Below, piece after piece: positions 1 to 64,000 of a stretch of DNA of 64,000 nt. Numbering within the stretch: the first letter of the stretch is position 1; the number at the start of each line of letters is the position of its first letter. The translations under genes were made by a program, and so were the position numbers. The notes under the pieces were generated by a model. It did no database searches and was not told the origin of the DNA. It saw only the letters and a program-made list of their open reading frames with translations. Source of the stretch: Kiloniella laminariae DSM 19542 (GTDB lineage Bacteria > Pseudomonadota > Alphaproteobacteria > Kiloniellales > Kiloniellaceae); assembly GCF_000374005.1 (NCBI RefSeq), contig NZ_KB893166.1:124001-188000 (forward strand), read 5' to 3'.

Positions 1-98
1 CCAGAAACAATATCTCTTGCGCGCTGCGCTGAAAGCATAACAAGTTCAAAACGGTTCGGAACTTTTTTAATACAATCTTCGACTGTGACGCGTGCCAT
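1..98 (-). CDS. rpoZ: RNA polymerase omega subunit, partial (3' end outside window)
   Basis: The reverse strand from 98 reads [20 protein letters not shown] and continues to the left edge with the LSAQRAR segment typical of RpoZ. Omega helps fold and assemble the beta' subunit of RNA polymerase. Only the first 32 codons are present. It lies downstream of folK on the same strand with a 138 bp gap, an order I know from alphaproteobacteria, where relA/spoT commonly follows rpoZ. The start is the ATG at 98. Confidence 0.93.
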
Positions 99-236
99 TA
101 ATCATAACTCCAGTCTCGTGTGGTGACCCAAAGCGGGCCACTGAATCGACGCAATATATGAATCGCTCGCACATATGGCAAGGATATTCAACAAAATAAT
201 CCCGCAAGGCTGCCCTGCCCTGTCTTCCGGCAGAAG

Positions 237-737
237 TCATTCTTCGGCAAAGAGCATGGTTTCCTGGTCATCAGGCAAGACTTGCGACAATTCCCGGGCG
301 GTTTTATTTAACAAAGGATGTTTCCACTCCGGGTCAAGATCCAGCAGTGGCAACAAAACAAAAGCCCGTTCCTGCATCCGGGGATGGGGAATAACAAGAT
401 GCTCATCCGGCGAGCTGATAACCTCATGATAGGCAATCAAATCCAGATCGATCACCCGTGGTGCATTGGTAACAGTCCTGACCCGGCCAAATTCTTCCTC
501 GACCTGATGCAAAAGGGCAAGTAATGCTGCGGGGGCAAGATCGGTTTCGACCGCAGCAACACCGTTCACATACCAGGGCTGATCCGAAACCGGCACAGGT
601 GCCGTCTTGAGCCAGCGGGAGGTTTTGACAATTCCAAGACCAAGTTCTTCCAGCCTAGATAGTGCTGACAGACAAGTTTGCAACGGGAGGCCGTATTCAG
701 GGCTCTCCAGATTGGCTCCCAGAGCGATAATAATCAC
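237..737 (-). CDS. folK: 2-amino-4-hydroxy-6-hydroxymethyldihydropteridine pyrophosphokinase
   Basis: HPPK transfers pyrophosphate from ATP to 6-hydroxymethyl-7,8-dihydropterin, the step before dihydropteroate synthase in folate synthesis, in the cytoplasm. The 166 aa protein starts MIIIALGANLESP, the usual HPPK opening with the GxN pterin-site motif. It carries the family signature RVIDLDL at residues 94-100, whose Asp97 and Asp99 are the expected Mg-ATP ligands. Length is normal for a single-domain HPPK. It stands alone, not fused to FolB or FolP, upstream of rpoZ on the same strand. The ATG at 737 is the only sensible start. Confidence 0.95.
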   Translation of the reverse strand: MIIIALGANLESPEYGLPLQTCLSALSRLEELGLGIVKTSRWLKTAPVPVSDQPWYVNGVAAVETDLAPAALLALLHQVEEEFGRVRTVTNAPRVIDLDLIAYHEVISSPDEHLVIPHPRMQERAFVLLPLLDLDPEWKHPLLNKTARELSQVLPDDQETMLFAEE

Positions 738-961
738 GTTTTATAAGCCCTTTACTTTAAATTCGTTCTTGATACCCCCACAAAAGGGAGTAAATTACTA
801 TAAGAAGTCGGCGCAAGAGTGCCATTACATTTGTTCAGGACATGTGTAGAGGCAATATCTTTTTCATCTTCCGGCTTCTATTTTTGACGATCATCTTATT
901 CTATCGTCCTCTTGGATCGAATTTATATTTCAAATGCGAATTATAAAAAAAGGATTTAGTT

Positions 962-1600
962 ATGAAATTTTACCAGCAGGAGCGGGTCGCCCTCTTCATT
1001 GATGGCTCCAACCTCTACGCTACCGCCCGGGCATTGGGCTTTGATATTGATTACAAACGCCTGCTCTCTCTCTTTTCCGATCAATGCAATCTGGTCCGCG
1101 CCTTTTATTACACTGCTCTGATCGAGGATCAGGAATACTCCCCGATCCGCCCCCTTGTCGACTGGCTCGACTACAACGGCTATACCATGGTCACCAAACC
1201 GACTAAGGAATTTACCGATGCCACTGGCCGGCGCAAGATCAAAGGCAATATGGACATCGAGCTGGCGATTGACGTGATGGAAATGGCCCAGCACCTCGAA
1301 CATATCGTGCTGTTTTCCGGCGACGGTGACTTCCGCCGCCTAGTCGAAGCTGTCCAGCGCAAAGGCGTGCGCGTCACCGTAATCTCCACCGTGCGCAGCC
1401 AGCCATCCATGATTGCCGATGAACTGCGCCGTCAGGCCGATATCTTTGTTGATCTAGTCGAGTTGAAAACCGAAGTCGGTCGCAAGGTCTCCGACAACCG
1501 TCCCCCCGTCACCAATCAGGCAGAGCCGGTTGAAGACGATGATGATTACGAATACTACGACGACGAGGACGACGAAGACTTCGAGGACGCACCGAACTAG
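962..1600 (+). CDS. NYN domain protein (LabA/DUF88 family), putative ribonuclease
   Basis: This 212 aa protein has a PIN-like NYN fold. Candidate metal-binding acidic residues are Asp14 in LFIDGSNLY, Asp98 in GNMDIELAIDVM, and Asp121/Asp123 in FSGDGDF. NYN proteins of this LabA-like type are thought to be metal-dependent RNases in RNA processing or decay. The C-terminus (about residues 190-212) is an extremely acidic tail of Asp, Glu and Tyr, likely disordered. It is convergent with smpB, and the two share a probable bidirectional terminator. This gene beside smpB-dapA is a recurrent alphaproteobacterial order. The specific RNA target is unknown. Confidence 0.85.
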   Translation: MKFYQQERVALFIDGSNLYATARALGFDIDYKRLLSLFSDQCNLVRAFYYTALIEDQEYSPIRPLVDWLDYNGYTMVTKPTKEFTDATGRRKIKGNMDIELAIDVMEMAQHLEHIVLFSGDGDFRRLVEAVQRKGVRVTVISTVRSQPSMIADELRRQADIFVDLVELKTEVGRKVSDNRPPVTNQAEPVEDDDDYEYYDDEDDEDFEDAPN

Positions 1601-1623
1601 GCTATAAACATCAATCCAAAAGC

Positions 1624-1655
1624 AAAAAGAGCTGCGATTTCGCGGCTCTTTTTTT
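1624..1655. terminator. Bidirectional intrinsic terminator between NYN gene and smpB
   Basis: A 9 bp G/C-rich stem with one G-U wobble (AGAGCTGCG / CGCGGCTCT, loop ATTT) is flanked by A5 on the left and T7 on the right. It can therefore act for both converging genes. Confidence 0.85.
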
Positions 1656-1685
1656 ATTCCACATATGCGCTGAGATCGTTAAAGC

Positions 1686-2168
1686 CTATCCCCGGTCGCG
1701 GATGATCCGGGCTTGCTGGCGTTTCCAGTCGCGTTCTTTTTCCGTGTGGCGTTTGTCGACGGATTTTTTACCACGGGCAAAACCGAGGTTGATCTTGGCG
1801 ATGCCACGATCGTTGAAATAGAGCGATAGCGGCACAATGGTATAGCCGTCACGGCGGCAGAGGCCAACCATCTTGGCCAGCTCTTTCCGGTGCACCAGCA
1901 GTTTGCGCGGGCGCTTTGGTTCGTGATTAAAACGGTTGGCCGCGGCGTATTCGGGAATGTTGGCATTGATCAAAAAGAACTCGCCATTTTCCTCGCTGGC
2001 GTAGGCCTCTTGGATGGAGGCCTTGCCAGAGCGCAGGGATTTGACCTCGGTGCCCACCAGCATCATGCCAGCTTCGAGAGTATCCTCGATCTGGTAGTCA
2101 TAACGCGCACGGCGGTTCACCGCCACGGTCGTACCTGTATGGTCTTTTTTCTTTTTGGTCTTGGACAT
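1686..2168 (-). CDS. smpB: SsrA-binding protein SmpB
   Basis: SmpB binds tmRNA and brings it to stalled ribosomes for trans-translation. The 160 aa product begins [12 protein letters not shown] and has the OB-fold core with [16 protein letters not shown] (about residues 41-56) and KLLVHRKEL. It ends in the basic tail [16 protein letters not shown], which enters the mRNA channel. I place the start at the ATG at 2168. An in-frame extension upstream would run into dapA, which ends at 2173, leaving a 4 bp gap. Close spacing suggests a dapA-smpB operon. Confidence 0.96.
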
Positions 2169-2172
2169 AACC

Positions 2173-3066
2173 CTATCCGTTGAGAAGCCCGGCGTGAACC
2201 ATGGCATCGCGCACCCGCACCTCGGTCTGCTTGCTGACAGAGAGAAGCGGCAGACGCAGACGGTTCGCGCCCCAGCCCAGCAGGCTCAGGCCGTATTTGA
2301 CCGGGCCTGGACTGGACTCAAGGAACAGCACTTCGTGCAGCGGGGTCAGAAGATCGTTGATCTTACTGACTTTTTCGTAATCCCCTGCCCACCAAGCTTC
2401 ATGCAGATCCGCACAGAGACGCGGTGCAACGTTTGCGGTCACGGAAATACATCCGTGTCCACCCAGTGAAAGGAACGGGACGATGGTCGCATCTTCACCA
2501 CTGAGCAGGGTGAAATCGTCACCGCAAGCCAGACGTGTGCGAACGGGCAGCGCCAGATCTGCTGTCGCATCCTTGACCCCGCAAATACGCGGCAGTTCGG
2601 ACAGACGTTGCATGGTCTCCACGGTTACATGCACGATACTGCGTCCGGGCACATCGTAAACGATGATCGGAATATCGGTGCTGTCGTGAATGGCCTTGTA
2701 GTGCTGATACAGACCTTCCTGCGAAGGCTTGTTGTAATAAGGCGCAACAATCAACGCCGCATCCGCGCCAGCTTTCTGGGCGTGCAGGGTGAAATCAATC
2801 GCCTCACGGGTCGAGTTGGACCCGGTCCCGGCAATCACAGGCACCTTGCCCTTGGCAACCTCGAGGCAAAGCTCTGTTATGCGTTTATGTTCGTCGTGAC
2901 CCAGGGTCGGCGATTCCCCCGTAGTACCGACGGGGCAAACCGCATGACTTCCTTGATCGATCTGCCATTCAACAAAGTTCTGGAACCGCTTCTCGTCAAC
3001 GTCACCATTTTCCAACATGGGCGTTGCGAGCGCGGGAAAAGAACCTTTAAAAAGCGGGCCGGTCAT
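2173..3066 (-). CDS. dapA: 4-hydroxy-tetrahydrodipicolinate synthase
   Basis: DapA condenses pyruvate with aspartate semialdehyde, the first committed step to diaminopimelate and lysine. The 297 aa TIM barrel has the GTTGE motif (residues 47-51), the YDVPGR motif with Tyr138 and Arg142, and the Schiff-base lysine Lys165 in GVKDATADL. Length and motifs are those of genuine DapA rather than N-acetylneuraminate lyase. The smpB-dapA neighbourhood is typical of DapA. A Shine-Dalgarno GAGGTA precedes the ATG at 3066. The 325 bp upstream (3067-3391) separates it from divergent slt; I see no further gene there, only A/T-rich probable promoter sequence. Confidence 0.95.
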
Positions 3067-3391
3067 AGCGATACCTCAAATATCATCGTGTGGTTGTCAA
3101 AAAAGAGCCAAATGCCTTTAATTTACGTGCGGGAGAATAACGAGAGTTTCGCACTGCGAAAAGATAAAAGAAAAGATCACAAGACATTTATTGCCTTTAC
3201 CCTGATTCGGACCATATATGTCAGGGTACAAAAGCAGATGTCCCCAAAGGTGTGTCCAGATTGTTCTTGTCAGAAATTCACTCCCGAAACCGCCTTCTTA
3301 AATCCGTTTTTTAGATAATATTTTCGTTATCAACGATTGATTGACCTTTCCACTGTAGCATCACTAACAACAGGCTGATAGAATTCGGACC

Positions 3392-5473
3392 ATGACCCCA
3401 AAAACGCGCCCGTCACTTGCTTTATCCTTATGCAGAGCCACTCTGTTTTGCGGAGCGCTGACTGCTGTCCAGATCTTGCCCACAGCACTTTCCTCGGTGC
3501 TCGCCGATCCTGCGGTGGCAGCAACCCCGCCGGCGAACAAAGCTCCGGACGCCAAAAACTTTAAAGCTGACAAGGCGATTTTCAAATCTGTCGATCAGCA
3601 TATCAAACAAAAGCAGTATGACCGGGCAGCAAGTCTGGCTGACGGCATCAGCGATCCGCTGATGAAAGAGCTGGCCCAATGGCTGATTCACAGCAGTGAC
3701 GTCGGGCTGGGCAGCTATGAAACCCTGAACGGCTACATTGCCGAGCCGGACAACTGGCCCCGTCAGGAAGTCTTGCGCCGCACTGCCGAAGCCAAGCTGC
3801 CTGACAATCTGAGTACAAAAGAGATTATAACCTGGTTCCGGGAAAACCCTCCCTCATCTCTGGGAGGTATCAACAGCTATGCCAGTGCCCTGGAAAAGTC
3901 CGGAAAGAAGACTGAATCTATCCTGGCCATTCGCACCTTTTGGCAGGAAGGGTACCTTGGCAAAACCGACGAAACCGCCTTCCTCAAGACCCATAAAGCG
4001 GTTTTGAAAAAAGAAGACCATGACAAGAGGCTCGACGGGCTGATCTGGAACAGACAGTACAGTGCCGCTGACCGCCAGCTCGCCCGCGTCTCCAAGGACA
4101 TGAAAGCGCTTGGCGAAGCCCGTCTTGGCCTGCTGAAAAAAGAAGGCAATGTTGACGGCCTGATCAACAAGGTCCCCAAAGCGCTGAAAAAAGACCCCGG
4201 TCTGGTTTATGCCCGGGCCAGATGGCGGCTGAATGCAGATCGGAACGACGAGGTAATCGAACTGCTGGACCCTCCGATTGCAAATGTCCCGGAACCAGAA
4301 AAATGGTGGTCGCTCCGCCACTGGGCTGCACGCAAGCTATTGATCAGCAAGGAATATGAGAAATCCTATCGCATTGCAGCCGGACACGGCATGACCAGCG
4401 GCGAAGGTTTTGCCGAAGGTGAATGGCTGGCAGGCTGGATCGCCCTGCGCAAACTCGATATGCCCAAAAGGGCCTATACACATTTCCATACGCTCTATGA
4501 AGGTGTTGGTTCACCAATCAGCAAGGCCCGGGCAGCCTATTGGGCTGGCCGTGCAGCCAAGGATATCGGCCAGGACGACTGGGCAAAGAGCTGGTTCGGA
4601 ATTTCAGCCAAGTTCCCGACCACCTTCTATGGGCAGCAAGCCGGATACATGCTGGGACAAAGCCCTGATGTTTCCCTCTTTCAAAGCCCGGATATTACCG
4701 CCAGCAGACGCAGTTCGTTTGAAAATAAAAAGATTGTCCGCATTATTCGGCTTCTGGATAAAATGGACGAAACAGATCTTGAAGTCATCTTTCTGACCCG
4801 CCTGCGCCTCGATGCTCAGACCGCGGAAGATTACACTCTGGCAGCAAACCTCGCTATTGATACCGGGCACCCAAATCTGGCCTTGCGTGCGGCCAAATCT
4901 GCACGACAAAAAGATATTCTTCTGCCCGATATTCTTTTCCCCGAAGTTGCAGTAAAGGCCAATACCAAACAGGACCCCGAGAAAGCGCTTGTTCTTGCCG
5001 TTATTCGCCAGGAAAGCGAGTTCAAGCAAAACGCGATTAGTCATGCCGGAGCACGGGGACTGATGCAGCTGATGCCCGCGACAGCTCAGGGCGTCGCCAA
5101 AAAAGAAAAGCTCAAGTATACCAAACAGCGCCTGACGGATGATCCGGCCTATAACGTCCGGCTGGGATCGGCCTATCTCTCAGAGCTTCTTGGTTCTTTT
5201 GATGGCTCCTATGTCATGGCGCTTGCCGGGTATAATGCCGGCCCCTACCGGGTCAGGCAGTGGGTCAAGGAATATGGCGATCCACGAGACCCCGATGTAG
5301 ACGTGATCGACTGGATGGAGCAGATTCCCTTCAACGAGACCAGGAACTATGTTCAGCGGATACTGGAAAGCCATCTGATCTACAGAAACAAACTGAATAC
5401 AGGCACACCTGCGACCAAAGTCGTGGCGACAGAACTTCCCTTCACTCTTTGGGGACATCAGCCCAAGGGATAA
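3392..5473 (+). CDS. slt: Soluble lytic murein transglycosylase (Slt family)
   Basis: This 693 aa periplasmic enzyme cleaves the MurNAc-GlcNAc bond of peptidoglycan with 1,6-anhydro product formation. An N-terminal signal peptide (about residues 1-43, ending near AVAATP) is followed by a long alpha-helical superhelical region. The C-terminal GEWL-like catalytic domain has Glu541 in VIRQESEF, then ARGLMQLMPAT and AGYNAGP, all intact motifs. Length matches Slt70-type enzymes. It is divergent from dapA, a common alphaproteobacterial arrangement. The start at 3392 has only a weak ribosome site (GGA); a later start would remove the signal peptide. Confidence 0.93.
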   Translation: MTPKTRPSLALSLCRATLFCGALTAVQILPTALSSVLADPAVAATPPANKAPDAKNFKADKAIFKSVDQHIKQKQYDRAASLADGISDPLMKELAQWLIHSSDVGLGSYETLNGYIAEPDNWPRQEVLRRTAEAKLPDNLSTKEIITWFRENPPSSLGGINSYASALEKSGKKTESILAIRTFWQEGYLGKTDETAFLKTHKAVLKKEDHDKRLDGLIWNRQYSAADRQLARVSKDMKALGEARLGLLKKEGNVDGLINKVPKALKKDPGLVYARARWRLNADRNDEVIELLDPPIANVPEPEKWWSLRHWAARKLLISKEYEKSYRIAAGHGMTSGEGFAEGEWLAGWIALRKLDMPKRAYTHFHTLYEGVGSPISKARAAYWAGRAAKDIGQDDWAKSWFGISAKFPTTFYGQQAGYMLGQSPDVSLFQSPDITASRRSSFENKKIVRIIRLLDKMDETDLEVIFLTRLRLDAQTAEDYTLAANLAIDTGHPNLALRAAKSARQKDILLPDILFPEVAVKANTKQDPEKALVLAVIRQESEFKQNAISHAGARGLMQLMPATAQGVAKKEKLKYTKQRLTDDPAYNVRLGSAYLSELLGSFDGSYVMALAGYNAGPYRVRQWVKEYGDPRDPDVDVIDWMEQIPFNETRNYVQRILESHLIYRNKLNTGTPATKVVATELPFTLWGHQPKG

Positions 5474-5571
5474 CCCTCCCCCGGGTTCACTCTCAGGGCA
5501 GAGGATTTTCAAAGCAACACCGCCCAAAACGCAAGGACTAGGATCACGTATTAGCAGAAGGATAGTCGAGA

Positions 5572-6279
5572 ATGAAACAACTGGATCCGCAGGCACAGAT
5601 GTCTGCTATCAAAGTATTTGTTTTTGATGCCTATGGCACGCTTCTTGATGTTCATTCTGCTGTCGCGCGATCACTTGATGATCTGGGTGATGCCGCCCCG
5701 GCAATTTCTGAAATCTGGCGCACCAAACAACTGGAATACAGCTGGCTGCGCAGCCTGATGGGCGAACATGCAGACTTCTGGCAGATAACAGCAGATGCCC
5801 TCACCTTTGCCCTGCGCTGTCATGATATGGAAGATCAGGCACGTCACGACCGCTTGATGAACCTTTATCAAAAACTTCTGGCCTATAATGATGCCCTTGA
5901 GACGCTTGAGTTCCTGAAAGCCAGACAGCACACAACCCTGGTACTCAGCAACGGATCACAGGCCATGCTGGGGGAGGCACTGGGTTTCGCCGGGCTGGAC
6001 AGATTTCTGGATTCTGCCTTGAGTATCGACAAGGTCGGGATCTACAAGCCCGCCCCCAGGGTCTATCAATTGGTGCTGGATTACATGAGCCGACGACATA
6101 AAACCTGCCGCGCAGAGGAAGTACTCTTTGTTTCGGCCAATGCCTGGGACGTTGCTGGTGCCAGTTCCTTTGGCTTCCGGGTCGCCTGGATCAATCGCTT
6201 CAATCGCCCCCCAGAAATACTCCCCGGTGGGCCGGATCTGATCATCAAGAGTCTTTCTGAACTTGCACCTTTGGGTTAA
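5572..6279 (+). CDS. HAD-superfamily haloacid dehalogenase, type II
   Basis: The 235 aa protein is a HAD hydrolase of the L-2-haloacid dehalogenase subgroup. The nucleophile is Asp19 in FVFDAYGTLLD, motif II is in VLSNGSQAM, the motif III lysine is in DKVGIYKPAP, and the signature SANAWDVAGASSFGFRVAWINR-type segment lies near residue 185. Such enzymes hydrolyse 2-haloacids, but many close relatives act on unknown substrates, so the reaction is inferred from family. AGAAGGA sits about 9 bp before the ATG at 5572, which supports this start over the internal Met10. It lies between slt and a PLP dehydratase in the same direction. Confidence 0.85.
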   Translation: MKQLDPQAQMSAIKVFVFDAYGTLLDVHSAVARSLDDLGDAAPAISEIWRTKQLEYSWLRSLMGEHADFWQITADALTFALRCHDMEDQARHDRLMNLYQKLLAYNDALETLEFLKARQHTTLVLSNGSQAMLGEALGFAGLDRFLDSALSIDKVGIYKPAPRVYQLVLDYMSRRHKTCRAEEVLFVSANAWDVAGASSFGFRVAWINRFNRPPEILPGGPDLIIKSLSELAPLG

Positions 6280-6345
6280 AATCTCGCAGTATATTCCAGC
6301 CCCCTGATCAAAATTATTGTAAAATCCGGAACCAAGGATCGACCC

Positions 6346-7329
6346 ATGCATCAGAATATGCTTCCCGGTTTCAGCGATGTGCTTGAGGCATCAGAGCGCC
6401 TGAAAGGCAAAGCCGTTCGAACCCCCCTTCTGGAAAATGCCGAGCTGAACCGGATCACCGGCGGTCGTATCCTGATCAAACCCGAGGTGCTTCAGCACAC
6501 AGGTTCCTTTAAATTCCGCGGCGCATACAACTTTATCAGCCAACTGGACGAAACCGCCCAAAAAAGCGGGCTTGTTGCCTATTCATCCGGAAATCACGCC
6601 CAGGGAGTGGCCTATTCAGCCCAGCTGTTCGGGATCAAGTCCACCATTATCATGCCCAAGGATGCCCCACAGATCAAAATCGATAATACCCGCGCGTTTG
6701 GGGCAGAAGTTATTCTCTATGACCGTTTTCGGGATTCTCGCGAGGATATCGGCAACAAGGTTCTGCAGGAAACGGGGGCCATATTTGTCCCCCCCTATGA
6801 CCACCGCAATATTATTGCCGGGCAAGGCACCTGCGGGCTCGAAATAGCGCAGCAGGTAGCTGAACTTGATCTTGAACTGGATGCCGCCATTGTTTGCTGT
6901 GGTGGCGGGGGATTTGTCTCTGGCGTTGGCCTGGCATTAAACGAGCTCTCACCCTTTACCAAGATTTATAGTGCCGAGCCGGAAAATTTTGATGATATGG
7001 CCAAATCACTCACCGCAGCCAGAAGGATAGAAAACTCTCCTGAAGCCCGCTCCATCTGTGATGCGATCCTGACACCCACCCCGGGAAAGCTGACCTTTCA
7101 GCTCAGCCTGGGATTCCTGGACCGGGGCTTGTGTGTATCAGATATGGAAGTCCGTGCCGCCATGACCTATGCTTTTCGCACCCTCAAGCTGGTTGTTGAA
7201 CCAGGCGGCGCTGTTGCGCTCGCCTCTGTACTGAGCAACAAGCTCGAGACGAAGGGAAAAACGATCGCTCTCACCCTTTCGGGGGGGAATGTCGACACTG
7301 AAACTTTCAAGAAACTGCTGCTTGCCTAG
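6346..7329 (+). CDS. Threonine/serine dehydratase family PLP enzyme
   Basis: A fold-type II PLP enzyme of 327 aa. The PLP lysine is Lys56 in GSFKFRGA, the substrate-binding loop is SSGNHAQGVA, and the phosphate-binding glycine loop is CCGGGGFVSG. It lacks the C-terminal ACT-like regulatory domain of biosynthetic IlvA, so it resembles catabolic threonine ammonia-lyase, serine racemase or threo-3-hydroxyaspartate ammonia-lyase. These share sequence motifs and cannot be separated here. It follows the dehalogenase gene with a 66 bp gap and is convergent with the bactofilin gene. Confidence 0.85.
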   Translation: MHQNMLPGFSDVLEASERLKGKAVRTPLLENAELNRITGGRILIKPEVLQHTGSFKFRGAYNFISQLDETAQKSGLVAYSSGNHAQGVAYSAQLFGIKSTIIMPKDAPQIKIDNTRAFGAEVILYDRFRDSREDIGNKVLQETGAIFVPPYDHRNIIAGQGTCGLEIAQQVAELDLELDAAIVCCGGGGFVSGVGLALNELSPFTKIYSAEPENFDDMAKSLTAARRIENSPEARSICDAILTPTPGKLTFQLSLGFLDRGLCVSDMEVRAAMTYAFRTLKLVVEPGGAVALASVLSNKLETKGKTIALTLSGGNVDTETFKKLLLA

Positions 7330-7370
7330 AAACAAAGCAACACTGGGCAGAACGCTATGCAGAAGATTGC

Positions 7371-8099
7371 CTAGCTTGAGCTGCCCCAGGAAGAGGAACT
7401 TACCACTGATGACTTTTTGTCAGATGACTTGTCGTCATTTTTTTCTGTGCCAGAAGTGACAGATCCAGAAGCGATAGATGAGGGTGAAGCAGACACCCCA
7501 CTATAGCTTGAGCTTTCTGCTGATTTGACGGAAGAAGTTCCCGATCCACTAGAACCATTACTCCCTGCAGCAAACGATGAAGCTCCTGTTGAGTAAGAAG
7601 AAACTTCGGCAGGCTTGACCGGGGATACAAACCCGTCTTTTGCAGAATCTGAACTTCCAAGTTGAGCTACTGACTGGTGAGAGAGAGCCGCAACCTTCTG
7701 GTCCTCAGGTTTTGCCTCCTCCGAAACTCTCCGGAACTGCCCTTCAACATGAGCACCGGCTTCTATTTCTATAGACTTGTGGAGAATGTCTCCAACAACT
7801 TTGGCTGTACTGGCAAGAGAAATGACATCAGCATTAAGCTGGCCTTGAACCATCCCGCAGACACGAATTTCCTCAGCCTTGACAGAACCTTTCACGACGG
7901 CTTTTTCACCGATCGTGGCAAAGCGGCAGACAACATCCCCCTGAACAGTTCCATCAATCTGAAGATCTCCAGATGAAGTCAAATCGCCAACCAAATTCAA
8001 ATCCGGGCTAAGAATAGAAGGAATACCTGATGTTTCCAGTCTCTTCGAAGAATCTGTTTTTCCGTTTTTAGCATTTGCCTTACTGGACTTTGAAAACAT
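7371..8099 (-). CDS. Bactofilin (polymer-forming cytoskeletal protein)
   Basis: The 242 aa protein has a bactofilin beta-helix core at about residues 30-145, with repeated short Gly/Val/Ile turns (DLQIDGTVQGDV, VVKGSVKAEEI, CGMVQGQL, VVGDILHKSI). It is followed by an unusually long Ser/Gly/Lys-rich low-complexity tail (about 155-242). Bactofilins form membrane-associated filaments that locate cell-wall enzymes. The start overlaps the end of the upstream M23 peptidase gene by 20 bp, which implies co-expression. A peptidase-bactofilin pair is a recurrent arrangement in proteobacteria. The tail has no recognisable domain. Confidence 0.92.
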   Translation of the reverse strand: MFSKSSKANAKNGKTDSSKRLETSGIPSILSPDLNLVGDLTSSGDLQIDGTVQGDVVCRFATIGEKAVVKGSVKAEEIRVCGMVQGQLNADVISLASTAKVVGDILHKSIEIEAGAHVEGQFRRVSEEAKPEDQKVAALSHQSVAQLGSSDSAKDGFVSPVKPAEVSSYSTGASSFAAGSNGSSGSGTSSVKSAESSSYSGVSASPSSIASGSVTSGTEKNDDKSSDKKSSVVSSSSWGSSS

Positions 8100-9669
8100 T
8101 TTTACCTGCCAATAGAAATTTACGGGGGTCTACAGGGTTACCGTTAAAAAGTATCTCGTAATGTACATGCGGTCCGGTGCTGCGACCAGAATTCCCCAGA
8201 AGAGCGATCTTTTCATTATGTGCCACTTCCTGCCCCTGGGTAACCAGCAGCTTTCTCAGGTGCCCATAACGCGTTCTGATGCCATTTCCATGGTCGATCT
8301 CAACCAGACGACCATAGCGTCCGCGCCAGCCAGCATACACCACTTTACCCGGCGCGGGGGCATAAATGGACGATTTCATTGGTGCAGCCATATCAAGACC
8401 ATTGTGCACCGAGGTTTTACCCGTCACCGGATCGCGGCGTTTGCCAAAAGAACTGGTAACCCGATACTGGTCCAGTGGCGTTGTCAAAGGCAGCTTGCCA
8501 ACAACATCCTGCAAGGCTTCCCAGCGGACAAGTTGCATATCGAGCAACGCAACAGAAGCTTCAAGTTCAGCTGTTTCCTGATTGTCCTCGAGCGGGATAT
8601 AAGGTCCCCCCTGCCCGGTTTCGAGATTGTCGGAGCCTAAAAGCGTTTCCAGATTAAGTCCGGTCATGGCCACCGTTTTCTCAATCACATCAACGCTGGA
8701 TTTTGAACGCTCAGTCAGGCGTTCAACCAGTTCGAGCTGGATATTGGAAACCTCGACCAGAGAGTTTTTCAGCGAATCAACTTCATTGGAAAGCTCAATA
8801 TTTTCACTTTTCAGCTGCTCTGAAAACAAGGTTGTTTCTTGCAGTTTTTGGCTAACGTCCTCAGCTTCTTGCAAGGCGACCCGTTTGCCTTCCAGCAGAG
8901 AGGTCATCTGAGCCTGCTGCTCCGCGACAAACTCGCCTCGTTCGGAAAGCTGTCCCTTAAAACTCGCCAATTCGTGATTCAGCTCATCTAGACTGTTATC
9001 CAGAGCCTTTTTCTCGTCTTCCAGCTGAGCATTTTTCTGAACAAACTTCTCAAGTTCTGTCTGAACCTCAGCAAGCTTGTCACTCATCATTCTCTTCGCA
9101 AGAGCAGCCTTGCTGCGCTCTTCTTCAGATGTTTCGAGAACCTGTTTCAGCTGTTTTGCCTGTGTTTCAAGGGCGAGATTTTTTCCGGCGATAGATTCCA
9201 GATCCCCTTCAAACTGTTTGAATTTGTCTTCCAGTGCCTGCCGCGCCAAGGCAACCCGGGCCCGCTCGTCTTCCGAGGTTTTCAGATGAACCTGTTCCGC
9301 AGCTGTTTCTTCACTGATGTGATCACCATCCAGCAAGCTCAGGAGCTGCTCCTGGTTTTCCTGCAGATTTTTTGTAATTTTGGAAAATTCATTATGGTAT
9401 TCACCAACCTGCTGCAGAAGATTAAAATATTCAATCTTCTGCTCCTCGATAGCACTGTCCTTGTCGGCAAGACGCTGTTCTGTCGCCAGCATGCTGCCCG
9501 ATGTGAACATCACCCAACTGGACAAAACCAGGGCACAGACCGTGACACTCTTCTGGAAACCGGAAGTAAGGCGAATGAACCGGACTCGGTCATGCGATCG
9601 GATATGGATCTCGCGTGGCGCGAAAAACCGGTCTATTGCAGAACTGACCCTATGTGTGAAAGCCTTCAC
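8080..9669 (-). CDS. M23 family (LytM-like) metallopeptidase with coiled coil
   Basis: This is a peptidoglycan DD-endopeptidase-like protein of 529 aa. One transmembrane segment (SVTVCALVLSSWVMFTSG) lies after a short basic cytoplasmic N-terminus. A long periplasmic coiled coil follows, rich in Glu, Leu, Lys and Gln. The C-terminal M23 domain has intact zinc motifs HNGLDMAAP and HVHYE. I choose the GTG at 9669 because GAGGGGG lies about 8-9 bp upstream. The longer reading to a TTG at 9741 lacks a ribosome site. It overlaps the bactofilin gene by 20 bp, so the pair probably acts together in cell-shape control. Confidence 0.88.
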   Translation of the reverse strand: MKAFTHRVSSAIDRFFAPREIHIRSHDRVRFIRLTSGFQKSVTVCALVLSSWVMFTSGSMLATEQRLADKDSAIEEQKIEYFNLLQQVGEYHNEFSKITKNLQENQEQLLSLLDGDHISEETAAEQVHLKTSEDERARVALARQALEDKFKQFEGDLESIAGKNLALETQAKQLKQVLETSEEERSKAALAKRMMSDKLAEVQTELEKFVQKNAQLEDEKKALDNSLDELNHELASFKGQLSERGEFVAEQQAQMTSLLEGKRVALQEAEDVSQKLQETTLFSEQLKSENIELSNEVDSLKNSLVEVSNIQLELVERLTERSKSSVDVIEKTVAMTGLNLETLLGSDNLETGQGGPYIPLEDNQETAELEASVALLDMQLVRWEALQDVVGKLPLTTPLDQYRVTSSFGKRRDPVTGKTSVHNGLDMAAPMKSSIYAPAPGKVVYAGWRGRYGRLVEIDHGNGIRTRYGHLRKLLVTQGQEVAHNEKIALLGNSGRSTGPHVHYEILFNGNPVDPRKFLLAGKNVFKVQ

Positions 9670-9741
9670 CTTCACTACCCCCTCATCTGATACCCCGACG
9701 TCTCCCCCAGGTAACAGATCCTGTAAGGGCGAAAGGAACAA

Positions 9742-10356
9742 TAAAACACTTCGATAGAATTATGGGACGAATTTATACCTGATCATGCGCCAGCTTTCAA
9801 AGAGAAAGCAATAGTGTGCCAGGATGCCTCAATATCCAGGTGCTCTACCTAGTTTAATTTTGTAACCTTAAAAGGCCGTTTACAAAACTCTTGGCCGAGT
9901 ATTCAGGCTGTTTTCAGAAATTCATTTCTCAAAATTTTTCTTTAATCCTTTAAGCAGGAATAACTATTTCGGACTATAGATAATAGATACTGCAGCTTTT
10001 TGTTCTAAAGAACTCCATTACAATATGACTGATCCCCCCGGATAATTCATTCCGGATTCGATATTCCCCCTCCGATCCAGCTGATAACCGTCGAAAATCA
10101 ATTAGCCAATCCCCCTGAATTCTGTAATATTTCACCTCAGATAACCAAGATCCCGGCTACAAGGGATTCATCAAAATCAACAGGATTCCCTTCTCTTTAC
10201 GACCAATAATGCTCCATCCAGTGACAAAAATAACCAATAAGCTGCATAACTGCCCGCAATATATGCCATAGGAAAATTTATTTACCTTATCGCAACACTT
10301 GTATGAACAAATTTGCAGCATAAGAAATCACGTGCAACCAGCAGAGGTAAAATTCC
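9742..10356. other. 615 bp intergenic region without a recognisable gene
   Basis: The stretch between the M23 peptidase and the chemoreceptor is A/T-rich with no convincing reading frame on either strand. It should hold the divergent promoters of both genes. I see one small hairpin (CCGGA / TCCGG, near 10038-10055) but no terminator, operator pair or RNA gene I can name. Confidence 0.5.
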
Positions 10357-12705
10357 ATGCCCGAGTCCAGTCATCCGTCAAAAACAACCATCTGGACTTT
10401 GCGGAAGATCCTGTTGATTATCGGATTGTTGGCTTCAGCAGCAATTGTTGCTGCTCAGTTCTGGTCATTTGAGAAGTATAAAAACTTTTCACTTGAGACC
10501 CTGAACAGAGAAAATGCCAGCCAATTTCGCCTGATGATTCAAGAGAGAATTCGTCAAAAATACGAACCTTTCCTCTATACCGCTGGTTCTGACTGGGCGC
10601 GAGAATCCCGTCTGGTTAAAGCTATTGCCGGAAAAGACCCTGCTGAAGTTGCCCTGTTTGATAAATGGTACCGGGATAACAAGGAAATACAGAACGGCGA
10701 AATCTCGCTGATCTCGACTCACTTCTACACCCCCGAGATGGATTTGATTGTTTCCTCTCAGGACGGCAGCGTTACGGATACAGCCCTGATACTTGATGAG
10801 CTTAAAAACCGCGACAAGGCCGCACAACGAAAACCTGTCAGCTACATCTGGGCCGACGCAAATGGCAGACCGCTTCATTCAACGATCTTCCCGGTTGGTG
10901 GTTTCAAGGTGACGGGTTTTGTTGAGTTGGTTACCGACCCGATGCAATACCTGAGCGGCCTAAGTGAAACTCTTGGTGCTGATATTACCATTTATGACCC
11001 TTCCAACAAAGAAACTGGTTATGCCTTTCACGAAGAGCGGCCAAAACCCGTGGTAATACAAACGGCCCCAGCAGAAGAGATGACGACAGAAGAGAGTACG
11101 GCCGAAGCCGCAAACAAGGATGAACCAGCATCAGAACCTGATTCAGCAACAGAGCAATCAACAAATAAAACTGTTGAGTTCGAAGATGGACTTACTCTTG
11201 TTGGCTCGATTGCGAACATCACGATCAGCATCCCCGGCAATAATGGAACAATCTGGGCCCGGGCAACACTTGTTCGGGACGTCAGTGACTTCGCAGAAGG
11301 GACCAGCGACCTGACAGAAGATGCAATCAAGGTGCTCGCAGGCGTCTTCCTGGCCACCTGGCTTCTTGCTTTTCTCATGCTCAGGTTTGCCGTCTTTGGC
11401 AAGCTTAAGGCTTTTGCCAAAGCCATGACCAGTATCAGTGATGGCAATGTCGATGTAGCTCCCCCTACCGTCGGCCCCGATGAATTCCGAACCATGGCCA
11501 ATGCTCTGGCACGGCTAAGCAACAGCGTTTCCCAGGTCTTCCAACTCCAGAACATGGTTGAGACCAGCCCAATGGCAACTGTCATGATTGATCTGGAGGG
11601 GCGCATATCCTTTGCCAACCTCAAGGCCCGCCAGTTTATCAATTCAGATAATCCGGATCAGGATATCAGCGGTGCAGACGGTAATTTTTTTGCTCTGGAC
11701 AGTGAGGCTTATGCCGAGATTACAAATTCAGACAAGCTCCCAACGACCAAGCTTGTCACTGTCCAGGACCAGCGGCTTGAAGTATCAGCTTCTTCGGTTG
11801 TTGACAGTTCGGGTGATATAAAAGCCAGTATGTTGACATGGGTGAATGTTACAGATCGGGAAACCAATAGGGAAGCGGCCAGTCAACTCATCAATAGCGT
11901 CAGAAAAGTTGCTGACCGGGTGAGTAACCTGTCGCAAAACCTTGAACAGACATCAACATCCCTCAACAATCAGTCTGACACCGTGACAGAGCAGGCCAAG
12001 AATGCCCAGGAACTGGCACAGAATGGCTATGACTCAGCTCAGGGTGTAACCAAAACAACTGAGACCATGTCTCTCGATATCCGTACAATCAACTCAGAAT
12101 CAGATCGCGCCCGTAGTACCTCTAACGAAGCAATCGGGCATCTGAGTAAAGCCTCAGAGACGGTGTCTGAATTGAAAAATTCCAGTGACCGGATCAACCA
12201 GATCAACGAGCTTATTACCAAGATCACCAACCAGACAAAAATTCTGGCCATGAACGCCACGATCGAAGCGGCAAGGGCTGGTGAAGCCGGACGTGGTTTC
12301 GGCGTTGTGGCTTCCGAAGTCAAGGCTCTGGCTGAACAGACTGCCTCGGCCACAGATCAGGTTGCGTCAATGATCCGGGAGCTGCAAGAGCATGCACAGG
12401 CAACAACCGACACCATGAAAAATATCGATACAGTCATGAAGCAGGTTGGGCAGACACAGAACAAGATTTCAGACTCAATCAACGAACAGGATCGTGCCGC
12501 TGGCCAAATTGCCCAGAATATTGAAAGTATGGCCCAAGGGTCTCATCAGATTGTCGAGCTTGTAAATGCCGTACACAGCCAGTCTCTTAATACCGGCACC
12601 TCGGCGCAAAGCCTGCTCGGCACCTCAAAGGAACTTGGCGAAGAAGCAACCAAACTCAACGAACGTCTCACCGAATACCAGAATCTGCTCGACAAGACTT
12701 CCTGA
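10357..12705 (+). CDS. Methyl-accepting chemotaxis protein with PAS domain
   Basis: A 782 aa transmembrane chemoreceptor. TM1 is at about residues 15-35, followed by a large periplasmic sensor of about 285 residues that contains an acidic Thr/Glu/Ala-rich insert near 225-270. TM2 is at about 323-346, then HAMP (about 347-395), a PAS-like domain starting near TSPMATVMIDLEGRISFAN, and the MCP signalling domain. The hairpin tip is IINx-type, with NQTKILAMNATIEAARAGEAGRGF-like sequence. It should relay ligand or redox cues to CheA/CheW. No che genes are in the window, so it is an orphan receptor with unknown ligand. Confidence 0.93.
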   Translation: MPESSHPSKTTIWTLRKILLIIGLLASAAIVAAQFWSFEKYKNFSLETLNRENASQFRLMIQERIRQKYEPFLYTAGSDWARESRLVKAIAGKDPAEVALFDKWYRDNKEIQNGEISLISTHFYTPEMDLIVSSQDGSVTDTALILDELKNRDKAAQRKPVSYIWADANGRPLHSTIFPVGGFKVTGFVELVTDPMQYLSGLSETLGADITIYDPSNKETGYAFHEERPKPVVIQTAPAEEMTTEESTAEAANKDEPASEPDSATEQSTNKTVEFEDGLTLVGSIANITISIPGNNGTIWARATLVRDVSDFAEGTSDLTEDAIKVLAGVFLATWLLAFLMLRFAVFGKLKAFAKAMTSISDGNVDVAPPTVGPDEFRTMANALARLSNSVSQVFQLQNMVETSPMATVMIDLEGRISFANLKARQFINSDNPDQDISGADGNFFALDSEAYAEITNSDKLPTTKLVTVQDQRLEVSASSVVDSSGDIKASMLTWVNVTDRETNREAASQLINSVRKVADRVSNLSQNLEQTSTSLNNQSDTVTEQAKNAQELAQNGYDSAQGVTKTTETMSLDIRTINSESDRARSTSNEAIGHLSKASETVSELKNSSDRINQINELITKITNQTKILAMNATIEAARAGEAGRGFGVVASEVKALAEQTASATDQVASMIRELQEHAQATTDTMKNIDTVMKQVGQTQNKISDSINEQDRAAGQIAQNIESMAQGSHQIVELVNAVHSQSLNTGTSAQSLLGTSKELGEEATKLNERLTEYQNLLDKTS

Positions 12706-12725
12706 CGGGAACACTCACGCGCCCA

Positions 12726-14288
12726 TTAAATCCGGCTATACTGCCTGTTGATCATCCCCTGAGTGGTGATCTGCATGTGGCTCATGCCCCGCGCGGCATA
12801 GTTCTGACGCCAGCTCAGCATTTTCTGCGCGTAGCGTAGAACAACCTCGAAATGCTCTGGGTCTTTTGCCAGGTCTAGGCTCTCTTCGGGGTCCTTTTTC
12901 AGGTCGAAGAGAAGCGGTGGCAAGGCCGTAAAATGAACATACTTATAGCTGTCATCCCGGATAATGGTCATGACACACTGGTCACTGGTCAGATCAAATT
13001 TCTGTTCCAGACTGAAGTTTTTCAGATCACGGAAATCGTATTCCCAGTGGACTTCCGAGCGCCATTTCTCAGGTTGTTCTCCCTCGAGGAAACAGCGCAG
13101 AGAATGCCCGTCGCACTGCATCGGCACGGTACCATCGATTAGATCAAGCACTGTGGGCATAATATCAACAGCTTCGGTGAAGTGGCTCTCGACAGTCTGC
13201 CCCCTTGAAGCATCTGCCTCTTTGCGTGGGTCACGAATAATCAGGGGAATATGGCAGCTCTCGTCAAAATAACCCAGTTTGCCCCAAAGCCAGTGGTCCC
13301 CCAGCTGTTCTGCATGATCGGAAGTAAAGATAATCAGGGTATTGTCGTACTGGTCCGTATCTTTCAGAGTCTGAATCACCCGCCCCAACTGGTCATCAAC
13401 TTCAGAAATCAGACCATAGTAGGCAGCTCGCATCTGCTGGATCTCGTGATCAGGCAGATCCCGGACATTATACTCGTGTCCCATATAATTGCCGCTCTCG
13501 GCCATTTTCTCCAGCGCCTGTTCAAGATAAGGGTGCTGCCTCTGCTCTTTGCCAACAGTCTCTGCCCGGTGCGGCAAGGCCACATCAGACGGATCGTACA
13601 TCGAGTTATAAGGCTCTGGCGCAAAAAGCGGCGGATGAGGCCGCAGAAAAACCCCGTGGACAAACCAGGGCTGCCGATAGACCTTGATAAAATCAACCAG
13701 CTTATCCGCGATAAAGGCGGTATCACTGTTTTCCTTGCCATACCCTGGTGGGGCATAGGCGTGCCCTCGCGCTTTTGCCCCCGGGTAATCAGGACTACCA
13801 ATTGTAATATCGAACTGGTTTTCAGGCAGGCGGATACCTTCGCGCTCCAGTTGGCCAAACCAATCAATTGCCAGCTCTTCGCTTACCAGTGAGCCAACCC
13901 GAAAACCGGGCATGACACCCGCATAGGTCAGAAGATCCGGATCGCTCTCGGCGCGGCCTCGCGGATCCGCCGGAGTATCCGTATAACCATAAAGGATGGG
14001 ATCATACCCCTGCTTGCGGGCTTCTTTGGCAATATTGGTAAAGTTCGCATCCAGTGGTGTTCCGTTCTGAACATGCCGATGGTTCATGGCATACATGCTG
14101 GTCAGTAACGAGGTTCGGGAAGGGCCACAGGGCAAGCATTGGGTAAAGTGTTTGCGAAAGGCGAGACCATCGGCAGCCAATTTATCGAGATTGGGGGTCT
14201 GCACCAGGTGCCCGGCTGAAGAAAGACAGTCCGCTCGCCACTGATCCGCTGTTATTAGCAGGATGTTTCGGATCTCGTTTTTTGCCAT
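12726..14288 (-). CDS. Sulfatase family hydrolase (formylglycine type)
   Basis: A 520 aa alkaline-phosphatase-fold hydrolase. The N-terminal metal site is LLITADQWRADCL. The formylglycine motif C-x-P-S-R is present as CGPSR with Cys54, followed by TSLLTSMY. A distal metal-binding segment reads IFTSDHAEQLGDHWLWGK. No signal peptide is visible, so it appears cytoplasmic, which fits the phosphonate monoester hydrolase/arylsulfatase branch better than secreted polysaccharide sulfatases. Activation would need a formylglycine-generating enzyme, none of which is in the window. It lies tail-to-tail with the chemoreceptor gene. Substrate unknown. Confidence 0.88.
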   Translation of the reverse strand: MAKNEIRNILLITADQWRADCLSSAGHLVQTPNLDKLAADGLAFRKHFTQCLPCGPSRTSLLTSMYAMNHRHVQNGTPLDANFTNIAKEARKQGYDPILYGYTDTPADPRGRAESDPDLLTYAGVMPGFRVGSLVSEELAIDWFGQLEREGIRLPENQFDITIGSPDYPGAKARGHAYAPPGYGKENSDTAFIADKLVDFIKVYRQPWFVHGVFLRPHPPLFAPEPYNSMYDPSDVALPHRAETVGKEQRQHPYLEQALEKMAESGNYMGHEYNVRDLPDHEIQQMRAAYYGLISEVDDQLGRVIQTLKDTDQYDNTLIIFTSDHAEQLGDHWLWGKLGYFDESCHIPLIIRDPRKEADASRGQTVESHFTEAVDIMPTVLDLIDGTVPMQCDGHSLRCFLEGEQPEKWRSEVHWEYDFRDLKNFSLEQKFDLTSDQCVMTIIRDDSYKYVHFTALPPLLFDLKKDPEESLDLAKDPEHFEVVLRYAQKMLSWRQNYAARGMSHMQITTQGMINRQYSRI

Positions 14289-14429
14289 GATACGACCTCT
14301 GTTTCTGGTCTCTTGTTTTTTGGAAGGGCTTTATTACTTACGCCAGGATTACTTTCATCCGGAATTTAACACCATGCGGCAAAGCAGAGTATAGATCCAC
14401 TTTGATACGGCTTTACTGTCCACCAATAA

Positions 14430-14454
14430 AAAGGGTGGCTTGCCGCCACCCTTT
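14430..14454 (-). terminator. Terminator-like hairpin after the ribokinase/nucleoside hydrolase operon
   Basis: Perfect 10 bp stem (AAAGGGTGGC / GCCACCCTTT) with a 5 nt loop, 30 bp past the nucleoside hydrolase stop. On the minus strand it ends in TTTATT, a modest U-tract. Confidence 0.75.
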
Positions 14455-14483
14455 CAAACCACATAATAGACGCAGAAATTCAA

Positions 14484-15437
14484 TCAGTCTGCGTATTTGG
14501 CAATGGTGCCAAGAACTTCTTCCTTCACCCGCTTTTCATCAACCTGCATGCAGATCTTGTGCAGACGACAACCATCCCACTCTGTTGAAGGGCTCGGATG
14601 TCCGGCAGGCTTGATAATTGTCTGGCCAAAAGCCGGGCCTTCACAGCTGACGCGGACAGAAGCCTCAACAGTTCCAAACAGTTGCGGGTTCACATAATAG
14701 GCTGTTGCACAGGGATCGTGGAAATAGCAGCCATCGATACCGAATATCCCCTGATAAAACCGGAAATAAAGGTCTGCAGCATTGAGCAGGAAACCACCGA
14801 TGCGCGGCGTTGTTTTTGCCAGCGCTTCCGCATCCTTGCGCAGCAACATGACCTGATGGGTAACATCCAGTCCAGCCATTACCATCGGCCAGTCTGCCCG
14901 GAACACGATATCGGCCGCATGAGGATCGTTAAAGATGTTCGCTTCAGCCACGGCAGACATGTTGCCATATTCCTTGGCTGTCCCGCCCATAATGATCACC
15001 TGTTTGACCAGAGGCGCAATCCCCGGATCCATACGCAGGGCCATGGCCAGGTTTGTCAGAGGGCCGACAGCAATGATCGTGACTTCACCCGGCTGTTTGC
15101 GAACGGCATCAATAATAAATTGCGGGGCAAAAGTCTTTTCGACAGCCCCCTGGGGATCGGGAAGATTAATATCGCCGAAGCCATCCGCACCGTGGATAAA
15201 ATCCGGAAAACCTTTATGTTTTGCCACAAGCGGGCCAGCAGCACCCTTGAATACGGGAATATCCTGCCCTGCCATTTCAACAAGAATCCTGGCATTCTTT
15301 GCGGCAATCTCTACTGGCACATTGCCAAAGACTGTGGTCAGGCCAATCAAATTGATTTCAGGATGATACAGCGCATGATGTATGGAAAAAGCATCATCAA
15401 TGCCTGGGTCTGTATCAAAAATTACTGGATTTTTCAT
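14484..15437 (-). CDS. Nucleoside hydrolase (inosine/uridine-preferring family)
   Basis: This enzyme family hydrolyses the N-glycosidic bond of ribonucleosides to free base and ribose. The 317 aa protein opens with the Ca-binding cluster IFDTDPGIDDAF, and has GLTTVFGN, the IMGGT motif and the C-terminal segment with DPCATAY. It follows ribokinase with a single base between the rbsK stop and this ATG, so the two are translationally coupled. The pairing is logical: the hydrolase releases ribose and the kinase phosphorylates it. Base preference cannot be read from the sequence. Confidence 0.93.
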   Translation of the reverse strand: MKNPVIFDTDPGIDDAFSIHHALYHPEINLIGLTTVFGNVPVEIAAKNARILVEMAGQDIPVFKGAAGPLVAKHKGFPDFIHGADGFGDINLPDPQGAVEKTFAPQFIIDAVRKQPGEVTIIAVGPLTNLAMALRMDPGIAPLVKQVIIMGGTAKEYGNMSAVAEANIFNDPHAADIVFRADWPMVMAGLDVTHQVMLLRKDAEALAKTTPRIGGFLLNAADLYFRFYQGIFGIDGCYFHDPCATAYYVNPQLFGTVEASVRVSCEGPAFGQTIIKPAGHPSPSTEWDGCRLHKICMQVDEKRVKEEVLGTIAKYAD

Positions 15438-15438
15438 C

Positions 15439-16338
15439 TTAGGCCTCGTTCTGCTTATCTAAAAATGCCTGGACTTCTGCAGAAGTCGGGATTGCAACCG
15501 ATGCTCCGGGTTTGGTCACAGCAAGAGCTGATGCGGCACTGGCGCGCTGCATGGCCTTGGCAATATTCATCCCGCTTGCCAGTGACGAAAGTACATAACC
15601 AACAAAGGTATCCCCGGCCCCGGTAGTATCAACCGCCTCGACAGCAAAAGCCGGGACTTCAATGTTTTCACCACTGGCGTAACAAACTGCCCCCTTTGTT
15701 CCGCGGGTAATAATGACCAGCGGACAAAGGCGGGTCAGCGCTTGTCCGTCTCCCCCCAAAAGAGAAGCTGTCAGCTCTTCAGCTTCGATATCATTCACGA
15801 TCAGAAGATCGATCTTGTCGAAAGGAACATCCTTTGCAGCCTTGTCAAAAGGGGCGGGGTTCACAGCAACCTTCGCCCCGGCAGCCTTCGCCAGAACAAT
15901 CATCTCGCCAAGATTTGGCATTTCATTCTGGAACAGAACCCAGCTATCCGGTTCTGCTGTTTTGAAAACCGCGCCAATAGTATCCAGAGCAAGCGCCTGA
16001 TTTGCCCCAGGATAAAGCAGAATACAATTTTCTGCCTTGTCATCGACCTGAATAAGCGCGTGACCTGTTGGAACAGCGGCAACAGTGACATCATCAACGG
16101 CGACCCCGGCTTGGGACAGTTCTGCAAGAATCCAGCGATGGTCTTCGCCAATCGCTCCGACATGCCTCACTTTCTCTCCTGCCCGGGCCAAAGCAACAGA
16201 CTGGTTGGCTCCTTTTCCACCCAGTACCCGTTGATAGGAAATAGTGGGAAGCGTCTCTCCGGGCTTCACAAAATAAGGCACCCGGTATACGTGATCAACG
16301 TTAATAGACCCCACATTAATTATGGTCTTTTTTTGCAC
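15439..16338 (-). CDS. rbsK: Ribokinase (PfkB family)
   Basis: A 299 aa PfkB sugar kinase. The N-terminal substrate segment is GSINVDHVYRV and the family motif GGKGANQSVALARAG is present. The C-terminal ATP/anion-hole motif DTTGAGDTFVG contains the catalytic Asp. It converts D-ribose to ribose 5-phosphate. The start is a GTG at 16338 with GAGAAAG about 6-8 bp upstream. It is coupled to the nucleoside hydrolase. No ribose transporter adjoins it in the same direction, so nucleoside-derived ribose is the likely substrate. Assignment as ribokinase rather than another PfkB kinase rests on motif resemblance and partner gene. Confidence 0.85.
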   Translation of the reverse strand: MQKKTIINVGSINVDHVYRVPYFVKPGETLPTISYQRVLGGKGANQSVALARAGEKVRHVGAIGEDHRWILAELSQAGVAVDDVTVAAVPTGHALIQVDDKAENCILLYPGANQALALDTIGAVFKTAEPDSWVLFQNEMPNLGEMIVLAKAAGAKVAVNPAPFDKAAKDVPFDKIDLLIVNDIEAEELTASLLGGDGQALTRLCPLVIITRGTKGAVCYASGENIEVPAFAVEAVDTTGAGDTFVGYVLSSLASGMNIAKAMQRASAASALAVTKPGASVAIPTSAEVQAFLDKQNEA

Positions 16339-16574
16339 AGTAAACTTTCTCGTAAATAACAGATTTCAATTTTGCCGATCATACACAGCCTTGCCCCTGA
16401 GAAACAACAAATTACCTTTTACCTCCAATTGAGGCCCTCCAGATATTCTGTCCTTATCCGAATTGCTCTGGGAAAATCTGACAACTGTGACCTTTGCATC
16501 CCGCTGCGACAAGATCAGGTGACAAGTTCATTTTGCGTGAAAACCACAATAATGAAATTTTTCAACTAAAGATC

Positions 16575-16616
16575 TTGACTTCCATCGGCAAAACATCATT
16601 ATGGAATAAATATTCT
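16575..16616 (+). promoter_or_regulatory. Putative promoter and IolR-type operator for the sugar ABC operon
   Basis: TTGACT at 16575-16580 could serve as a -35 box, with ATTATG (16598-16603) as a poor -10 at 17 bp. The palindrome GGAATAAATATTCT at 16603-16616 overlaps the end of this promoter. It matches RGAAT-N4-ATTCY, the same pattern found in front of the RpiR gene and between iolG and iolC. The rest of the 342 bp gap 16339-16680 shows no gene. Confidence 0.65.
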
Positions 16617-16680
16617 AAATAATAAGAATAAAACAAAATCATTCCAATATGCGTTGATGCGGGCAACGGGGAATAAAAAA

Positions 16681-17508
16681 ATGCACAGAAAAATCGGAGC
16701 GTGCAGCTGGATTTTTGGTGACACAGACAGCCGGAAAATTGCACAGTTCTGGCAATCAGCCGGACTTGACGGTATTGAATACAATCCGGTGATGGATGTG
16801 AACAATGCGCGGGAAGCCAAGAGGATCTTTACAGATCATGGCCTCGCGATTTTTTCGCTGACACCTCCTGATGCCGACATCTCCATTGCAGATACCCTGA
16901 TCAGAAACAAAGCGGTTGATTGTTATTACTGGCTGATTGATTACGCCTGTCAAATTGGCGCGCCGGTTATTTCCTGCCATGGCCTGGTTGGGCGGATTGC
17001 TGCAAAAACGCATACGGCAGAGGAAGACCAGCTTCTTCTCTCCTCCCTCATATCTATTTGTAACCGGGCAAAGAGTTCAGGAATCTCTGTCGTATTCGAG
17101 GTCCTGAACCGATATGAAACCCATCAGATCAGAAACTACAAAGAAGCCAAGGCCCTGCTCTTGTCTGCCGGACAGGAGAATCTGGCCCTTTTGCTCGACT
17201 CCTATCACATGAATATAGAAGAACCCGATCCCGCCAGAAGCCTTCTTGAGGCCGGGACGTCACTGGGACTTTACCATGTGGCAGATTCTAACCGGGAAGC
17301 CCCCGGTCGGGGACATATAGATTTTGTTTCACAGTTCAGGGCACTTGACGATATTGCCTATCAGGGCCCCGTCATTCTTGAAATCAATGCGCCGGGACCT
17401 AATCCTTTCTCGGCAATAAAAGGCACGAACACTCAAGATATCGTTGCCTCCTACCTTTCAGAAAGCGTCTCTTACCTGAGGAAACTCATGAAAGATAAAG
17501 CCGCCTGA
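16681..17508 (+). CDS. Sugar phosphate isomerase/epimerase family TIM-barrel protein
   Basis: A 275 aa xylose-isomerase-like TIM barrel of the AP-endonuclease family 2 group. Metal and substrate segments visible are GACSWIFGD, VISCHGLVG, VFEVLNRYETHQI, LLLDSYHMNIEE, YHVADSNREAPGRGHIDF and ILEINAPGP. The His/Glu/Asp pattern fits a divalent-metal isomerase, epimerase or dehydratase such as IolE, IolH/IolI or DTE relatives. GGGGAA lies 8-10 bp before the ATG at 16681; a TTG/ATG 24-27 bp upstream is less well placed. It heads an operon with a CUT2 sugar ABC transporter and an oxidoreductase, under a putative IolR operator. Exact reaction unknown. Confidence 0.8.
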   Translation: MHRKIGACSWIFGDTDSRKIAQFWQSAGLDGIEYNPVMDVNNAREAKRIFTDHGLAIFSLTPPDADISIADTLIRNKAVDCYYWLIDYACQIGAPVISCHGLVGRIAAKTHTAEEDQLLLSSLISICNRAKSSGISVVFEVLNRYETHQIRNYKEAKALLLSAGQENLALLLDSYHMNIEEPDPARSLLEAGTSLGLYHVADSNREAPGRGHIDFVSQFRALDDIAYQGPVILEINAPGPNPFSAIKGTNTQDIVASYLSESVSYLRKLMKDKAA

Positions 17509-17589
17509 ACAAACCGCTTGCCTCAGACAGAACAGCAAAAATCATAACCGGGCCAAGCAAACCAGATATAACCCAACAGGGAGCAAGAC

Positions 17590-18528
17590 ATGTTACGTAC
17601 TTTCAAGAAAGCCATCGCAGCTTCTGCGATACTGGGTGCCGCAACCACCGCCGCATTTGCCCAGGATGTGAATATCATCGTTGTCAGTCATGGCCAGGCG
17701 AATGACCCTTTCTGGTCTGTCGTTAAAAACGGTGTCACCAAAGCTGCTGAAGACATGGAAGTCACCGTTGATTACCGGGCACCGGAAACCTTTGACATGG
17801 TTGCCATGAGCCAGTTGATCGAAGCGGCCGTCAATCAGGAACCAGATGGGCTTATTGTCTCCATTCCTGATGCAGATGCGCTCGGTGATGCGATCAGAAA
17901 AGCTGTTGCTGCAGGCATCCCAGTGATATCGATGAACTCCGGCTCCGATGTCTCCAAATCTCTCGGCGCCCTGCTTCATGTCGGGCAAGAGGAATTCGAC
18001 GCTGGTAAGGCCGCTGGTGAAAAACTCGCGGAACTTGGTGGCAAAAAAGGTATCTGCGTCAACCAGGAAGTCGGTAACGTATCGCTTGATCAGCGCTGCG
18101 CCGGTTTTACCGAAGGTTTTGGCGGTGCTGTAACCGTCCTGCCAACCTCCAATGACCCTGCAGAAATTTCCGCCAAGGTGCGTGCTGCAATCGATTCAGA
18201 TGAAGCCATTGATACAATCCTTGCTCTTGGAGCTGCAACGGCAGGCGAACCCTCAATCCTCGCCGTAGAAGAAGCCGGAAAACTTGGTTCAATCAATGTT
18301 GCGACCTTTGATATGTCTGCCGGTTTCCTGCAGTACATCGCAGATGGGAAAGCGGCCTTTGCCATTGACCAGCAGCAGTTTCTCCAGGGCTATCTTCCCG
18401 TATCATTCCTGGCTCTGAATGCCCGTTACGGTCTGATCCCGGGTGGCAATGTTCCCTCTGGTCCAAACCTGATCACCAAAGAAAAAGCGGCTCAGGTAGT
18501 TGACCTCAGTGCCGTTGGCATCCGTTAA
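17590..18528 (+). CDS. Sugar ABC transporter substrate-binding protein (RbsB-like)
   Basis: A 312 aa periplasmic binding protein of the ribose/inositol/galactose type (Peripla_BP_4). The signal peptide ends near AAFAQD (residues 20-26). The fold starts NIIVVSHGQANDPFWSVVKNG and has paired lobes with DGLIVSIPDA and GAATAGEPSILAVEE. It captures a sugar or polyol for the permease and ATPase just downstream. GGGAGC precedes the ATG. Given the upstream IolR-type site and the dehydrogenase at the operon end, myo- or scyllo-inositol or a related polyol is my preferred ligand, but the sequence does not prove it. Confidence 0.9.
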   Translation: MLRTFKKAIAASAILGAATTAAFAQDVNIIVVSHGQANDPFWSVVKNGVTKAAEDMEVTVDYRAPETFDMVAMSQLIEAAVNQEPDGLIVSIPDADALGDAIRKAVAAGIPVISMNSGSDVSKSLGALLHVGQEEFDAGKAAGEKLAELGGKKGICVNQEVGNVSLDQRCAGFTEGFGGAVTVLPTSNDPAEISAKVRAAIDSDEAIDTILALGAATAGEPSILAVEEAGKLGSINVATFDMSAGFLQYIADGKAAFAIDQQQFLQGYLPVSFLALNARYGLIPGGNVPSGPNLITKEKAAQVVDLSAVGIR

Positions 18529-18547
18529 TCTCGGTTAAGCCGAACAG

Positions 18548-18577
18548 AAAGGGGCTGTGAAAGCGGCCCCTTTTTCT
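18548..18577 (+). terminator. Intercistronic hairpin after the binding-protein gene
   Basis: Stem AAAGGGGCTG / CGGCCCCTTT (one wobble) followed by further T residues. Its place between binding protein and permease suggests partial termination or mRNA stabilisation, giving more binding protein than membrane components. Confidence 0.75.
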
Positions 18578-18628
18578 AATCTGTAACAGCGTTCCCGACA
18601 GAAGGAGCGACTGTGGGAGGAAATGTTA

Positions 18629-19762
18629 ATGCCCAAGGCAGCACAAAACGAACTTGATCAGGCTGTCACAGCCCATAGCGCTGATGAACGCGTTATCAAA
18701 GTCAGTCTGATCACCCGCCTGATGCGACGCCCGGAACTGGGTGCGCTCGCGGGCCTGATCCTTGTTACGGTCTTCTTTATGATCGCCGGAAAATCATCCA
18801 TGTTCACACTGGCCGGGATAATGAACTTCCTTGCCCCTGCCGCCCAACTCGGGATTCTGGCCATTGGTGCCGCCCTTTTGATGGTTGGTGGAGAGTTTGA
18901 TCTTTCTGTCGGCTCAATGGTTGCTTTTGCTGGACTGATCTTTGCCACGGCGCTGGTTGTTTTCCAGCTTCCTCTGGCCGTTTCAATCCTGATCACCTTT
19001 GCTTTTGCTGCTGCGATGGGTGCTATTAACGGGCAAATCGTGCTCAAGACAGGCCTCCCCTCTTTTATTGTCACACTCGCCTTTCTCTTTATTCTGCGTG
19101 GTTTGACCCTTGTCGGACTCAAGTGGGCAACAGGTGGCTCTACCCAGCTTCGCGGCGTCAAGGAAGCCATAGAAGGCTCTTCTCTGGCAGAATTTTTCTC
19201 TGGCGATGTTCTGGAAGGTCCCTTCCTCTGGTTTGCAGAAATGGGCCTGATTGACACCTTTAAAACCGGCTTGCCCAAGGTTACTGGTGTACCTGTTGAA
19301 ATCATCTGGTTTGTCGTCCTTGCGGGCGTAGCCACCTGGGTTCTTGTCCGCACTCGTTTCGGGAACTGGATTTTTGCTGCCGGAGGTGACGCTGCCTCTG
19401 CCCGCAACTCGGGCGTTCCGGTGAACCGGGTCAAGACCACCCTTTTCATTTTCACCGCCTGTGCGGCTGCACTGGTCGCCATCCTGACAGTTCTTGATGC
19501 CGGCTCTACCGATGCCCGCAGGGGATTTCAGAAGGAATTCGAAGCCATTATCGCCGCAGTGATCGGTGGCTGTCTGCTCACAGGTGGCTACGGTTCTGCC
19601 ATTGGTGCCTTCTTTGGCTCGATTATCTTCGGTATGGTCCTCATTGGACTGACCTACACCAATATCGATCAGGACTGGTACCTGGTTTTCCTCGGCGGCA
19701 TGCTTTTGATCGCGGTGCTGTTTAACAATTATGTCCGCAAACGTGTTACCGGGGAGCGATAA
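18629..19762 (+). CDS. Sugar ABC transporter permease (CUT2/RbsC-like)
   Basis: A 377 aa polytopic inner-membrane permease of the branched-chain/ribose type. About 8-10 hydrophobic segments are visible, including [18 protein letters not shown] and [29 protein letters not shown]. The last is the conserved CUT2 motif, and [25 protein letters not shown]-like sequence lies near the end. A hydrophilic insert of about 60 residues between central helices is longer than in RbsC. GGGAGG lies 8 bp before the ATG at 18629; an ATG 6 bp earlier is too close to it. It works with the flanking binding protein and ATPase. Confidence 0.9.
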
Positions 19763-19763
19763 G

Positions 19764-20549
19764 ATGACGAACACAACACCTCTGATTGAAGTCAATGATC
19801 TGGTCAAACACTTCGGACTGGTGATCGCTCTCAATGGCATTTCCCTCTCCGTCAGCCCCGGCGAGGTTCTTTGCCTGCTCGGTGATAACGGCGCTGGAAA
19901 ATCGACCCTGATCAAAACACTCTCGGGCGTCCACAAACCCACAGGCGGAGAGTTCAAGGTTGAGGGCAGACCCGTGAATTTCGACTCACCACGCGAAGCC
20001 CTTGATGCCGGGATTGCCACCGTCTACCAGGATCTGGCCATGATCCCTCTGATGTCGATCACCCGGAACTTCTTCATGGGCCGCGAGCCACTCAAGGGCT
20101 TTGGTCCCTTCAAGTCGATTGACTTTGAACAGGCAGACAGGGTTACCCGCGAAGAGATGCTCAAGATCGGCATTGATATCCGCGATCCGCAACAGGCGGT
20201 AGGCACGCTCTCCGGCGGCGAACGTCAATGCGTAGCCATTGCCCGCGCGGTCTACTTTGGTGCCAAGGTTCTCATTTTGGATGAACCCACCTCAGCCCTT
20301 GGTGTCGCCCAGACTTCCATGGTCCTGAAGTATATCCATCAGGTTCGGCAAAAAGGGCTTGCAGTGATATTCATCACCCACAACGTCCGTCATGCCTACG
20401 CTGTCGGCAACCGTTTTACTGTCCTCAACCGCGGGAAAACACTGGGCACCTACAGCAAAGACGAAATCGAAATTGATGCGCTGCAGAACCTGATGGCGGG
20501 TGGCAAGGAACTGCAGGAGCTTTCGGATGAACTCGGCGGCATGATCTGA
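19764..20549 (+). CDS. Sugar ABC transporter ATP-binding protein, single-domain
   Basis: A 261 aa ATPase with Walker [10 protein letters not shown], signature LSGGERQ and Walker [13 protein letters not shown]. Unlike RbsA, MglA and many inositol systems, it has one ATPase domain, not two, so it must homodimerise, as in FrcA-type systems. ATG at 19764 follows GGGGAG and lies 1 bp after the permease stop, so translation is coupled. It energises the CUT2 permease encoded immediately upstream. Confidence 0.92.
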
Positions 20550-20578
20550 GTAGAAGCAAACTTTTAGGAAATAATAAG

Positions 20579-21715
20579 ATGGACAGTATTGGGGTCGGCC
20601 TGATCGGAACAGGCTATATGGGCAAGTGCCATGCAACAGCCTGGGGCAGCGTCAAGGCCCGCTTTGCATCGGTCATCCGCCCTAGGCTAGAAGTTCTTTG
20701 TGATGCAAACGAAGCCGTTGCAAGGGATTGTGCCAGTGCTTTTGGTTTTGCATCCAGCACAACCAACTGGCACGAGCTCATCAATAACCCGGCGGTCGCT
20801 GTCATCTCGATTACCACGCCCAATGGCCTGCATCCGGAAATGGCTATTGCCGCGCTGAAAGCGGGAAAACATGTCTGGTGTGAAAAGCCAATGGGCCTGA
20901 CACTGGAACAGGCTGCAGCCATGACCGAAGCCGCCGGGAAGGCCGCCCTCTCGGGCATAAAAACCCAACTTGGTTATAACTATGTCCACAACCCCGCCAT
21001 CAGCCATGCAAAAAAACTGATCGCGGACGGCACCATTGGCCGGGTCATCCACTTCCGTGGACAAGTCGACGAAGATTATATGGCCGATCCCCAACTTCCC
21101 TGGACCTGGCGCTGTAAAATTGAAAGCGGCGGGCTGGGTACTCTTGGTGATCTGACCTGCCATTTGATCAGTCTGGCTCACTACCTGGTTGGTGATATCG
21201 CCAGAGTTCTCGCTGATATGGACACTGTTCACAAAGAACGCCCGCTGCCCGATAACAACTCCGGAGAAACCGCAACCGTTGAAAACGAGGACATGGCACA
21301 GGCCGTCATTCGTTTTAAAAACGGCACCAGTGGTCTGGTTAGCTCCAGCCGGGTGGCCTGGGGCCGCAAGAGCATGATCCGTATAGAGATCCACGGCGAC
21401 AAAGGCATGATTGTTTTTGACCAGGAGCGCATGAATGAGCTGGAACTCTTTCAAGCGACTGGCGACAAATCAACAAGAGGATATACCCGTATTCTTACCG
21501 GGCCTGAACACCCTCCCTACGGAGAGTACTGCCCCGCAGCCGGACATCAAATTGGCTTTAATGAGCTCAAGATCATCGAAGCGGCTCAATTTCTCAACGC
21601 CATCACGGGTAAAAAACCAAACTGGCCGGACTTTGCTGCAGGACAAAAAATCGAGCAGGTCATCCACAGCATTGCAACCTCGGCCCGCAAGGGGCAGTGG
21701 ATAGAAACAGTCTAA
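20579..21715 (+). CDS. Gfo/Idh/MocA family oxidoreductase (possible IolY-like)
   Basis: A 378 aa NAD(P)-dependent dehydrogenase. The Rossmann motif is GVGLIGTGYMGKCHA at the N-terminus, the family lysine motif is VWCEKPMG near residue 103, and the C-terminal alpha/beta domain is complete. Members oxidise sugars or cyclitols at a hydroxyl, for example inositol 2-dehydrogenase. It is the last gene of the ABC operon, 29 bp after the ATPase, with TAGGAA upstream of the ATG. It is clearly a different protein from the iolG-like gene at 36.7 kb. In S. meliloti an iolY oxidoreductase lies by iolR, and this gene is near the RpiR gene here, so IolY-like is possible. Confidence 0.87.
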   Translation: MDSIGVGLIGTGYMGKCHATAWGSVKARFASVIRPRLEVLCDANEAVARDCASAFGFASSTTNWHELINNPAVAVISITTPNGLHPEMAIAALKAGKHVWCEKPMGLTLEQAAAMTEAAGKAALSGIKTQLGYNYVHNPAISHAKKLIADGTIGRVIHFRGQVDEDYMADPQLPWTWRCKIESGGLGTLGDLTCHLISLAHYLVGDIARVLADMDTVHKERPLPDNNSGETATVENEDMAQAVIRFKNGTSGLVSSSRVAWGRKSMIRIEIHGDKGMIVFDQERMNELELFQATGDKSTRGYTRILTGPEHPPYGEYCPAAGHQIGFNELKIIEAAQFLNAITGKKPNWPDFAAGQKIEQVIHSIATSARKGQWIETV

Positions 21716-21835
21716 AGTTGACTAGCATCTCTTAGCGTTCCAGCTCCAAATTTTCTCCGTAAGATGTGCAAATACAGTCTCAATTTTCAACAAAAACCGG
21801 CCTGAAAAAAAATCAAAAAAAGATATAATACCCCT

Positions 21836-21863
21836 CTTGATATCATAAATGACGTACCTAGGT
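21836..21863 (+). promoter_or_regulatory. RpoH (sigma-32)-type promoter for hsp20
   Basis: CTTG at 21836-21839, a 17 bp spacer, then CCTAGGT at 21857-21863. This approximates the alphaproteobacterial RpoH pattern CTTG-N17-CyTATnT. It would start transcription near 21870, exactly at the first hairpin of the leader. Confidence 0.6.
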
Positions 21864-21869
21864 TTTAGC

Positions 21870-21965
21870 TATCGGGTGCTTAACCAAGGCCCGATATCAA
21901 AGACTTCCGGGGCTTATCCCGGGGTTCTAGATCGTGTTTACATTGCTTTTGGAGGATGTTCCATG
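21870..21965 (+). promoter_or_regulatory. ROSE-like RNA thermometer in the hsp20 leader
   Basis: The roughly 95 nt leader folds into successive hairpins: TATCGGG/CCCGATA (21870-21896), CCGGG/CCCGG (21907-21922), and a 3' element CATTGCTTTTGGAGGATG (21941-21958). The last contains the conserved ROSE core UUGCU opposite the GGAGGA ribosome site, with imperfect pairing that can melt on heating. Known ROSE elements sit upstream of hsp20 genes in alphaproteobacteria and block translation at low temperature. The call rests on motif and layout; I did not run a covariance search. Confidence 0.75.
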
Positions 21966-22457
21966 ACTAGGTACGACTTTACCCCCCTGTTCCATTCCAC
22001 CGTCGGCTTTGACCGTCTGGCGAGAATGATCGACTCAGCGCTGGAAACAGCGGACTCATCGCAGAATTACCCTCTGTACAACATAGAGGCCGATGGTGAG
22101 GACCACTATCGCATCAGTGTTGCTGCTGCCGGGTTTTCTGAAGAAGAGCTCACTATTGAAACAAGCGAGCAGGCCCTGACAATCACGGGGCAAAAATCCG
22201 GGAAAACACCAGAAACACTTTTCCTTCACCGAGGAATTGCAAATCGCGATTTTGTGAGGAAATTCCAGCTCGCTGACCACGTCAAAGTGACAAGCGCAAA
22301 TCTGGTAAACGGCCTTCTGACCATTGATCTTGTGCGGGAGATTCCTGAAGAGAAAAAACCGCGCATTATTGAGATCAAAAAATCTGCACCCAAAAGCCTT
22401 ATTGCCAAGGCAAAGCAGCTGATCGAAGGTGAAAAGAAAGACAAATCTGCCGCTTAA
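21963..22457 (+). CDS. Hsp20/IbpA-family small heat shock protein
   Basis: A 164 aa ATP-independent holdase that binds unfolding proteins. The start MTRYDFTPLFHSTVGFDRLARM is the classic IbpA/HspA opening. The alpha-crystallin domain runs from about YNIEADGEDHYRISVAAAGF to LTIDLVREIPEE, with the short GLL-type motif near NGLLTIDL. The C-terminal tail is lysine-rich. GGAGGATG lies 5 bp before the ATG at 21963; upstream in-frame codons are in the leader RNA. Control is probably double: an RpoH promoter and a ROSE thermometer. It sits between sugar-catabolism genes without an obvious link. Confidence 0.93.
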   Translation: MTRYDFTPLFHSTVGFDRLARMIDSALETADSSQNYPLYNIEADGEDHYRISVAAAGFSEEELTIETSEQALTITGQKSGKTPETLFLHRGIANRDFVRKFQLADHVKVTSANLVNGLLTIDLVREIPEEKKPRIIEIKKSAPKSLIAKAKQLIEGEKKDKSAA

Positions 22458-22463
22458 TCCACC

Positions 22464-22493
22464 GACAAGGGCCGGACTGTTCCGGCCCTTGTC
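22464..22493. terminator. Strong hairpin between hsp20 and the RpiR gene
   Basis: Perfect 12 bp stem GACAAGGGCCGG / CCGGCCCTTGTC with loop ACTGTT between convergent genes. No good U-tract follows on either strand, so it may act as a weak bidirectional terminator or as a 3'-end stabiliser. Confidence 0.7.
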
Positions 22494-22523
22494 ATCTCAC
22501 TACCTTGTCGATTTTTTCGCTGC

Positions 22524-23357
22524 CTATTTCTGCAGTTCCCGCCCCAGAGCAACAACCAGCGTAAGCGCTAAAGTCATGGTCGCGCTGAGCGACCGGAAAG
22601 CGTGGACCTCAACCTCTTCAACCTCAAGAGTGACATCCGAATTCTGGCTCAAAGGACTGAGCAGACCATCGCTGATCGAGACAACAGGGATGGATTTTTC
22701 CCGAGTTTCCTTGACCAGCTGGATCACTTCCGGTGAATAACTTTTAAAGCTGATCGCCAGGAGAGCATCTCCCGACCGGATCGAATGTCCCTGCTGGAAA
22801 AACATCCCCCCGTTTCCATCCACCAGAACACAGCGTTTATCCAGCTGGGCAAAGGCATAAGCCAGATAACTTGCTACCGGGAAAGCCCTGCGCTGGGCAG
22901 CCAGATAGATCACATCAGCCTTGCCGAGAATTTTAACCGCCGCTTCAAACTGTTCGGGGTCGACCACATCACGCAGATTTTTCAGCGCAGCAATGCCACC
23001 ATCAATAAAGTCCTCCAGAACGATATTACGAGGCGCGCCATCCTCCCCCTGCTCATTCCGAAACGAGCGGATACGGTCTTTATAGTTTGCTCCGCTTTCG
23101 ACCAGATAACTGCGGAAGACCCTTTGCATCTCGCTGAAACCTGAATAGCCAAAAGCCTTGGCAAAGCGGATCAGACTGGACGGCTGAACCGAGGCCCGCT
23201 CGGCGATCCCCGAAACCGTCTCCAACGCCATATCGTTTGGATTATCCAGAGCATATTCGGCGATCTGTTTCAGCCGCTTGCTGAGCCCCTCGTGTTTTTC
23301 TGCCAGTTCATTACGCAGTTCTTCATAGGTCGCCGGAGGAATAGTCGGAGCAGTCAT
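22524..23357 (-). CDS. RpiR-family transcriptional regulator, probable IolR
   Basis: A 277 aa regulator with an N-terminal RpiR helix-turn-helix (about residues 12-85, ALETVSGIAERASVQPSSLIRFAKAFGYSGFSEMQ-like) and a C-terminal SIS phosphosugar-binding domain (about 125-265, with DVIYLAAQRRAFPVASYLAYAF). RpiR proteins sense sugar phosphates. The palindrome GGAATAAAAATTCC 53 bp upstream fits the GGAA-N6-TTCC motif I recall for S. meliloti IolR. The same pattern precedes the 16.7 kb sugar operon and lies between iolG and iolC. I infer that this is the inositol repressor and that it is autoregulated. Confidence 0.85.
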   Translation of the reverse strand: MTAPTIPPATYEELRNELAEKHEGLSKRLKQIAEYALDNPNDMALETVSGIAERASVQPSSLIRFAKAFGYSGFSEMQRVFRSYLVESGANYKDRIRSFRNEQGEDGAPRNIVLEDFIDGGIAALKNLRDVVDPEQFEAAVKILGKADVIYLAAQRRAFPVASYLAYAFAQLDKRCVLVDGNGGMFFQQGHSIRSGDALLAISFKSYSPEVIQLVKETREKSIPVVSISDGLLSPLSQNSDVTLEVEEVEVHAFRSLSATMTLALTLVVALGRELQK

Positions 23358-23409
23358 ACAAGCCTCATGATTATCTTCTGCTTAAGGAATAGCAGACTAC
23401 AAGAAAAAT

Positions 23410-23423
23410 GGAATAAAAATTCC
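23410..23423. promoter_or_regulatory. IolR-type operator upstream of the RpiR gene
   Basis: GGAATAAAAATTCC has GGAAT/ATTCC arms around AAAA and an exact GGAA-N6-TTCC layout. It is 53 bp before the RpiR ATG, and no other gene starts here, so it most likely mediates autoregulation. Confidence 0.75.
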
Positions 23424-23465
23424 GCGAAGAGAATACACAGACCAATTATCTTCCAGAAGGCCTTC

Positions 23466-24200
23466 CTAAAGGATGATTATTTCTCCGGCTCGGGCCACGC
23501 GTACATTATCGGTTTTGGCAACAAGGGCTTCAACCTGATCAATAAGATCATCTCGAATATGATACAGCCGCATCGAGGGAATCTTCATTTCAGCAGCGAT
23601 CTCTAAACAAGATCTGGCATCGAAATGTCCAGGCTCCAGATTTTCCGGCCCATCAGCCCAGCTTTCCTGAAACACCAGATCCGCCCCCTTCATCAGCTCG
23701 AGGCTTGCTGTGGTTGCAGCACCGTCTCCACTGTAAAACAGGCTTTTACCTGCGGCATCCAGCCGGATAGCATGATTGATTACCGAATGGGCTGTTGGGG
23801 CAACACGACACTGCATCGGCCCAATGGTTCCACTGTTCCTTATATCGTGCCAGCGAAGCGGGAAAGGACAAGCTTCAGGTCGGGGCCAAAGTCCAAAATC
23901 AAAGGCAGCTTTCAGACGTTCCATCCCCTGGGGCAGACAATAGATATCCAACGGCTTTGTCCGGCCACGGCTCTCGAGTTGGTTGGCCAGAGGACCAAGC
24001 CCGGCACAATGATCTGAATGCAGATGCGTGATATAAATGGCATCAATAGCATCCGCCGAGAGATCCCGGCTCCAGAGTTGCTGGGGCACGGTCGGGCCAC
24101 AGTCGATTAACAGACAGAACCCTTCTTCCCTGATCAGGACAGAAGCATTCGGATCACGGGGAGAGAAAGCCTCTCCCGCACCAAGAACATCGATTTCCAT
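23466..24200 (-). CDS. Metallo-beta-lactamase-fold hydrolase (PhnP/RNase Z-like)
   Basis: A 244 aa MBL-fold hydrolase with the binuclear metal motif THLHSDH (His59, His61, Asp63, His64), later ligands in PTAHS and YSGDGA, and a final His in RLYHIRDD. Its opening, MEIDVLGAGEAFSP, resembles phosphodiesterase-type members such as RNase Z and PhnP (a phosphoribosyl cyclic phosphodiesterase) rather than beta-lactamases. It is the last gene of an ABC-importer operon, 3 bp after the second permease, so it probably processes the imported substrate. A phosphodiester or cyclic phosphate is plausible; this is inference. Confidence 0.83.
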   Translation of the reverse strand: MEIDVLGAGEAFSPRDPNASVLIREEGFCLLIDCGPTVPQQLWSRDLSADAIDAIYITHLHSDHCAGLGPLANQLESRGRTKPLDIYCLPQGMERLKAAFDFGLWPRPEACPFPLRWHDIRNSGTIGPMQCRVAPTAHSVINHAIRLDAAGKSLFYSGDGAATTASLELMKGADLVFQESWADGPENLEPGHFDARSCLEIAAEMKIPSMRLYHIRDDLIDQVEALVAKTDNVRVARAGEIIIL

Positions 24201-24203
24201 TAT

Positions 24204-25010
24204 CTATACCCCGATCTTGGAAACCACATTGGATTTCAGAAATCTCTCAACCACCAGCATAAAACCGACCGAGGGAATAAGCAGGAACAGCGCTGTAATT
24301 GAAGCGATCTGATAATTTCCTTCCATACTCGCGGTATACATCATTAAGGGCAGCGTCGTGATATCAGGCACTCCGACAAAGAAAGTCCCGGTAAATTCAT
24401 CCAGTGAGTTGAGGAAGACAAAAATGGCACTGGCCATAATACCTGGCGCTGCAATCGGCAAGCTAACCGTTCGAAAGCTCTGCAAAGGAGAAGAGCCAAG
24501 ATCCCGCGCCGCCAACTCCAGATCTCGATCTACAGCGGAAAAAGCTGCCGTAGAAATCCAGACGGCATAAACCAGGCCCTGAACTGAATGGACCATCACC
24601 ACACCAAAAATCGTACCATTCAGGCCAATGTCATAAAAAATACGTCCGATATTGATAAAGACAGCCACGGAAGGAAAGGCCTGTGGAATCAGGAAAGTCA
24701 GCATGATCAGGGTTCGCACCGGCAGAGATCTTCTGGCCAGGGCATAACCTGCAGGAATAGCCACGAGAAGCGACACTACAACAGTCCAGGCCGCAATGTG
24801 AACCGAGGTCACAAGACTGTCGATTGCTCCTGCCTGTGGCCTGAAGACACGCTCCCAGTATTTGAAACCCCAGACCGTCGGCAACTTGGCCGGAAAGAAC
24901 CAGCTTTCGGTAAAGGCCCAGATCAGCATGTTGAGCAGTGGCCCAAAAATCACCCAGGCAAAAAGAGCAATAAGAAGAATGTGCGGCAGGTTTTTAATCG
25001 AAAGACGCAT
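24204..25010 (-). CDS. ABC transporter permease (binding-protein-dependent, PotC/ThiP-like)
   Basis: A 268 aa inner-membrane protein with about six transmembrane segments. The EAA-type loop LAARDLGSSPLQSFRTVSLPIAAPGI couples to the ATPase. The layout matches the spermidine/putrescine-iron-thiamine permease family (MetI fold). It starts exactly where the upstream permease ends (one shared base at 25010), so the two are translationally coupled and probably form a heterodimer. Confidence 0.9.
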   Translation of the reverse strand: MRLSIKNLPHILLIALFAWVIFGPLLNMLIWAFTESWFFPAKLPTVWGFKYWERVFRPQAGAIDSLVTSVHIAAWTVVVSLLVAIPAGYALARRSLPVRTLIMLTFLIPQAFPSVAVFINIGRIFYDIGLNGTIFGVVMVHSVQGLVYAVWISTAAFSAVDRDLELAARDLGSSPLQSFRTVSLPIAAPGIMASAIFVFLNSLDEFTGTFFVGVPDITTLPLMMYTASMEGNYQIASITALFLLIPSVGFMLVVERFLKSNVVSKIGV

Positions 25011-25858
25011 CAGTTCTGTCCTCCCTCTTTTACAGCTTGCTTGAGGTAGATCCAGGCGACTGTTCCCGCCATGGCCATGGAGATGAAACCAAGAGCATTG
25101 GCCACGCCATAATCTGAATAACCATTGATGCGCCAGGCCATATCAACTGTCATCATGGTCGGTGTACCTGTACCGATCATCATCGGAACAGACAGCACGG
25201 ACAGCATGGTTACGAAAGAAAGGATAAGAGAAACCATCAGTGTGGTCTTGATCTGCGGCACGATAATCTGCCCCAGAATGCGCCAGGGTGACGCCCCCAG
25301 ATCGCGTCCTGCTTCGATCGTCGAACGATCCAGAGCTGCCATCGCGCCACTGACAAGCAATGCTGCAAAAGCCGTCTGTTTCCAGACAAAAGCGATAATA
25401 ATCCCGCGCCAGTCAAGATACCCTGAGGCAGTAAAGCCATCGATCAGGCCCATTGCCTCAAAAGAGTTATTCATAAAGCCGTTTTTGGCCAAAAAAGTAC
25501 GCATCATCTGCCCGACAACAACAAAGGGAATAAACAGAGGCCAGCGATAAAGCCATTTCAGGGCAGCAACCATCACCGGGCGGCCACAGAGCGTAATATA
25601 GCCCCCTATACCTACGGAAATTAATCCAACCAACAGGGTCGCGGTGGTCACGATACCAACGGTAAAAAGGACATCCTGTCCATAGAGAGAAAAGGCCTTG
25701 ATAAAATTATCCAGACCAATTCTGGCTGCCACTTCACCGTCCGGCTCGATCAAAAAAGCACCGATCAACGATTTTCCGAGCGGCCAAAGGAACAGACCCG
25801 CGACAAGAAAAAGCGCCGGTGCAACAAGTGTCATCGACACAAATCTGGACTCGCGCAT
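25010..25858 (-). CDS. ABC transporter permease (PotB-like)
   Basis: A 282 aa partner permease with about six transmembrane segments. Its coupling loop is EAGRDLGASPWRILGQIIVPQIKTTL, a canonical EAA motif near residue 180. It follows the binding-protein gene after a 73 bp gap that contains a terminator-like hairpin and shares a base with the next permease. Substrate specificity cannot be read from it. Confidence 0.9.
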   Translation of the reverse strand: MRESRFVSMTLVAPALFLVAGLFLWPLGKSLIGAFLIEPDGEVAARIGLDNFIKAFSLYGQDVLFTVGIVTTATLLVGLISVGIGGYITLCGRPVMVAALKWLYRWPLFIPFVVVGQMMRTFLAKNGFMNNSFEAMGLIDGFTASGYLDWRGIIIAFVWKQTAFAALLVSGAMAALDRSTIEAGRDLGASPWRILGQIIVPQIKTTLMVSLILSFVTMLSVLSVPMMIGTGTPTMMTVDMAWRINGYSDYGVANALGFISMAMAGTVAWIYLKQAVKEGGQN

Positions 25859-25890
25859 GGAAACACCTCACTCTACGAACAGAACAAAAC

Positions 25891-25919
25891 CGGGGTGACA
25901 CCGTAACGACGTCACCCCG
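25891..25919 (-). terminator. Intercistronic hairpin after the binding-protein gene
   Basis: Arms CGGGGTGAC / GTCACCCCG (9 bp) with an 11 nt loop. On the minus strand the stem is followed by GTTTTGTTC. It probably dampens expression of the permeases relative to the binding protein. Confidence 0.7.
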
Positions 25920-25931
25920 TTCTTAATGCAA

Positions 25932-27083
25932 TCAGTTACTTACCTGAGCTTCATAAGCCTCACGAATTTCATCCAGATGCTTTGCCACCGGGAAAGCCTT
26001 GCCTTTATTCGCCAGATCTTCCGGCGTCACATCGACAAAAAGCTTGTTCCAGACAGAAGCATCCAGATCATCTTTCACATGTTCTGCATCAATACCCGGG
26101 TACCAGGAAAAACGACTGACAATCCCCTCTGCCTGTATGGCTGGACTCGTTGCCAGTTCAATGAATTCCCGCGCCAGATCTCCATGAGCTGCCTTCTTCG
26201 GCACCACATAATACATCGGCTGGCCCGGCATGCCTGGACCGATCAGTTTCAGCTTAGTATTTGGATCAAGCTTGCCTTCATCACGCCACTGGTAAAACAT
26301 ATCAACCCAGACTGGCCCCATGGCAATCTCGCCACGTCCGAGCATATCAAGCGTTCCGGCATTTCCCGGTGTGAAGGTAACGTTTTCATTAAATTGCTTC
26401 AGACGCGCCAGAGCTGGCTCCCAGGATTGCGCTGTTCCAGCGTCATACCCGGTAATAATTTTTTCACCATCCGGAGCGAAATTATAGATCCAGCCCGTAA
26501 CAAAGCTGACCCCTGACATCCCGTTTTTAATGCCGTTATAACCAAACTTACCTGGATTTTTCCCAGCCCAGCTCTCCAGTTCATTATAGCTGGCAGGAGC
26601 ATCCGTAACCAACAGAGGGTTATAGGCAATAGCGGTCTGGCTGTGGAACATCGGCATGACAAAACCGGTTACATCAGCCCCAAGAGCATTGGTCGAACTG
26701 TCATCGGTTGCCAGTTTTCCAGTAGAGATCTCGTCTTTGTAACGCGCCAGTAAACCTTCTTCGACCAGTTCTCCAGCCTTGAGCTGATGCACGACAGCAA
26801 CATCGATATCCCAGCTGTCCTGATCTTTTTGCGCTGAAAGTTTTTCGTAGATCGCCTGGCTTCCAGCAGAACCAGCTCCGGTAGAAACTGCCCTTACCTT
26901 CACGCCCGGGTGGCTTTCCTCGAATTTTGGCCCCAGATAGTCCGTCACATAGTCGAGCATATTTTGCGCCCCGGCAGTAACGACATTCAGAACAACCTCT
27001 TCTGCTTGTGCTGGCACAGCAGCAATAACAGATCCCCCCAGAACCAGTGCACTTGACCAGTTTTTGAAAGCATTCTTCTTCAT
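25932..27083 (-). CDS. ABC transporter extracellular solute-binding protein
   Basis: A 383 aa periplasmic protein with a signal peptide ending near VPAQAEE (residues 23-29). Its two-lobe fold is of the iron/polyamine/sugar-ester cluster: VVTAGAQNMLDYVTDYLGPKFEESHPGVKV, then DIDVAVVHQLKAGELVEEGLL, then GEIAMGPVWVDMFYQWRDEG, then PMYYVVPKKAAHGDLAREFIEL. The sequence points to class II binding proteins that carry compounds such as polyamines, iron or glycerophosphodiesters, but no ligand motif is diagnostic. The order ATPase, binding protein, permease, permease, hydrolase makes this one transport operon. Confidence 0.88.
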   Translation of the reverse strand: MKKNAFKNWSSALVLGGSVIAAVPAQAEEVVLNVVTAGAQNMLDYVTDYLGPKFEESHPGVKVRAVSTGAGSAGSQAIYEKLSAQKDQDSWDIDVAVVHQLKAGELVEEGLLARYKDEISTGKLATDDSSTNALGADVTGFVMPMFHSQTAIAYNPLLVTDAPASYNELESWAGKNPGKFGYNGIKNGMSGVSFVTGWIYNFAPDGEKIITGYDAGTAQSWEPALARLKQFNENVTFTPGNAGTLDMLGRGEIAMGPVWVDMFYQWRDEGKLDPNTKLKLIGPGMPGQPMYYVVPKKAAHGDLAREFIELATSPAIQAEGIVSRFSWYPGIDAEHVKDDLDASVWNKLFVDVTPEDLANKGKAFPVAKHLDEIREAYEAQVSN

Positions 27084-27171
27084 AACTGTCTCCTGTAATC
27101 ATAAACGAGAGTTGATATAGGTTTTACAAGTCCTGCTCTTCGTTCACTTAATCCCGAGCAAGTTCAGTGAA

Positions 27172-28245
27172 TCAGGCTGCAAAAAGGTGCACCCGATGAG
27201 TAGGAATCTGCAGATGGACCAGGGTGTCCTGCGCAAAAGCAGTCTCGTGGTCGACTAGGAAAGTTTGTTCGCCCACCCGAACGGCATGTCGATAGAAGCC
27301 TCCGGGATAGGTAATCTGCTCAACTTTTCCCTTGAGCAGAAAACATTTCTCTGCTGGCTGGGCACCAGCTTCCACCAGCATCGCGGCTTCACTGCGGAAA
27401 AAAAGCTTACCTTTCCCAGTCGGGGCAGATAGTCCGCTTTCTTCTCCGGGCTTCAAAGCAACCGGCTCGCCATAAACCGAGCTGATCTGGCAACCGTTTT
27501 TGTCTTTACGCCATTCCACCGCGATCTGATTGTCCGCCCCCATAAAGTCAGCGACAAAGGCAGTCGCGGGGTGGTTATACAGCTCTTCAGGCGAACCGAT
27601 CTGTTCGATTTTTCCCTTGTTCATCACCACGATCCGGTCGGCCATAACCATAGCCTCTTCACGGTCATGAGTGACCATAACCGCCGTAATACCCAGACGG
27701 TTCTGGATTGCCTTAATCTCATGACGGACATGTTGGCGAATACGGGCATCCAGGTTGGAGAGAGGTTCGTCGAGAAGTAATAATGAAGGGTTCACCGCCA
27801 GAGCCCGCCCGAGGGCAACGCGTTGACGCTGTCCACCTGAGAGGTTCGCAACCAGGCGATCGCCAAATTCGGAAAGGCCAAGAAGCTCAAGTGTTTCGGA
27901 AACTGTTTTTGTGATTTCGGGTTTGCTTTTTTTACGGAGCTTCAACCCATAGGCAATATTTTCAAAAGCTGTCATATGCGGCCAAAGTGCATAGGACTGG
28001 AAGACCATCGCTGTATCGCGTTTCTCAGGGGGCTGAAAGGTTATATCCTCGCCTTCAAGTCTGACTTGCCCCTTCTCTGCCTCGATAAAACCGGAAATTG
28101 TACGCAACAAAGTTGTCTTGCCGCAGCCTGATGCCCCAAGCAGCGCAACCAGCTCTCCCTTCTCAACTGATAGAGATGTTCCGTGAAGAACACGGACTGC
28201 CCCATAGGATACCGACAGATTTTCAATTTCCAGAAAAACACTCAT
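27172..28245 (-). CDS. ABC transporter ATP-binding protein (PotA/MalK-like)
   Basis: A 357 aa ATPase. Walker A is GASGCGKTT, Q-loop YALWPHM, signature LSGGQRQRVALGRAL, Walker B LLLLDEPLSNLD, and the H-loop is in VTHDREEAM. A C-terminal TOBE/OB regulatory region runs from about 240. The start is the ATG at 28245, giving MSVFLEIENLSVSYG; the frame stays open 81 bp upstream but covers a palindromic operator, so that extension is unlikely. It heads the operon. Two copies of the palindrome TGAAATCGATTTCA lie upstream, consistent with control by the LacI protein encoded next. Confidence 0.92.
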   Translation of the reverse strand: MSVFLEIENLSVSYGAVRVLHGTSLSVEKGELVALLGASGCGKTTLLRTISGFIEAEKGQVRLEGEDITFQPPEKRDTAMVFQSYALWPHMTAFENIAYGLKLRKKSKPEITKTVSETLELLGLSEFGDRLVANLSGGQRQRVALGRALAVNPSLLLLDEPLSNLDARIRQHVRHEIKAIQNRLGITAVMVTHDREEAMVMADRIVVMNKGKIEQIGSPEELYNHPATAFVADFMGADNQIAVEWRKDKNGCQISSVYGEPVALKPGEESGLSAPTGKGKLFFRSEAAMLVEAGAQPAEKCFLLKGKVEQITYPGGFYRHAVRVGEQTFLVDHETAFAQDTLVHLQIPTHRVHLFAA

Positions 28246-28276
28246 TCCGACCGCCCTAGTTAACTTAATTTCCCTT

Positions 28277-28292
28277 GTGAAATCGATTTCAT
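28277..28292. promoter_or_regulatory. LacI-type operator, proximal, for the ABC/MBL operon
   Basis: GTGAAATCGATTTCAT contains the 14 bp perfect palindrome TGAAATCGATTTCA with the central CG typical of LacI-family sites. It lies 32 bp upstream of the ATPase ATG. Confidence 0.8.
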
Positions 28293-28392
28293 TATTTCCC
28301 AGAATCTCACCATATTCCTGGATCAAACTTTCATAACTGGTGGTTTGTCTCAGTAAAATGTGAATTTCAGACGTTATTTTTATTATGATTTT

Positions 28393-28408
28393 ATGAAATC
28401 GATTTCAT
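28393..28408. promoter_or_regulatory. LacI-type operator, distal, for the ABC/MBL operon
   Basis: ATGAAATCGATTTCAT is a perfect 16 bp palindrome sharing the TGAAATCGATTTCA core with the proximal site. The centres are 116 bp apart, about 11 helical turns, which would suit DNA looping by a tetrameric repressor. Confidence 0.8.
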
Positions 28409-28490
28409 TTAATATGAAAGAGAAGTGATGAACCTGTCAATAGTGCAATAACAAATATTCCACCGCCCTCAAGCTCACGGCGCCTCACAG

Positions 28491-29510
28491 CTACCCCAAC
28501 CGGACGGAATTCCTGACAATAAGCTCCGTAGGAATGCGCTGAAGTACAGGTTTTTTTTCACCTGGAACGGACCAGTAATCAATCCGCTCCAGCACAAATT
28601 CAGCAATTTTGTTTACAGGTTGGCGTATGGTGGTCAGGCCATAACCCGGCCAGGCCGACATCGGCACATCATCCATGCCCATAACCGAGAGATCCTGGGG
28701 AATTTTGAGCCCCAGATGATCACGAACAGCATCCATGACACCAAAAGCAAGTGAGTCACTGGCACAGAAAATACCATCGATTTTTTTATCCAGCGTCAGC
28801 ATGGAAAGAGCCGCTTCATAACCAGACTGGTAGCTATAAGACCCGCAGAAGACCATCTGTGACAGAGGACAATCCATACCATTCAGAGCCTGGACAAATC
28901 CCTCTCCCCGTTCTTTCGATGCAAGGCGATTCTCGCTTCCGCCGACATAGGCTAATCTCTGATGACCGCTGTTGATCAAAGTGGTCGCCGCCTGGGCTCC
29001 CGCCATATGATTGTCTGAGAGCACAACATCCACGATATCAGTCTCTACCGACCGCCCCAGCATAATCACTGGCACACCAGATTCTATACAGGCCGCAACA
29101 GACTCATCCGGCAATGACCCAGCAGCAACCACCAGAACATCAACACGAAAATCCAGAGCACGAAAGATCGGCTCAACTGGATCCCCCGTCGAATCAACTG
29201 TCACCAGCATCGGCATTTTCCCTCCGCGGTGCAGGTGTCGGGTCAGAGCATCAAACATCCATGGCTGAAAGGGATTATCAAACTCTCCCATCACGATCGC
29301 GACAATATTTGTATGACTCTGGGTCAGGCTTCTTGCCAGTGCGTTTGGCCGATAGCCCAGCTCCTTGGCTGCAGAGAGAACTCTCTCCCTGGTACCTGCC
29401 GAAACAGGAGCACCTGGCGTAAAAGTCCGGGACACAGCAGATCTGGAGACACCCGCCAGCTCGGCGACATCACCAACAGTTACCCGAATTACATTCTTTA
29501 CACGCGCCAT
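28491..29510 (-). CDS. LacI-family transcriptional regulator (1)
   Basis: A 339 aa repressor. The N-terminal helix-turn-helix is VTVGDVAELAGVSRSAVSRTF with the hinge helix RPNALARSLTQ near residue 50. A periplasmic-binding-protein-like effector domain follows (NIVAIVMGEFDNPFQ to ELIVRNSV). The ATG at 29510 gives MARVKN; a TTG two codons earlier is less likely. It lies just upstream of the ABC/MBL operon on the same strand. Sites resembling TGAAATCGATTTCA occur twice before that operon and once (TGTGAAATCGGTTCCACA) before this gene. I infer that it represses the operon and itself. Confidence 0.92.
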   Translation of the reverse strand: MARVKNVIRVTVGDVAELAGVSRSAVSRTFTPGAPVSAGTRERVLSAAKELGYRPNALARSLTQSHTNIVAIVMGEFDNPFQPWMFDALTRHLHRGGKMPMLVTVDSTGDPVEPIFRALDFRVDVLVVAAGSLPDESVAACIESGVPVIMLGRSVETDIVDVVLSDNHMAGAQAATTLINSGHQRLAYVGGSENRLASKERGEGFVQALNGMDCPLSQMVFCGSYSYQSGYEAALSMLTLDKKIDGIFCASDSLAFGVMDAVRDHLGLKIPQDLSVMGMDDVPMSAWPGYGLTTIRQPVNKIAEFVLERIDYWSVPGEKKPVLQRIPTELIVRNSVRLG

Positions 29511-29556
29511 TAACAATCACCTGACCAAGGAACCGGAAAAACAGGAGATTAACACT

Positions 29557-29574
29557 TGTGAAATCGGTTCCACA
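29557..29574. promoter_or_regulatory. Candidate LacI(1) operator for autoregulation
   Basis: TGTGAAATCGGTTCCACA is an 18 bp imperfect palindrome (7 of 9 positions symmetric). It resembles the TGAAATCGATTTCA sites of the ABC operon and lies 47 bp before the LacI(1) start. Confidence 0.65.
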
Positions 29575-29712
29575 ACAAAACAGATAAATAAAAATAGACA
29601 CAGTAAACGATAACAATCCCGGGCAACGACCTTGCAGACAACAGAAAATATATTTTCTCCCTCCCTCGAACCACCAAAACACTTCTTCGCCAAAGCTGCA
29701 CAAATATTTACT

Positions 29713-29732
29713 TTGCGCAAACGATTGCATAG
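29713..29732. promoter_or_regulatory. Candidate LacI(2) operator for autoregulation
   Basis: TTGCGCAAACGATTGCATAG has the core GCAAACGATTGC with a central CG. It shares TTGyGCAAACGnnTGCAyA with the site before the AfuABC-like operon and lies about 85 bp before the LacI(2) start. Confidence 0.65.
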
Positions 29733-29816
29733 CCGCATTATTTAATTTAGAGGACACATCCTGCAGCCCCAGTAATGACCGGAGCCGGAACATGCCATCA
29801 GGACAGGAATAATCCA

Positions 29817-30863
29817 GTGAACCACAAGAACATCACTTCGGCTGATGTCGCCAGAATGGCCGGAGTTTCCAGATCTACGGTTTCACGCTGCTTCAAGGCA
29901 GACAGCCGTATTTCAAAGAAGACCCGGGAACGTGTGATCGAAATCGCTGATCAGCTCGGCTATCAGGTCAACAAGATTGCACGCTCCATGATCACCCGTC
30001 AAAGCGATTTGGTCGGGCTGGTTTCTGCGGGTTTGCACGACCCTTTTGCCGTAGTTCTGGTCAATCAGCTCATCCAAAAACTGCAAAAAATGGGCCTCTA
30101 TCCGATTTTGCTGGACGCTTCCAACACGGCACAGCTTGAGCTTTCCATAAAAAAACTCGCCCAATACCAGGTTCGCAGCATCATCATCACTTCGGGAAGC
30201 CCCTCCTCCTCTATCGGGGCCGAATTCATTCGCCTCAATGTCCCCGTTATTTTGCTGAACCGTGCGGGACAGCTGGACGCGGCACATCTGATCAACTGCG
30301 ACAACAAAACCGGCAGCACCCTGGCCGCCAAAACTTTACTTGATGCCGGCCACCGACGGCTGGGCTTCGTCAACAGTAACAACAGCACTTACAGCGGCAA
30401 TTCCAGAGGTGCATTCTTTGAACAGGCCCTTGCCCTCAAACTGGCTTCCGGCGAGATCTCGTTACAGAGCATCTCCTGTCGCAGTTCCGATTACAAAGGC
30501 GGATTCCAGGCAGCTCTTGATCTTTTCCCCAATCCGAATTCTTTTTACCGAAACCTGTCGCCAACCGGGATTTACTGTGCCAACGACAATATCGCCCTGG
30601 GTTTCATGGATGCCCTGCGTTACGAGCTTGGCCTAAGAATTCCTGAGGACCTCTCAATTATCGGGTTTGATGATATCCCCCTGGCAGGACAACCCGCCTA
30701 CAGACTAACAACACTGCGCCAATGTCCCGCAGCCATAGCTGAGGCAACGGTGAAATGTATTCAGGGCATCCCCTCTTCAACAGATCCCTTGCGCATCTCC
30801 ATCCCCGTCGAGCTCATCACGCGCCAGAGTGTTGCAGCACCAGCGCACGAGAACCGGGGATAA
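29817..30863 (+). CDS. LacI-family transcriptional regulator (2)
   Basis: A 348 aa repressor with helix-turn-helix ITSADVARMAGVSRSTVSRCF, hinge YQVNKIARSMIT and an effector domain through SIPVELITRQSV. I choose the GTG at 29817 because AGGA sits 8 bp upstream and the family usually starts just before the helix-turn-helix; the ATG at 29775 has no ribosome site. It is divergent from LacI(1) and precedes the AfuABC-like operon in the same direction. Related operators (TTGyGCAAACG...) lie before this gene and before the transporter, so it probably controls both. Confidence 0.9.
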   Translation: MNHKNITSADVARMAGVSRSTVSRCFKADSRISKKTRERVIEIADQLGYQVNKIARSMITRQSDLVGLVSAGLHDPFAVVLVNQLIQKLQKMGLYPILLDASNTAQLELSIKKLAQYQVRSIIITSGSPSSSIGAEFIRLNVPVILLNRAGQLDAAHLINCDNKTGSTLAAKTLLDAGHRRLGFVNSNNSTYSGNSRGAFFEQALALKLASGEISLQSISCRSSDYKGGFQAALDLFPNPNSFYRNLSPTGIYCANDNIALGFMDALRYELGLRIPEDLSIIGFDDIPLAGQPAYRLTTLRQCPAAIAEATVKCIQGIPSSTDPLRISIPVELITRQSVAAPAHENRG

Positions 30864-30883
30864 ACAACTTACGAATCATCGAT

Positions 30884-30897
30884 AGAAATAAAATTCC
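30884..30897. promoter_or_regulatory. Weak IolR-like site upstream of the AfuABC-like operon
   Basis: AGAAATAAAATTCC matches GGAA-N6-TTCC with one mismatch (A for the first G). It is 204 bp upstream of the transporter start, inside an A/T-rich stretch, so chance occurrence is possible. Confidence 0.35.
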
Positions 30898-30992
30898 ATA
30901 AAAATTATTTTTGAAATTATTCTTTCATTTTTATTTTTACCTCTCTATCATCATCTAAAGCTCGATTGTGTGTGTGAGTTTTTTTGAGTTTT

Positions 30993-31012
30993 TTGTGCAA
31001 ACGTGTGCACAA
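30993..31012. promoter_or_regulatory. LacI-type operator before the AfuABC-like operon
   Basis: TTGTGCAAACGTGTGCACAA is a 20 bp palindrome with a single mismatch and a central CG. It lies 76 bp before the binding-protein start, shares TTGyGCAAACG with the site upstream of LacI(2), and is probably its operator. Confidence 0.8.
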
Positions 31013-31087
31013 TCACAGTACAGCCAAGATATAATCGAGACTCAATCGGAAAAATCCGAATAAACGACCAAACGGGAGGTCAAGGGT

Positions 31088-32119
31088 ATGAAGACAAAAC
31101 AGTTTGCTTTCGGTATCGCCGTTGCCACAGCTTGCGCGCTGACCGGCACTCCTTCACAGGCGGCAGAAAAACTCACAGTCCTCTGCGCCGCAGACGATCA
31201 GTGGTGTAATCTGATGGAATCGACATTTGAAAAAGAAACCGGTGTCGATGTTTCAATGGTCCGCAAAAGCTCGGGTGAAATCTTTGCCCAGATCAAGGCA
31301 GAATCACGAAACCCTAAAGTGGACATCTGGTGGGGTGGCACAGGCGATCCTCATCTGCAGGCCGCTGCCGAAGATCTGACGGTTGAATACAAATCGCCCC
31401 AACTGGGTTCTCTGCTCGACTGGGCTCAAAACCAGGCAAAAGATGGAAGTTATAAAACCGTTGGTATCTACGCTGGTGCTCTTGGCATCGGCTATAACGA
31501 AGAATTGCTCAAATCCAAAGGTCTGCCCGTTCCAAAGTGCTGGGCTGATCTGACCAACCCTGCCTACAAAGGTGAAATCCAGATGGCCAACCCGAATTCC
31601 TCGGGGACGGCCTACACCGCCTTGGCAACCGTGGTTCAGTTGTTCGGAGAAGAAAAGGGGTTTGAATTCCTTGCCGGACTGCACGGTAACATCAACCAGT
31701 ACACCAAATCAGGTTCTGCTCCTGTCAAGGCTGCTGCAAGAGGAGAGACCACCCTCGCGATTACCTTCATGCACGACATGGTCAAACAGGTCAAAAAAGG
31801 CTTCCCGATCAAAGTCGTCGCTCCTTGCGAAGGCACCGGCTATGAAGTTGGATCCATGAGTATCGTTAAAGGAGCCAGAAATCCTGAAACAGCTCAGAAG
31901 TTTGCCGAATTTGCCTTGCGGGCCGACATCCAGTCCCTGGCTGCGGATGCAGAAGCCTATCAGGTTCCCTCCAACGCCAGCGCCACCGTCCCTGAAGAAG
32001 CGCCAAAACTGACTGACATCAAATTGATCGAGTATGATTTCGCCACCTATGGCTCCAGCGACACCCGCAAGCGTCTGCTGAAGCGCTGGGATGACGAAAT
32101 CAAGTCCCTGCCCCGCTAA
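31088..32119 (+). CDS. AfuA-like ABC transporter substrate-binding protein
   Basis: A 343 aa periplasmic binding protein with a signal peptide ending near SQAAEK (residues 23-28). The mature start LTVLCAADDQWC carries a Cys33/Cys40 pair, and the body has KVDIWWGGTGDPHLQAA, FMHDMV (His229-Asp230) and CEGTGYEVGS. Class II binding proteins of this type were named for iron, but the AfuA branch is known to bind hexose phosphates; as I recall the His-Asp pair and the EGTGYE segment belong to that branch. The phosphatase at the end of the same operon supports a phosphorylated ligand. GGGAGG precedes the ATG. Confidence 0.87.
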   Translation: MKTKQFAFGIAVATACALTGTPSQAAEKLTVLCAADDQWCNLMESTFEKETGVDVSMVRKSSGEIFAQIKAESRNPKVDIWWGGTGDPHLQAAAEDLTVEYKSPQLGSLLDWAQNQAKDGSYKTVGIYAGALGIGYNEELLKSKGLPVPKCWADLTNPAYKGEIQMANPNSSGTAYTALATVVQLFGEEKGFEFLAGLHGNINQYTKSGSAPVKAAARGETTLAITFMHDMVKQVKKGFPIKVVAPCEGTGYEVGSMSIVKGARNPETAQKFAEFALRADIQSLAADAEAYQVPSNASATVPEEAPKLTDIKLIEYDFATYGSSDTRKRLLKRWDDEIKSLPR

Positions 32120-32128
32120 AAGCAGGGA
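32105..32128 (+). other. Hairpin spanning the binding-protein stop codon
   Basis: Arms TCCCTGC / GCAGGGA surround the stop codon, just before the permease ribosome site. No U-tract follows. It may stabilise the upstream message or modulate permease expression. Confidence 0.45.
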
Positions 32129-32154
32129 CTATGGGGGCCGAAGGAGGAAAATTC

Positions 32155-34374
32155 GTGCGTGCTGCTTTCTTGCCATGGCTGATACTTGGCTGGGTCGGCT
32201 TTGCTGTCCTGCCGTGGTATCTGGTCGAAGACGGGTTCTGGGCTTTTCAATGGTTGATAGACGGCTATCCGCTGGATAGTGACTATGCACCGGCTCTGGT
32301 TCAGGCTGCTTTGGGAAATGTGTGGTTATTCCCTTTGCTGCTTCCTCTTCTGGCCCCCCTTTTTATTACCCGTAGAACCAAGACAGACCCGGATTATGCC
32401 CGGGTTCTGATCCTGTCCGGCGGCTTTGGTCTGGCCTATCTTCTGGCACAGGGTTTCATTGTCGGGATTGGCGGCTGGGAATACGCCTTTCTGGAAAACC
32501 TGTTTGGCCCGATGGACAGCCGCCAATACGGCATGGGCTATGGCGCCCTGTTAACGGCAGCATCTTTTCTTGTTCTCTTTACCAGCGGTCTTGCCGCTGC
32601 GGGCTGCCTGCGGGGGGATGTTTTTGTCACCTCTGCGATCGGTATTATTATTGCCCTGGTCGCAACATTCGTCTTCCTGCCCGTCGGCAAGGTCCTTATA
32701 TCCGCTTTTATCAGCGAAACCGGCACCTATGCCCTCGCTGCCTTTGGCGAAAATTTCTTTACCCGAAAAATCTGGGGGCTTGCCTGCGTCACCACAACGG
32801 CTTCTTGCGGCGTGGCCTGGAACTCTCTTTTCCTTGCTCTGGCCACAGGGTTTTCCACCACCTTGCTGGGCCTTGCCTTTGCCCTGGTGGCAACCCGTAC
32901 TGATTTTCGCTGGAAAAAATCCTTAAGAACGCTCACGGTTCTGCCGATTATCACCCCGCCTTTTGTCATCGGCCTTGCTCTGATTTTGTTATTTGGCCGC
33001 GCAGGAACAGTTACTCAATTCGCATCGGATCTACTCGGCATAGAACCCGGACGTTGGCTCTATGGTCTACCGGGGATCTGGCTGGCCCAGACACTCTCCT
33101 TTACCCCCATTGCCTTTCTCGTGCTGATCGGCGTGGTCGAGGGGGTCAGCCCCTCAATGGAAGAGGCATCGCAAACTCTTGGTGCCAGCCGTTGGAACAC
33201 CTTCAAACGGGTCTCTCTGCCCCTGATGCGTCCCGGTCTCGCCAATGCCTTCCTGATCGGCTTCATCGAAAGCATGGCAGATTTTGGGAATCCGATGGTG
33301 CTGGGGGGGAATTATGAAGTTCTCTCAACCGAGATTTTCTTTGCTATTGTCGGCGCACAAAACGATCAAGGGCGCGCTGCGGTTCTCGCAATCCTGCTGC
33401 TTTGTTTCACCCTCAGCGCCTTCTTTGCACAGCGGGTCTGGCTCGGCAAAAAATCCTACACCACCGTAGCAGGAAAGGCGGAATCTGGGGCGCATGCTGG
33501 TATGAACCCCTTACTGCGCAACATATGCCTCGGCGTCACCATTCCCTGGGCAGCCTTTACCTTGGCCATATATGGAATGATCCTGTTTGGCGGATTTGTC
33601 ATCAGCTGGGGGCGTGACCACAGCCTGACCCTTCAGCACTACAGCAATGCTTTTTCTGTTGGCTGGGCCGAACATGGCCTGCATTGGGAAGGTACAGCCT
33701 GGGACTCTTTTTGGACCACCATTACCATTTCGGCTATTGCCGCGCCGCTAACGGCTGCACTGGGTCTTCTCACCAGCTTTTTACTGGTTCGTCAGAAATT
33801 CCGGGGCAAGAACCTGTTCGAATTTGGCACCATGCTCAGCTTTGCCATTCCGGGCACTGTTATTGGCGTGAGCTATATTCTGGCCTTTAACGTTCCCCCT
33901 TTTGAACTGACGGGAACCGGCGTTATTCTGGTACTCTGTTTTATCTTCCGTAACATGCCCGTTGGTGTTCGGGGGGGAATTGCGGCCATGACCCAGCTGG
34001 ACAAAAGCCTCGATGAAGCTTCCCTGACCCTGGGCGCTAACAGCCTGACCACCTTGCGCCGGGTTATTCTTCCCCTGCTGCGCCCAGCTATCATTGCGGC
34101 ACTGGTCTATAGTTTCGTCCGGGCCATCACCTCCGTCAGTGCCGTTATCTTCCTCGTCAGCGCCGACCATAACATGGCGACCTCCTATATCATTGGTCTG
34201 GTCGAGAACGGCCAGTACGGCATTGCTATTGCCTATTCATCCGTCCTTATCATCGTCATGCTTCTGGCAATATTTCTGGTTCAGAAAGTCGTTGGCGAGC
34301 GGAAGTTACGGCGGGACAACCGGCTTGAAGCCGTGTCCGGGAAATCAAATTCTCTCAAGGAGAAACAAGCATGA
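32155..34374 (+). CDS. ABC transporter permease, fused two-domain (AfuB/FbpB-like)
   Basis: A 739 aa inner-membrane permease made of two MetI-type halves in one chain, as in FbpB and AfuB. Each half has a coupling loop: MEEASQTLGASRWNTFKRVSLPLMRPG (about residue 340) and LDEASLTLGANSLTTLRRVILPLLRPA (about residue 630). An extra hydrophobic N-terminal region precedes the first half. I prefer the GTG at 32155, which has a near-perfect GGAGGA 8 bp upstream; an ATG at 32131 adds 8 residues. The end overlaps the ATPase start by 4 bp (ATGA). Confidence 0.9.
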   Translation: MRAAFLPWLILGWVGFAVLPWYLVEDGFWAFQWLIDGYPLDSDYAPALVQAALGNVWLFPLLLPLLAPLFITRRTKTDPDYARVLILSGGFGLAYLLAQGFIVGIGGWEYAFLENLFGPMDSRQYGMGYGALLTAASFLVLFTSGLAAAGCLRGDVFVTSAIGIIIALVATFVFLPVGKVLISAFISETGTYALAAFGENFFTRKIWGLACVTTTASCGVAWNSLFLALATGFSTTLLGLAFALVATRTDFRWKKSLRTLTVLPIITPPFVIGLALILLFGRAGTVTQFASDLLGIEPGRWLYGLPGIWLAQTLSFTPIAFLVLIGVVEGVSPSMEEASQTLGASRWNTFKRVSLPLMRPGLANAFLIGFIESMADFGNPMVLGGNYEVLSTEIFFAIVGAQNDQGRAAVLAILLLCFTLSAFFAQRVWLGKKSYTTVAGKAESGAHAGMNPLLRNICLGVTIPWAAFTLAIYGMILFGGFVISWGRDHSLTLQHYSNAFSVGWAEHGLHWEGTAWDSFWTTITISAIAAPLTAALGLLTSFLLVRQKFRGKNLFEFGTMLSFAIPGTVIGVSYILAFNVPPFELTGTGVILVLCFIFRNMPVGVRGGIAAMTQLDKSLDEASLTLGANSLTTLRRVILPLLRPAIIAALVYSFVRAITSVSAVIFLVSADHNMATSYIIGLVENGQYGIAIAYSSVLIIVMLLAIFLVQKVVGERKLRRDNRLEAVSGKSNSLKEKQA

Positions 34375-35444
34375 GCCTGCACCTTCGGCCGGGATCTGTT
34401 GTCTTTGAAAATATCACCAAAAAATATGGGGTGGTCACGGCAATCGACGATGTGTCCTTTTCTATAGAACCCGGGCATCTGGTTACTCTGCTCGGACCAA
34501 GTGGCTGTGGAAAGACCACTACCCTGCGGATGATTGCAGGTCTGGAACATCCAACCAGTGGCCGGGTTCTGATTGGTGGCAAGGATGTCACCAGCCTGCC
34601 CGCTACCGACCGTGATGTCAGTATGGTTTTTCAGTCCTACGCCCTCTTCCCCCACATGAGCGTCGCTGAAAACGTCGGCTATGGCCTCAGTGTTTCCGGA
34701 TTGGGCAAACAGGAAACCAGCGAACGGGTTGAAGAAGGCCTTGAGCTGGTTGGTCTTGCTGGTTATGGCCAGCGACTGCCCAGTGAACTTTCCGGAGGCC
34801 AGCAACAGCGTGTCGCCGTGGCGAGGGCACTTGTGCTTGAACCCGAGGTTCTGCTGCTGGACGAACCTCTGTCCAATCTGGATGCAAAATTGCGCCGCAA
34901 GGTCCGCGAAGAAATCCGCGAGCTGCAACAGAAACTGGGCCTGACCGCCGTCTATGTCACCCACGACCAGGAAGAGGCACTCGCTGTCTCGGACCGGATT
35001 ATCGTCATGAACCGTTCGGTGATTGCCCAGGAAGGTACTCCGCGTGAGCTTTATGAAAAACCTGCCTCCAGTTTCATCGCTGATTTCATTGGCGATGCCA
35101 ACCTGGTCGAAGGCGAAATAGTCGATGTTCACAGCCAGAATGAAGCCACCGTACGCATTGCTTCACTCCAGTGCAATCTACCTAACCGGGGACTATCCGT
35201 GGGGCCGGTCAAAATCGCCATACGCCCTGATTCCGTGATCCTTGAAAAGGCCTCTCCCGAACTCACGGGAATAAAGGGGAACATTATTCATGCCACCTAT
35301 CTCGGCAACCAAATTCAGTACACCATCGACAGTGGCTTGGGTGAACTCTTTGTCGTCGATCATCGGATTGACCGGGCCATTGCCGCGGGCAGTGATATCT
35401 CCATGACTTTCGCAAGCAGAGGCATGTATCTCCTCGCCTCTTGA
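34371..35444 (+). CDS. ABC transporter ATP-binding protein (AfuC/FbpC-like)
   Basis: A 357 aa ATPase with Walker A GPSGCGKTT, Q-loop YALFPHM, signature LSGGQQQRVAVARAL, Walker B LLLDEPLSNLD and H-loop VTHDQEEAL. A C-terminal TOBE domain begins after residue 240. It energises the fused permease, with which it shares a 4 bp overlap. Sequence alone does not separate iron from sugar-phosphate or phosphonate transport; operon context favours an organophosphate. Confidence 0.92.
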   Translation: MSLHLRPGSVVFENITKKYGVVTAIDDVSFSIEPGHLVTLLGPSGCGKTTTLRMIAGLEHPTSGRVLIGGKDVTSLPATDRDVSMVFQSYALFPHMSVAENVGYGLSVSGLGKQETSERVEEGLELVGLAGYGQRLPSELSGGQQQRVAVARALVLEPEVLLLDEPLSNLDAKLRRKVREEIRELQQKLGLTAVYVTHDQEEALAVSDRIIVMNRSVIAQEGTPRELYEKPASSFIADFIGDANLVEGEIVDVHSQNEATVRIASLQCNLPNRGLSVGPVKIAIRPDSVILEKASPELTGIKGNIIHATYLGNQIQYTIDSGLGELFVVDHRIDRAIAAGSDISMTFASRGMYLLAS

Positions 35445-35468
35445 TATTTTTTATAAAGGAATAAAAGC

Positions 35469-36281
35469 GTGTATCTTGACGCTCATGACATTACCCCTGA
35501 ACTGGAACAGCGCTTTGAACATGCCCGGAAAGTTATCCGGGCTGCTGGCGAAAAAGCCCTGGACTACTTTAACCGCCGGGATGAATTGACCATTGAAACC
35601 AAAGCCGACCCACAGGATGTTGTCAGTATTGCCGACAAGGATGTGGAAACCATTATCCGGGGCATGACACGGCAACTCTTCCCCGACGACGGCTTTATGG
35701 GGGAAGAACACGGCCAGGAAGTCGGAAAAAATGATTTTCTCTGGGTGATTGACCCTATTGATGGTACGGCCTGTTTCCTGACAGGCATGCGCCCCTGGTG
35801 TATTTCTGTGGCCCTGATGAAAGGCAATAAAATTGCCGCGGGTCTGGTTTATGATCCCAATACCGATGAGCTTTTCTCTGCTCTTGCCGGACAGGGCACC
35901 TATTTGAACGATGCCCCTGTTCACAGTCAGAACTCAAAATCCGTAACCGAAGGCGTTATGGGCGTCGGCATTTCCCACCGTGTGCCTGCCGCTGAACTTT
36001 TGCCTTTCCTTGACAAACTTTTGTCATCCGGGGGCATGTTCATTCGCAATGGTTCCTGTGCGCTCATGATGTCTTATGTCGCAGCAGGCCGTCTGATTGG
36101 ATATTTTGAGCCCCATATTAATGGCTGGGACTGTCTCGCCGGAATTATCCTCATCAGAGAAGCTGGCGGCTGGTGTTCGCCTTTTCTTGATAACGATGGT
36201 CTGAACAAGGGTAACCCCATCCTTGCTTCTGCCAGCGGGGTTGCTGCAGATCTGCGCGTGATGACGGGTTTGACCGCCTAG
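35469..36281 (+). CDS. Inositol monophosphatase family protein
   Basis: A 270 aa Mg-dependent phosphatase. Metal-site motifs are GEEHG (residues 78-82), DPIDGT (95-100) and the C-terminal GWDCLAGIILIREAGG; all acidic ligands are present. The family includes inositol-1-phosphatase, histidinol-phosphatase and bisphosphate nucleotidase. It begins with GTG at 35469, 8 bp after AGGA, and lies 24 bp past the ATPase, so it belongs to the transporter operon. Placed between an AfuABC-like importer and iolG/iolCDEB, it most simply removes phosphate from an imported polyol phosphate. Confidence 0.88.
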   Translation: MYLDAHDITPELEQRFEHARKVIRAAGEKALDYFNRRDELTIETKADPQDVVSIADKDVETIIRGMTRQLFPDDGFMGEEHGQEVGKNDFLWVIDPIDGTACFLTGMRPWCISVALMKGNKIAAGLVYDPNTDELFSALAGQGTYLNDAPVHSQNSKSVTEGVMGVGISHRVPAAELLPFLDKLLSSGGMFIRNGSCALMMSYVAAGRLIGYFEPHINGWDCLAGIILIREAGGWCSPFLDNDGLNKGNPILASASGVAADLRVMTGLTA

Positions 36282-36387
36282 ATAGGACTTTGCCTTGCCA
36301 GATTTAATCGACTCTTCCGCCTATAAATGACAATAATAAGGTTCTACTCAGAATAAATCAGCCTAACAAAACAGACGGAGTTACTTC

Positions 36388-36642
36388 ATGGGTATTGAGA
36401 GCCTTATTATTTTCCTCCTTGTTGGAGCCATTGCAGGTTTTCTGGCAGGAAAGCTGGTATCAGGTTTCGGGTTTGGCCTGGTCGGCAATATTGTTGTCGG
36501 CGTGATTGGTGCTTTTATTGCCGGATTTATCTTCCCAACCCTTGGACTGTCCCTTGGGTCAGGCTTCCTGGCTGCGATCATTCATTCGACCATTGGTGCG
36601 GTTATTCTTCTGTTTGTAATCAAGCTGGTCAAACGCGCGTAA
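36388..36642 (+). CDS. GlsB/YeaQ/YmgE family stress-response membrane protein
   Basis: An 84 aa very hydrophobic, glycine-rich protein with three short transmembrane segments: LIIFLLVGAIAGFLAGKLV, GNIVVGVIGAFIAGFIF and AAIIHSTIGAVILLFVIKLV. This is the transglycosylase-associated protein fold, named only by association. Acid or general stress induction is known in enterobacteria; the role is unclear. ACGGAG precedes the ATG. It stands alone between the phosphatase and iolG, with a strong terminator after it. Confidence 0.88.
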   Translation: MGIESLIIFLLVGAIAGFLAGKLVSGFGFGLVGNIVVGVIGAFIAGFIFPTLGLSLGSGFLAAIIHSTIGAVILLFVIKLVKRA

Positions 36643-36672
36643 AATTCCAGTGCTCACATCTAAACAACAGAA

Positions 36673-36704
36673 TAAGGGAGAGCAAACCAGATTGCTCTCC
36701 CTTA
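36673..36704. terminator. Hairpin terminator between the GlsB-like gene and iolG
   Basis: Perfect 13 bp stem TAAGGGAGAGCAA / TTGCTCTCCCTTA with a 6 nt loop, followed by GTTTTG on the plus strand. It serves the two convergent genes. Confidence 0.85.
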
Positions 36705-36716
36705 GTTTTGCGTTTC

Positions 36717-37703
36717 TTAAAGCACGACAGGTAAACCAGTCTTCAGAGATTCTGTCGCTGCATCAGCCAGAACCTGGGCCATCAGGCCATCATACCCGCT
36801 TGGCGCCGGAGCATTCTTTGCTTCGACGACATCGATAAAGGCATTTAACTCATCCCGATATGCTGCACTGTAGCGCTCCAGGAAAAAGTGTTGAACAGGA
36901 TCAGCCCTGAAACCTTCTGACGTCGCGACTTCCACTGTTGTTTCATGCACGTTTCCAGCCCGCAGCATGCCCTTTGATCCATGAACCTCGATCCGTTGAT
37001 CATAGCCATAGGTCGCCCGGCGAGAGTTGGAAATCTGACAGACCTTGCCGCTGGCCGTTTTCAGCACCGCAATCGCAGTATCAACATCACCTGCTGCACC
37101 AATCTCCGGATCAACAAGTGCAGAACCTGTCGCATAGACGGAAACCGGTTCCTCTCCAAGAAGAAAGCGCGCCATGTCCAGGTCGTGGATCATCATATCC
37201 CGGAAGAGACCACCCGAGCGTTCAATATAGGAAACCGGAGGGGGGGCAGGATCGCGAGACTGGATGGTCACGATCTCCACCTCCCCGATTTCCCCGGCAG
37301 CAAGACGTTTTTGCAACGCAGAGAAGTTGGGATCAAAGCGACGGTTGAAACCGATCATCAGCGGCTGGCCACTGGCATCAACAACCTTGAGACACTCCCG
37401 GATACGCTCGGCGGCCATATCAACCGGTTTTTCACAGAAAACCGCCTTTCCAGCCCGCACCCCCGCTTCGATAAAACCGGCATGGGTATCCGTGGAAGAG
37501 GCAACAAAAACTGCCTGGACATCCTCACGTGCAAGCATTTCCTCAACCGAAGCAACCACCGCAGCTGTCTTGTCGGCTAAAGTCTGTGCTGCATCCGCAA
37601 ACACATCCGACACCGTCACAAGTCTCGCCCGAGGGTTTGCCATAATATTCTCGGCATGGAGCTGGCCAATACGGCCTGCCCCGATCAATCCAAAACCAAT
37701 CAA
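36717..37703 (-). CDS. iolG: Inositol 2-dehydrogenase
   Basis: This Gfo/Idh/MocA enzyme oxidises myo-inositol to 2-keto-myo-inositol with NAD, the first step of the pathway. The protein has the Rossmann motif IGFGLIGAGRIGQLHA, the lysine motif AVFCEKPVD and the segment FNRRFDPNFSALQKRL typical of Idh. I choose the TTG at 37703, with GGAGG 5 bp upstream; the frame is open to 37715 but that start would overlap the ribosome site. The gene is divergent from iolC, and an IolR-type palindrome sits just before its ribosome site. Length (about 328 aa) is normal. Confidence 0.92.
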   Translation of the reverse strand: MIGFGLIGAGRIGQLHAENIMANPRARLVTVSDVFADAAQTLADKTAAVVASVEEMLAREDVQAVFVASSTDTHAGFIEAGVRAGKAVFCEKPVDMAAERIRECLKVVDASGQPLMIGFNRRFDPNFSALQKRLAAGEIGEVEIVTIQSRDPAPPPVSYIERSGGLFRDMMIHDLDMARFLLGEEPVSVYATGSALVDPEIGAAGDVDTAIAVLKTASGKVCQISNSRRATYGYDQRIEVHGSKGMLRAGNVHETTVEVATSEGFRADPVQHFFLERYSAAYRDELNAFIDVVEAKNAPAPSGYDGLMAQVLADAATESLKTGLPVVL

Positions 37704-37717
37704 CACAACCTCCAAAA

Positions 37718-37731
37718 AGAATATATATTCT
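37718..37731. promoter_or_regulatory. IolR-type operator in the iolG/iolC divergent region
   Basis: AGAATATATATTCT is a perfect 14 bp palindrome matching RGAAT-N4-ATTCY. It lies between the probable iolG promoter and the iolG ribosome site and would block transcription. A weaker related sequence begins near 37748. Confidence 0.7.
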
Positions 37732-37742
37732 GAATTGACTTA

Positions 37743-37771
37743 AATATAGAATATGTGTTTCATATTAACAA
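37743..37771 (-). promoter_or_regulatory. Probable sigma-70 promoter of iolG
   Basis: On the minus strand TTGTTA (37771-37766) is followed after exactly 17 bp by TATATT (37748-37743). Transcription would start just before the IolR-type palindrome. A TTGACT at 37735-37740 on the plus strand may be the -35 box of iolC, but its -10 is unclear. Confidence 0.55.
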
Positions 37772-37879
37772 GACGAAAGATTTCGCGGGAACATACTCTT
37801 CTCCGATTCCTCTTCTCCACATTACACTGTGTCGAGAAGCCACCCTGAAGCCAAGAACCGGGAAAGCCAAGACAGGGAT

Positions 37880-39799
37880 ATGACGAATAAACATGATCTG
37901 GATGTAATCACCATCGGCCGCGCCTCTGTCGATCTTTATGGCCAACAGATAGGCGGACGACTTGAAGACATGGCAAGTTTCGCCAAATCAGTAGGCGGTT
38001 GCCCGGCCAACATTGCCATCGGCACCTCCCGGCTTGGATTAAAGTCCGGATTTATCAGCCGCGTAGGTGATGAACAGATGGGGCGCTACATTCGCGAACA
38101 GATGCAACGTGAAGGCGTCGCAGTGGAGGGGATCACAACAGATCCCGAGCGCCTGACTGCGCTTGTTCTGCTTGGTGTACGGGACGACGAGACATTTCCC
38201 TTGATATTCTACCGCGAAAACTGTGCTGATATGGCGCTTTGCGAAACAGACATCGCACCCGATTACATCAAACGGGCCCGTTCTGTCCTGATCAGCGGCA
38301 CCCATCTCTCGACAGCAACAGTTGCCGCAGCCAGTAAAAAAGCGATCTCCCTTGCCAAAACACAAGGAAGCAAGGTTATTCTTGATATCGACTACCGCCC
38401 TAATCTCTGGGGGCTGGCAGGACATGAGGCCGGAGAAGAACGTTATATCCGTTCAGACAAGGTGACAGAACACCTTCAGTCCATCTTGCCTGATTGTGAT
38501 CTGATCGTTGGGACCGAGGAAGAAGTCCATATCGCCGGAGGGTCTGAGAATACTCTGGAGGCGTTGTCACGCATTCGCTCTCTCAGTGAAGCAGTCATTG
38601 TTCTTAAACGTGGTCCCATGGGCTGTGTGGTATTCCCAGCGACTATTCCCGACAATCTCGACAAAGGCATCACAGGTCCCGGTTTTCCGGTTGAAGTCTA
38701 TAATGTGCTCGGTGCGGGTGACTCCTTTATGTCAGGTTTCCTGCGCGGCTGGTTGCGCGACGAACCCTATGAGACCTGTGCCCAATGGGCCAATGCCTGT
38801 GGTGCCTTTGCCGTTTCCCGTTTGCTCTGCTCCCCCGAAATACCAACCTGGGACGAACTCCAGTATTTCCTGAATAATGGCAGCAAACATAAAGCTCTAC
38901 GCAAAGACACAGAGATCAATCACGTCCACTGGGCGACAACACGCCGACCAGCTGACAAAATGTTGATGGCCTTTGCCATTGACCACCGTTCCCAGCTTGA
39001 AGAAATGGCCGAACGCGCTGGCGCCTCCCCAGACAAGATTTCCGAGATAAAACAACTGGCCGTCCGTGCGGCAGCCCGTGTTGCTGACGGACGCCCCGAC
39101 TATGGCATGTTGCTCGACAGTACCTATGGCACCAAGGCGCTATACGACGCTGCCAAGCATCCTCTCTGGATTGGGCGTCCGGTTGAACTGCCGGGTTCAC
39201 GCCCGCTCGACTTTGACCAGATCAGAGATCTCGGATCACATCTGAGTGAGTGGCCAGTCAATCATGTCATCAAGTGTCTCTGTTTCTATCACCCGAATGA
39301 CCCTGCCGATCTTCGTGAACAGCAAGAGCAGTCCCTTTTGCGGCTATACGAAGCAGCCAGAAGGGTTGGGCGGGAGCTGCTGATTGAAATCATCGCCGGG
39401 AAACATGGCGCGTTGAAGGATGATACAATCCCCATAGCCATGCGCCGCTTCTATGATCTGGGCATCAAGCCAGACTGGTGGAAACTGGAACCGCAGACCA
39501 GCAAGACAGCCTGGCAAAACATCGGTGCCGTCATTGCAGAAAATGATCGCTATTGCCGCGGGATTGTTCTTCTTGGCCTTGAAGCGCCTGAAGAAGAATT
39601 AAAGGCTGCTTTTGCCTCGGCGATTTCTTCGACTTGGGTCAAGGGCTTTGCCGTTGGTCGGACAATCTTTGCCCAGGCGGCAGAGGCTTGGCTAAAAGGT
39701 GAAATCAGCGATGAAGAAGCCATCAACGATATGGAAAACCGCTTTCGCCGCTTGACCGATGCCTGGCTAGAAGTATGCAATAGCAGTGACAAAAAATAA
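37880..39799 (+). CDS. iolC: 5-dehydro-2-deoxygluconokinase fused to a DUF2090 aldolase-like domain
   Basis: A 639 aa two-domain protein. Residues about 5-325 are a PfkB kinase that begins LDVITIGRASVDLYGQQIGGRLEDM, the strong IolC signature, with the ATP motif VLGAGDSFMSGFLRG. Residues about 335-639 are a DUF2090 TIM-barrel-like domain (ADKMLMAFAIDHRSQLEEM onward), often annotated as the 5-dehydro-2-deoxyphosphogluconate aldolase part. The kinase phosphorylates 5-keto-2-deoxygluconate; the second domain may then cleave it. I start at the ATG at 37880, where IolC homology begins; the frame is open to a GTG at 37829. Confidence 0.92.
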   Translation: MTNKHDLDVITIGRASVDLYGQQIGGRLEDMASFAKSVGGCPANIAIGTSRLGLKSGFISRVGDEQMGRYIREQMQREGVAVEGITTDPERLTALVLLGVRDDETFPLIFYRENCADMALCETDIAPDYIKRARSVLISGTHLSTATVAAASKKAISLAKTQGSKVILDIDYRPNLWGLAGHEAGEERYIRSDKVTEHLQSILPDCDLIVGTEEEVHIAGGSENTLEALSRIRSLSEAVIVLKRGPMGCVVFPATIPDNLDKGITGPGFPVEVYNVLGAGDSFMSGFLRGWLRDEPYETCAQWANACGAFAVSRLLCSPEIPTWDELQYFLNNGSKHKALRKDTEINHVHWATTRRPADKMLMAFAIDHRSQLEEMAERAGASPDKISEIKQLAVRAAARVADGRPDYGMLLDSTYGTKALYDAAKHPLWIGRPVELPGSRPLDFDQIRDLGSHLSEWPVNHVIKCLCFYHPNDPADLREQQEQSLLRLYEAARRVGRELLIEIIAGKHGALKDDTIPIAMRRFYDLGIKPDWWKLEPQTSKTAWQNIGAVIAENDRYCRGIVLLGLEAPEEELKAAFASAISSTWVKGFAVGRTIFAQAAEAWLKGEISDEEAINDMENRFRRLTDAWLEVCNSSDKK

Positions 39800-39847
39800 T
39801 TTGAGATCCCGACGCATTCTTCGTCGGACAGGTTGAAAGTTAAAGAC

Positions 39848-41695
39848 ATGAAGACAATCAGACTAACTATGGCACAGGCTCTGGCGCGGTTCCTTTCCGT
39901 CCAGAAGACCGAGATAAACGGCGAGATATTACCGATATTTGGTGGTGTCTGGGCGATTTTTGGCCACGGGAATGTCGCCGGACTGGGGGAAGCTCTCTAT
40001 CACGTTCAGGAAGCGCTTCCCACCTATCGGGCGCACAACGAACAAGGAATGGCCCACGCTGCCATCGCCTTTGCCAAGGCTTCAAACCGCCGCCGGATGA
40101 TGGCCTGTACAACGTCTATCGGCCCCGGCGCCACCAACATGGTTACTGCCGCAGCACTCGCCCATGTCAACCGCCTCCCGGTTCTTCTTTTACCGGGAGA
40201 TGTCTTTGCCAATCGCAACCCCGATCCTGTGCTGCAACAGATCGAAAATTTTGCTGATGGCACCGTTTCCGCCAATGATTGCTTTAAGCCTGTCTCGCGT
40301 TATTTCGACAGGATTACAAAACCGGAGCAGATCATCCCTGCCCTGAATCGGGCGATGAACGTTTTGACCGATCCTGCAGAATGTGGCCCGGTAACCTTGG
40401 CTCTTTGTCAGGACACCCAGGCAGAGGCCTATGATTATCCCGAGAGTTTCTTTGCTGAAAAAATCTGGCGTATCCGCCAGCCTCTGCCCGATCTGCGTGA
40501 ACTTGATGAAGCTCTGACGGCTCTCAAAGCAGCAAAAAAGCCGATAATCATTGCCGGGGGCGGAGTACACTACGCCCAGGCAACAGAACAACTCCGCAGC
40601 TTTGCTGAAAGACATGCCGTCCCCGTCGCCGAAACCCAAGCTGGCAAGTCTGCCCTCCCGCATGATCATCCCCTGACTATGGGCGCTATCGGTGTAACCG
40701 GAACTTCAGCCGCCAATGCGCTGGCCCAAGAGGCTGATCTGATTTTGGCCGTCGGCACCCGACTGCAGGATTTCACCACCGGCTCCTGGTCCCTGTTCCA
40801 AAACCCTGACCGCAAGTTTGTTGGTATCAACATACAGGCTTTCGATGCCACCAAGCATCGATCCCTGCCTGTTGTCGGCGATGCCGCTGTCACCCTTGAA
40901 CTGCTCGACCAGAAACTCGCCGACTGGTCTGCTCCGTCCGACTGGACCCTGCAGGCCGCCACGAGTTTCAAACAATGGCAACTTGCCGCTGACAGAGTTA
41001 CTGCAACAAGTGACAGTCCCTTTCCCAGTGATGCACAGGTGATCGGCGCGGTTCAGCGTCACAGTACAGAAGACAGTATTGTCGTCTGTGCCGCAGGCGG
41101 TTTGCCCGGTGAACTTCATAAACTCTGGCAGGCCGGGAAACCGGGGGGCTATCACGTCGAGTACGGTTATTCCTGTATGGGTTACGAAATCGCCGGAGGG
41201 CTTGGAGTCAAGATGGCAGCTCCCGATCGGGAGGTGATCGTGATGGTCGGCGATGGTTCCTATCTCATGATGAATTCGGAAATTGCGACGTCGATTTTGC
41301 TCGATCTACCGCTGACCATTGTCCTGCTCGACAACCGGGGGTACGGCTGTATCAATCGCCTGCAGCAAGGCACCGGTGGTGAATCATTTAACAATCTGTT
41401 GCAACACACCCGCCATCAATCCCTGCCTGACATCGACTTCCGGGCCCATGCACAAAGCATGGGAGCTGAAGCAACAAAAGTATCCGCTATCGCAGAACTG
41501 GAAGAGGCACTTGCCAAATCCCGGGCCAGCTGCCGCACCAGCGTCATCGTCATTGACACAGACCCGCTGATCTCGACAGCAGAGGGCGGATGCTGGTGGG
41601 ATGTTGCGGTGCCTGAGGTGTCGGTTCGCAAGGAAGTCATATCAGCGCGTGAGAATTACCTCACCGCGCTCAAGAAACAACGTATCGGAGATTAA
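39848..41695 (+). CDS. iolD: 3D-(3,5/4)-trihydroxycyclohexane-1,2-dione hydrolase
   Basis: A 615 aa thiamine-diphosphate enzyme that opens the ring of the trihydroxycyclohexanedione made by IolE, giving 5-deoxyglucuronate. N-terminal RLTMAQALARFLSVQ and GVWAIFGHGNVAGLGEAL are IolD hallmarks. The TPP-activating Glu is in RAHNEQGMAHAA and the Mg-binding motif is GDGSYLMMNSEIAT with NRGYGC. The ATG at 39848 matches the family start; a TTG 15 bp upstream is possible. It follows iolC by 48 bp and is followed 5 bp later by iolE. Confidence 0.95.
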   Translation: MKTIRLTMAQALARFLSVQKTEINGEILPIFGGVWAIFGHGNVAGLGEALYHVQEALPTYRAHNEQGMAHAAIAFAKASNRRRMMACTTSIGPGATNMVTAAALAHVNRLPVLLLPGDVFANRNPDPVLQQIENFADGTVSANDCFKPVSRYFDRITKPEQIIPALNRAMNVLTDPAECGPVTLALCQDTQAEAYDYPESFFAEKIWRIRQPLPDLRELDEALTALKAAKKPIIIAGGGVHYAQATEQLRSFAERHAVPVAETQAGKSALPHDHPLTMGAIGVTGTSAANALAQEADLILAVGTRLQDFTTGSWSLFQNPDRKFVGINIQAFDATKHRSLPVVGDAAVTLELLDQKLADWSAPSDWTLQAATSFKQWQLAADRVTATSDSPFPSDAQVIGAVQRHSTEDSIVVCAAGGLPGELHKLWQAGKPGGYHVEYGYSCMGYEIAGGLGVKMAAPDREVIVMVGDGSYLMMNSEIATSILLDLPLTIVLLDNRGYGCINRLQQGTGGESFNNLLQHTRHQSLPDIDFRAHAQSMGAEATKVSAIAELEEALAKSRASCRTSVIVIDTDPLISTAEGGCWWDVAVPEVSVRKEVISARENYLTALKKQRIGD

Positions 41696-41700
41696 CCCGC

Positions 41701-42597
41701 ATGACCATTCGTATCGGTGCCAATCCTATTGGCTGGTCAAATGATGACATGACTGAACTGGGGGGGCATATCTCCCTGGAACAATGCCTGAGCGAAGCCC
41801 AAGCGGCCGGTTTTGTCGGCATGGAACTTGGTAACAAGTTCCCGCGTGAAGCCTCCGCCCTGAAACAGGTTCTCTCAGCCCATGGCCAGGTCCTGGTTTC
41901 CGGCTGGTATTCGTCTGAACTTCTGGTCCGTTCAGTCCCGGAAGAACTTGCCAACCTCCGCTCCCACCTCGACCTTCTCAAGGCCTGTGGTTCCAACGTA
42001 CTGGTCTTTGCCGAAACTTCCAATGCGATCCACGGTGATATCGACAAACCTTTGTCACAGCGCCCTGTTATGGCAGATGAAGACTGGGCCGAGTTTGGCC
42101 GGAAGATTACCGAGGTTGCCGATGCCACACTGGCTGAAGGTGTCCGTCTGGTTTACCACCATCATATGGGGACCATTGTACAGTCTGCGAAAGACATTGA
42201 TGCCTTCATGGCCTGTACTGGACCATCAGTTCATCTGCTGCTCGATGCCGGGCATGCGACCTGGGGTGGAGCAGATCCGGCAGACCTTGCCCGGCGCTAT
42301 CGCAACCGGATCAGCCATGTCCACAGCAAGGATGTACGCAAGGACGTTATGGCAAAAGCTGCGGTCGAAGATCTCAGTTTCCTCAAGGCAGTTATCGCTG
42401 GTGTCTATACTGTCCCCGGCGATGGCATGATCGATTTTGTTTCTGTACTCAAAGAACTTCCGGGCTACAGTGGCTGGGTCATTGTCGAAGCGGAGCAGTA
42501 CTCGGATAAAATCAGCGCCCTCGAGTTCGCAAAACTTGGCTATAGCAACCTCTCGCGTTATCTGAGAGAAGCTGGTCTCATCGAATCTCCGGCCTGA
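41701..42597 (+). CDS. iolE: Myo-inosose-2 dehydratase
   Basis: A 298 aa TIM-barrel metal enzyme that dehydrates 2-keto-myo-inositol to the trihydroxycyclohexanedione. It begins IRIGANPIGWSNDDMTELGGHISLEQCLSEA, the characteristic IolE sequence, and keeps the metal segments VRLVYHHHMGT, HLLLDAGHATWGG, ISHVHSKDV and GWVIVEAEQ. Length is normal. It lies 5 bp after iolD and 20 bp before iolB. Confidence 0.95.
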   Translation: MTIRIGANPIGWSNDDMTELGGHISLEQCLSEAQAAGFVGMELGNKFPREASALKQVLSAHGQVLVSGWYSSELLVRSVPEELANLRSHLDLLKACGSNVLVFAETSNAIHGDIDKPLSQRPVMADEDWAEFGRKITEVADATLAEGVRLVYHHHMGTIVQSAKDIDAFMACTGPSVHLLLDAGHATWGGADPADLARRYRNRISHVHSKDVRKDVMAKAAVEDLSFLKAVIAGVYTVPGDGMIDFVSVLKELPGYSGWVIVEAEQYSDKISALEFAKLGYSNLSRYLREAGLIESPA

Positions 42598-42617
42598 GAT
42601 AAAGACAGGGAAATATT

Positions 42618-43424
42618 ATGAGCAAGCTTCTGGTAAAACCTTCTGCTCCTGACGCAAGTGGTCGTGTCCTCAACATCACCCCTGAAAATGCAGGCTGGAC
42701 CTACGTAGGCTTTGACCTGCACAAGCTGGAAAACAATCAGATTGTAACAGGTGAAACCGGCGAGCGTGAAGTTTGTCTGGTGTTCGTCTCAGGCAAGGGC
42801 CAGGTCAGAGTTGATGATCAGGATTTTGGCCTTGTCGGTGAACGCATGTCTCCTTTCGAAGGCAAGCCCTGGTCGGTCTATGTTCCTGCCGGGTCTTCCT
42901 GGCAGGTTAGCGGACAAACCGCTGTCGAGCTGGCTGTCTGTTCCGCTCCCGGTAACTCAGGCAAGGACAAACTCCCGGCAAGAATCATAAGCCCGGAACA
43001 AGCCGGAATGGAGAAACGCGGCGTTGGTACCAACGTGCGCCATGTCGCCAATATCCTGCCGGAAACCGACCCAGCCGAAAGCCTGCTGGTTGTCGAGGTC
43101 ATCACTCCCGGGGGACATTGGTCCTCCTACCCGCCACACAAACACGACCGTGATGCACTCCCGGATGAATCCCTGCTGGAAGAAACCTACTACCACCGGA
43201 TTAATCCCTCACAAGGGTTTGCTTTCCAGCGGGTCTACACCGATGACCGCTCCCTTGATGAAACCCTCGCTGTGGAAGACGGTAATGTCGTTTTGGTGCC
43301 CGAAGGCTATCACCCCTGCGGTGCCCCGCATGGCTACGATCTCTATTACCTGAATGTCATGGCAGGACCAAAACGGGTCTGGAAATTTCATAACGATCCC
43401 GCCCATGAATGGATGTTAAAATAA
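42618..43424 (+). CDS. iolB: 5-deoxy-glucuronate isomerase
   Basis: A 268 aa bicupin that converts 5-deoxyglucuronate to 5-keto-2-deoxygluconate, the IolC substrate. Signatures are NITPENAGWTYVGFDLHKL near the start, and the cupin metal motif PGGHWSSYPPHKHD with later LVPEGYHPCGAPHGYDLYYLNVMAG. Start ATG follows AGGGAA. It ends the iolCDEB operon, which is closed by a strong terminator. IolA and IolJ homologues are not in the window. Confidence 0.95.
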   Translation: MSKLLVKPSAPDASGRVLNITPENAGWTYVGFDLHKLENNQIVTGETGEREVCLVFVSGKGQVRVDDQDFGLVGERMSPFEGKPWSVYVPAGSSWQVSGQTAVELAVCSAPGNSGKDKLPARIISPEQAGMEKRGVGTNVRHVANILPETDPAESLLVVEVITPGGHWSSYPPHKHDRDALPDESLLEETYYHRINPSQGFAFQRVYTDDRSLDETLAVEDGNVVLVPEGYHPCGAPHGYDLYYLNVMAGPKRVWKFHNDPAHEWMLK

Positions 43425-43441
43425 CCACACCCTCCTGAACG

Positions 43442-43482
43442 AAACAGGCAAGCCATGGAAACTCAGCTTGCCTGTTTTTTTT
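43442..43482. terminator. Intrinsic terminator after iolB
   Basis: Perfect 12 bp stem AAACAGGCAAGC / GCTTGCCTGTTT with a 12 nt loop and then further T residues. It also serves the convergent SHMT-like gene. Confidence 0.9.
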
Positions 43483-43484
43483 AT

Positions 43485-44807
43485 TCAGTTTCGGATAAAG
43501 TGCAGCTGGTCAAACGTTGCTCGCAACGCCGAAACTTCAGGCAACAGCGTTTCTGGCTTATCGCTCTTTAGGGCTTGAGCAACCAGAGCGGCAATCCCTT
43601 CCACATCCGCCTTACCGACACCCCAGCGCACCAGTTCCGGGGTCCCGATACGTAAACCGTTCATATCTCCCTCGACAGCAGGAACCGGCAGGCCGATGCC
43701 ACAGGCTAGGAACCCAGCCTTGCGCAGTTTTTTCGATGCCGCTTGACCGCCGCCATATTTGGCAGCCTCAATGGCGAACTGATGTGATGTCGTAAAGCCC
43801 CTTTCCCTGGCAAAGACAGGAACCCCAGCTGCGGAGAGACAACCAGCAAAAGACTGGGCAACCTCGATCATTGTACGCGCATAGTCAGCCCCGTGATCAC
43901 GCCAGTCCAGCAGGGTCAAAGCCAATGCCGCCGATTTCCCCGCATCAAAATTTGCCGTCATCCCGGGAAAGGCAATCGCATCCAGCCGCTCCGCGATCCC
44001 GGCATCGCTGGAAACGATCAGTCCACCCGCGGGTCCAGCCAAACTCTTGTAAGTGCTCATCGTCATAAGATGCGCGCCTTCAGCCAACGGATTTTTCCAG
44101 GCCTTTCCTGCAATGATGCCGCATTGGTGGGCCGCATCGAACAGAACCTTGGCCCCGACTTCGTCTGCTATTTCACGCACCTTGCTCACGGGATGGGCAA
44201 AAAGATTGAGACTGCCCCCGATTGTAATCAGTTTGGGTTTCACTTCATGGGCCAGCTTTCGCAAGGCATCAATATCGACGCTGTACCCATCCGGATCAAC
44301 CGGTGCCGGGTGGCTCTTCAGCCCATATAGTCCGGCACAACCCGCCTGATGATGGGTCACATGCCCGCCAATCGATCCAGGAGGAGCGATAATGCTGTCT
44401 CCAGGCTGACAGGTCGCCATAAAACCATAGAGATTGGCCAGAGCACCAGAACCAACCCGAATTTCTGCATAGCGCGCCTGAAAGATCTCGGCACTGAGTT
44501 CCGCGGCAATCACCTCGATTTTCTCAAGGGCCTCAAGACCCATCTCATATTTATCGCCGGGATAGCCCAGCGACGGACGAGACGATAATCCCTGCGCCAG
44601 TACAGCCTCGGCTTTGGGGTTCATTACGTTGGTAGCAGGATTGAGATTGAAACACTCCTCCTCATGAATGACCCGGTTCTGCTCGACCAGTTCATCAATC
44701 CGGTTGGTCAGTGTATCTGAAGCAGAACGTGAGGTTTGCTCTGCCAGATCCTGAATATAGGTTTCGCAGAGCTTGGGCACCCAGGGACGTGAAGACAGTG
44801 AGGTCAT
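43485..44807 (-). CDS. Serine hydroxymethyltransferase-like PLP enzyme
   Basis: A 440 aa fold-type I enzyme of the SHMT family. Visible elements are NLNPATNVMNPKAEAVL, PSLGYPGDKYEMG, SGALANLYGFMA, the cofactor-binding LFDAAHQCGIIAGKAW and the PLP-lysine motif MSTYKSLAGPAGG. Classical GlyA has TTTHKTLRGPRGG at that point, so the residues around the lysine are changed. This may mean a different substrate, such as alpha-methylserine or another beta-hydroxy amino acid; that is inference. It is convergent with iolB and divergent from a LysR gene, the usual sign of a dedicated regulator. Confidence 0.82.
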   Translation of the reverse strand: MTSLSSRPWVPKLCETYIQDLAEQTSRSASDTLTNRIDELVEQNRVIHEEECFNLNPATNVMNPKAEAVLAQGLSSRPSLGYPGDKYEMGLEALEKIEVIAAELSAEIFQARYAEIRVGSGALANLYGFMATCQPGDSIIAPPGSIGGHVTHHQAGCAGLYGLKSHPAPVDPDGYSVDIDALRKLAHEVKPKLITIGGSLNLFAHPVSKVREIADEVGAKVLFDAAHQCGIIAGKAWKNPLAEGAHLMTMSTYKSLAGPAGGLIVSSDAGIAERLDAIAFPGMTANFDAGKSAALALTLLDWRDHGADYARTMIEVAQSFAGCLSAAGVPVFARERGFTTSHQFAIEAAKYGGGQAASKKLRKAGFLACGIGLPVPAVEGDMNGLRIGTPELVRWGVGKADVEGIAALVAQALKSDKPETLLPEVSALRATFDQLHFIRN

Positions 44808-44914
44808 GATAATCTCCCGATAAAGATTGTTTCCCCCAAAATATTGCAGGAGCCACTGGTACTGGCAAACCAGATTTGCTATTTATTAGGCCTAGAAAAA
44901 CTATGGCTCCCTAA

Positions 44915-45817
44915 ATGACCGTATCTCCTCCTCGCCCCAAGGGCCCTCCTCTAAATGCTTTGCGTGCTTTCGAAGCCGCAGCCAGACTAAACGGCTTTTC
45001 AGCAGCCGCGGAAGAACTTTGTGTCACCCCCGGCGCCATAGCTCAGCATATCAAATCACTGGAGGCCTGGGCTGGAGCAGACCTGTTTGTCCGCCAGTCT
45101 CAAGGCGTACGACTCACTTCGCTTGGGGCAGCTGTTATTGACGACTTTACAAATGCCTTTGACTGTCTGGGAGAAGCCATCCAGAACCTCAGACTGCGCG
45201 CGGCCCCGAAACATATCCGCATTGCTGCTTTGCCGTCGGTTGCCCAGCTCTGGCTTTCTCCCCGACTGCCCGCGATCAGGCAGGAAATCGCAGACATCAC
45301 CGTCTCGATCACGGCGATGGAGACAGCACCCAATCTGCTTCGTGAACCATATGATCTCAGCATATTTTTTGAAGATCATCCCGTTACCCCAAAAGGGATC
45401 GAGATATGCCAGGACAGTATCTTTCCGGTTTGTACAGCTGAGTTGTCTCGAGAGTTAAAAAACCCAACCGACCTTATGAACCTCCCTCTAATCCACGACG
45501 CCAGCTGGTCTGAAGACTGGGGAAACTGGATCAAATCCAAATCTCCCGATCAGAGAATCAAAAGTGAAGGGCCAGTCTTTTCACTTTACAGTCTGGCTCT
45601 CGAAGAAACCCGCAATGGCGCAGGTGTCCTGATCGGACACGAACCTCTGGTTCGCCGCTTGTTGGATCTAGGCGAACTTGTCGCCCCCTTCCCGGATAAA
45701 CTGCCCCTTAAACGTTCGCTCATGATCAGGATCGCCAAACCGGCAGAAAAGAACCTGGCTTTGAAAAGGGTGCTGGAAGTACTTCTCGCCTTAAACCGGG
45801 TCATTTCTCAGGCCTGA
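44915..45817 (+). CDS. LysR-family transcriptional regulator (GcvA-like)
   Basis: A 300 aa regulator starting PKGPPLNALRAFEAAARLNGFSAAAEELCVTPGAIAQHIKSLE, the GcvA/AmpR-like winged helix, followed by a substrate-binding co-inducer domain. It is divergently oriented to the SHMT-like gene across 107 bp, so it is its probable regulator. GcvA controls glycine metabolism in enterobacteria, which fits an SHMT-type target. Its 3' end overlaps the convergent sensor kinase gene by 10 bp. Confidence 0.9.
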   Translation: MTVSPPRPKGPPLNALRAFEAAARLNGFSAAAEELCVTPGAIAQHIKSLEAWAGADLFVRQSQGVRLTSLGAAVIDDFTNAFDCLGEAIQNLRLRAAPKHIRIAALPSVAQLWLSPRLPAIRQEIADITVSITAMETAPNLLREPYDLSIFFEDHPVTPKGIEICQDSIFPVCTAELSRELKNPTDLMNLPLIHDASWSEDWGNWIKSKSPDQRIKSEGPVFSLYSLALEETRNGAGVLIGHEPLVRRLLDLGELVAPFPDKLPLKRSLMIRIAKPAEKNLALKRVLEVLLALNRVISQA

Positions 45818-47193
45818 GGAAAAAGAAGACGGAAACTTGCACCCTGTCCCTGTTCCCGACCCACACACTCCACCTGCCCGCCATGCTGCTCCATGATCTC
45901 TTTTACGATGGGCAAGCCAAGGCCACAGCCTTCATCGTCCTGCCCCGGGGAACGATAGAAACGCTCAAAAACCCGGTTCCGCTCCCCTTCAGGAATACCC
46001 GCTCCATTATCCTCGACCACCAGCAGGACCGCTTTATCGAGCTTTTCCAGTCGGACAGTCACAGCTGTTCCCGGAGGGCAATAGCGCAAGGCATTATCAA
46101 GCAGGTTTTTCAAAGCCTCCATCACCAGATCTTGATTGCCTCTGATTTTACAGGCAGCTTCCAGACCTTCAAATCCCAAATCTATGTTCAGGCTTACGGC
46201 CTGGGGTACCAGACCTGTTGTCACCTCTTTACTCAGTTCGTTCAGATCAATTTCGCTGTCGAGAAAATTCTGTTTTCCCTGATGGGCTCGTGCCAGACTG
46301 AGCAGCTGGTTCACCAGCCGAGAAGTTTGTTTTGTGCTGCGGCTGAGATGCTCCAGCCGTTTACGCCGTTCATCCGGTTCCGTTTCGTCAATCGCCAGTT
46401 CCGCCTGGGTCTGGATCGCTGCCAGCGGCGTTCGCAGCTGATGTGCCGCATTCGAGGTAAAGCGCTGCATCGCATCAAGACTGGCCCCAAGCCGGTGCAT
46501 CAGATCATTGATCGCTTCGATCAGATGTCTCACTTCACGAGGCACTTCATGCTCAATAGGTCTCAGGTCATGCGGTGTCCTGCGATTTAATGCTGCCTCA
46601 AGACGTTGCAAGGGTTTCAGTCCCCAACTGATACCTATCCAGAGCACAATCCCCGCAACCAGTATCATAATAATCTGTCGAATCAGAGCACCAGTCACCA
46701 TTTCCCGGATCAGAAGATTACGGGCCTCAAGTGTTTCCGCAACCATAACCCTGTAACGGGCCGACAATCTTGGGCTGGAAAGATGCCGGGAAAGCACACC
46801 TACGCGGATTTTATCGCCGCGATAAAGCGCATCAAAAAAAACCGGTGCCTCTGAAGAGAGATCCGCATCCCCGGGCAAAGGAGGCAGGTCATTATACCCT
46901 GTGATAAAGGTATTACCCGGACCGCTGACCTGATAAAATACCCTGTCCTGCGCCGCAGAAGTCAACATTTCCAGTGCAACGTAAGGTACATCAACCTCCA
47001 GCTCATCACCAACAATCACAACCCTTTCGGCAATAGCGAGTGCCGAGCCTAACAAGACCCTGTCATAAGCTTTATTCGCAGCTTTATGCGCACTGGCGCG
47101 GACATCAAGCAACATCAGGGTACTGATCAGAGCCAGAGCCCCCAAAAGCCAAAGCAGAAGACGTCGCCGAAGGGATTTTCGCTGCCAGCTCAT
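45808..47193 (-). CDS. Sensor histidine kinase, TctE-like
   Basis: A 461 aa inner-membrane kinase. TM1 is LLLWLLGALALISTLMLLD, followed by a periplasmic 2CSK-N-type sensor domain (about 35-165), TM2 LIRQIIMILVAGIVLWIGISW, HAMP, HisKA with NAAHQLRTPLAAIQTQAEL, and an ATPase domain with NLLDNALRY, DNGAGIP and GCGLGLPIVKEI. It resembles TctE, the tricarboxylate sensor. Its ATG overlaps the response-regulator stop by one base (TAATG). The nearby tctCBA operon supports a role in tricarboxylate or related carboxylate sensing. Confidence 0.9.
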   Translation of the reverse strand: MSWQRKSLRRRLLLWLLGALALISTLMLLDVRASAHKAANKAYDRVLLGSALAIAERVVIVGDELEVDVPYVALEMLTSAAQDRVFYQVSGPGNTFITGYNDLPPLPGDADLSSEAPVFFDALYRGDKIRVGVLSRHLSSPRLSARYRVMVAETLEARNLLIREMVTGALIRQIIMILVAGIVLWIGISWGLKPLQRLEAALNRRTPHDLRPIEHEVPREVRHLIEAINDLMHRLGASLDAMQRFTSNAAHQLRTPLAAIQTQAELAIDETEPDERRKRLEHLSRSTKQTSRLVNQLLSLARAHQGKQNFLDSEIDLNELSKEVTTGLVPQAVSLNIDLGFEGLEAACKIRGNQDLVMEALKNLLDNALRYCPPGTAVTVRLEKLDKAVLLVVEDNGAGIPEGERNRVFERFYRSPGQDDEGCGLGLPIVKEIMEQHGGQVECVGREQGQGASFRLLFPQA

Positions 47194-47855
47194 TATTTTT
47201 CCATCAGATAGCCCAGCCCCCGGACTGTTTTGATTTCCACGCCTGCCGGTGCAAGACGTTTTCGCAGGCGACTGATATAAAGCTCTATTGCATTCGGACT
47301 GATATCATCATCAAAATTGGCCAAGCCGTCGGCAATCTGTTCCTTGCTGATCACCTGTCCAACCCGACTGATCATCAGTTCCAGCAGACAGAATTCCCGC
47401 CGGGGAATATCCAGCGCCTCCCCCTTGAGTAAAACCCGGCGCGAAACACTGTCGAAAACCAGCTCCCCGACCTTGATTTCCGGTGATTTCATACCGCTAT
47501 GCCGTCGAAGAAGGGCCCGCACCCTTGCTTCAAACTCGCTCAGTTCAAAGGGTTTGGTCAGATAATCATCAGCCCCGAGGTCAAGTCCTTTGACCCGATC
47601 CTGCAACTCATCTCTGGCAGTCAAAATCAGGACCTGCCCTCGCCCCCCGTCCAGCCTGTATCGCCTGAGGACTTCCAGCCCGTCATAGCCTGGCAAATTG
47701 AGATCCATCACGACGAGGTCAAATTCCTGGGTACGTAAAATATGATCCGCTTCGCAGCCGTCACCTACAACATCAACAGCCATCTCCATGCGCCGGAGCG
47801 CACTCGAAATACCATCCGCCAGGGCAGAGTTATCTTCAACAACCAGTATTCTCAT
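47193..47855 (-). CDS. Response regulator, OmpR family, TctD-like
   Basis: A 220 aa two-domain regulator. The receiver has the acidic pocket VVEDN, phospho-acceptor Asp51 in VVMDLNLPGYDGLEV and Lys in YLTKPFELSE. A winged-helix DNA-binding domain follows (residues about 125-220). It is translationally coupled to the kinase gene. Likely targets are the binding-protein gene divergent from it and the tctCBA operon. Confidence 0.92.
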   Translation of the reverse strand: MRILVVEDNSALADGISSALRRMEMAVDVVGDGCEADHILRTQEFDLVVMDLNLPGYDGLEVLRRYRLDGGRGQVLILTARDELQDRVKGLDLGADDYLTKPFELSEFEARVRALLRRHSGMKSPEIKVGELVFDSVSRRVLLKGEALDIPRREFCLLELMISRVGQVISKEQIADGLANFDDDISPNAIELYISRLRKRLAPAGVEIKTVRGLGYLMEK

Positions 47856-48043
47856 GCACAGAGCTTAGCGCTGTCCCGGGCCATTTGGAAAGTCACCAGT
47901 TTTAAAAATCAAGCTCTTGGTAAATAAATCTGCTATGACAGGTAAACGACAGCTTTCCCGATCAAACTATTCTGTTAAGTCGTCATGAAGAAAACAGGAT
48001 CGTTTTCGGTTACTTGCGGACATCCCTCACTACAGGAACAGAT

Positions 48044-49141
48044 ATGAAATACCTCGGGATTTTTTCTATACTCCTGATTATGGCTGCTTTCTCACACACC
48101 AAAGAGATCAGCGCCAAGGTATTTTCATTCCCCGCACCAAAACAAGGAGCCACGGATACAACCTCTCCCCCGGCCGAAGTTGTTATCTACAGTTCGACTG
48201 ATGTTGATGTTTTTCAAGGGGTGATCGAAGACTTTCAGACAACCCTGCCCGGTATTTCGGTCATCTATCATGAACTCCAGTCACTGGAACTTTATGAACG
48301 CATACAGGACGAGAGCAGCAGCGGACAACAAACCGCGGACCTGGCCATATCTTCAGCAATGGACTTGCAAATGAAACTGGCCAACGACGGCTTTGCCCAG
48401 CCCGTCGAACTTTCTTCAGCCCAGAACATGCCCACCTGGTCCGTCTGGCGGAACGAGGCTTTTGGTGTCACCTTTGAGCCCTCGGTTATCATCTACAACA
48501 AGCAATATTTCAACCAGCACCCTCTGCCGAAAAACCGGACCGAGTTATTGAATTTTCTTGAGAAACGCCCTGCTGACATCTTTGGCCGTATCGCCACCTA
48601 TGACATTGAGCGCAGTGGTCTGGGGTATCTTTTTTTGGCTGTAGACGCAGAAAAATATAGTGCAACCTGGGATCTGGTCAGAGCCATGGGGCTCAATGGA
48701 GTGAAGCTCTATAGCAGCAGTTCTGCAATTATCGAAAACGTCAGCAGCGGAAAATTTGTCCTCGGCTATAACGTTCTGGGCTCCTATGCTCTCTCGCGGA
48801 TGGAAAGTTCACCAGAGCTCGGCATTCTCCTGCCAGAAGACTATACCGTGGTTTTCTCGCGCATTGCCCTTGTCCCCAAGACAGCCAGAGCTCCTGCACT
48901 CGGGGTGGTTTTTCTTGATTATCTCCTCTCTGAACATGGTCAGTCAGTGATGGTGGAAACTGCAAAACTCAACGCAATTCACCCGGATATTAACCTCCCT
49001 CTCGGGCAGATGAGCCTCAGTGATACCTCGCGCAACAATATGATTCCGATCAAGGTCGGCCCCGGATTACTGGTGTATCTCGACCAGGCCAAACGGGGGC
49101 GCATTATCAGAAAGTGGAACAGTACATTACGAGGGAATTAA
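48044..49141 (+). CDS. Orphan class II ABC substrate-binding protein
   Basis: A 365 aa secreted protein with a signal peptide (residues about 1-25, ending near ISAKV). The body is of the iron/AfuA-like binding family: VVIYSSTDVDVFQGVIEDFQTTLPGISVIYHEL, AVTFEPSVIIYNKQYF-type segment, LGYNVLGSYAL and FLDYLLSEHGQ. No permease or ATPase adjoins it. It is divergent from the TctD/TctE-like genes and upstream of tctC, so it may be a periplasmic accessory sensor for the kinase. The ATG at 48044 has AGGAACAG upstream; the frame is open 30 bp further. Confidence 0.8.
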   Translation: MKYLGIFSILLIMAAFSHTKEISAKVFSFPAPKQGATDTTSPPAEVVIYSSTDVDVFQGVIEDFQTTLPGISVIYHELQSLELYERIQDESSSGQQTADLAISSAMDLQMKLANDGFAQPVELSSAQNMPTWSVWRNEAFGVTFEPSVIIYNKQYFNQHPLPKNRTELLNFLEKRPADIFGRIATYDIERSGLGYLFLAVDAEKYSATWDLVRAMGLNGVKLYSSSSAIIENVSSGKFVLGYNVLGSYALSRMESSPELGILLPEDYTVVFSRIALVPKTARAPALGVVFLDYLLSEHGQSVMVETAKLNAIHPDINLPLGQMSLSDTSRNNMIPIKVGPGLLVYLDQAKRGRIIRKWNSTLRGN

Positions 49142-49188
49142 TTTCCCTCAAAAATAATAGCATTACCAAACAACATATTATCCCGATT

Positions 49189-49198
49189 CCCCCCCCCC
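49189..49198 (+). repeat. C10 homopolymer upstream of tctC
   Basis: Ten consecutive C residues in the 289 bp gap between the orphan binding protein and tctC. Such tracts can slip during replication. Its role, if any, is unknown. The same gap also holds a 13 bp palindrome GGAATCATATTCC at 49370-49382. Confidence 0.6.
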
Positions 49199-49430
49199 AA
49201 ATCACCCTTCATGAAAAAGAATTCTAACCACGACAGGAAGGTGACAGCTTCCAACTGTAATATAATCGTAATGGATTGCAGGCCGCGCTTAAAAAAACAA
49301 TAAAGCGGTCCGGGAGGAATGCACATAGACCGGGAAGGGAACTCCCCGGTAACAACTGCCTCTACGGCTGGAATCATATTCCGGCGGTCTGACGTTCATC
49401 AAACAGAACAAACAGAACCGGAGGCCTTTT

Positions 49431-50429
49431 ATGTTTGGCAAGAATTCAAAAATTTCACGACGCTTTATGCTTTCTGCTGCCGCAGCAGTTATCAGCCTTG
49501 GGGCCGCCCTGCCCGTTTCAACTCTTTCTGCAGCAGAGGTTGAACAGATCCACTTCATCATTCCTGGTGGTGCAGGTGGTGGCTGGGACGGAACAGCAAG
49601 AGGTATTGGAGAAGCTCTGACAAAGTCAGGTCTTCTGGGCACAGCATCCTATGAGAACCTGTCCGGTGGCGGTGGCGGGAAAGCCATTGCGCACCTGATC
49701 GAGACAGCAGAGCGTCAGGGTGATACCCTGATGGTCAACTCGACACCCATCGTTATCCGCTCCTTGACCAAGGTTTTTCCACAGTCTTTCCGTGATTTGA
49801 CATCCGTTGCGGGTGTGATCGGTGATTATGCTGCTTTTGCCGTAGCTGCTGATTCGAAATACACTTCTTTTACCGAAGTTATCGCTGATTTCAAAGCCGA
49901 CCCCAACTCTGTCAAAATTGGCGGCGGCTCTACCCGTGGCAGTATGGATCACCTCGTTGCGGCCCAGGCTTTCAAAGCGGCTGGTGGTGACCCAAATGCC
50001 GTAAAGTACATCGCCTATGATGCTGGCGGCAAGGCGATGGCTGGCCTGCTGTCTGGCGAAACCCAGATCCTCTCGACCGGTCTTTCCGAAGCCCTCGAAC
50101 TGGAAAGAAGCGGCCAGATCCGTATCCTCGGGATGACCGGACAAAACCGGATCAGCGATGCTCCAGATGTACCAACGCTTACAGAACAGGGTATTGATGC
50201 TGTATTCGTTAACTGGCGTGGTTTCTTTGCTGCCCCCGGCACTTCTCCCGAAAAGGTAAAGATCTACACCGATATGCTCGAGAAAATGTACGAAACAGCT
50301 GACTGGGAAACTGTTCGTTCCCGCAATGGCTGGGTCGAGTTCTATCGTCCGGGCGAAGAGTTCACCACTTTCCTTGAAGAGCAGGAAGGTATTATCGGCG
50401 ATCTCATGAAAGAGCTCGGCTTCCTTTAA
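49431..50429 (+). CDS. tctC: Tripartite tricarboxylate transporter substrate-binding protein
   Basis: A 332 aa periplasmic TctC-family protein. The N-terminus NSKISRRFMLSAAAAVISLGAALP contains twin arginines and resembles a Tat signal. The mature part has FIIPGGAGGGWDGTARGIGEAL, the TctC/Bug ligand loop, and YIAYDAGGKAMAGLLSGE. It captures a tricarboxylate or dicarboxylate for TctAB. ATG at 49431 follows CGGAGG. The acidic substrate itself cannot be identified. TctDE-like genes upstream suggest induction by ligand. Confidence 0.92.
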   Translation: MFGKNSKISRRFMLSAAAAVISLGAALPVSTLSAAEVEQIHFIIPGGAGGGWDGTARGIGEALTKSGLLGTASYENLSGGGGGKAIAHLIETAERQGDTLMVNSTPIVIRSLTKVFPQSFRDLTSVAGVIGDYAAFAVAADSKYTSFTEVIADFKADPNSVKIGGGSTRGSMDHLVAAQAFKAAGGDPNAVKYIAYDAGGKAMAGLLSGETQILSTGLSEALELERSGQIRILGMTGQNRISDAPDVPTLTEQGIDAVFVNWRGFFAAPGTSPEKVKIYTDMLEKMYETADWETVRSRNGWVEFYRPGEEFTTFLEEQEGIIGDLMKELGFL

Positions 50430-50469
50430 GCCCTCACCGGTTTAAAAGTCGAACGGAAGGAATGGAGAC

Positions 50470-50952
50470 ATGACTCTCAGTAAAGAAAAGCTCGGTGCAT
50501 TGTGCTTTTTTATCCTGGCAATTGCCTATGGCTTTGAAGCTCAGCAAATCCGGTTGTTGCCCGGTGATCAGTTTGAAGCCTTCACCGCCAGAACAATGCC
50601 CTATGCCCTGGCCTGGCTGACAGGTCTTGTCTCCTTTCTCGTCCTGGTCCTTCCTCAAAAAGGATCAGGCGAGACCTTTACCAGGGTTTTTCAAGGCCTG
50701 AACTGGCCACCCACGATCCTGATGATGGTATTGATGGTTCTCTATGGGCTGGCCCTCACCCCGCTGGGGTTCCTGCTGTCCACAGTCCTGTTCCTTATCG
50801 CCGGAATTTATACGCTCGGTGAAAGACGCTGGAAGATTATCCTGCTTACCGCTGTTCCTTCTGCCGTCGGCTTCTGGTTCATTCTCGTAAAACTCCTCAA
50901 TGTCTATCTCGCTCCAGGTGAGATATTCCTTGCACTTAACTTAGGGGCATAA
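50470..50952 (+). CDS. tctB: Tripartite tricarboxylate transporter small membrane subunit
   Basis: A 160 aa protein with four transmembrane segments: LGALCFFILAIAYGFEA, MPYALAWLTGLVSFLVLVL, ILMMVLMVLYGLALTPLGFLLSTVLFLIAGIY and the last near AVPSAVGFWFILVKLLN. This is the TctB layout. It lies between tctC and tctA with 2 bp to tctA. TctB is the small essential subunit of the secondary transporter. Confidence 0.9.
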   Translation: MTLSKEKLGALCFFILAIAYGFEAQQIRLLPGDQFEAFTARTMPYALAWLTGLVSFLVLVLPQKGSGETFTRVFQGLNWPPTILMMVLMVLYGLALTPLGFLLSTVLFLIAGIYTLGERRWKIILLTAVPSAVGFWFILVKLLNVYLAPGEIFLALNLGA

Positions 50953-50954
50953 TC

Positions 50955-52490
50955 ATGCTGGACGGTATTCTACAAGGATTGAGCACAGCGGTTTCCCCCG
51001 TCAATCTTCTGATGGTTTTTGTGGGCTGCTTTGCCGGAACCTTTATTGGCATGCTCCCCGGATTGGGTCCGATTTCGGCGATTGCCCTGATGATCCCCAT
51101 TACCTATGGCTTTGATCCTTCAACCGGCATGATCCTGATGGCCGGGGTTTATTATGGTGCCATCTTTGGCGGTTCGACCTCATCTATCCTGATCAATGCT
51201 CCCGGTGTTGCCGGAACGGTTGCCACTTCATTCGATGGCTATCCTCTCGCCAAACAGGGGCACGCGGGCAAAGCTTTGGCCATTGCTGCCTACAGCTCTT
51301 TCAGTGGTGGAACCATTGCCGCAATCTTTCTTCTTATTGCCGCCCCGGCCCTCGCCTCTGTTTCACTGAGTTTTCAATCAGCCGACTATTTCGCCCTGAT
51401 GGTTCTTGGTCTTACCGCAGTCTCTGCCTTTGCCGGGAAAGGAAAGTTTCTTATTGCTGTCCTCATGACCCTGTTGGGTTTGATGCTCTCCACAATCGGT
51501 ATTGATGAGACAGCAGGACTTCAGCGTTTTACCTTCGGTTCTCTGGATCTGATGGATGGAATCAGCTTCCTGTTGCTTGCCATGGCAACCTTTGCCCTGT
51601 CCGAAGCCCTTATGGTTATCCTCAAACCCGCAGCCCGCTCAAAAGAAGCAGAAGAAGCCACCCGGGGGAATCTCGGCAGCATGAAGGTGAGCAAGGAAGA
51701 GGTTAAGGAGATTGCCCCGGTGATAGCCCGAAGCTCCGTGCTCGGTTTCTTTATCGGCGTACTCCCTGGCGCAGGGGCCACAATTGCCTCCTTCCTCGCC
51801 TATGGCATGGAACGTAACTTTGCCAGTGCCAAGGAAAAACTCAAATTTGGGAAAGGCAGTCTACGCGGACTGGCAGCACCGGAGACAGCGAACAATGCAG
51901 CCTGTTCTGGTTCCTTTGTTCCTCTTCTGACGCTTGGAATACCCGGATCAGGAACCACTGCTGTCATGCTCGGTGCACTGATTTCCTATGGGGTTCAACC
52001 TGGTCCGCGCCTATTTGTCGAAAACCCTGCGGTTTTCTGGTCGGTGATTATTTCCATGTATATTGGCAACATCATCCTCTTGGTACTGAACCTGCCCCTG
52101 ATCCCATACATTGCAAGACTTCTGGCCCTGCCCAAACAGTTGTTAACGCCGTTGATCCTGTTTTTCTCTCTCGTTGGTGTCTATCTTGTCTCCAACAATA
52201 CCTTTGACATCCACATCATGGTTTTTGTTGCAGTTATCGCGATTTTCTTCCGCCTGATTGACTTCCCGCTTGCACCGATGCTCCTGGGATTCATCTTGGG
52301 CGGTATGATGGAAGAAAACCTGAGGCGTGCCCTGAACATCAACGATGGCAGCATTTCCTTTCTCTGGGAACGTCCAATTACAGCAGCTATTCTGGCAATC
52401 ACCGTGATCATCCTGCTTGCTCCTCTAACCAAGAATATTATGGATATTCGCAAGCAACGCGCCCTTGCCGCAAATGACGGTGAAAGTTAA
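50955..52490 (+). CDS. tctA: Tripartite tricarboxylate transporter large membrane subunit
   Basis: A 511 aa polytopic permease with about 11-12 membrane segments. TctA signatures are GTFIGMLPGLGPISAIALMIP, YYGAIFGGSTSSILINAPG and a second copy-like motif GFFIGVLPGAGATIASFLAYGMER, plus AAPETANNAACSGSFVPLLTLGIPGSGTTAVMLGAL. Length is normal. It forms the transport path with TctB and uses TctC as the receptor. Confidence 0.95.
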   Translation: MLDGILQGLSTAVSPVNLLMVFVGCFAGTFIGMLPGLGPISAIALMIPITYGFDPSTGMILMAGVYYGAIFGGSTSSILINAPGVAGTVATSFDGYPLAKQGHAGKALAIAAYSSFSGGTIAAIFLLIAAPALASVSLSFQSADYFALMVLGLTAVSAFAGKGKFLIAVLMTLLGLMLSTIGIDETAGLQRFTFGSLDLMDGISFLLLAMATFALSEALMVILKPAARSKEAEEATRGNLGSMKVSKEEVKEIAPVIARSSVLGFFIGVLPGAGATIASFLAYGMERNFASAKEKLKFGKGSLRGLAAPETANNAACSGSFVPLLTLGIPGSGTTAVMLGALISYGVQPGPRLFVENPAVFWSVIISMYIGNIILLVLNLPLIPYIARLLALPKQLLTPLILFFSLVGVYLVSNNTFDIHIMVFVAVIAIFFRLIDFPLAPMLLGFILGGMMEENLRRALNINDGSISFLWERPITAAILAITVIILLAPLTKNIMDIRKQRALAANDGES

Positions 52491-52493
52491 GAG

Positions 52494-53561
52494 ATGAAAA
52501 AATATGGAGCAACGCTCCGCTTCTTCCTGACCCTGCTGGTCGGGCTGGCGGGGAGCCTGCTGTTCAAGTTTGCAGGTCTCCCCCTTCCCTGGTTACTCGG
52601 TGCCCTGTCAGCCAGTGCTCTGGCTTCTCTTGCCGGAGCACCTGTGGGAGTAACCAAACCAATCCGTCTCTATATTATGGTCATTCTGGGTGTTATGCTG
52701 GGCGGTGCTTTCTCGCCAGACGTTCTGGCCCATATCGGTGAATGGGTTCCAACCCTGATTGCCGCCGTGGTTTATCTGGGCCTAATTACCTTCGTGGCCC
52801 AGACCTATTGCCGCAAAGTTTTGGGAATGGACCGGATCACGGCCATTTTTTCAGGCTTTCCCGGAGGTCTTTCCGAGATGACCCTGCTGGGGGAAGAGGC
52901 CGGAGCCGATGTACAGGCTTTGACACTCACCCATGCCTGCCGTGTCGCAACTATCCTCCTCGCCATCCCTTTGTTTCTGACTTACTGGGCTGGTCTTGAG
53001 ACAGTGGCTCCCCTGCAATCCGGTCCTTTTTGGAACCTGCAGGATATTGTGTTTTTGATCATCACAGCCATCGTCGGTCTGGGCTTGGGTAAAATCTTGG
53101 GTTTCCCTGCCCACCACCTGACAGGCCCCCTCTTAATCAGTGCAATCGTCCATACTGCTGGTCTGATTGATCACGAACCGTTTGACCTGGTCAAAATAAT
53201 TCTGCAGTTGACCCTTGGCAGTGCTCTTGGGGCACGCTTTGCTGGTTACTCTTTCAGACAGATCGGACGGATCATGCTCCTGGCTGTCGGAATGGCTTTT
53301 GTTATGATGGCCGTTACGTTGCTGGTATCCGCTCTCTTGTCACAAATAACCGACGCCAGTTTTGAAGCCCTCATCCTGGCACTATCACCTGGTGGCTTTG
53401 CCGAGATGACACTTGCTGCTCTTTCAATGGGAATTGATCCGGCTTTTGTCACAACCCACCATGCTCTCAGGCTTCTGGTGATTGTCTTTATCGTCCCGAT
53501 TTTTCTGGCGAGGCTGTTAAAGAAACAGACCTCACCAGAGAAACCCGAAGGAGAGCATTAG
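52494..53561 (+). CDS. AbrB-family (Gneg_AbrB_dup) membrane protein
   Basis: A 355 aa membrane protein of about 10 segments built from two related halves. Each half carries a matching motif, FPGGLSEMTLLGEEAGADVQALTLTHACRV and SPGGFAEMTLAALSMGIDPAFVTTHHALRL. These proteins were once labelled ammonia monooxygenase-like but are better called AbrB-family; function is not established. It starts 3 bp after tctA, so it is part of the operon and may be an accessory transporter or regulator of carboxylate flux. Confidence 0.85.
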   Translation: MKKYGATLRFFLTLLVGLAGSLLFKFAGLPLPWLLGALSASALASLAGAPVGVTKPIRLYIMVILGVMLGGAFSPDVLAHIGEWVPTLIAAVVYLGLITFVAQTYCRKVLGMDRITAIFSGFPGGLSEMTLLGEEAGADVQALTLTHACRVATILLAIPLFLTYWAGLETVAPLQSGPFWNLQDIVFLIITAIVGLGLGKILGFPAHHLTGPLLISAIVHTAGLIDHEPFDLVKIILQLTLGSALGARFAGYSFRQIGRIMLLAVGMAFVMMAVTLLVSALLSQITDASFEALILALSPGGFAEMTLAALSMGIDPAFVTTHHALRLLVIVFIVPIFLARLLKKQTSPEKPEGEH

Positions 53562-53574
53562 AGTTTTCTCCCGA

Positions 53575-54552
53575 TCATACGCGACTGATATCAATCCCTT
53601 TGCCATAGCGCTTTTCGATCCTGGACTGAACAATCTCGAAAGTCACAGACAAGGCCCAGTAAATCAGCGCAGCCGAAATCAGCATCTCCATGTACTTGAA
53701 CTCCGCCCGTCCATGGGTACGGGCCATATACATCAGCTCCCATGCCCCCAGAACTGACACCAGCGAACTGTCCTTGAGCATGGCAATAAACTGATTCCCG
53801 GTTGGCGGAATAATCAGCCTGATCGCCTGTGGCAAAACCACCAGACGCATCACCTGTCCGTCCTTAAGTCCAAGAGCCTTGGCCGCTTCACGTTGACCTG
53901 CCGGAATGGCCTGGATACCAGCTCTGAAAATTTCGGCCATGTAAGCCCCGTAACAAAGTGACAGAGCGATAATCGCAGCCGGGATCGGATTGATAATAAC
54001 CCCTATCTGGGGCAGCCCAAGATAGATCAGCAGAATCTGCAGGAGCAGCGGCGTACCGCGGAAAAACGAAATATAAAAGGTCGAAATCCCCAGAGCCATA
54101 CCGCTGCTGGACAAACGCGCCAGAGCCGCGAGTAAAGCGAGGATTGTCGAAGCGGCAATCGCAACAGCACAGATAAACACAGTCAAAGCTGCGCCCATCA
54201 GAAAATCGCTTTTCAGCCCCAGACCGAGCAGATGCGGCAAACGTTCCCAGATATACTCGTAAGACAGATCAAAGCTGTAAAAGAAGTACATAAACAAACC
54301 GAACAACTGTACCCAGGTCACAATCAACTGGGTACGGTGAGGGAATTTGTTTACGATGATGAAGTTGCCGACGACAGCGGCCGCAATGGCCACACGCAGC
54401 AGGCCGCCCATCATATCTGGCCCAAGGGCAATCTCGGTATCTTTAAACAGCCCTGCAAAATCAAAGCTCAGTAGAACCAGATAAGCCATCGCGAACAAAA
54501 ACGACCGTCTTATCGACGGTCGTTCCAGTATTTCCATAAGGATATAATTCAA
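53575..54552 (-). CDS. Amino acid ABC transporter permease (HisM/GlnP-like)
   Basis: A polytopic permease of the polar amino acid family, with the EAA motif GQREAAKALGLKDGQVMRLVVLPQAIRLIIPPTGNQ and about 6-8 segments. The N-terminal 100 residues add extra hydrophobic helices. The start is uncertain: the open frame begins with TTG at 54552, an ATG lies at 54537, and another at 54489 after a terminator-like hairpin. It follows the binding-protein gene by 10 bp. No ATP-binding gene for this system is in the window, so an ATPase must be supplied from elsewhere. Confidence 0.87.
   Translation of the reverse strand: MNYILMEILERPSIRRSFLFAMAYLVLLSFDFAGLFKDTEIALGPDMMGGLLRVAIAAAVVGNFIIVNKFPHRTQLIVTWVQLFGLFMYFFYSFDLSYEYIWERLPHLLGLGLKSDFLMGAALTVFICAVAIAASTILALLAALARLSSSGMALGISTFYISFFRGTPLLLQILLIYLGLPQIGVIINPIPAAIIALSLCYGAYMAEIFRAGIQAIPAGQREAAKALGLKDGQVMRLVVLPQAIRLIIPPTGNQFIAMLKDSSLVSVLGAWELMYMARTHGRAEFKYMEMLISAALIYWALSVTFEIVQSRIEKRYGKGIDISRV
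54500..54529 (-). terminator. Terminator-like hairpin at the 5' end of the amino acid permease gene
   Basis: On the minus strand a perfect 10 bp stem AACGACCGTC / GACGGTCGTT with loop GATAA is followed by more T residues (TTTTTG counting the stem end). It falls inside the first codons if translation starts at 54552 or 54537, or just before the ATG at 54489. It would give polar reduction after the binding-protein gene. Confidence 0.65.
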
Positions 54553-54562
54553 AGCCCGGTTC

Positions 54563-55387
54563 TCACTGTGTCAGGTCGCCGCCGTACCACTTCTCGGAAA
54601 TTTTCGAAAGCGTGCCGTCCGCATGCAGGGAAGAAACCGCTTCTTTAATCTTGGCGTTAAGTTCAACATCACCCTTGTCTGTGGCGATAGCAAGTGGCTC
54701 CATGAACAGAGCTTCCGGACCGATAATCTTGATCGGATAGCCATTTTTCTGGGCTTCAAGAATTGTTGGCAACGCAGTAAAAGCCGCATCAAGACGCACG
54801 CCATCTCCCAAGCGCAGATCATCCAGCGCCAGAACGTCGGAATCATAAGTGCGAATGTCTGCATCATCAATGATATAGGAGAATTCCGGAACATCTTCGG
54901 CATCAATAACCAGGTCTTTTTTCAGATAGCTTTCATAGGTCGTTGAAACCCCGACGCCGATCTTTTTGCCTGAAGCATCGCTTGACTGAAGAATGGTCTC
55001 ATTCTTCTCATGCACAACCAGAGCTGCCGGTGTAAAATAGTATACAACCGGAAAATCCAGGGCCTGAGCGCGCTCTTTGGTTGGTGTCATTGAGCCAACA
55101 GACATATCCCAGCGGCCAGCCCAGCGGCCAGCAGTAATGACATCCCATCCCGGTGTTACAAATTCAGCTTCTACGCCCATGCGCTCGGCAATTGCCCGGC
55201 CAACATCAACATCGAAACCAACCAGATTATTGTCTGCATCGATGGATGACTGCGGGGGATATTCCGCATCGGTGGCAATAACCAGTTTGTTATTACCCAT
55301 CACCCGGTCCAGTGACTCTCCGGCAAAAGCAGAGGTCGCACCGAGTGCAACAGCACCAGCCAACAGCGCATATTTGAAAAGTTTCAT
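54563..55387 (-). CDS. Amino acid ABC transporter substrate-binding protein
   Basis: A 274 aa SBP_bac_3 protein. The signal peptide ends near SAFAGES (residues 20-26). The body has LVIATDAEYPPQSSIDADNNLVGFDVDVGRAIAERMG and DMSVGSMTPTKERAQALDFPVVYYFTPAALVV, typical of polar amino acid binders. An arginine or related ligand is inferred from aruH and aruI across the regulator and from a shared operator, yTGAAC-N4-GTTCAA, found 118 bp upstream of the start. GGGAGGAAAT precedes the ATG. Confidence 0.88.
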   Translation of the reverse strand: MKLFKYALLAGAVALGATSAFAGESLDRVMGNNKLVIATDAEYPPQSSIDADNNLVGFDVDVGRAIAERMGVEAEFVTPGWDVITAGRWAGRWDMSVGSMTPTKERAQALDFPVVYYFTPAALVVHEKNETILQSSDASGKKIGVGVSTTYESYLKKDLVIDAEDVPEFSYIIDDADIRTYDSDVLALDDLRLGDGVRLDAAFTALPTILEAQKNGYPIKIIGPEALFMEPLAIATDKGDVELNAKIKEAVSSLHADGTLSKISEKWYGGDLTQ

Positions 55388-55504
55388 TCCATTTCCTCCC
55401 TGTGGATTTCCGGGACAGACGGGTTTTCCCGCTCTTTCGTCCTCAGCCCTCTCGCATGTTATCGGCCAAAACTTTGTTGTTCAGCCTGACAAACGATAGC
55501 ATAG

Positions 55505-55520
55505 CTGAACGCATGTTCAA
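55505..55520. promoter_or_regulatory. Operator upstream of the amino acid ABC genes
   Basis: CTGAACGCATGTTCAA matches yTGAAC-N4-GTTCAA, the same pattern found before aruH. It lies between the binding-protein gene and the 3' end of the TetR gene, so it controls the transport genes. Confidence 0.7.
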
Positions 55521-55556
55521 CTAATAATTTTTTGATGGTTTAATATTTGCTCATAT

Positions 55557-56180
55557 TCAAAGATCAAAAGCTCCGGAAACCAGACCATCCACCCAGGCCT
55601 CACAGATACGCAACCCTTCTTCAGGGGCAAAGGTCGCCGGGTTCAAACACCACTCCAGCCATAAACCATCCAGCATCGCCGACAAGCCGATTGCTGCCAA
55701 ACGATGATTAAAATCAGGAATACCGGGATGATTAACCAGATCACACAGCATCTGCTCCAACTGGGCGCGGAAACCGGCATAGGTACGATCATGCGATTGT
55801 CGGACCTTCTCGGATTTTTCCGACATATTCCAGAAAACCACCCAGACTCTCAGGATTTTCTGGTCCAGAATTTCCGACGAAAAATATCCTCTGAAAAAAG
55901 CACTCATCCGTTCGCGGGGCGTTCCGCCACTTTGTTCAACCAGTTGCACAACATAGTGAAGTAGGTCAGTGGCCAGCTTTTCATAAGCTGCAGCAACCAG
56001 ATCATCCTTGCTAGGATAGTGATGATTGATCAAGCCAATCGATATTCCGGCCTCCGCACTGATATTCCTGACCGAGAGCCCTTCACTTCCCTTCTGTCCC
56101 AGGCAGCGCAAAGTCGCTTCTACCATCTCTTTTTTTCGTTCTTCAGGAATTTGACGGCGAAATTTGGGGGTATCAGTCAT
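55557..56180 (-). CDS. TetR-family regulator (BetI-like)
   Basis: A 207 aa repressor with N-terminal helix-turn-helix (LSVRNISAEAGISIGLINHHYPSKDDLVAAAYE, about residues 38-70) and a BetI-type C-terminal ligand domain. The ATG at 56180 gives MTDTPKFRRQ; a TTG eight codons earlier is less likely. It sits between the amino acid ABC genes (downstream, same strand) and divergent aruH. Both flanking promoters carry yTGAAC-N4-GTTCAA palindromes, so I infer that this protein binds them and responds to arginine, a guanidino compound or a keto acid. Confidence 0.88.
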   Translation of the reverse strand: MTDTPKFRRQIPEERKKEMVEATLRCLGQKGSEGLSVRNISAEAGISIGLINHHYPSKDDLVAAAYEKLATDLLHYVVQLVEQSGGTPRERMSAFFRGYFSSEILDQKILRVWVVFWNMSEKSEKVRQSHDRTYAGFRAQLEQMLCDLVNHPGIPDFNHRLAAIGLSAMLDGLWLEWCLNPATFAPEEGLRICEAWVDGLVSGAFDL

Positions 56181-56285
56181 GCTGTCCAGAAAATTTAATC
56201 TCAATTGCCGCCAGTGTATTCATCATCCCCCGGAAAAAGAAAGACTTGATGACAAGGAATTTACAACTGCGGGGAAATTCTACTG

Positions 56286-56301
56286 TTGAACATTTGTTCA
56301 A
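56286..56301. promoter_or_regulatory. Operator in the TetR-aruH divergent region
   Basis: TTGAACATTTGTTCAA is an inverted repeat with 7 bp arms (TTGAACA/TGTTCAA) that matches yTGAAC-N4-GTTCAA. It lies 100 bp upstream of the aruH ATG and 106 bp from the TetR start. Confidence 0.75.
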
Positions 56302-56400
56302 TTATGGTATTTTCATCTGCTCCCCAATGACCAATGTGTTTAAAAATGGTCCGGAACACACCGCCTTAAAGCCTAAGGATTGTTATAAAGGATTTTAGAT

Positions 56401-57582
56401 ATGCGTCTTTCCCCCCTGACTGACCGGGTTACAGGTTCAGGAGCCTCTGCCTGGGACCTCCATAGCAAGGCTCTGCGCGAACAGGCCGCTGGAAAAGATG
56501 TCATCATCATGAGTGTTGGAGACCCGGACTTTGCAACACCGGACCAGATTTCTGACGCAGCCTGCAATGCCCTCAAATCCGGCGACACCCATTACAGTGA
56601 AATCGTTGGTCGCGCGCCATTACGGGAAATCATTGCCCGTAAGCATCAACAACAATCAGGACAGTCTGTCACTGCTGACAATGTGATTGTTCTCGCTGGT
56701 GCTCAATGTGGTCTTTTCACTGCTTCTCTCTGCCTTGCAACAACAGGTGACGAAGTCATCGCTCTGGAACCGATGTACATCACCTATGAAGCCAGCATCA
56801 GGGTCACAGGAGCAACGCTTGTTCCCGTTGGCCAAAAAGCCGAGCAGGGATTCCGGCCAGATATTCCAGCCATAGAAGCCGCAATCACCCCAAAAACCAA
56901 AGCCATTTTCTTGACAACCCCCAATAATCCCACCGGGGTTGTCCTCAAGCGACATGAGCTTGAAGCCATTGCAGACCTTGCCAAGAAACATGATCTCTGG
57001 GTGATTTCTGATGAGGTTTATGCAGATCTTATTTTTTCGGGCCAACACCTCTCGATTGCCTCCTTGCCCGGTATGGCAGAGCGCACAGTCACCATCAGCA
57101 GCCTGTCAAAGTCTCATGCCATGACTGGCTGGCGGGTTGGCTGGGCCATCGGCCCGCTTGAGCTTATCCTGGCAATGGAAAAGGTGGCCCTTTGCATGCT
57201 CTATGGTCTGCCCGGCTTTTCCCAGCAGGCTGCCTTTGTTGCTCTGACAGATATGGCAGATGAACCTGCCCGTATGAAAGCCATTTACCAGCGCCGCCGT
57301 GACCTTGCGCTGGAATGTCTCAAAGCTGCCCCTGGCCTTGTCAGCCACTGCCCTGAAGCAGGCATGTTCCTGCTGGTTGATATCAGATCGACAGGGATGG
57401 AGAGTAACGACTTTGCCCAACGGCTTTATAAAGAACAGAATGTCTGTGTTCTCGACGCTTCACCTTTTGGTTCCAGTGCTGCGGGACATATAAGACTGTC
57501 CTTTACCCTCGGAGAGGAACAGATCGCCGAAGGCTGCCGTCGTATTGCCGACTTTGCTAATGCACAGCAGGCTGCAGCCTGA
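56401..57582 (+). CDS. aruH: Arginine:pyruvate transaminase-like class I aminotransferase
   Basis: A 393 aa fold-type I PLP aminotransferase. Landmarks are SVGDPDFATPDQI, the VLAGAQCGLFTAS loop, EPMYITYEASI, NNPTGV, ISDEVYADL and the PLP lysine in ISSLSKSHAMTGWRVGW, ending near SSAAGHIRLSF. From memory it lines up with Pseudomonas AruH over its whole length (SVGDPDF, VLAGAQC, SKSHAMTGWRVGW, SAAGHIRL). AruH transfers the amino group of L-arginine to pyruvate, giving 2-ketoarginine. AruI follows 20 bp later, which supports the call. Plain aromatic or aspartate aminotransferase is the alternative. Confidence 0.85.
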   Translation: MRLSPLTDRVTGSGASAWDLHSKALREQAAGKDVIIMSVGDPDFATPDQISDAACNALKSGDTHYSEIVGRAPLREIIARKHQQQSGQSVTADNVIVLAGAQCGLFTASLCLATTGDEVIALEPMYITYEASIRVTGATLVPVGQKAEQGFRPDIPAIEAAITPKTKAIFLTTPNNPTGVVLKRHELEAIADLAKKHDLWVISDEVYADLIFSGQHLSIASLPGMAERTVTISSLSKSHAMTGWRVGWAIGPLELILAMEKVALCMLYGLPGFSQQAAFVALTDMADEPARMKAIYQRRRDLALECLKAAPGLVSHCPEAGMFLLVDIRSTGMESNDFAQRLYKEQNVCVLDASPFGSSAAGHIRLSFTLGEEQIAEGCRRIADFANAQQAAA

Positions 57583-57602
57583 CCATGCCGGAGAAACGCT
57601 AA

Positions 57603-59213
57603 ATGACCACTCTTGGTGAATACCTGATTAAATTGCTGGAAACCTATGATGTTGAACGTGTTTTTGGCATCCCCGGCGTTCATACTGTTGAACTTTATCG
57701 CGGCCTGGCAAATTCCCGCATTCGCCATCACACTCCCCGTCACGAACAGGGCGCAGGCTTTATGGCCGATGGTTATGCCCGGATGAGCGGCAAGCCCGGT
57801 GTATGTTTCACCATTACAGGCCCAGGTTTGACCAACATCGCCACGGCAATGGGACAGGCCTATGCTGATTCCATCCCCCTGCTGGTTATTTCCGGTGTTA
57901 ACAGGCTCAAGGATCTGGGGCACGGCAACGGCAACCTCCACGAACTCCCGAACCAGTCTGCCTTTGCAAGTCAGGTTTCTGCCTTCAGTTACAGTATCAC
58001 AACGCCTTCGGACCTGCCCCAGGCTATGGCGCGAGCCTTTGCCTTGTTTGAGGGAGAACGTCCTCGTCCGGTACATATCGAAATACCGGTTGATCTGATG
58101 TCTGCTGCTGCAGACGACCTTCCCCTGCCATCTCGCCCTGCAGGCTTCAGGCGTCCTCGTCCTTCAGCAACCGGAATCGAACAGGCGGCAAGGCTCTGCG
58201 CCGCGGCCAAAGCTCCCCTTCTGATTGTTGGCGGTGGCGTCAAAGGCGATGTTTCGGTGGTACAGGAACTTGCGCAAACTTTAGACAGCCCGGTGATCAT
58301 GACCATCAATGCCCGGGGTATCCTGTCGGGAGATCATCCTCTCGCCGTACCAGCAAGTCCCTCTTTGAAAGCCGTCCGGGAGCTGATAAAAAACGCAGAT
58401 CTGGTTGTTGTTCTGGGCAGCGAAGTTGGCCCCACAGATTTCGATATGTACGTTGACGGAAATTTCTCGATCCCCGGTACTCTTGTCCGGGTTGATATTG
58501 ATCCTGTCCAGCTCCAACGAAATGTCACCCCTGATCTGGCCCTGACCGGCGATGCAGTTCACGCAACAACCGATATACTTGCCTGTCTTGATAAAAGTGC
58601 GATAGCCCGCAAAGAATACTCCGGAGCAAGCAGAGCAGCAAAAGCTCGTGCAGAAGTAGCTACAGAATTATCCCCTGAGATGAATCGGCAAATCGGTTTC
58701 CTGCACCAGATTACCGCCGCCCTGCCCGGTGCCGTGATTGTCGGGGATTCTACTCAAGCGGTCTATGCCGGTAACCTCTGTTTCTCCCCCGACCAGACAC
58801 AGGGCTGGTTCAACTCTGCCACCGGGTTCGGTACGCTGGGTTATGCTCTGCCTGCTTCAATCGGGGCAAAACTGGCCTGTCCGGAACGACCGGTCGTGTG
58901 CCTGACCGGGGATGGCGGTTTGCAGTTTACGCTAGCAGAATTGGGCTCTGCCATAGATGCAAATACCTCCGTAATCATTCTGGTATGGAATAACGATGGC
59001 TACCAGGAAATCAAGAGTTACATGGAAGACAATGCCATCGTGCCCGAAGGGGTCGATCTGACGACACCTGATTTTCCTGCCATCGCCAGAGCCTATGGCC
59101 TGCAGGCAGAACATCTCAGCTCAGCAGAGGATTTTCCAACAACCCTCAAACGTCTTGCCGCTTCAGGGAAACCAGCATTGATCCAGATTGAAGAAAGACT
59201 CTTCTGCTCGTAA
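57603..59213 (+). CDS. aruI: 5-guanidino-2-oxopentanoate (2-ketoarginine) decarboxylase
   Basis: A 536 aa thiamine-diphosphate decarboxylase of the acetolactate-synthase fold. The start MTTLGEYLIKLLETYDVERVFGIPGVHTVELYRGL is characteristic of the AruI group. The activating Glu is in PRHEQGAGFMADGYAR and the TPP/Mg motif is GDGGLQFTLAELGSA with WNNDGYQEI. It turns 2-ketoarginine into 4-guanidinobutyraldehyde. Pairing with an AruH-like gene fits the arginine transaminase pathway. The following dehydrogenase (4-guanidinobutyraldehyde dehydrogenase) is not in the window. Confidence 0.85.
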   Translation: MTTLGEYLIKLLETYDVERVFGIPGVHTVELYRGLANSRIRHHTPRHEQGAGFMADGYARMSGKPGVCFTITGPGLTNIATAMGQAYADSIPLLVISGVNRLKDLGHGNGNLHELPNQSAFASQVSAFSYSITTPSDLPQAMARAFALFEGERPRPVHIEIPVDLMSAAADDLPLPSRPAGFRRPRPSATGIEQAARLCAAAKAPLLIVGGGVKGDVSVVQELAQTLDSPVIMTINARGILSGDHPLAVPASPSLKAVRELIKNADLVVVLGSEVGPTDFDMYVDGNFSIPGTLVRVDIDPVQLQRNVTPDLALTGDAVHATTDILACLDKSAIARKEYSGASRAAKARAEVATELSPEMNRQIGFLHQITAALPGAVIVGDSTQAVYAGNLCFSPDQTQGWFNSATGFGTLGYALPASIGAKLACPERPVVCLTGDGGLQFTLAELGSAIDANTSVIILVWNNDGYQEIKSYMEDNAIVPEGVDLTTPDFPAIARAYGLQAEHLSSAEDFPTTLKRLAASGKPALIQIEERLFCS

Positions 59214-59241
59214 TCATAAAACAGCCAGCATCCAGAAACAG

Positions 59242-59269
59242 AAAAGGCCCCGAATTATCAGGGCCTTTT
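59242..59269. terminator. Intrinsic terminator after aruI
   Basis: Arms AAAAGGCCC / GGGCCTTTT with a 10 nt loop, flanked by A- and T-rich runs, lies between convergent aruI and the 5'-nucleotidase gene and can serve both. Confidence 0.85.
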
Positions 59270-59303
59270 CCTTTTAACAGTATCGACAGATCAGCTTTTT
59301 AGC

Positions 59304-60926
59304 CTATTCAACCGTCATAATACGGCCGCCAACACTTGCCTTAACCGGGCTGTTAGCTGTGATATAATCGGCCAGCGCATCTTCCAGATTTGGCCCAAAA
59401 TCGTACGCGTCTATCGCTTTTTCAGCCAGTACATCGTATCCGTCACCACCGTTACGAACATAGTTGTTTGTAACCATGCTGTAGACTTTACCCGGATCAA
59501 GCGGAACAAAGCCATCGGCATCGTTGCCAACTTCAACAGAAACAACTCGGGCACCAGCTTCTGCTTTTGGATCCCAAGTATAGCGGGCACCTGCAAGCTG
59601 CGGGAAGCGCCCCGCACCCTCATCGACTTTTGACAGTCCGTTTTCCAGCGCCGTGATAAAATCCTCACCGGTAAGCTTGAAAGTCGCAATGGTGTTCTGG
59701 AACGGCAGGACGCTAAGAACTTCACCCATCGTTACCGGGCCTTCATCGATCGAGGCACGAACACCGCCCCCATTTTGCAGAGCAATCTCGACTGTTGCAT
59801 CTTTTTCTCTAACCCGGGCAAGCATGGCATCGGCAACAAGGTTTGCCATCTCGCATTCGCCGGAACGGCAGGAGTTCCGATCTCCGTCAATGACCTTGGA
59901 AGCAACCCCCACTTCACGTTTCTGAATTTCAGCCAGCGGCTCGTTCAACTCGGCAATCCGTGCTTTCATGACAGCATCTTCCGGGAAAGAGCTGTCCAGC
60001 AACACAGAATCACCAGACCAGCCGGTCACGTTGCCTGCATCATCGAATGTCAGCTCCAGTTCCCCCATAAATTTAGAATAGGCATAGGCTTGAACAATCG
60101 GAACCGCTTTTCCATCAGGCGCATTTACAACAACCGGATAGGGACCTTCTGCTTTTTCATCGGAATTTGATAACAAGGTGTGGCTGTGGCCACCCACAAT
60201 GACATCAACACCGGTCAGCTGGCTGGCAACAACCTTGTCCCTTGGTACGCCCAGATGACTCAGCAGGATAATCTTGTTCACCCCCTGGGCTTCCATCTGA
60301 TCAACAATCGGCTGGACGGCTCTTGCCGTATCAAAGAAGCTGATTTCACTTCCCGGGCTGGAGGTCTCGTCGGTATCTTCAGCAAGGGCGCCGATAATGC
60401 CGATTTTCTCCCCGGCACGATCAAGAACGATCGAGGTCGGGAACTTGCCGCGGAGTTCTGATTTCTGTGAAGCAATCGTGTTTGCACTAATCACAGGAAA
60501 CTTGGCCTTATTCAGGAATTCCAGAAAAGTTCCCGGGCCATCATCAAACTCGTGGTTCCCGATGGTCATGGCATCAAAACCGGTCATGTTCATCAGCTCG
60601 ACTGCCGCCTGACCTTTATATTTGGTATAGAACAGTGATCCCTGAAACTGATCCCCGGCATCAAGAACCAGGACATTTTTACCCGCTGCCTTGAGGGCAG
60701 AACGGCGATCATTAATCGTTTGGGCAACACGCGCGAAACCGCCAAAGCATTTACCTTCGGTCAGATCTTCTGCACCACAGGTTGAATCATACTTGTTGAC
60801 TGGCAGAATACGGGAATGCAAATCGTTGATGTGGAGAATGCTTAAAGAGTAATCAGCCTGTGCTGAAACAGCAAAAAGACAAAGACCGGCAGCAAGGCTG
60901 GCAACACCGGCAAGATGCTTTTTCAT
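59304..60926 (-). CDS. 5'-nucleotidase / UDP-sugar hydrolase family (UshA-like)
   Basis: A 540 aa periplasmic phosphoesterase. The signal peptide ends near VSAQADY. Calcineurin-like metal motifs are HINDLHSRI, DAGDQFQGS, TIGNHEFDDG, LLSHLGVPRD and GGHSHT. The C-terminal 5'-nucleotidase substrate domain has NGGGVRASID and NNYVRNGGDGYD. It dephosphorylates nucleotides outside the cytoplasm so that nucleosides or bases can be imported. The NMT1/SsuA-type importer encoded next (same strand) may take up a product, but this is only context. Confidence 0.92.
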   Translation of the reverse strand: MKKHLAGVASLAAGLCLFAVSAQADYSLSILHINDLHSRILPVNKYDSTCGAEDLTEGKCFGGFARVAQTINDRRSALKAAGKNVLVLDAGDQFQGSLFYTKYKGQAAVELMNMTGFDAMTIGNHEFDDGPGTFLEFLNKAKFPVISANTIASQKSELRGKFPTSIVLDRAGEKIGIIGALAEDTDETSSPGSEISFFDTARAVQPIVDQMEAQGVNKIILLSHLGVPRDKVVASQLTGVDVIVGGHSHTLLSNSDEKAEGPYPVVVNAPDGKAVPIVQAYAYSKFMGELELTFDDAGNVTGWSGDSVLLDSSFPEDAVMKARIAELNEPLAEIQKREVGVASKVIDGDRNSCRSGECEMANLVADAMLARVREKDATVEIALQNGGGVRASIDEGPVTMGEVLSVLPFQNTIATFKLTGEDFITALENGLSKVDEGAGRFPQLAGARYTWDPKAEAGARVVSVEVGNDADGFVPLDPGKVYSMVTNNYVRNGGDGYDVLAEKAIDAYDFGPNLEDALADYITANSPVKASVGGRIMTVE

Positions 60927-61137
60927 GAGAGACTCCCAAAGAAAGTTATTCTTGTTTTAAGAGAGAAAGACTAGGCACCTTTGCCGCTTACGTCCATCCC
61001 CTGATCTAAAATCATTCGAGAAAATCTGCCCTCTGAAACCGGATACAAACCGCAGAGAGGTACAACGTATCCGGGGCAGACCAGTTTTAAAAAGCCTGCC
61101 CCGAAACAAGGGATCGATACAACAGATATGACAGATC

Positions 61138-62124
61138 TTATTTGATCATATCGACAACAGCATGGCTCCAGGCACCTTCCGGTTGTTTCGTGATCACAGG
61201 ATCAGACCCCCCACCCAGCAGGGTAGCAACTGTCCGTTCGTAATCTGCAGGATCAAGTTTGCCGTCAGAACCAGCTGTCAGCTTGTTGATTTCACCCATC
61301 ATGCGAACCTGGTGTTTTTCTGTCTGGGCACCTGTGCCGTCATTTTCGAGAACGATCATCGCCGCTTCTTCTGGATGTTCACGCGCCCACTCCCAGCCTT
61401 TCATGCTGGCAGAAACAAAGCGTGCCATTTTGTCAACAAAGGCCGGATCTTTCAGATTATCCTCAAGCACGTACAGCCCGTCTTCCAACGTAGCAACACC
61501 CTGCTCCTCATATTTGAAGACAACGAGTTCATCTTCCGGAACTCCTGCATCGATGACCTGCCAGTATTCGTTATAAGTCATCGTAGAAACACAATCAGCC
61601 TGCTTCTGCAGAAGCGGATCAACATTGAAACCCTGCTTGAGAACGGAAACACCATCTGCACCGCCATTGGTTGGAATATCAAGTTTCGACATCCAGCTCA
61701 GGAACGGATACTCGTTCCCGAAGAACCAAACCCCCAGTGTCTTGCCTTTGAAATCATCCGGACCAGTAATACCGGTTTCCTTGCGGCAGGTGAGCATCAT
61801 GCCGGATGTTTTGAATGGCTGGGCAATATTGACCAGAGGAACACCTTTTTCACGGGATGCCAAAGCAGAAGGCATCCAGTCAACGATCACATCGGCACCA
61901 CCACCGGCGATCACCTGTGGAGGGGCAATATCAGGCCCGCCTGGCTTGATGTTCACATCCAGATCTGCGGCCTCATAGAAACCTTTATCAGCCGCCACAT
62001 AATAGCCGGCAAATTGAGCCTGTGTAACCCACTTGAGCTGCAGGTTTACTGTATCAGCCGCCAATGCGGATCCTCCGGCAACCCCAACCGCCAAAGCAAC
62101 CGCACCTAGTAACAGTTTTTTCAT
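61138..62124 (-). CDS. NMT1/SsuA-like ABC transporter substrate-binding protein
   Basis: A 328 aa periplasmic protein with a signal peptide ending near GSALAADT (residues 18-25). The mature part VNLQLKWVTQAQFAGYYVAADKGFYEAADLDVNIKPGG is the NMT1/THI5-like signature, used by ThiY, RibY and other heterocycle binders. It may bind a pyrimidine, thiamine precursor, riboflavin or a nucleobase. The ATG at 62124 follows AGGGAG; the frame is open 69 bp further upstream. Two permease genes precede it on the same strand. Confidence 0.88.
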   Translation of the reverse strand: MKKLLLGAVALAVGVAGGSALAADTVNLQLKWVTQAQFAGYYVAADKGFYEAADLDVNIKPGGPDIAPPQVIAGGGADVIVDWMPSALASREKGVPLVNIAQPFKTSGMMLTCRKETGITGPDDFKGKTLGVWFFGNEYPFLSWMSKLDIPTNGGADGVSVLKQGFNVDPLLQKQADCVSTMTYNEYWQVIDAGVPEDELVVFKYEEQGVATLEDGLYVLEDNLKDPAFVDKMARFVSASMKGWEWAREHPEEAAMIVLENDGTGAQTEKHQVRMMGEINKLTAGSDGKLDPADYERTVATLLGGGSDPVITKQPEGAWSHAVVDMIK

Positions 62125-62189
62125 TATACTCTCCCTGTTGTTGGTTCCAGCCATTCCATGGAATGAACCCGCGTTAAAAATTGCTGGGT

Positions 62190-63320
62190 TCATCCGTTAC
62201 GGAAAGATGGATGCCAGAATGTGCATGCCCGCTCGATTACGTTCATGACACCATAGAACGCAGTTCCTGCCAGAGCAGCCACTGCAATTTCAGCCCAGAC
62301 CATATCAACATTCATACGGCCTACCTCGGTTGAAATACGGAACCCCATTCCAACGATGGGTGTCCCGAAGAACTCCGCAACGATAGCACCAATCATGGCC
62401 AGGGTAGAATTGATTTTCAAAGCGTTAAAAATAAACGGCAAAGCTGAGGGCAACCGCAGTTTGATCAGGCTTTGCCAATAGCCAGCCGCATAGGTTTTCA
62501 TCATGTCCTTTTCCATTTGGGATGAAATGGAAAGCCCGGCGACGGTGTTCACCAGCATTGGGAAAAAAGTCATGATAATCACAACAGCAGCTTTTGATTG
62601 CCAGTCAAAACCGAACCACATCACCATGATCGGCGCAACGCCGATAATCGGCAGGGCACTAACCAGATTGCCAATCGGCAACAAGCCGCGCTGTAAAAAA
62701 GGCACCCTGTCAATCAGGATCGCCGTAAGAAAAGCACTGCCACAGCCCAGAGCATAACCAATCAGGACCGCCTTGAGAAAAGTTTGCTGGAAATCGGCCC
62801 AGAGGATGGCCGTTGAGGCAGCAAAACGAGCTCCAATCATACTGGGTGGCGGCAACAGCACAGTTGGCACCTGAAATCCCCGGACGAGCGTTTCCCATAA
62901 AATCAACAGCCATACTCCAAAAAGTACAGGTACGACAACGCCATAAAACCTTTGCAAGGAAGGAGATTTGGGTTTCTTCGCCGACAGCTGGTCAACAAAG
63001 ATCCAGGCCGCAAGCCAGGACGCGATAACCAGACACCAATAACCTGCCTGCAGATCCTGATCAGCAATTCCCAAACGGGCAATGAGATACCAGGCCCCTG
63101 AATGGGGCAATACCAGCATCACGATATCAGCGGCTCCACCTGTCAGCTTTCGGCTAACAATCCCAAGAACTGCCGCGATCAGAGCCAGGGCAAAAACCAG
63201 CAACCCGACGTCATCCCACAGGGAAAGCGATACCCCTGCGACGCTCCCCAAAGGCGAAGCAAGCGCGAGCAGGCACAGGGCGGCTGCAATCAGGGCAAGA
63301 ACATTGCGAAAAGTCATCAT
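62190..63320 (-). CDS. ABC transporter permease (SsuC/ThiX-like) with long N-terminal extension
   Basis: A 376 aa permease. The C-terminal 250 residues hold the MetI-type core with coupling loop YAAGYWQSLIKLRLPSALPFIFNAL. The N-terminal 125 residues add four hydrophobic segments not present in standard SsuC. Its start overlaps the stop of the upstream permease by 4 bp (ATGA). Two different permeases suggest a heterodimeric channel for the NMT1-type binding protein. Confidence 0.88.
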   Translation of the reverse strand: MMTFRNVLALIAAALCLLALASPLGSVAGVSLSLWDDVGLLVFALALIAAVLGIVSRKLTGGAADIVMLVLPHSGAWYLIARLGIADQDLQAGYWCLVIASWLAAWIFVDQLSAKKPKSPSLQRFYGVVVPVLFGVWLLILWETLVRGFQVPTVLLPPPSMIGARFAASTAILWADFQQTFLKAVLIGYALGCGSAFLTAILIDRVPFLQRGLLPIGNLVSALPIIGVAPIMVMWFGFDWQSKAAVVIIMTFFPMLVNTVAGLSISSQMEKDMMKTYAAGYWQSLIKLRLPSALPFIFNALKINSTLAMIGAIVAEFFGTPIVGMGFRISTEVGRMNVDMVWAEIAVAALAGTAFYGVMNVIERACTFWHPSFRNG

Positions 63321-64000
63321 TGCGCCATCCCCATCCGCTTGAGAACCACCTTATTGGCAACGCCAACCAGAGAAACCAGAACCGCCGCAAGCAGTGCCGC
63401 TGCAATCAGCGCCGACCAGATCTGCACGGTCTGTCCATAATAGGAACCTGCCAGTAGCCGTGCTCCCAGTCCCTCGACCGCCCCCGTTGGCAATTCCCCA
63501 ACGATGGCTCCAACAAGGCTGGTTGCAATCGCCACCTTCATGCCGGTAAAAAGGAAAGGCACAGAAGAAGGCCAGCGCAGTTTCCAGAACAGATCCCAGT
63601 TCGATGCGTTATAGGTCCGCATCAGATCAAGGTGGATTGTTTCAGGTGAGCGCAATCCCTTGACCATTCCAACTGTAACCGGGAAGAAACTCAGATAGGT
63701 CGAGATAAAAGCCTTGGGCAAAAGACCCTGGATACCAATAGCATTGAGTACCACGATAATCATCGGAGCAATTGCCAGAATGGGAATAGTCTGGGAAGAA
63801 ATAATCCAGGGCATCAGGCTCTTGTCCAGGCTCCGGTTATGCACAATCCCCACAGCCAGAAGAATACCCAGAACCGAACCGATACCAAAACCCATCAGGG
63901 TCGAAGACAAGGTGATCCAGGCATGATAGACCAGACTGCGCTTTGATGTAATGTTTGTAAGTATCGTCGTCTTGTATAGTTCAACCGCCACCTGGTGCGG
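63317..64000 (-). CDS. ABC transporter permease (SsuC/ThiX-like), 5' end outside window
   Basis: At least 227 codons of a MetI-type permease; the reading frame runs off the right edge (codons for PHQVAVELYK at the border), so the annotated GTG at 63991 is probably internal. The coupling loop is RTYNASNWDLFWKLRWPSSVPFLFTGM. It overlaps the downstream permease by 4 bp. The ATPase of this transporter must lie beyond the window. Confidence 0.85.
   Translation of the reverse strand, partial: PHQVAVELYKTTILTNITSKRSLVYHAWITLSSTLMGFGIGSVLGILLAVGIVHNRSLDKSLMPWIISSQTIPILAIAPMIIVVLNAIGIQGLLPKAFISTYLSFFPVTVGMVKGLRSPETIHLDLMRTYNASNWDLFWKLRWPSSVPFLFTGMKVAIATSLVGAIVGELPTGAVEGLGARLLAGSYYGQTVQIWSALIAAALLAAVLVSLVGVANKVVLKRMGMAQ

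What the first reader, a model, noticed from the sequence alone, without database searches (positions are those of the whole stretch)
16603..37731. One operator pattern links an RpiR gene, a sugar ABC operon and iolG/iolC
Palindromes GGAATAAATATTCT (16603), GGAATAAAAATTCC (23410) and AGAATATATATTCT (37718) all fit RGAAT-N4-ATTCY and each lies in front of a gene start. A fourth weaker copy is at 30884. The pattern agrees with GGAA-N6-TTCC, which I recall as the S. meliloti IolR motif. This predicts a regulon spread over 21 kb with RpiR as IolR and places an uncharacterised transporter inside it.
Basis: partly seen in the sequence, partly recalled or inferred. Interest (0 to 1): 0.75.

Follow-up and report, generated by a model that had tools for sequence, protein, structure and literature searches.

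The report
IolR inositol regulon, inositol-phosphate branch
A marine bacterium appears to use one repressor to control its inositol-eating genes from several places in 21 kb, including a sugar-phosphate importer and phosphatase that may let it feed on inositol phosphates.

Summary
The three palindromes and the weaker fourth copy are as described. Counting the bare pattern shows no excess, but comparative tests support the sites. A matrix from 76 sites of other genera ranks 16603, 30884, 23410, 37718 and an unreported fifth, 37748, as the window's top five positions. The sites recur before the orthologous genes in other Kiloniella. Outside Kiloniella the motif precedes this RpiR in 41 of 49 named loci with iolB/C/D/E nearby and 0 of 10 without. 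The RpiR is very probably IolR and the 16654-21715 transporter resembles the known IbpA-IatA-IatP importer; this core is the published alphaproteobacterial regulon (PMC2597717) in a new genus. Two points go further. The 'weak' site precedes an AfuABC sugar-phosphate importer with an inositol-monophosphatase-family enzyme; AfuA loci hold iolC/D/E in 8 of 27 other genomes (0 of 20 control stretches), suggesting inositol-phosphate uptake. And IolR sites often come as pairs 29-30 bp apart. Binding, effector and substrate are untested.

The parts
16603..16616 (.). IolR operator in front of the inositol-type ABC operon
   Evidence: 26.1 bits, rank 1 of window with the foreign matrix; top place in the genome scan; 3 of 3 Kiloniella rows with this operon, the window's own included
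16632..16645 (.). candidate weak partner site, 29 bp from 16603
   Evidence: 3.2 bits, top 0.06% of window positions
16654..17508 (+). TIM-barrel sugar epimerase/isomerase-like protein, first gene of the operon
   Evidence: NCBIfam matches below cut-offs: 5-keto-L-gluconate epimerase IolO 128.7 of 300 bits
17590..18528 (+). substrate-binding protein, IbpA/rhizopine-binding type
   Evidence: NF052284 342 bits, below cut-off 420; nearest solved chain 4ru1, CUT2 family
18623..19762 (+). ABC permease (IatP-like)
   Evidence: sugar ABC permease families, below cut-offs
19731..20549 (+). ABC ATPase (IatA-like, single domain)
   Evidence: sugar ABC ATPase families, below cut-offs, matching their first half
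20579..21715 (+). Gfo/Idh/MocA-type dehydrogenase
   Evidence: NF052479 338 bits, below cut-off 650; iolG 132 bits
22524..23357 (-). RpiR/MurR regulator, predicted IolR
   Evidence: HTH_6 and SIS domains; iol neighbours in relatives; tree
23410..23423 (.). IolR operator in front of rpiR (autoregulation)
   Evidence: 18.2 bits, rank 3; genome scan; 7 of 8 Kiloniella rpiR promoters
30884..30897 (.). IolR operator in front of afuABC-imp
   Evidence: 22.3 bits, rank 2; genome scan; 6 of 6 other Kiloniella rows with afuA
30913..30926 (.). weak partner site 29 bp from 30884
   Evidence: 5.2 bits, top 0.03%; lies in a block identical in 7 species apart from two columns
30993..31012 (.). LacI-type operator, second control of afuABC
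   Evidence: centre intact in 5 Kiloniella with the adjacent lacI, changed in 2 without
29775..30863 (+). LacI-family regulator next to afuA
31088..32119 (+). AfuA-type sugar-phosphate-binding protein
   Evidence: 4r72 group 7.7e-91; ligand residues kept
32131..34374 (+). AfuB-type double permease
   Evidence: PhnU2 family 282.6 bits, below cut-off
34371..35444 (+). AfuC-type ATPase
   Evidence: PhnT2 and ferric-type ATPase families, below cut-offs
35469..36281 (+). inositol-monophosphatase-family phosphatase
   Evidence: HisN 142.6 and IMPase 137.5 bits, both below cut-offs; DPIDGT and WDCLAG in the translation
36717..37715 (-). iolG inositol 2-dehydrogenase
   Evidence: TIGR04380 451.5 bits, above cut-off
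37718..37731 (.). IolR operator 1 of the divergent iolG/iolC promoter region
   Evidence: 17.8 bits, rank 4; 8 of 8 Kiloniella rows; not listed by the genome scan
37748..37761 (.). IolR operator 2, exactly 30 bp from operator 1
   Evidence: 15.4 bits, rank 5; same 30-bp pair in all 8 Kiloniella rows; conserved columns
37829..39799 (+). iolC kinase fused to the aldolase
   Evidence: NF047869 760 bits, above cut-off
39833..41695 (+). iolD
   Evidence: TIGR04377 969 bits, above cut-off
41701..42597 (+). iolE
   Evidence: TIGR04379 374 bits, above cut-off
42618..43424 (+). iolB
   Evidence: TIGR04378 348 bits, above cut-off

Best explanation
The RpiR protein at 22524-23357 is IolR. Without inositol it binds RGAA-N6-TTCY palindromes in front of its targets: the IbpA-type inositol ABC operon, its own gene, the afuABC-imp operon, and the divergent iolG and iolCDEB genes. 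It probably binds as dimers or a tetramer to a strong site and a second, often weaker, site 29-30 bp away, on about the same face of the helix. When inositol is broken down, a phosphorylated intermediate (2-deoxy-5-keto-gluconate 6-phosphate, made by IolC) binds the SIS domain and releases repression. The regulon opens two routes in: free inositol by the CUT2-type transporter, and a phosphorylated inositol by AfuABC, dephosphorylated by the IMPase-family enzyme and handed to IolG. Shown here: sites, their conservation, gene families, linkage, spacing. Inferred: binding, effector, repression, and the AfuABC substrate. The confidence below is for the IolR regulon; the phosphate route is scored in the section on the most novel reading.
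For: Foreign-matrix ranks 1-5 in the window; 16603, 23410 and 30884 are the three best places in a genome scan with a model of the same foreign sites. Motif upstream of the orthologues in Kiloniella rows: rpiR 7 of 8, iolC 8 of 8, iolG 8 of 8, epimerase operon 3 of 3, afuA 6 of 6, shuffle means 0.2-0.4. Outside Kiloniella: rpiR 52 of 78, iolC 22 of 68, ibpA 27 of 46, iolG 5 of 44, against shuffle means 2.1, 0.9, 1.4, 0.6. Motif tracks iol linkage, 41 of 49 against 0 of 10. Three plasmid loci outside the training set carry a site just before rpiR at 17.4, 25.5 and 26.4 bits. Pair spacing peaks at 29-30 bp. HTH and SIS domains. AfuA loci hold an IMPase-family gene in 14 of 27 and iolC/D/E in 8 of 27 other genomes; 0 and 0 of 20 control stretches. 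AfuA ligand residues kept. In a sister genus (L215) operators lie before afuA, before rpiR and between iolG and iolC.
Against: The bare pattern is at or near background in window and genome. Of 32 places with the pattern RGAATWNATATTCY in nine Kiloniella genomes, 14 are these operators and 18 lie elsewhere. One Kiloniella (L027) has no site before rpiR, although there rpiR follows iolG on the same strand. Neither MMSDH (iolA-type) gene of this genome has a good site upstream. 8 of 49 iol-linked rpiR genes elsewhere lack the motif. 19 of 27 AfuA genomes show no iolC/D/E in the stretches fetched, and the ligand-pocket letters do not separate iol-linked from other AfuA proteins. The two Bosea loci have no site directly before afuA. 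The genome scan scored 150 of 1309 first-look candidates and did not list 37718. In Ensifer aridi iolC was not induced in an iolR mutant (PMC8877191), so plain repression may not be the whole story. Relatives are not independent, so p-values are optimistic.
Confidence: 0.88

Rival explanations
1. The palindromes are chance AT-rich sequences, and the shared pattern is a coincidence of reading.
For: Counts of the pattern in window and genome are near expectation.
Against: Matrix ranks from foreign genera, conserved positions in other species, and coupling to iol linkage.
Confidence: 0.03
2. The sites are bound by another regulator (for example a LacI or another RpiR), not by the adjacent RpiR.
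For: Two LacI genes lie in the region and the genome has three other HTH_6 (RpiR-type) genes. No binding data.
Against: Motif and iol-linked members of this RpiR lineage go together, 41 of 49 against 0 of 10 unlinked; the LacI next to afuA has its own, different operator whose centre is changed where that lacI is absent; deletion of Caulobacter iolR derepresses promoters that carry the motif (PMC2597717).
Confidence: 0.07
3. AfuABC-imp imports an ordinary hexose or heptose phosphate, as in Actinobacillus, and its IolR site only reflects shared induction in the same niche.
For: AfuA binds glucose-6-phosphate and fructose-6-phosphate (PMC4546632); the His205/Asp206/Glu229 set is kept; 19 of 27 AfuA genomes show no iolC/D/E nearby.
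Against: Recurrent junctions with IMPase and iol genes. Ring-side positions Thr11, Gly36 and Ile186 are Asp, Ser, Ser in the window protein, but similar changes occur in AfuA proteins without iol neighbours, so this is weak.
Confidence: 0.35
4. The fourth site belongs only to the LacI control of afuABC and is not an IolR site.
For: A LacI-type operator is present at 30993.
Against: The IolR-type site stays in the two species that lack that lacI gene and have a changed LacI-operator centre (L052, L055).
Confidence: 0.06

Closest known systems
Alphaproteobacterial myo-inositol module with RpiR-type IolR (Caulobacter crescentus, Sinorhizobium meliloti; PMC2597717, passages read)
   Same: Regulator IolR controlling ibpA, idhA and iolC promoters, GGAA-N6-TTCC palindrome in front of transporter, idhA and iolC, iolCDEB genes. 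Autoregulation is reported for Ensifer aridi (PMC8877191, passages).
   Different: Here A is allowed at the first G, iolA lacks a visible site, and an AfuABC-imp operon is added. Caulobacter iolR itself was not inositol-regulated, whereas rpiR here carries a site.
Salmonella IolR with high- and low-affinity sites (PMC5349611, passages read)
   Same: Two sites per promoter and evidence of an oligomer; a Salmonella plasmid record annotated iolR is 42% identical to this RpiR.
   Different: No sequence motif turned up in the passages I saw; the 29-30 bp spacing found here is a candidate for those two sites. Not tested on Salmonella sequence.
AfuABC hexose-phosphate transporter of Actinobacillus (PMC4546632, passages read)
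   Same: Binding protein, double permease, ATPase; sugar and phosphate ligands kept.
   Different: Linked to IMPase and iol genes; some ring-side positions differ; proposed substrate is an inositol phosphate.
InoEFGK transporter in the inositol regulon of Thermotoga (PMC3750489, passages read)
   Same: An ABC transporter inside an inositol regulon. By recall KEGG names it an inositol-phosphate importer.
   Different: Different components by name; its IolR is a ROK-family protein.

Membership tests
RpiR-type IolR regulon | Regulator with RpiR HTH and SIS domains | tested here: met
   PF01418 43.9 bits and PF01380 64.9 bits, both above cut-off
RpiR-type IolR regulon | Regulator gene lies with iol genes in relatives | tested here: met
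   49 of 59 named non-Kiloniella loci hold iolB/C/D/E; gene orders; annotated plasmid loci
RpiR-type IolR regulon | GGAA-N6-TTCC palindrome upstream of iolC, iolG/idhA and the transporter | tested here: met
   Foreign matrix ranks 1-5. The strict form GGAA-N6-TTCC is met only by 23410 of the five; I collected foreign sites with A or G allowed at the first position, of which 33% had A
RpiR-type IolR regulon | iolA in the regulon | tested here: inconclusive
   Two MMSDH genes above cut-off lack a good upstream site; three other Kiloniella have a site between mocR and mmsA
RpiR-type IolR regulon | Regulator binds the operators and is released by a phosphorylated inositol catabolite | not testable with these tools
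   needs gel shift and effector assays
AfuABC sugar-phosphate transporter | His205, Asp206, Glu229 sugar ligands and Ser37, Thr150 phosphate ligands | tested here: met
   positions mapped by me from the alignment
AfuABC sugar-phosphate transporter | Binds glucose-6-phosphate with high affinity | not testable with these tools
   no binding assay
Inositol monophosphatase | IMPase-superfamily metal motifs | tested here: met
   GEE, DPIDGT and WDCLAG in the translation (the motifs are recalled)
Inositol monophosphatase | Passes the inositol-1-monophosphatase or HisN equivalog cut-off | tested here: not met
   137.5 of 332 and 142.6 of 275 bits; so a superfamily member of unknown exact substrate, not filed as an IMPase proper

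The most novel reading that the evidence does not exclude
IolR in Kiloniella and related Alphaproteobacteria governs a second way into inositol catabolism: an AfuABC-type importer brings in inositol monophosphate (or a closely similar cyclitol phosphate), an IMPase-family enzyme removes the phosphate, and IolG continues. IolR acts through operator pairs fixed at 29-30 bp, which would be the sequence basis of the high- and low-affinity sites measured in Salmonella.
Probability: 0.45. Interest if true: 0.68.

Novelty: new variant of a known kind. Interest (0 to 1): 0.55.

Why it matters
The core shows that a published alphaproteobacterial regulon extends to Kiloniella, with a matrix built from sites that also come from Beta- and Gammaproteobacteria. 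If the AfuABC-imp branch is right, transporters often annotated as iron or phosphonate importers include an uptake route for inositol phosphates, an abundant form of organic phosphorus (recalled), directly tied to carbon catabolism. The 29-30 bp pairing gives a simple, testable rule for how an RpiR-type repressor reads its promoters.

Tried and rejected
Counting the bare pattern was rejected as a test because it is at or near background. A search for a beta-propeller phytase (PF02333) in this genome found none, so a home-made source of inositol phosphates from that family is not supported; other phytase families were not searched. Looking for AfuA pocket letters that separate iol-linked from other members failed: Kiloniella has Asp at the Thr11 position, most of the closer relatives Gln, and the same letters occur outside iol loci. 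The extra sites before mocR/mmsA in three Kiloniella were not counted as iolA operators, because in L189 the site lies 53 bp before mocR but about 320 bp from mmsA.

A first count of motif against linkage (41 of 49 against 0 of 13) took in three short unnamed loci where linkage could not be seen. It was repeated on the 66 named loci L050-L115; the 7 Kiloniella ones are left out (they duplicate unnamed copies), leaving 59 rows, 49 linked and 10 not. Rows dropped when upstream stretches were collected: hits starting beyond residue 40 of the query, under 33% identity (35% for rpiR), with under 60 bases of upstream DNA, or with the same last 200 bases as another row. Of the AfuA matches, one partial match (G233, contig 9) was not fetched.

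Literature: searches listed no paper that by title or abstract start links AfuABC to inositol uptake or states a 29-30 bp IolR pairing; only the passages named here were read, and most subscription papers are not held. PMC11065229 and PMC9611204 mention afuA and inositol separately (passages). The second lists a predicted myo-inositol 1-phosphate ABC transporter in Rhizobium etli bacteroids, and in minimal medium an afuA (RHE_RS10880) and an inositol monophosphatase (RHE_RS10865) whose close locus tags suggest neighbours; I did not check that genome.


Full report
What was checked. The window is G000:C33:124001-188000 of a 4.44 Mb genome. Its nearest named relative by the RpiR protein is Kiloniella laminariae (96%), so the organism is a Kiloniella or very near one. 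The three palindromes and the fourth copy are at the stated places.

Is it more than chance? Counting the pattern is not informative. With up to one mismatch the window holds 11 matches against 10 expected; the genome holds 22 exact matches with a reversed-pattern control of 7 and about 15 expected by base composition. The AT-centred form is found exactly three times in the genome, all here (about 0.8 expected), but this form was chosen after seeing the sites. With one mismatch allowed the count is 40 against a control of 33. In nine Kiloniella genomes the pattern RGAATWNATATTCY occurs at 32 places: 14 are operators of the iol genes, 18 lie elsewhere (places compared). I therefore relied on tests with relatives.

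Independent matrix. From stretches of 350 bases before and 40 after the starts of rpiR, iolC, iolG and ibpA relatives outside Kiloniella I took every distinct RGAA-N6-TTCY site (76 sites) and built a 20-position matrix. The core letters are imposed by that pattern; the flanks and centre are learned. The window's positions then rank 16603 (26.1 bits), 30884 (22.3), 23410 (18.2), 37718 (17.8) and 37748 (15.4), with the next at 9.2. The window has 12 RGAA-N6-TTCY cores, and the four sites are the best four of these 12, the other eight scoring 9.2 or less. A sequence-only model of the same 76 sites run over the whole genome gave 16603, 23410 and 30884 as the three best places, then C34:233861. That scan scored 150 of 1309 first-look candidates and did not list 37718, which scores 9.3 bits in the window scan with filters off.

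Conservation. In Kiloniella rows the RGAA-N6-TTCY motif lies upstream of rpiR in 7 of 8, iolC 8 of 8, iolG 8 of 8 (the same intergenic regions), the 16654-type operon 3 of 3, and afuA 6 of 6; upstream of ibpA, which is second in its operon here, 0 of 3. The window genome is among the 8 and the 3; the six afuA rows are other genomes. Shuffles averaged 0.2 to 0.4 per group, at most 2. The exception at rpiR is L027, where rpiR follows iolG on the same strand and the iolG/iolC region carries the pair. Outside Kiloniella the figures are rpiR 52 of 78, iolC 22 of 68, ibpA 27 of 46, iolG 5 of 44, with shuffle means 2.1, 0.9, 1.4 and 0.6. Among the 59 named non-Kiloniella loci, the motif is present upstream of rpiR in 41 of 49 that also hold iolB, C, D or E, and in 0 of 10 that do not (relatedness makes the p-value optimistic). 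Three plasmid loci not used in training, from Azospirillum, Asticcacaulis and Rhizobium daejeonense, have a site directly before rpiR and annotated iol genes around it. A tree of 88 rows places the window protein with the other Kiloniella copies at 100/100; deeper forks are partly open.

The fourth site and its operon. In the alignment of seven Kiloniella afuA promoters the site is kept, and 29 bp further a block TTGAAAT-N2-TTCTTTCAT is identical in all seven apart from the two N. The downstream LacI-type operator at 30993 keeps its centre in the five whose afuA has the lacI gene beside it and is changed in the two that lack it, while the IolR-type site stays in all seven. So afuABC appears to answer to both a local LacI and IolR. 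AfuA matches the Actinobacillus hexose-phosphate-binding protein (E 7.7e-91). Of 18 ligand-pocket positions taken from the two AfuA papers (passages), 14 are the same, among them Ser37, Tyr103, Thr150, His205, Asp206, Glu229 and Gln269; Ser9, Thr11, Gly36 and Ile186 become Ala, Asp, Ser and Ser. Similar changes occur in AfuA proteins without iol neighbours.

Does AfuABC travel with inositol genes? In 385 Alphaproteobacteria sampled across the class, 29 have an AfuA at E <= 1e-60 (at most five candidates scored per genome). I fetched 37 stretches from the 27 that are not Kiloniella. 14 of 27 genomes have an IMPase-family gene (at least 35% identity) and 8 of 27 have iolC, D or E (at least 45%); 7 genomes have both, in one of them (G423) on different stretches. 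Twenty control stretches taken elsewhere in 12 of these genomes have 0 and 0 at these cut-offs; one (L265) has an IMPase-family match at 34%. Some genomes gave several test stretches and some stretches are cut by contig ends, so the comparison is rough. In G244 and in two Bosea loci the genes run iolG, imp, afuA, afuB, afuC on one strand beside iolR. In the sister genus G011 (L215) operators lie about 180 bp before afuA, before rpiR, and between iolG and iolC. No IolR site was seen directly before iolG or afuA in G244 or Bosea; the site there is nearest rpiR. The simplest reading is import of a phosphorylated inositol followed by dephosphorylation; hexose-phosphate import remains possible.

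Operator pairs. Spacings between sites of at least 8 bits in the same upstream stretch pile up at 29 bp (15 pairs) and 30 bp (21 pairs); no other spacing exceeds 3 (shared divergent regions are counted more than once). Around 84 strong non-Kiloniella sites, a partner of at least 3 bits occurs at 29 bp in 25% and at 30 bp in 21%, then 4% at 31 bp, with a median of zero over offsets 15-75. In Kiloniella (26 strong sites) the figures are 58% at 30 and 19% at 29. So a pair is common, not universal. The iolG/iolC pair 37718 + 37748 is 30 bp apart in all 8 Kiloniella rows. In the window, 16603 and 30884 have weak partners at +29 (3.2 and 5.2 bits, in the top 0.06% and 0.03% of positions); 23410 has none at 29-30. 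Salmonella IolR was measured to have a high- and a low-affinity site in iol promoters and to form oligomers (PMC5349611, passages). [quoted passage not shown] coli MurR tetramer is proposed to bridge two adjacent sites (PMC12713135, passages). I infer the same here.

Mechanism. In the S. meliloti model, inducer release comes from 2-deoxy-5-keto-gluconate 6-phosphate (as cited in PMC8877191, passages; the original paper is not held). The same paper reports that iolR transcription rose in an Ensifer aridi iolR mutant but iolC was not induced there, so the control may be more complex. Promoter-like hexamers lie next to or over the sites at 16575-16602 and 37700-37771, which fits repression, but these are consensus matches only. 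None was found at rpiR, and at afuA the only one lies at 31006-31035, downstream of the IolR site.

Known or new. The core is the regulon that Boutte et al. described in Caulobacter, S. meliloti and others (PMC2597717, passages). Not found in print in the listed searches of an open-access library are the AfuABC-imp branch under an IolR operator and the 29-30 bp pairing.

Noticed in passing
30993-31012: LacI-type operator TTGTGCAAACGTGTGCACAA before afuA; its centre is changed in the two Kiloniella loci without the adjacent lacI gene.
   Followed up: yes
   Followed up: partly
23466-28326: A second ABC system with an MBL-fold hydrolase, next to a LacI gene; as a whole set seen only here and in K. 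laminariae (L050) among the Kiloniella loci. Bosea L079 and L115 have related abcS and abcA genes near afuABC.
   Followed up: no
21849-22457: HSP20/IbpA-type small heat-shock protein between the inositol operon and rpiR; the name IbpA clashes with the inositol-binding protein IbpA.
   Followed up: no
about 36388-36640: Short open frame on the plus strand that looks like a GlsB/YeaQ-type small membrane protein between imp and iolG (translation, label recalled).
   Followed up: no
12726-16338: PehA-like phosphoester hydrolase, nucleoside hydrolase and ribokinase-like genes upstream of the inositol operon, all below NCBIfam cut-offs.
   Followed up: no
L226, L227, L230, L231, L234, L235: Some AfuABC loci carry two or more binding-protein genes around one permease gene, hinting at two substrates for one transporter.
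   Followed up: no
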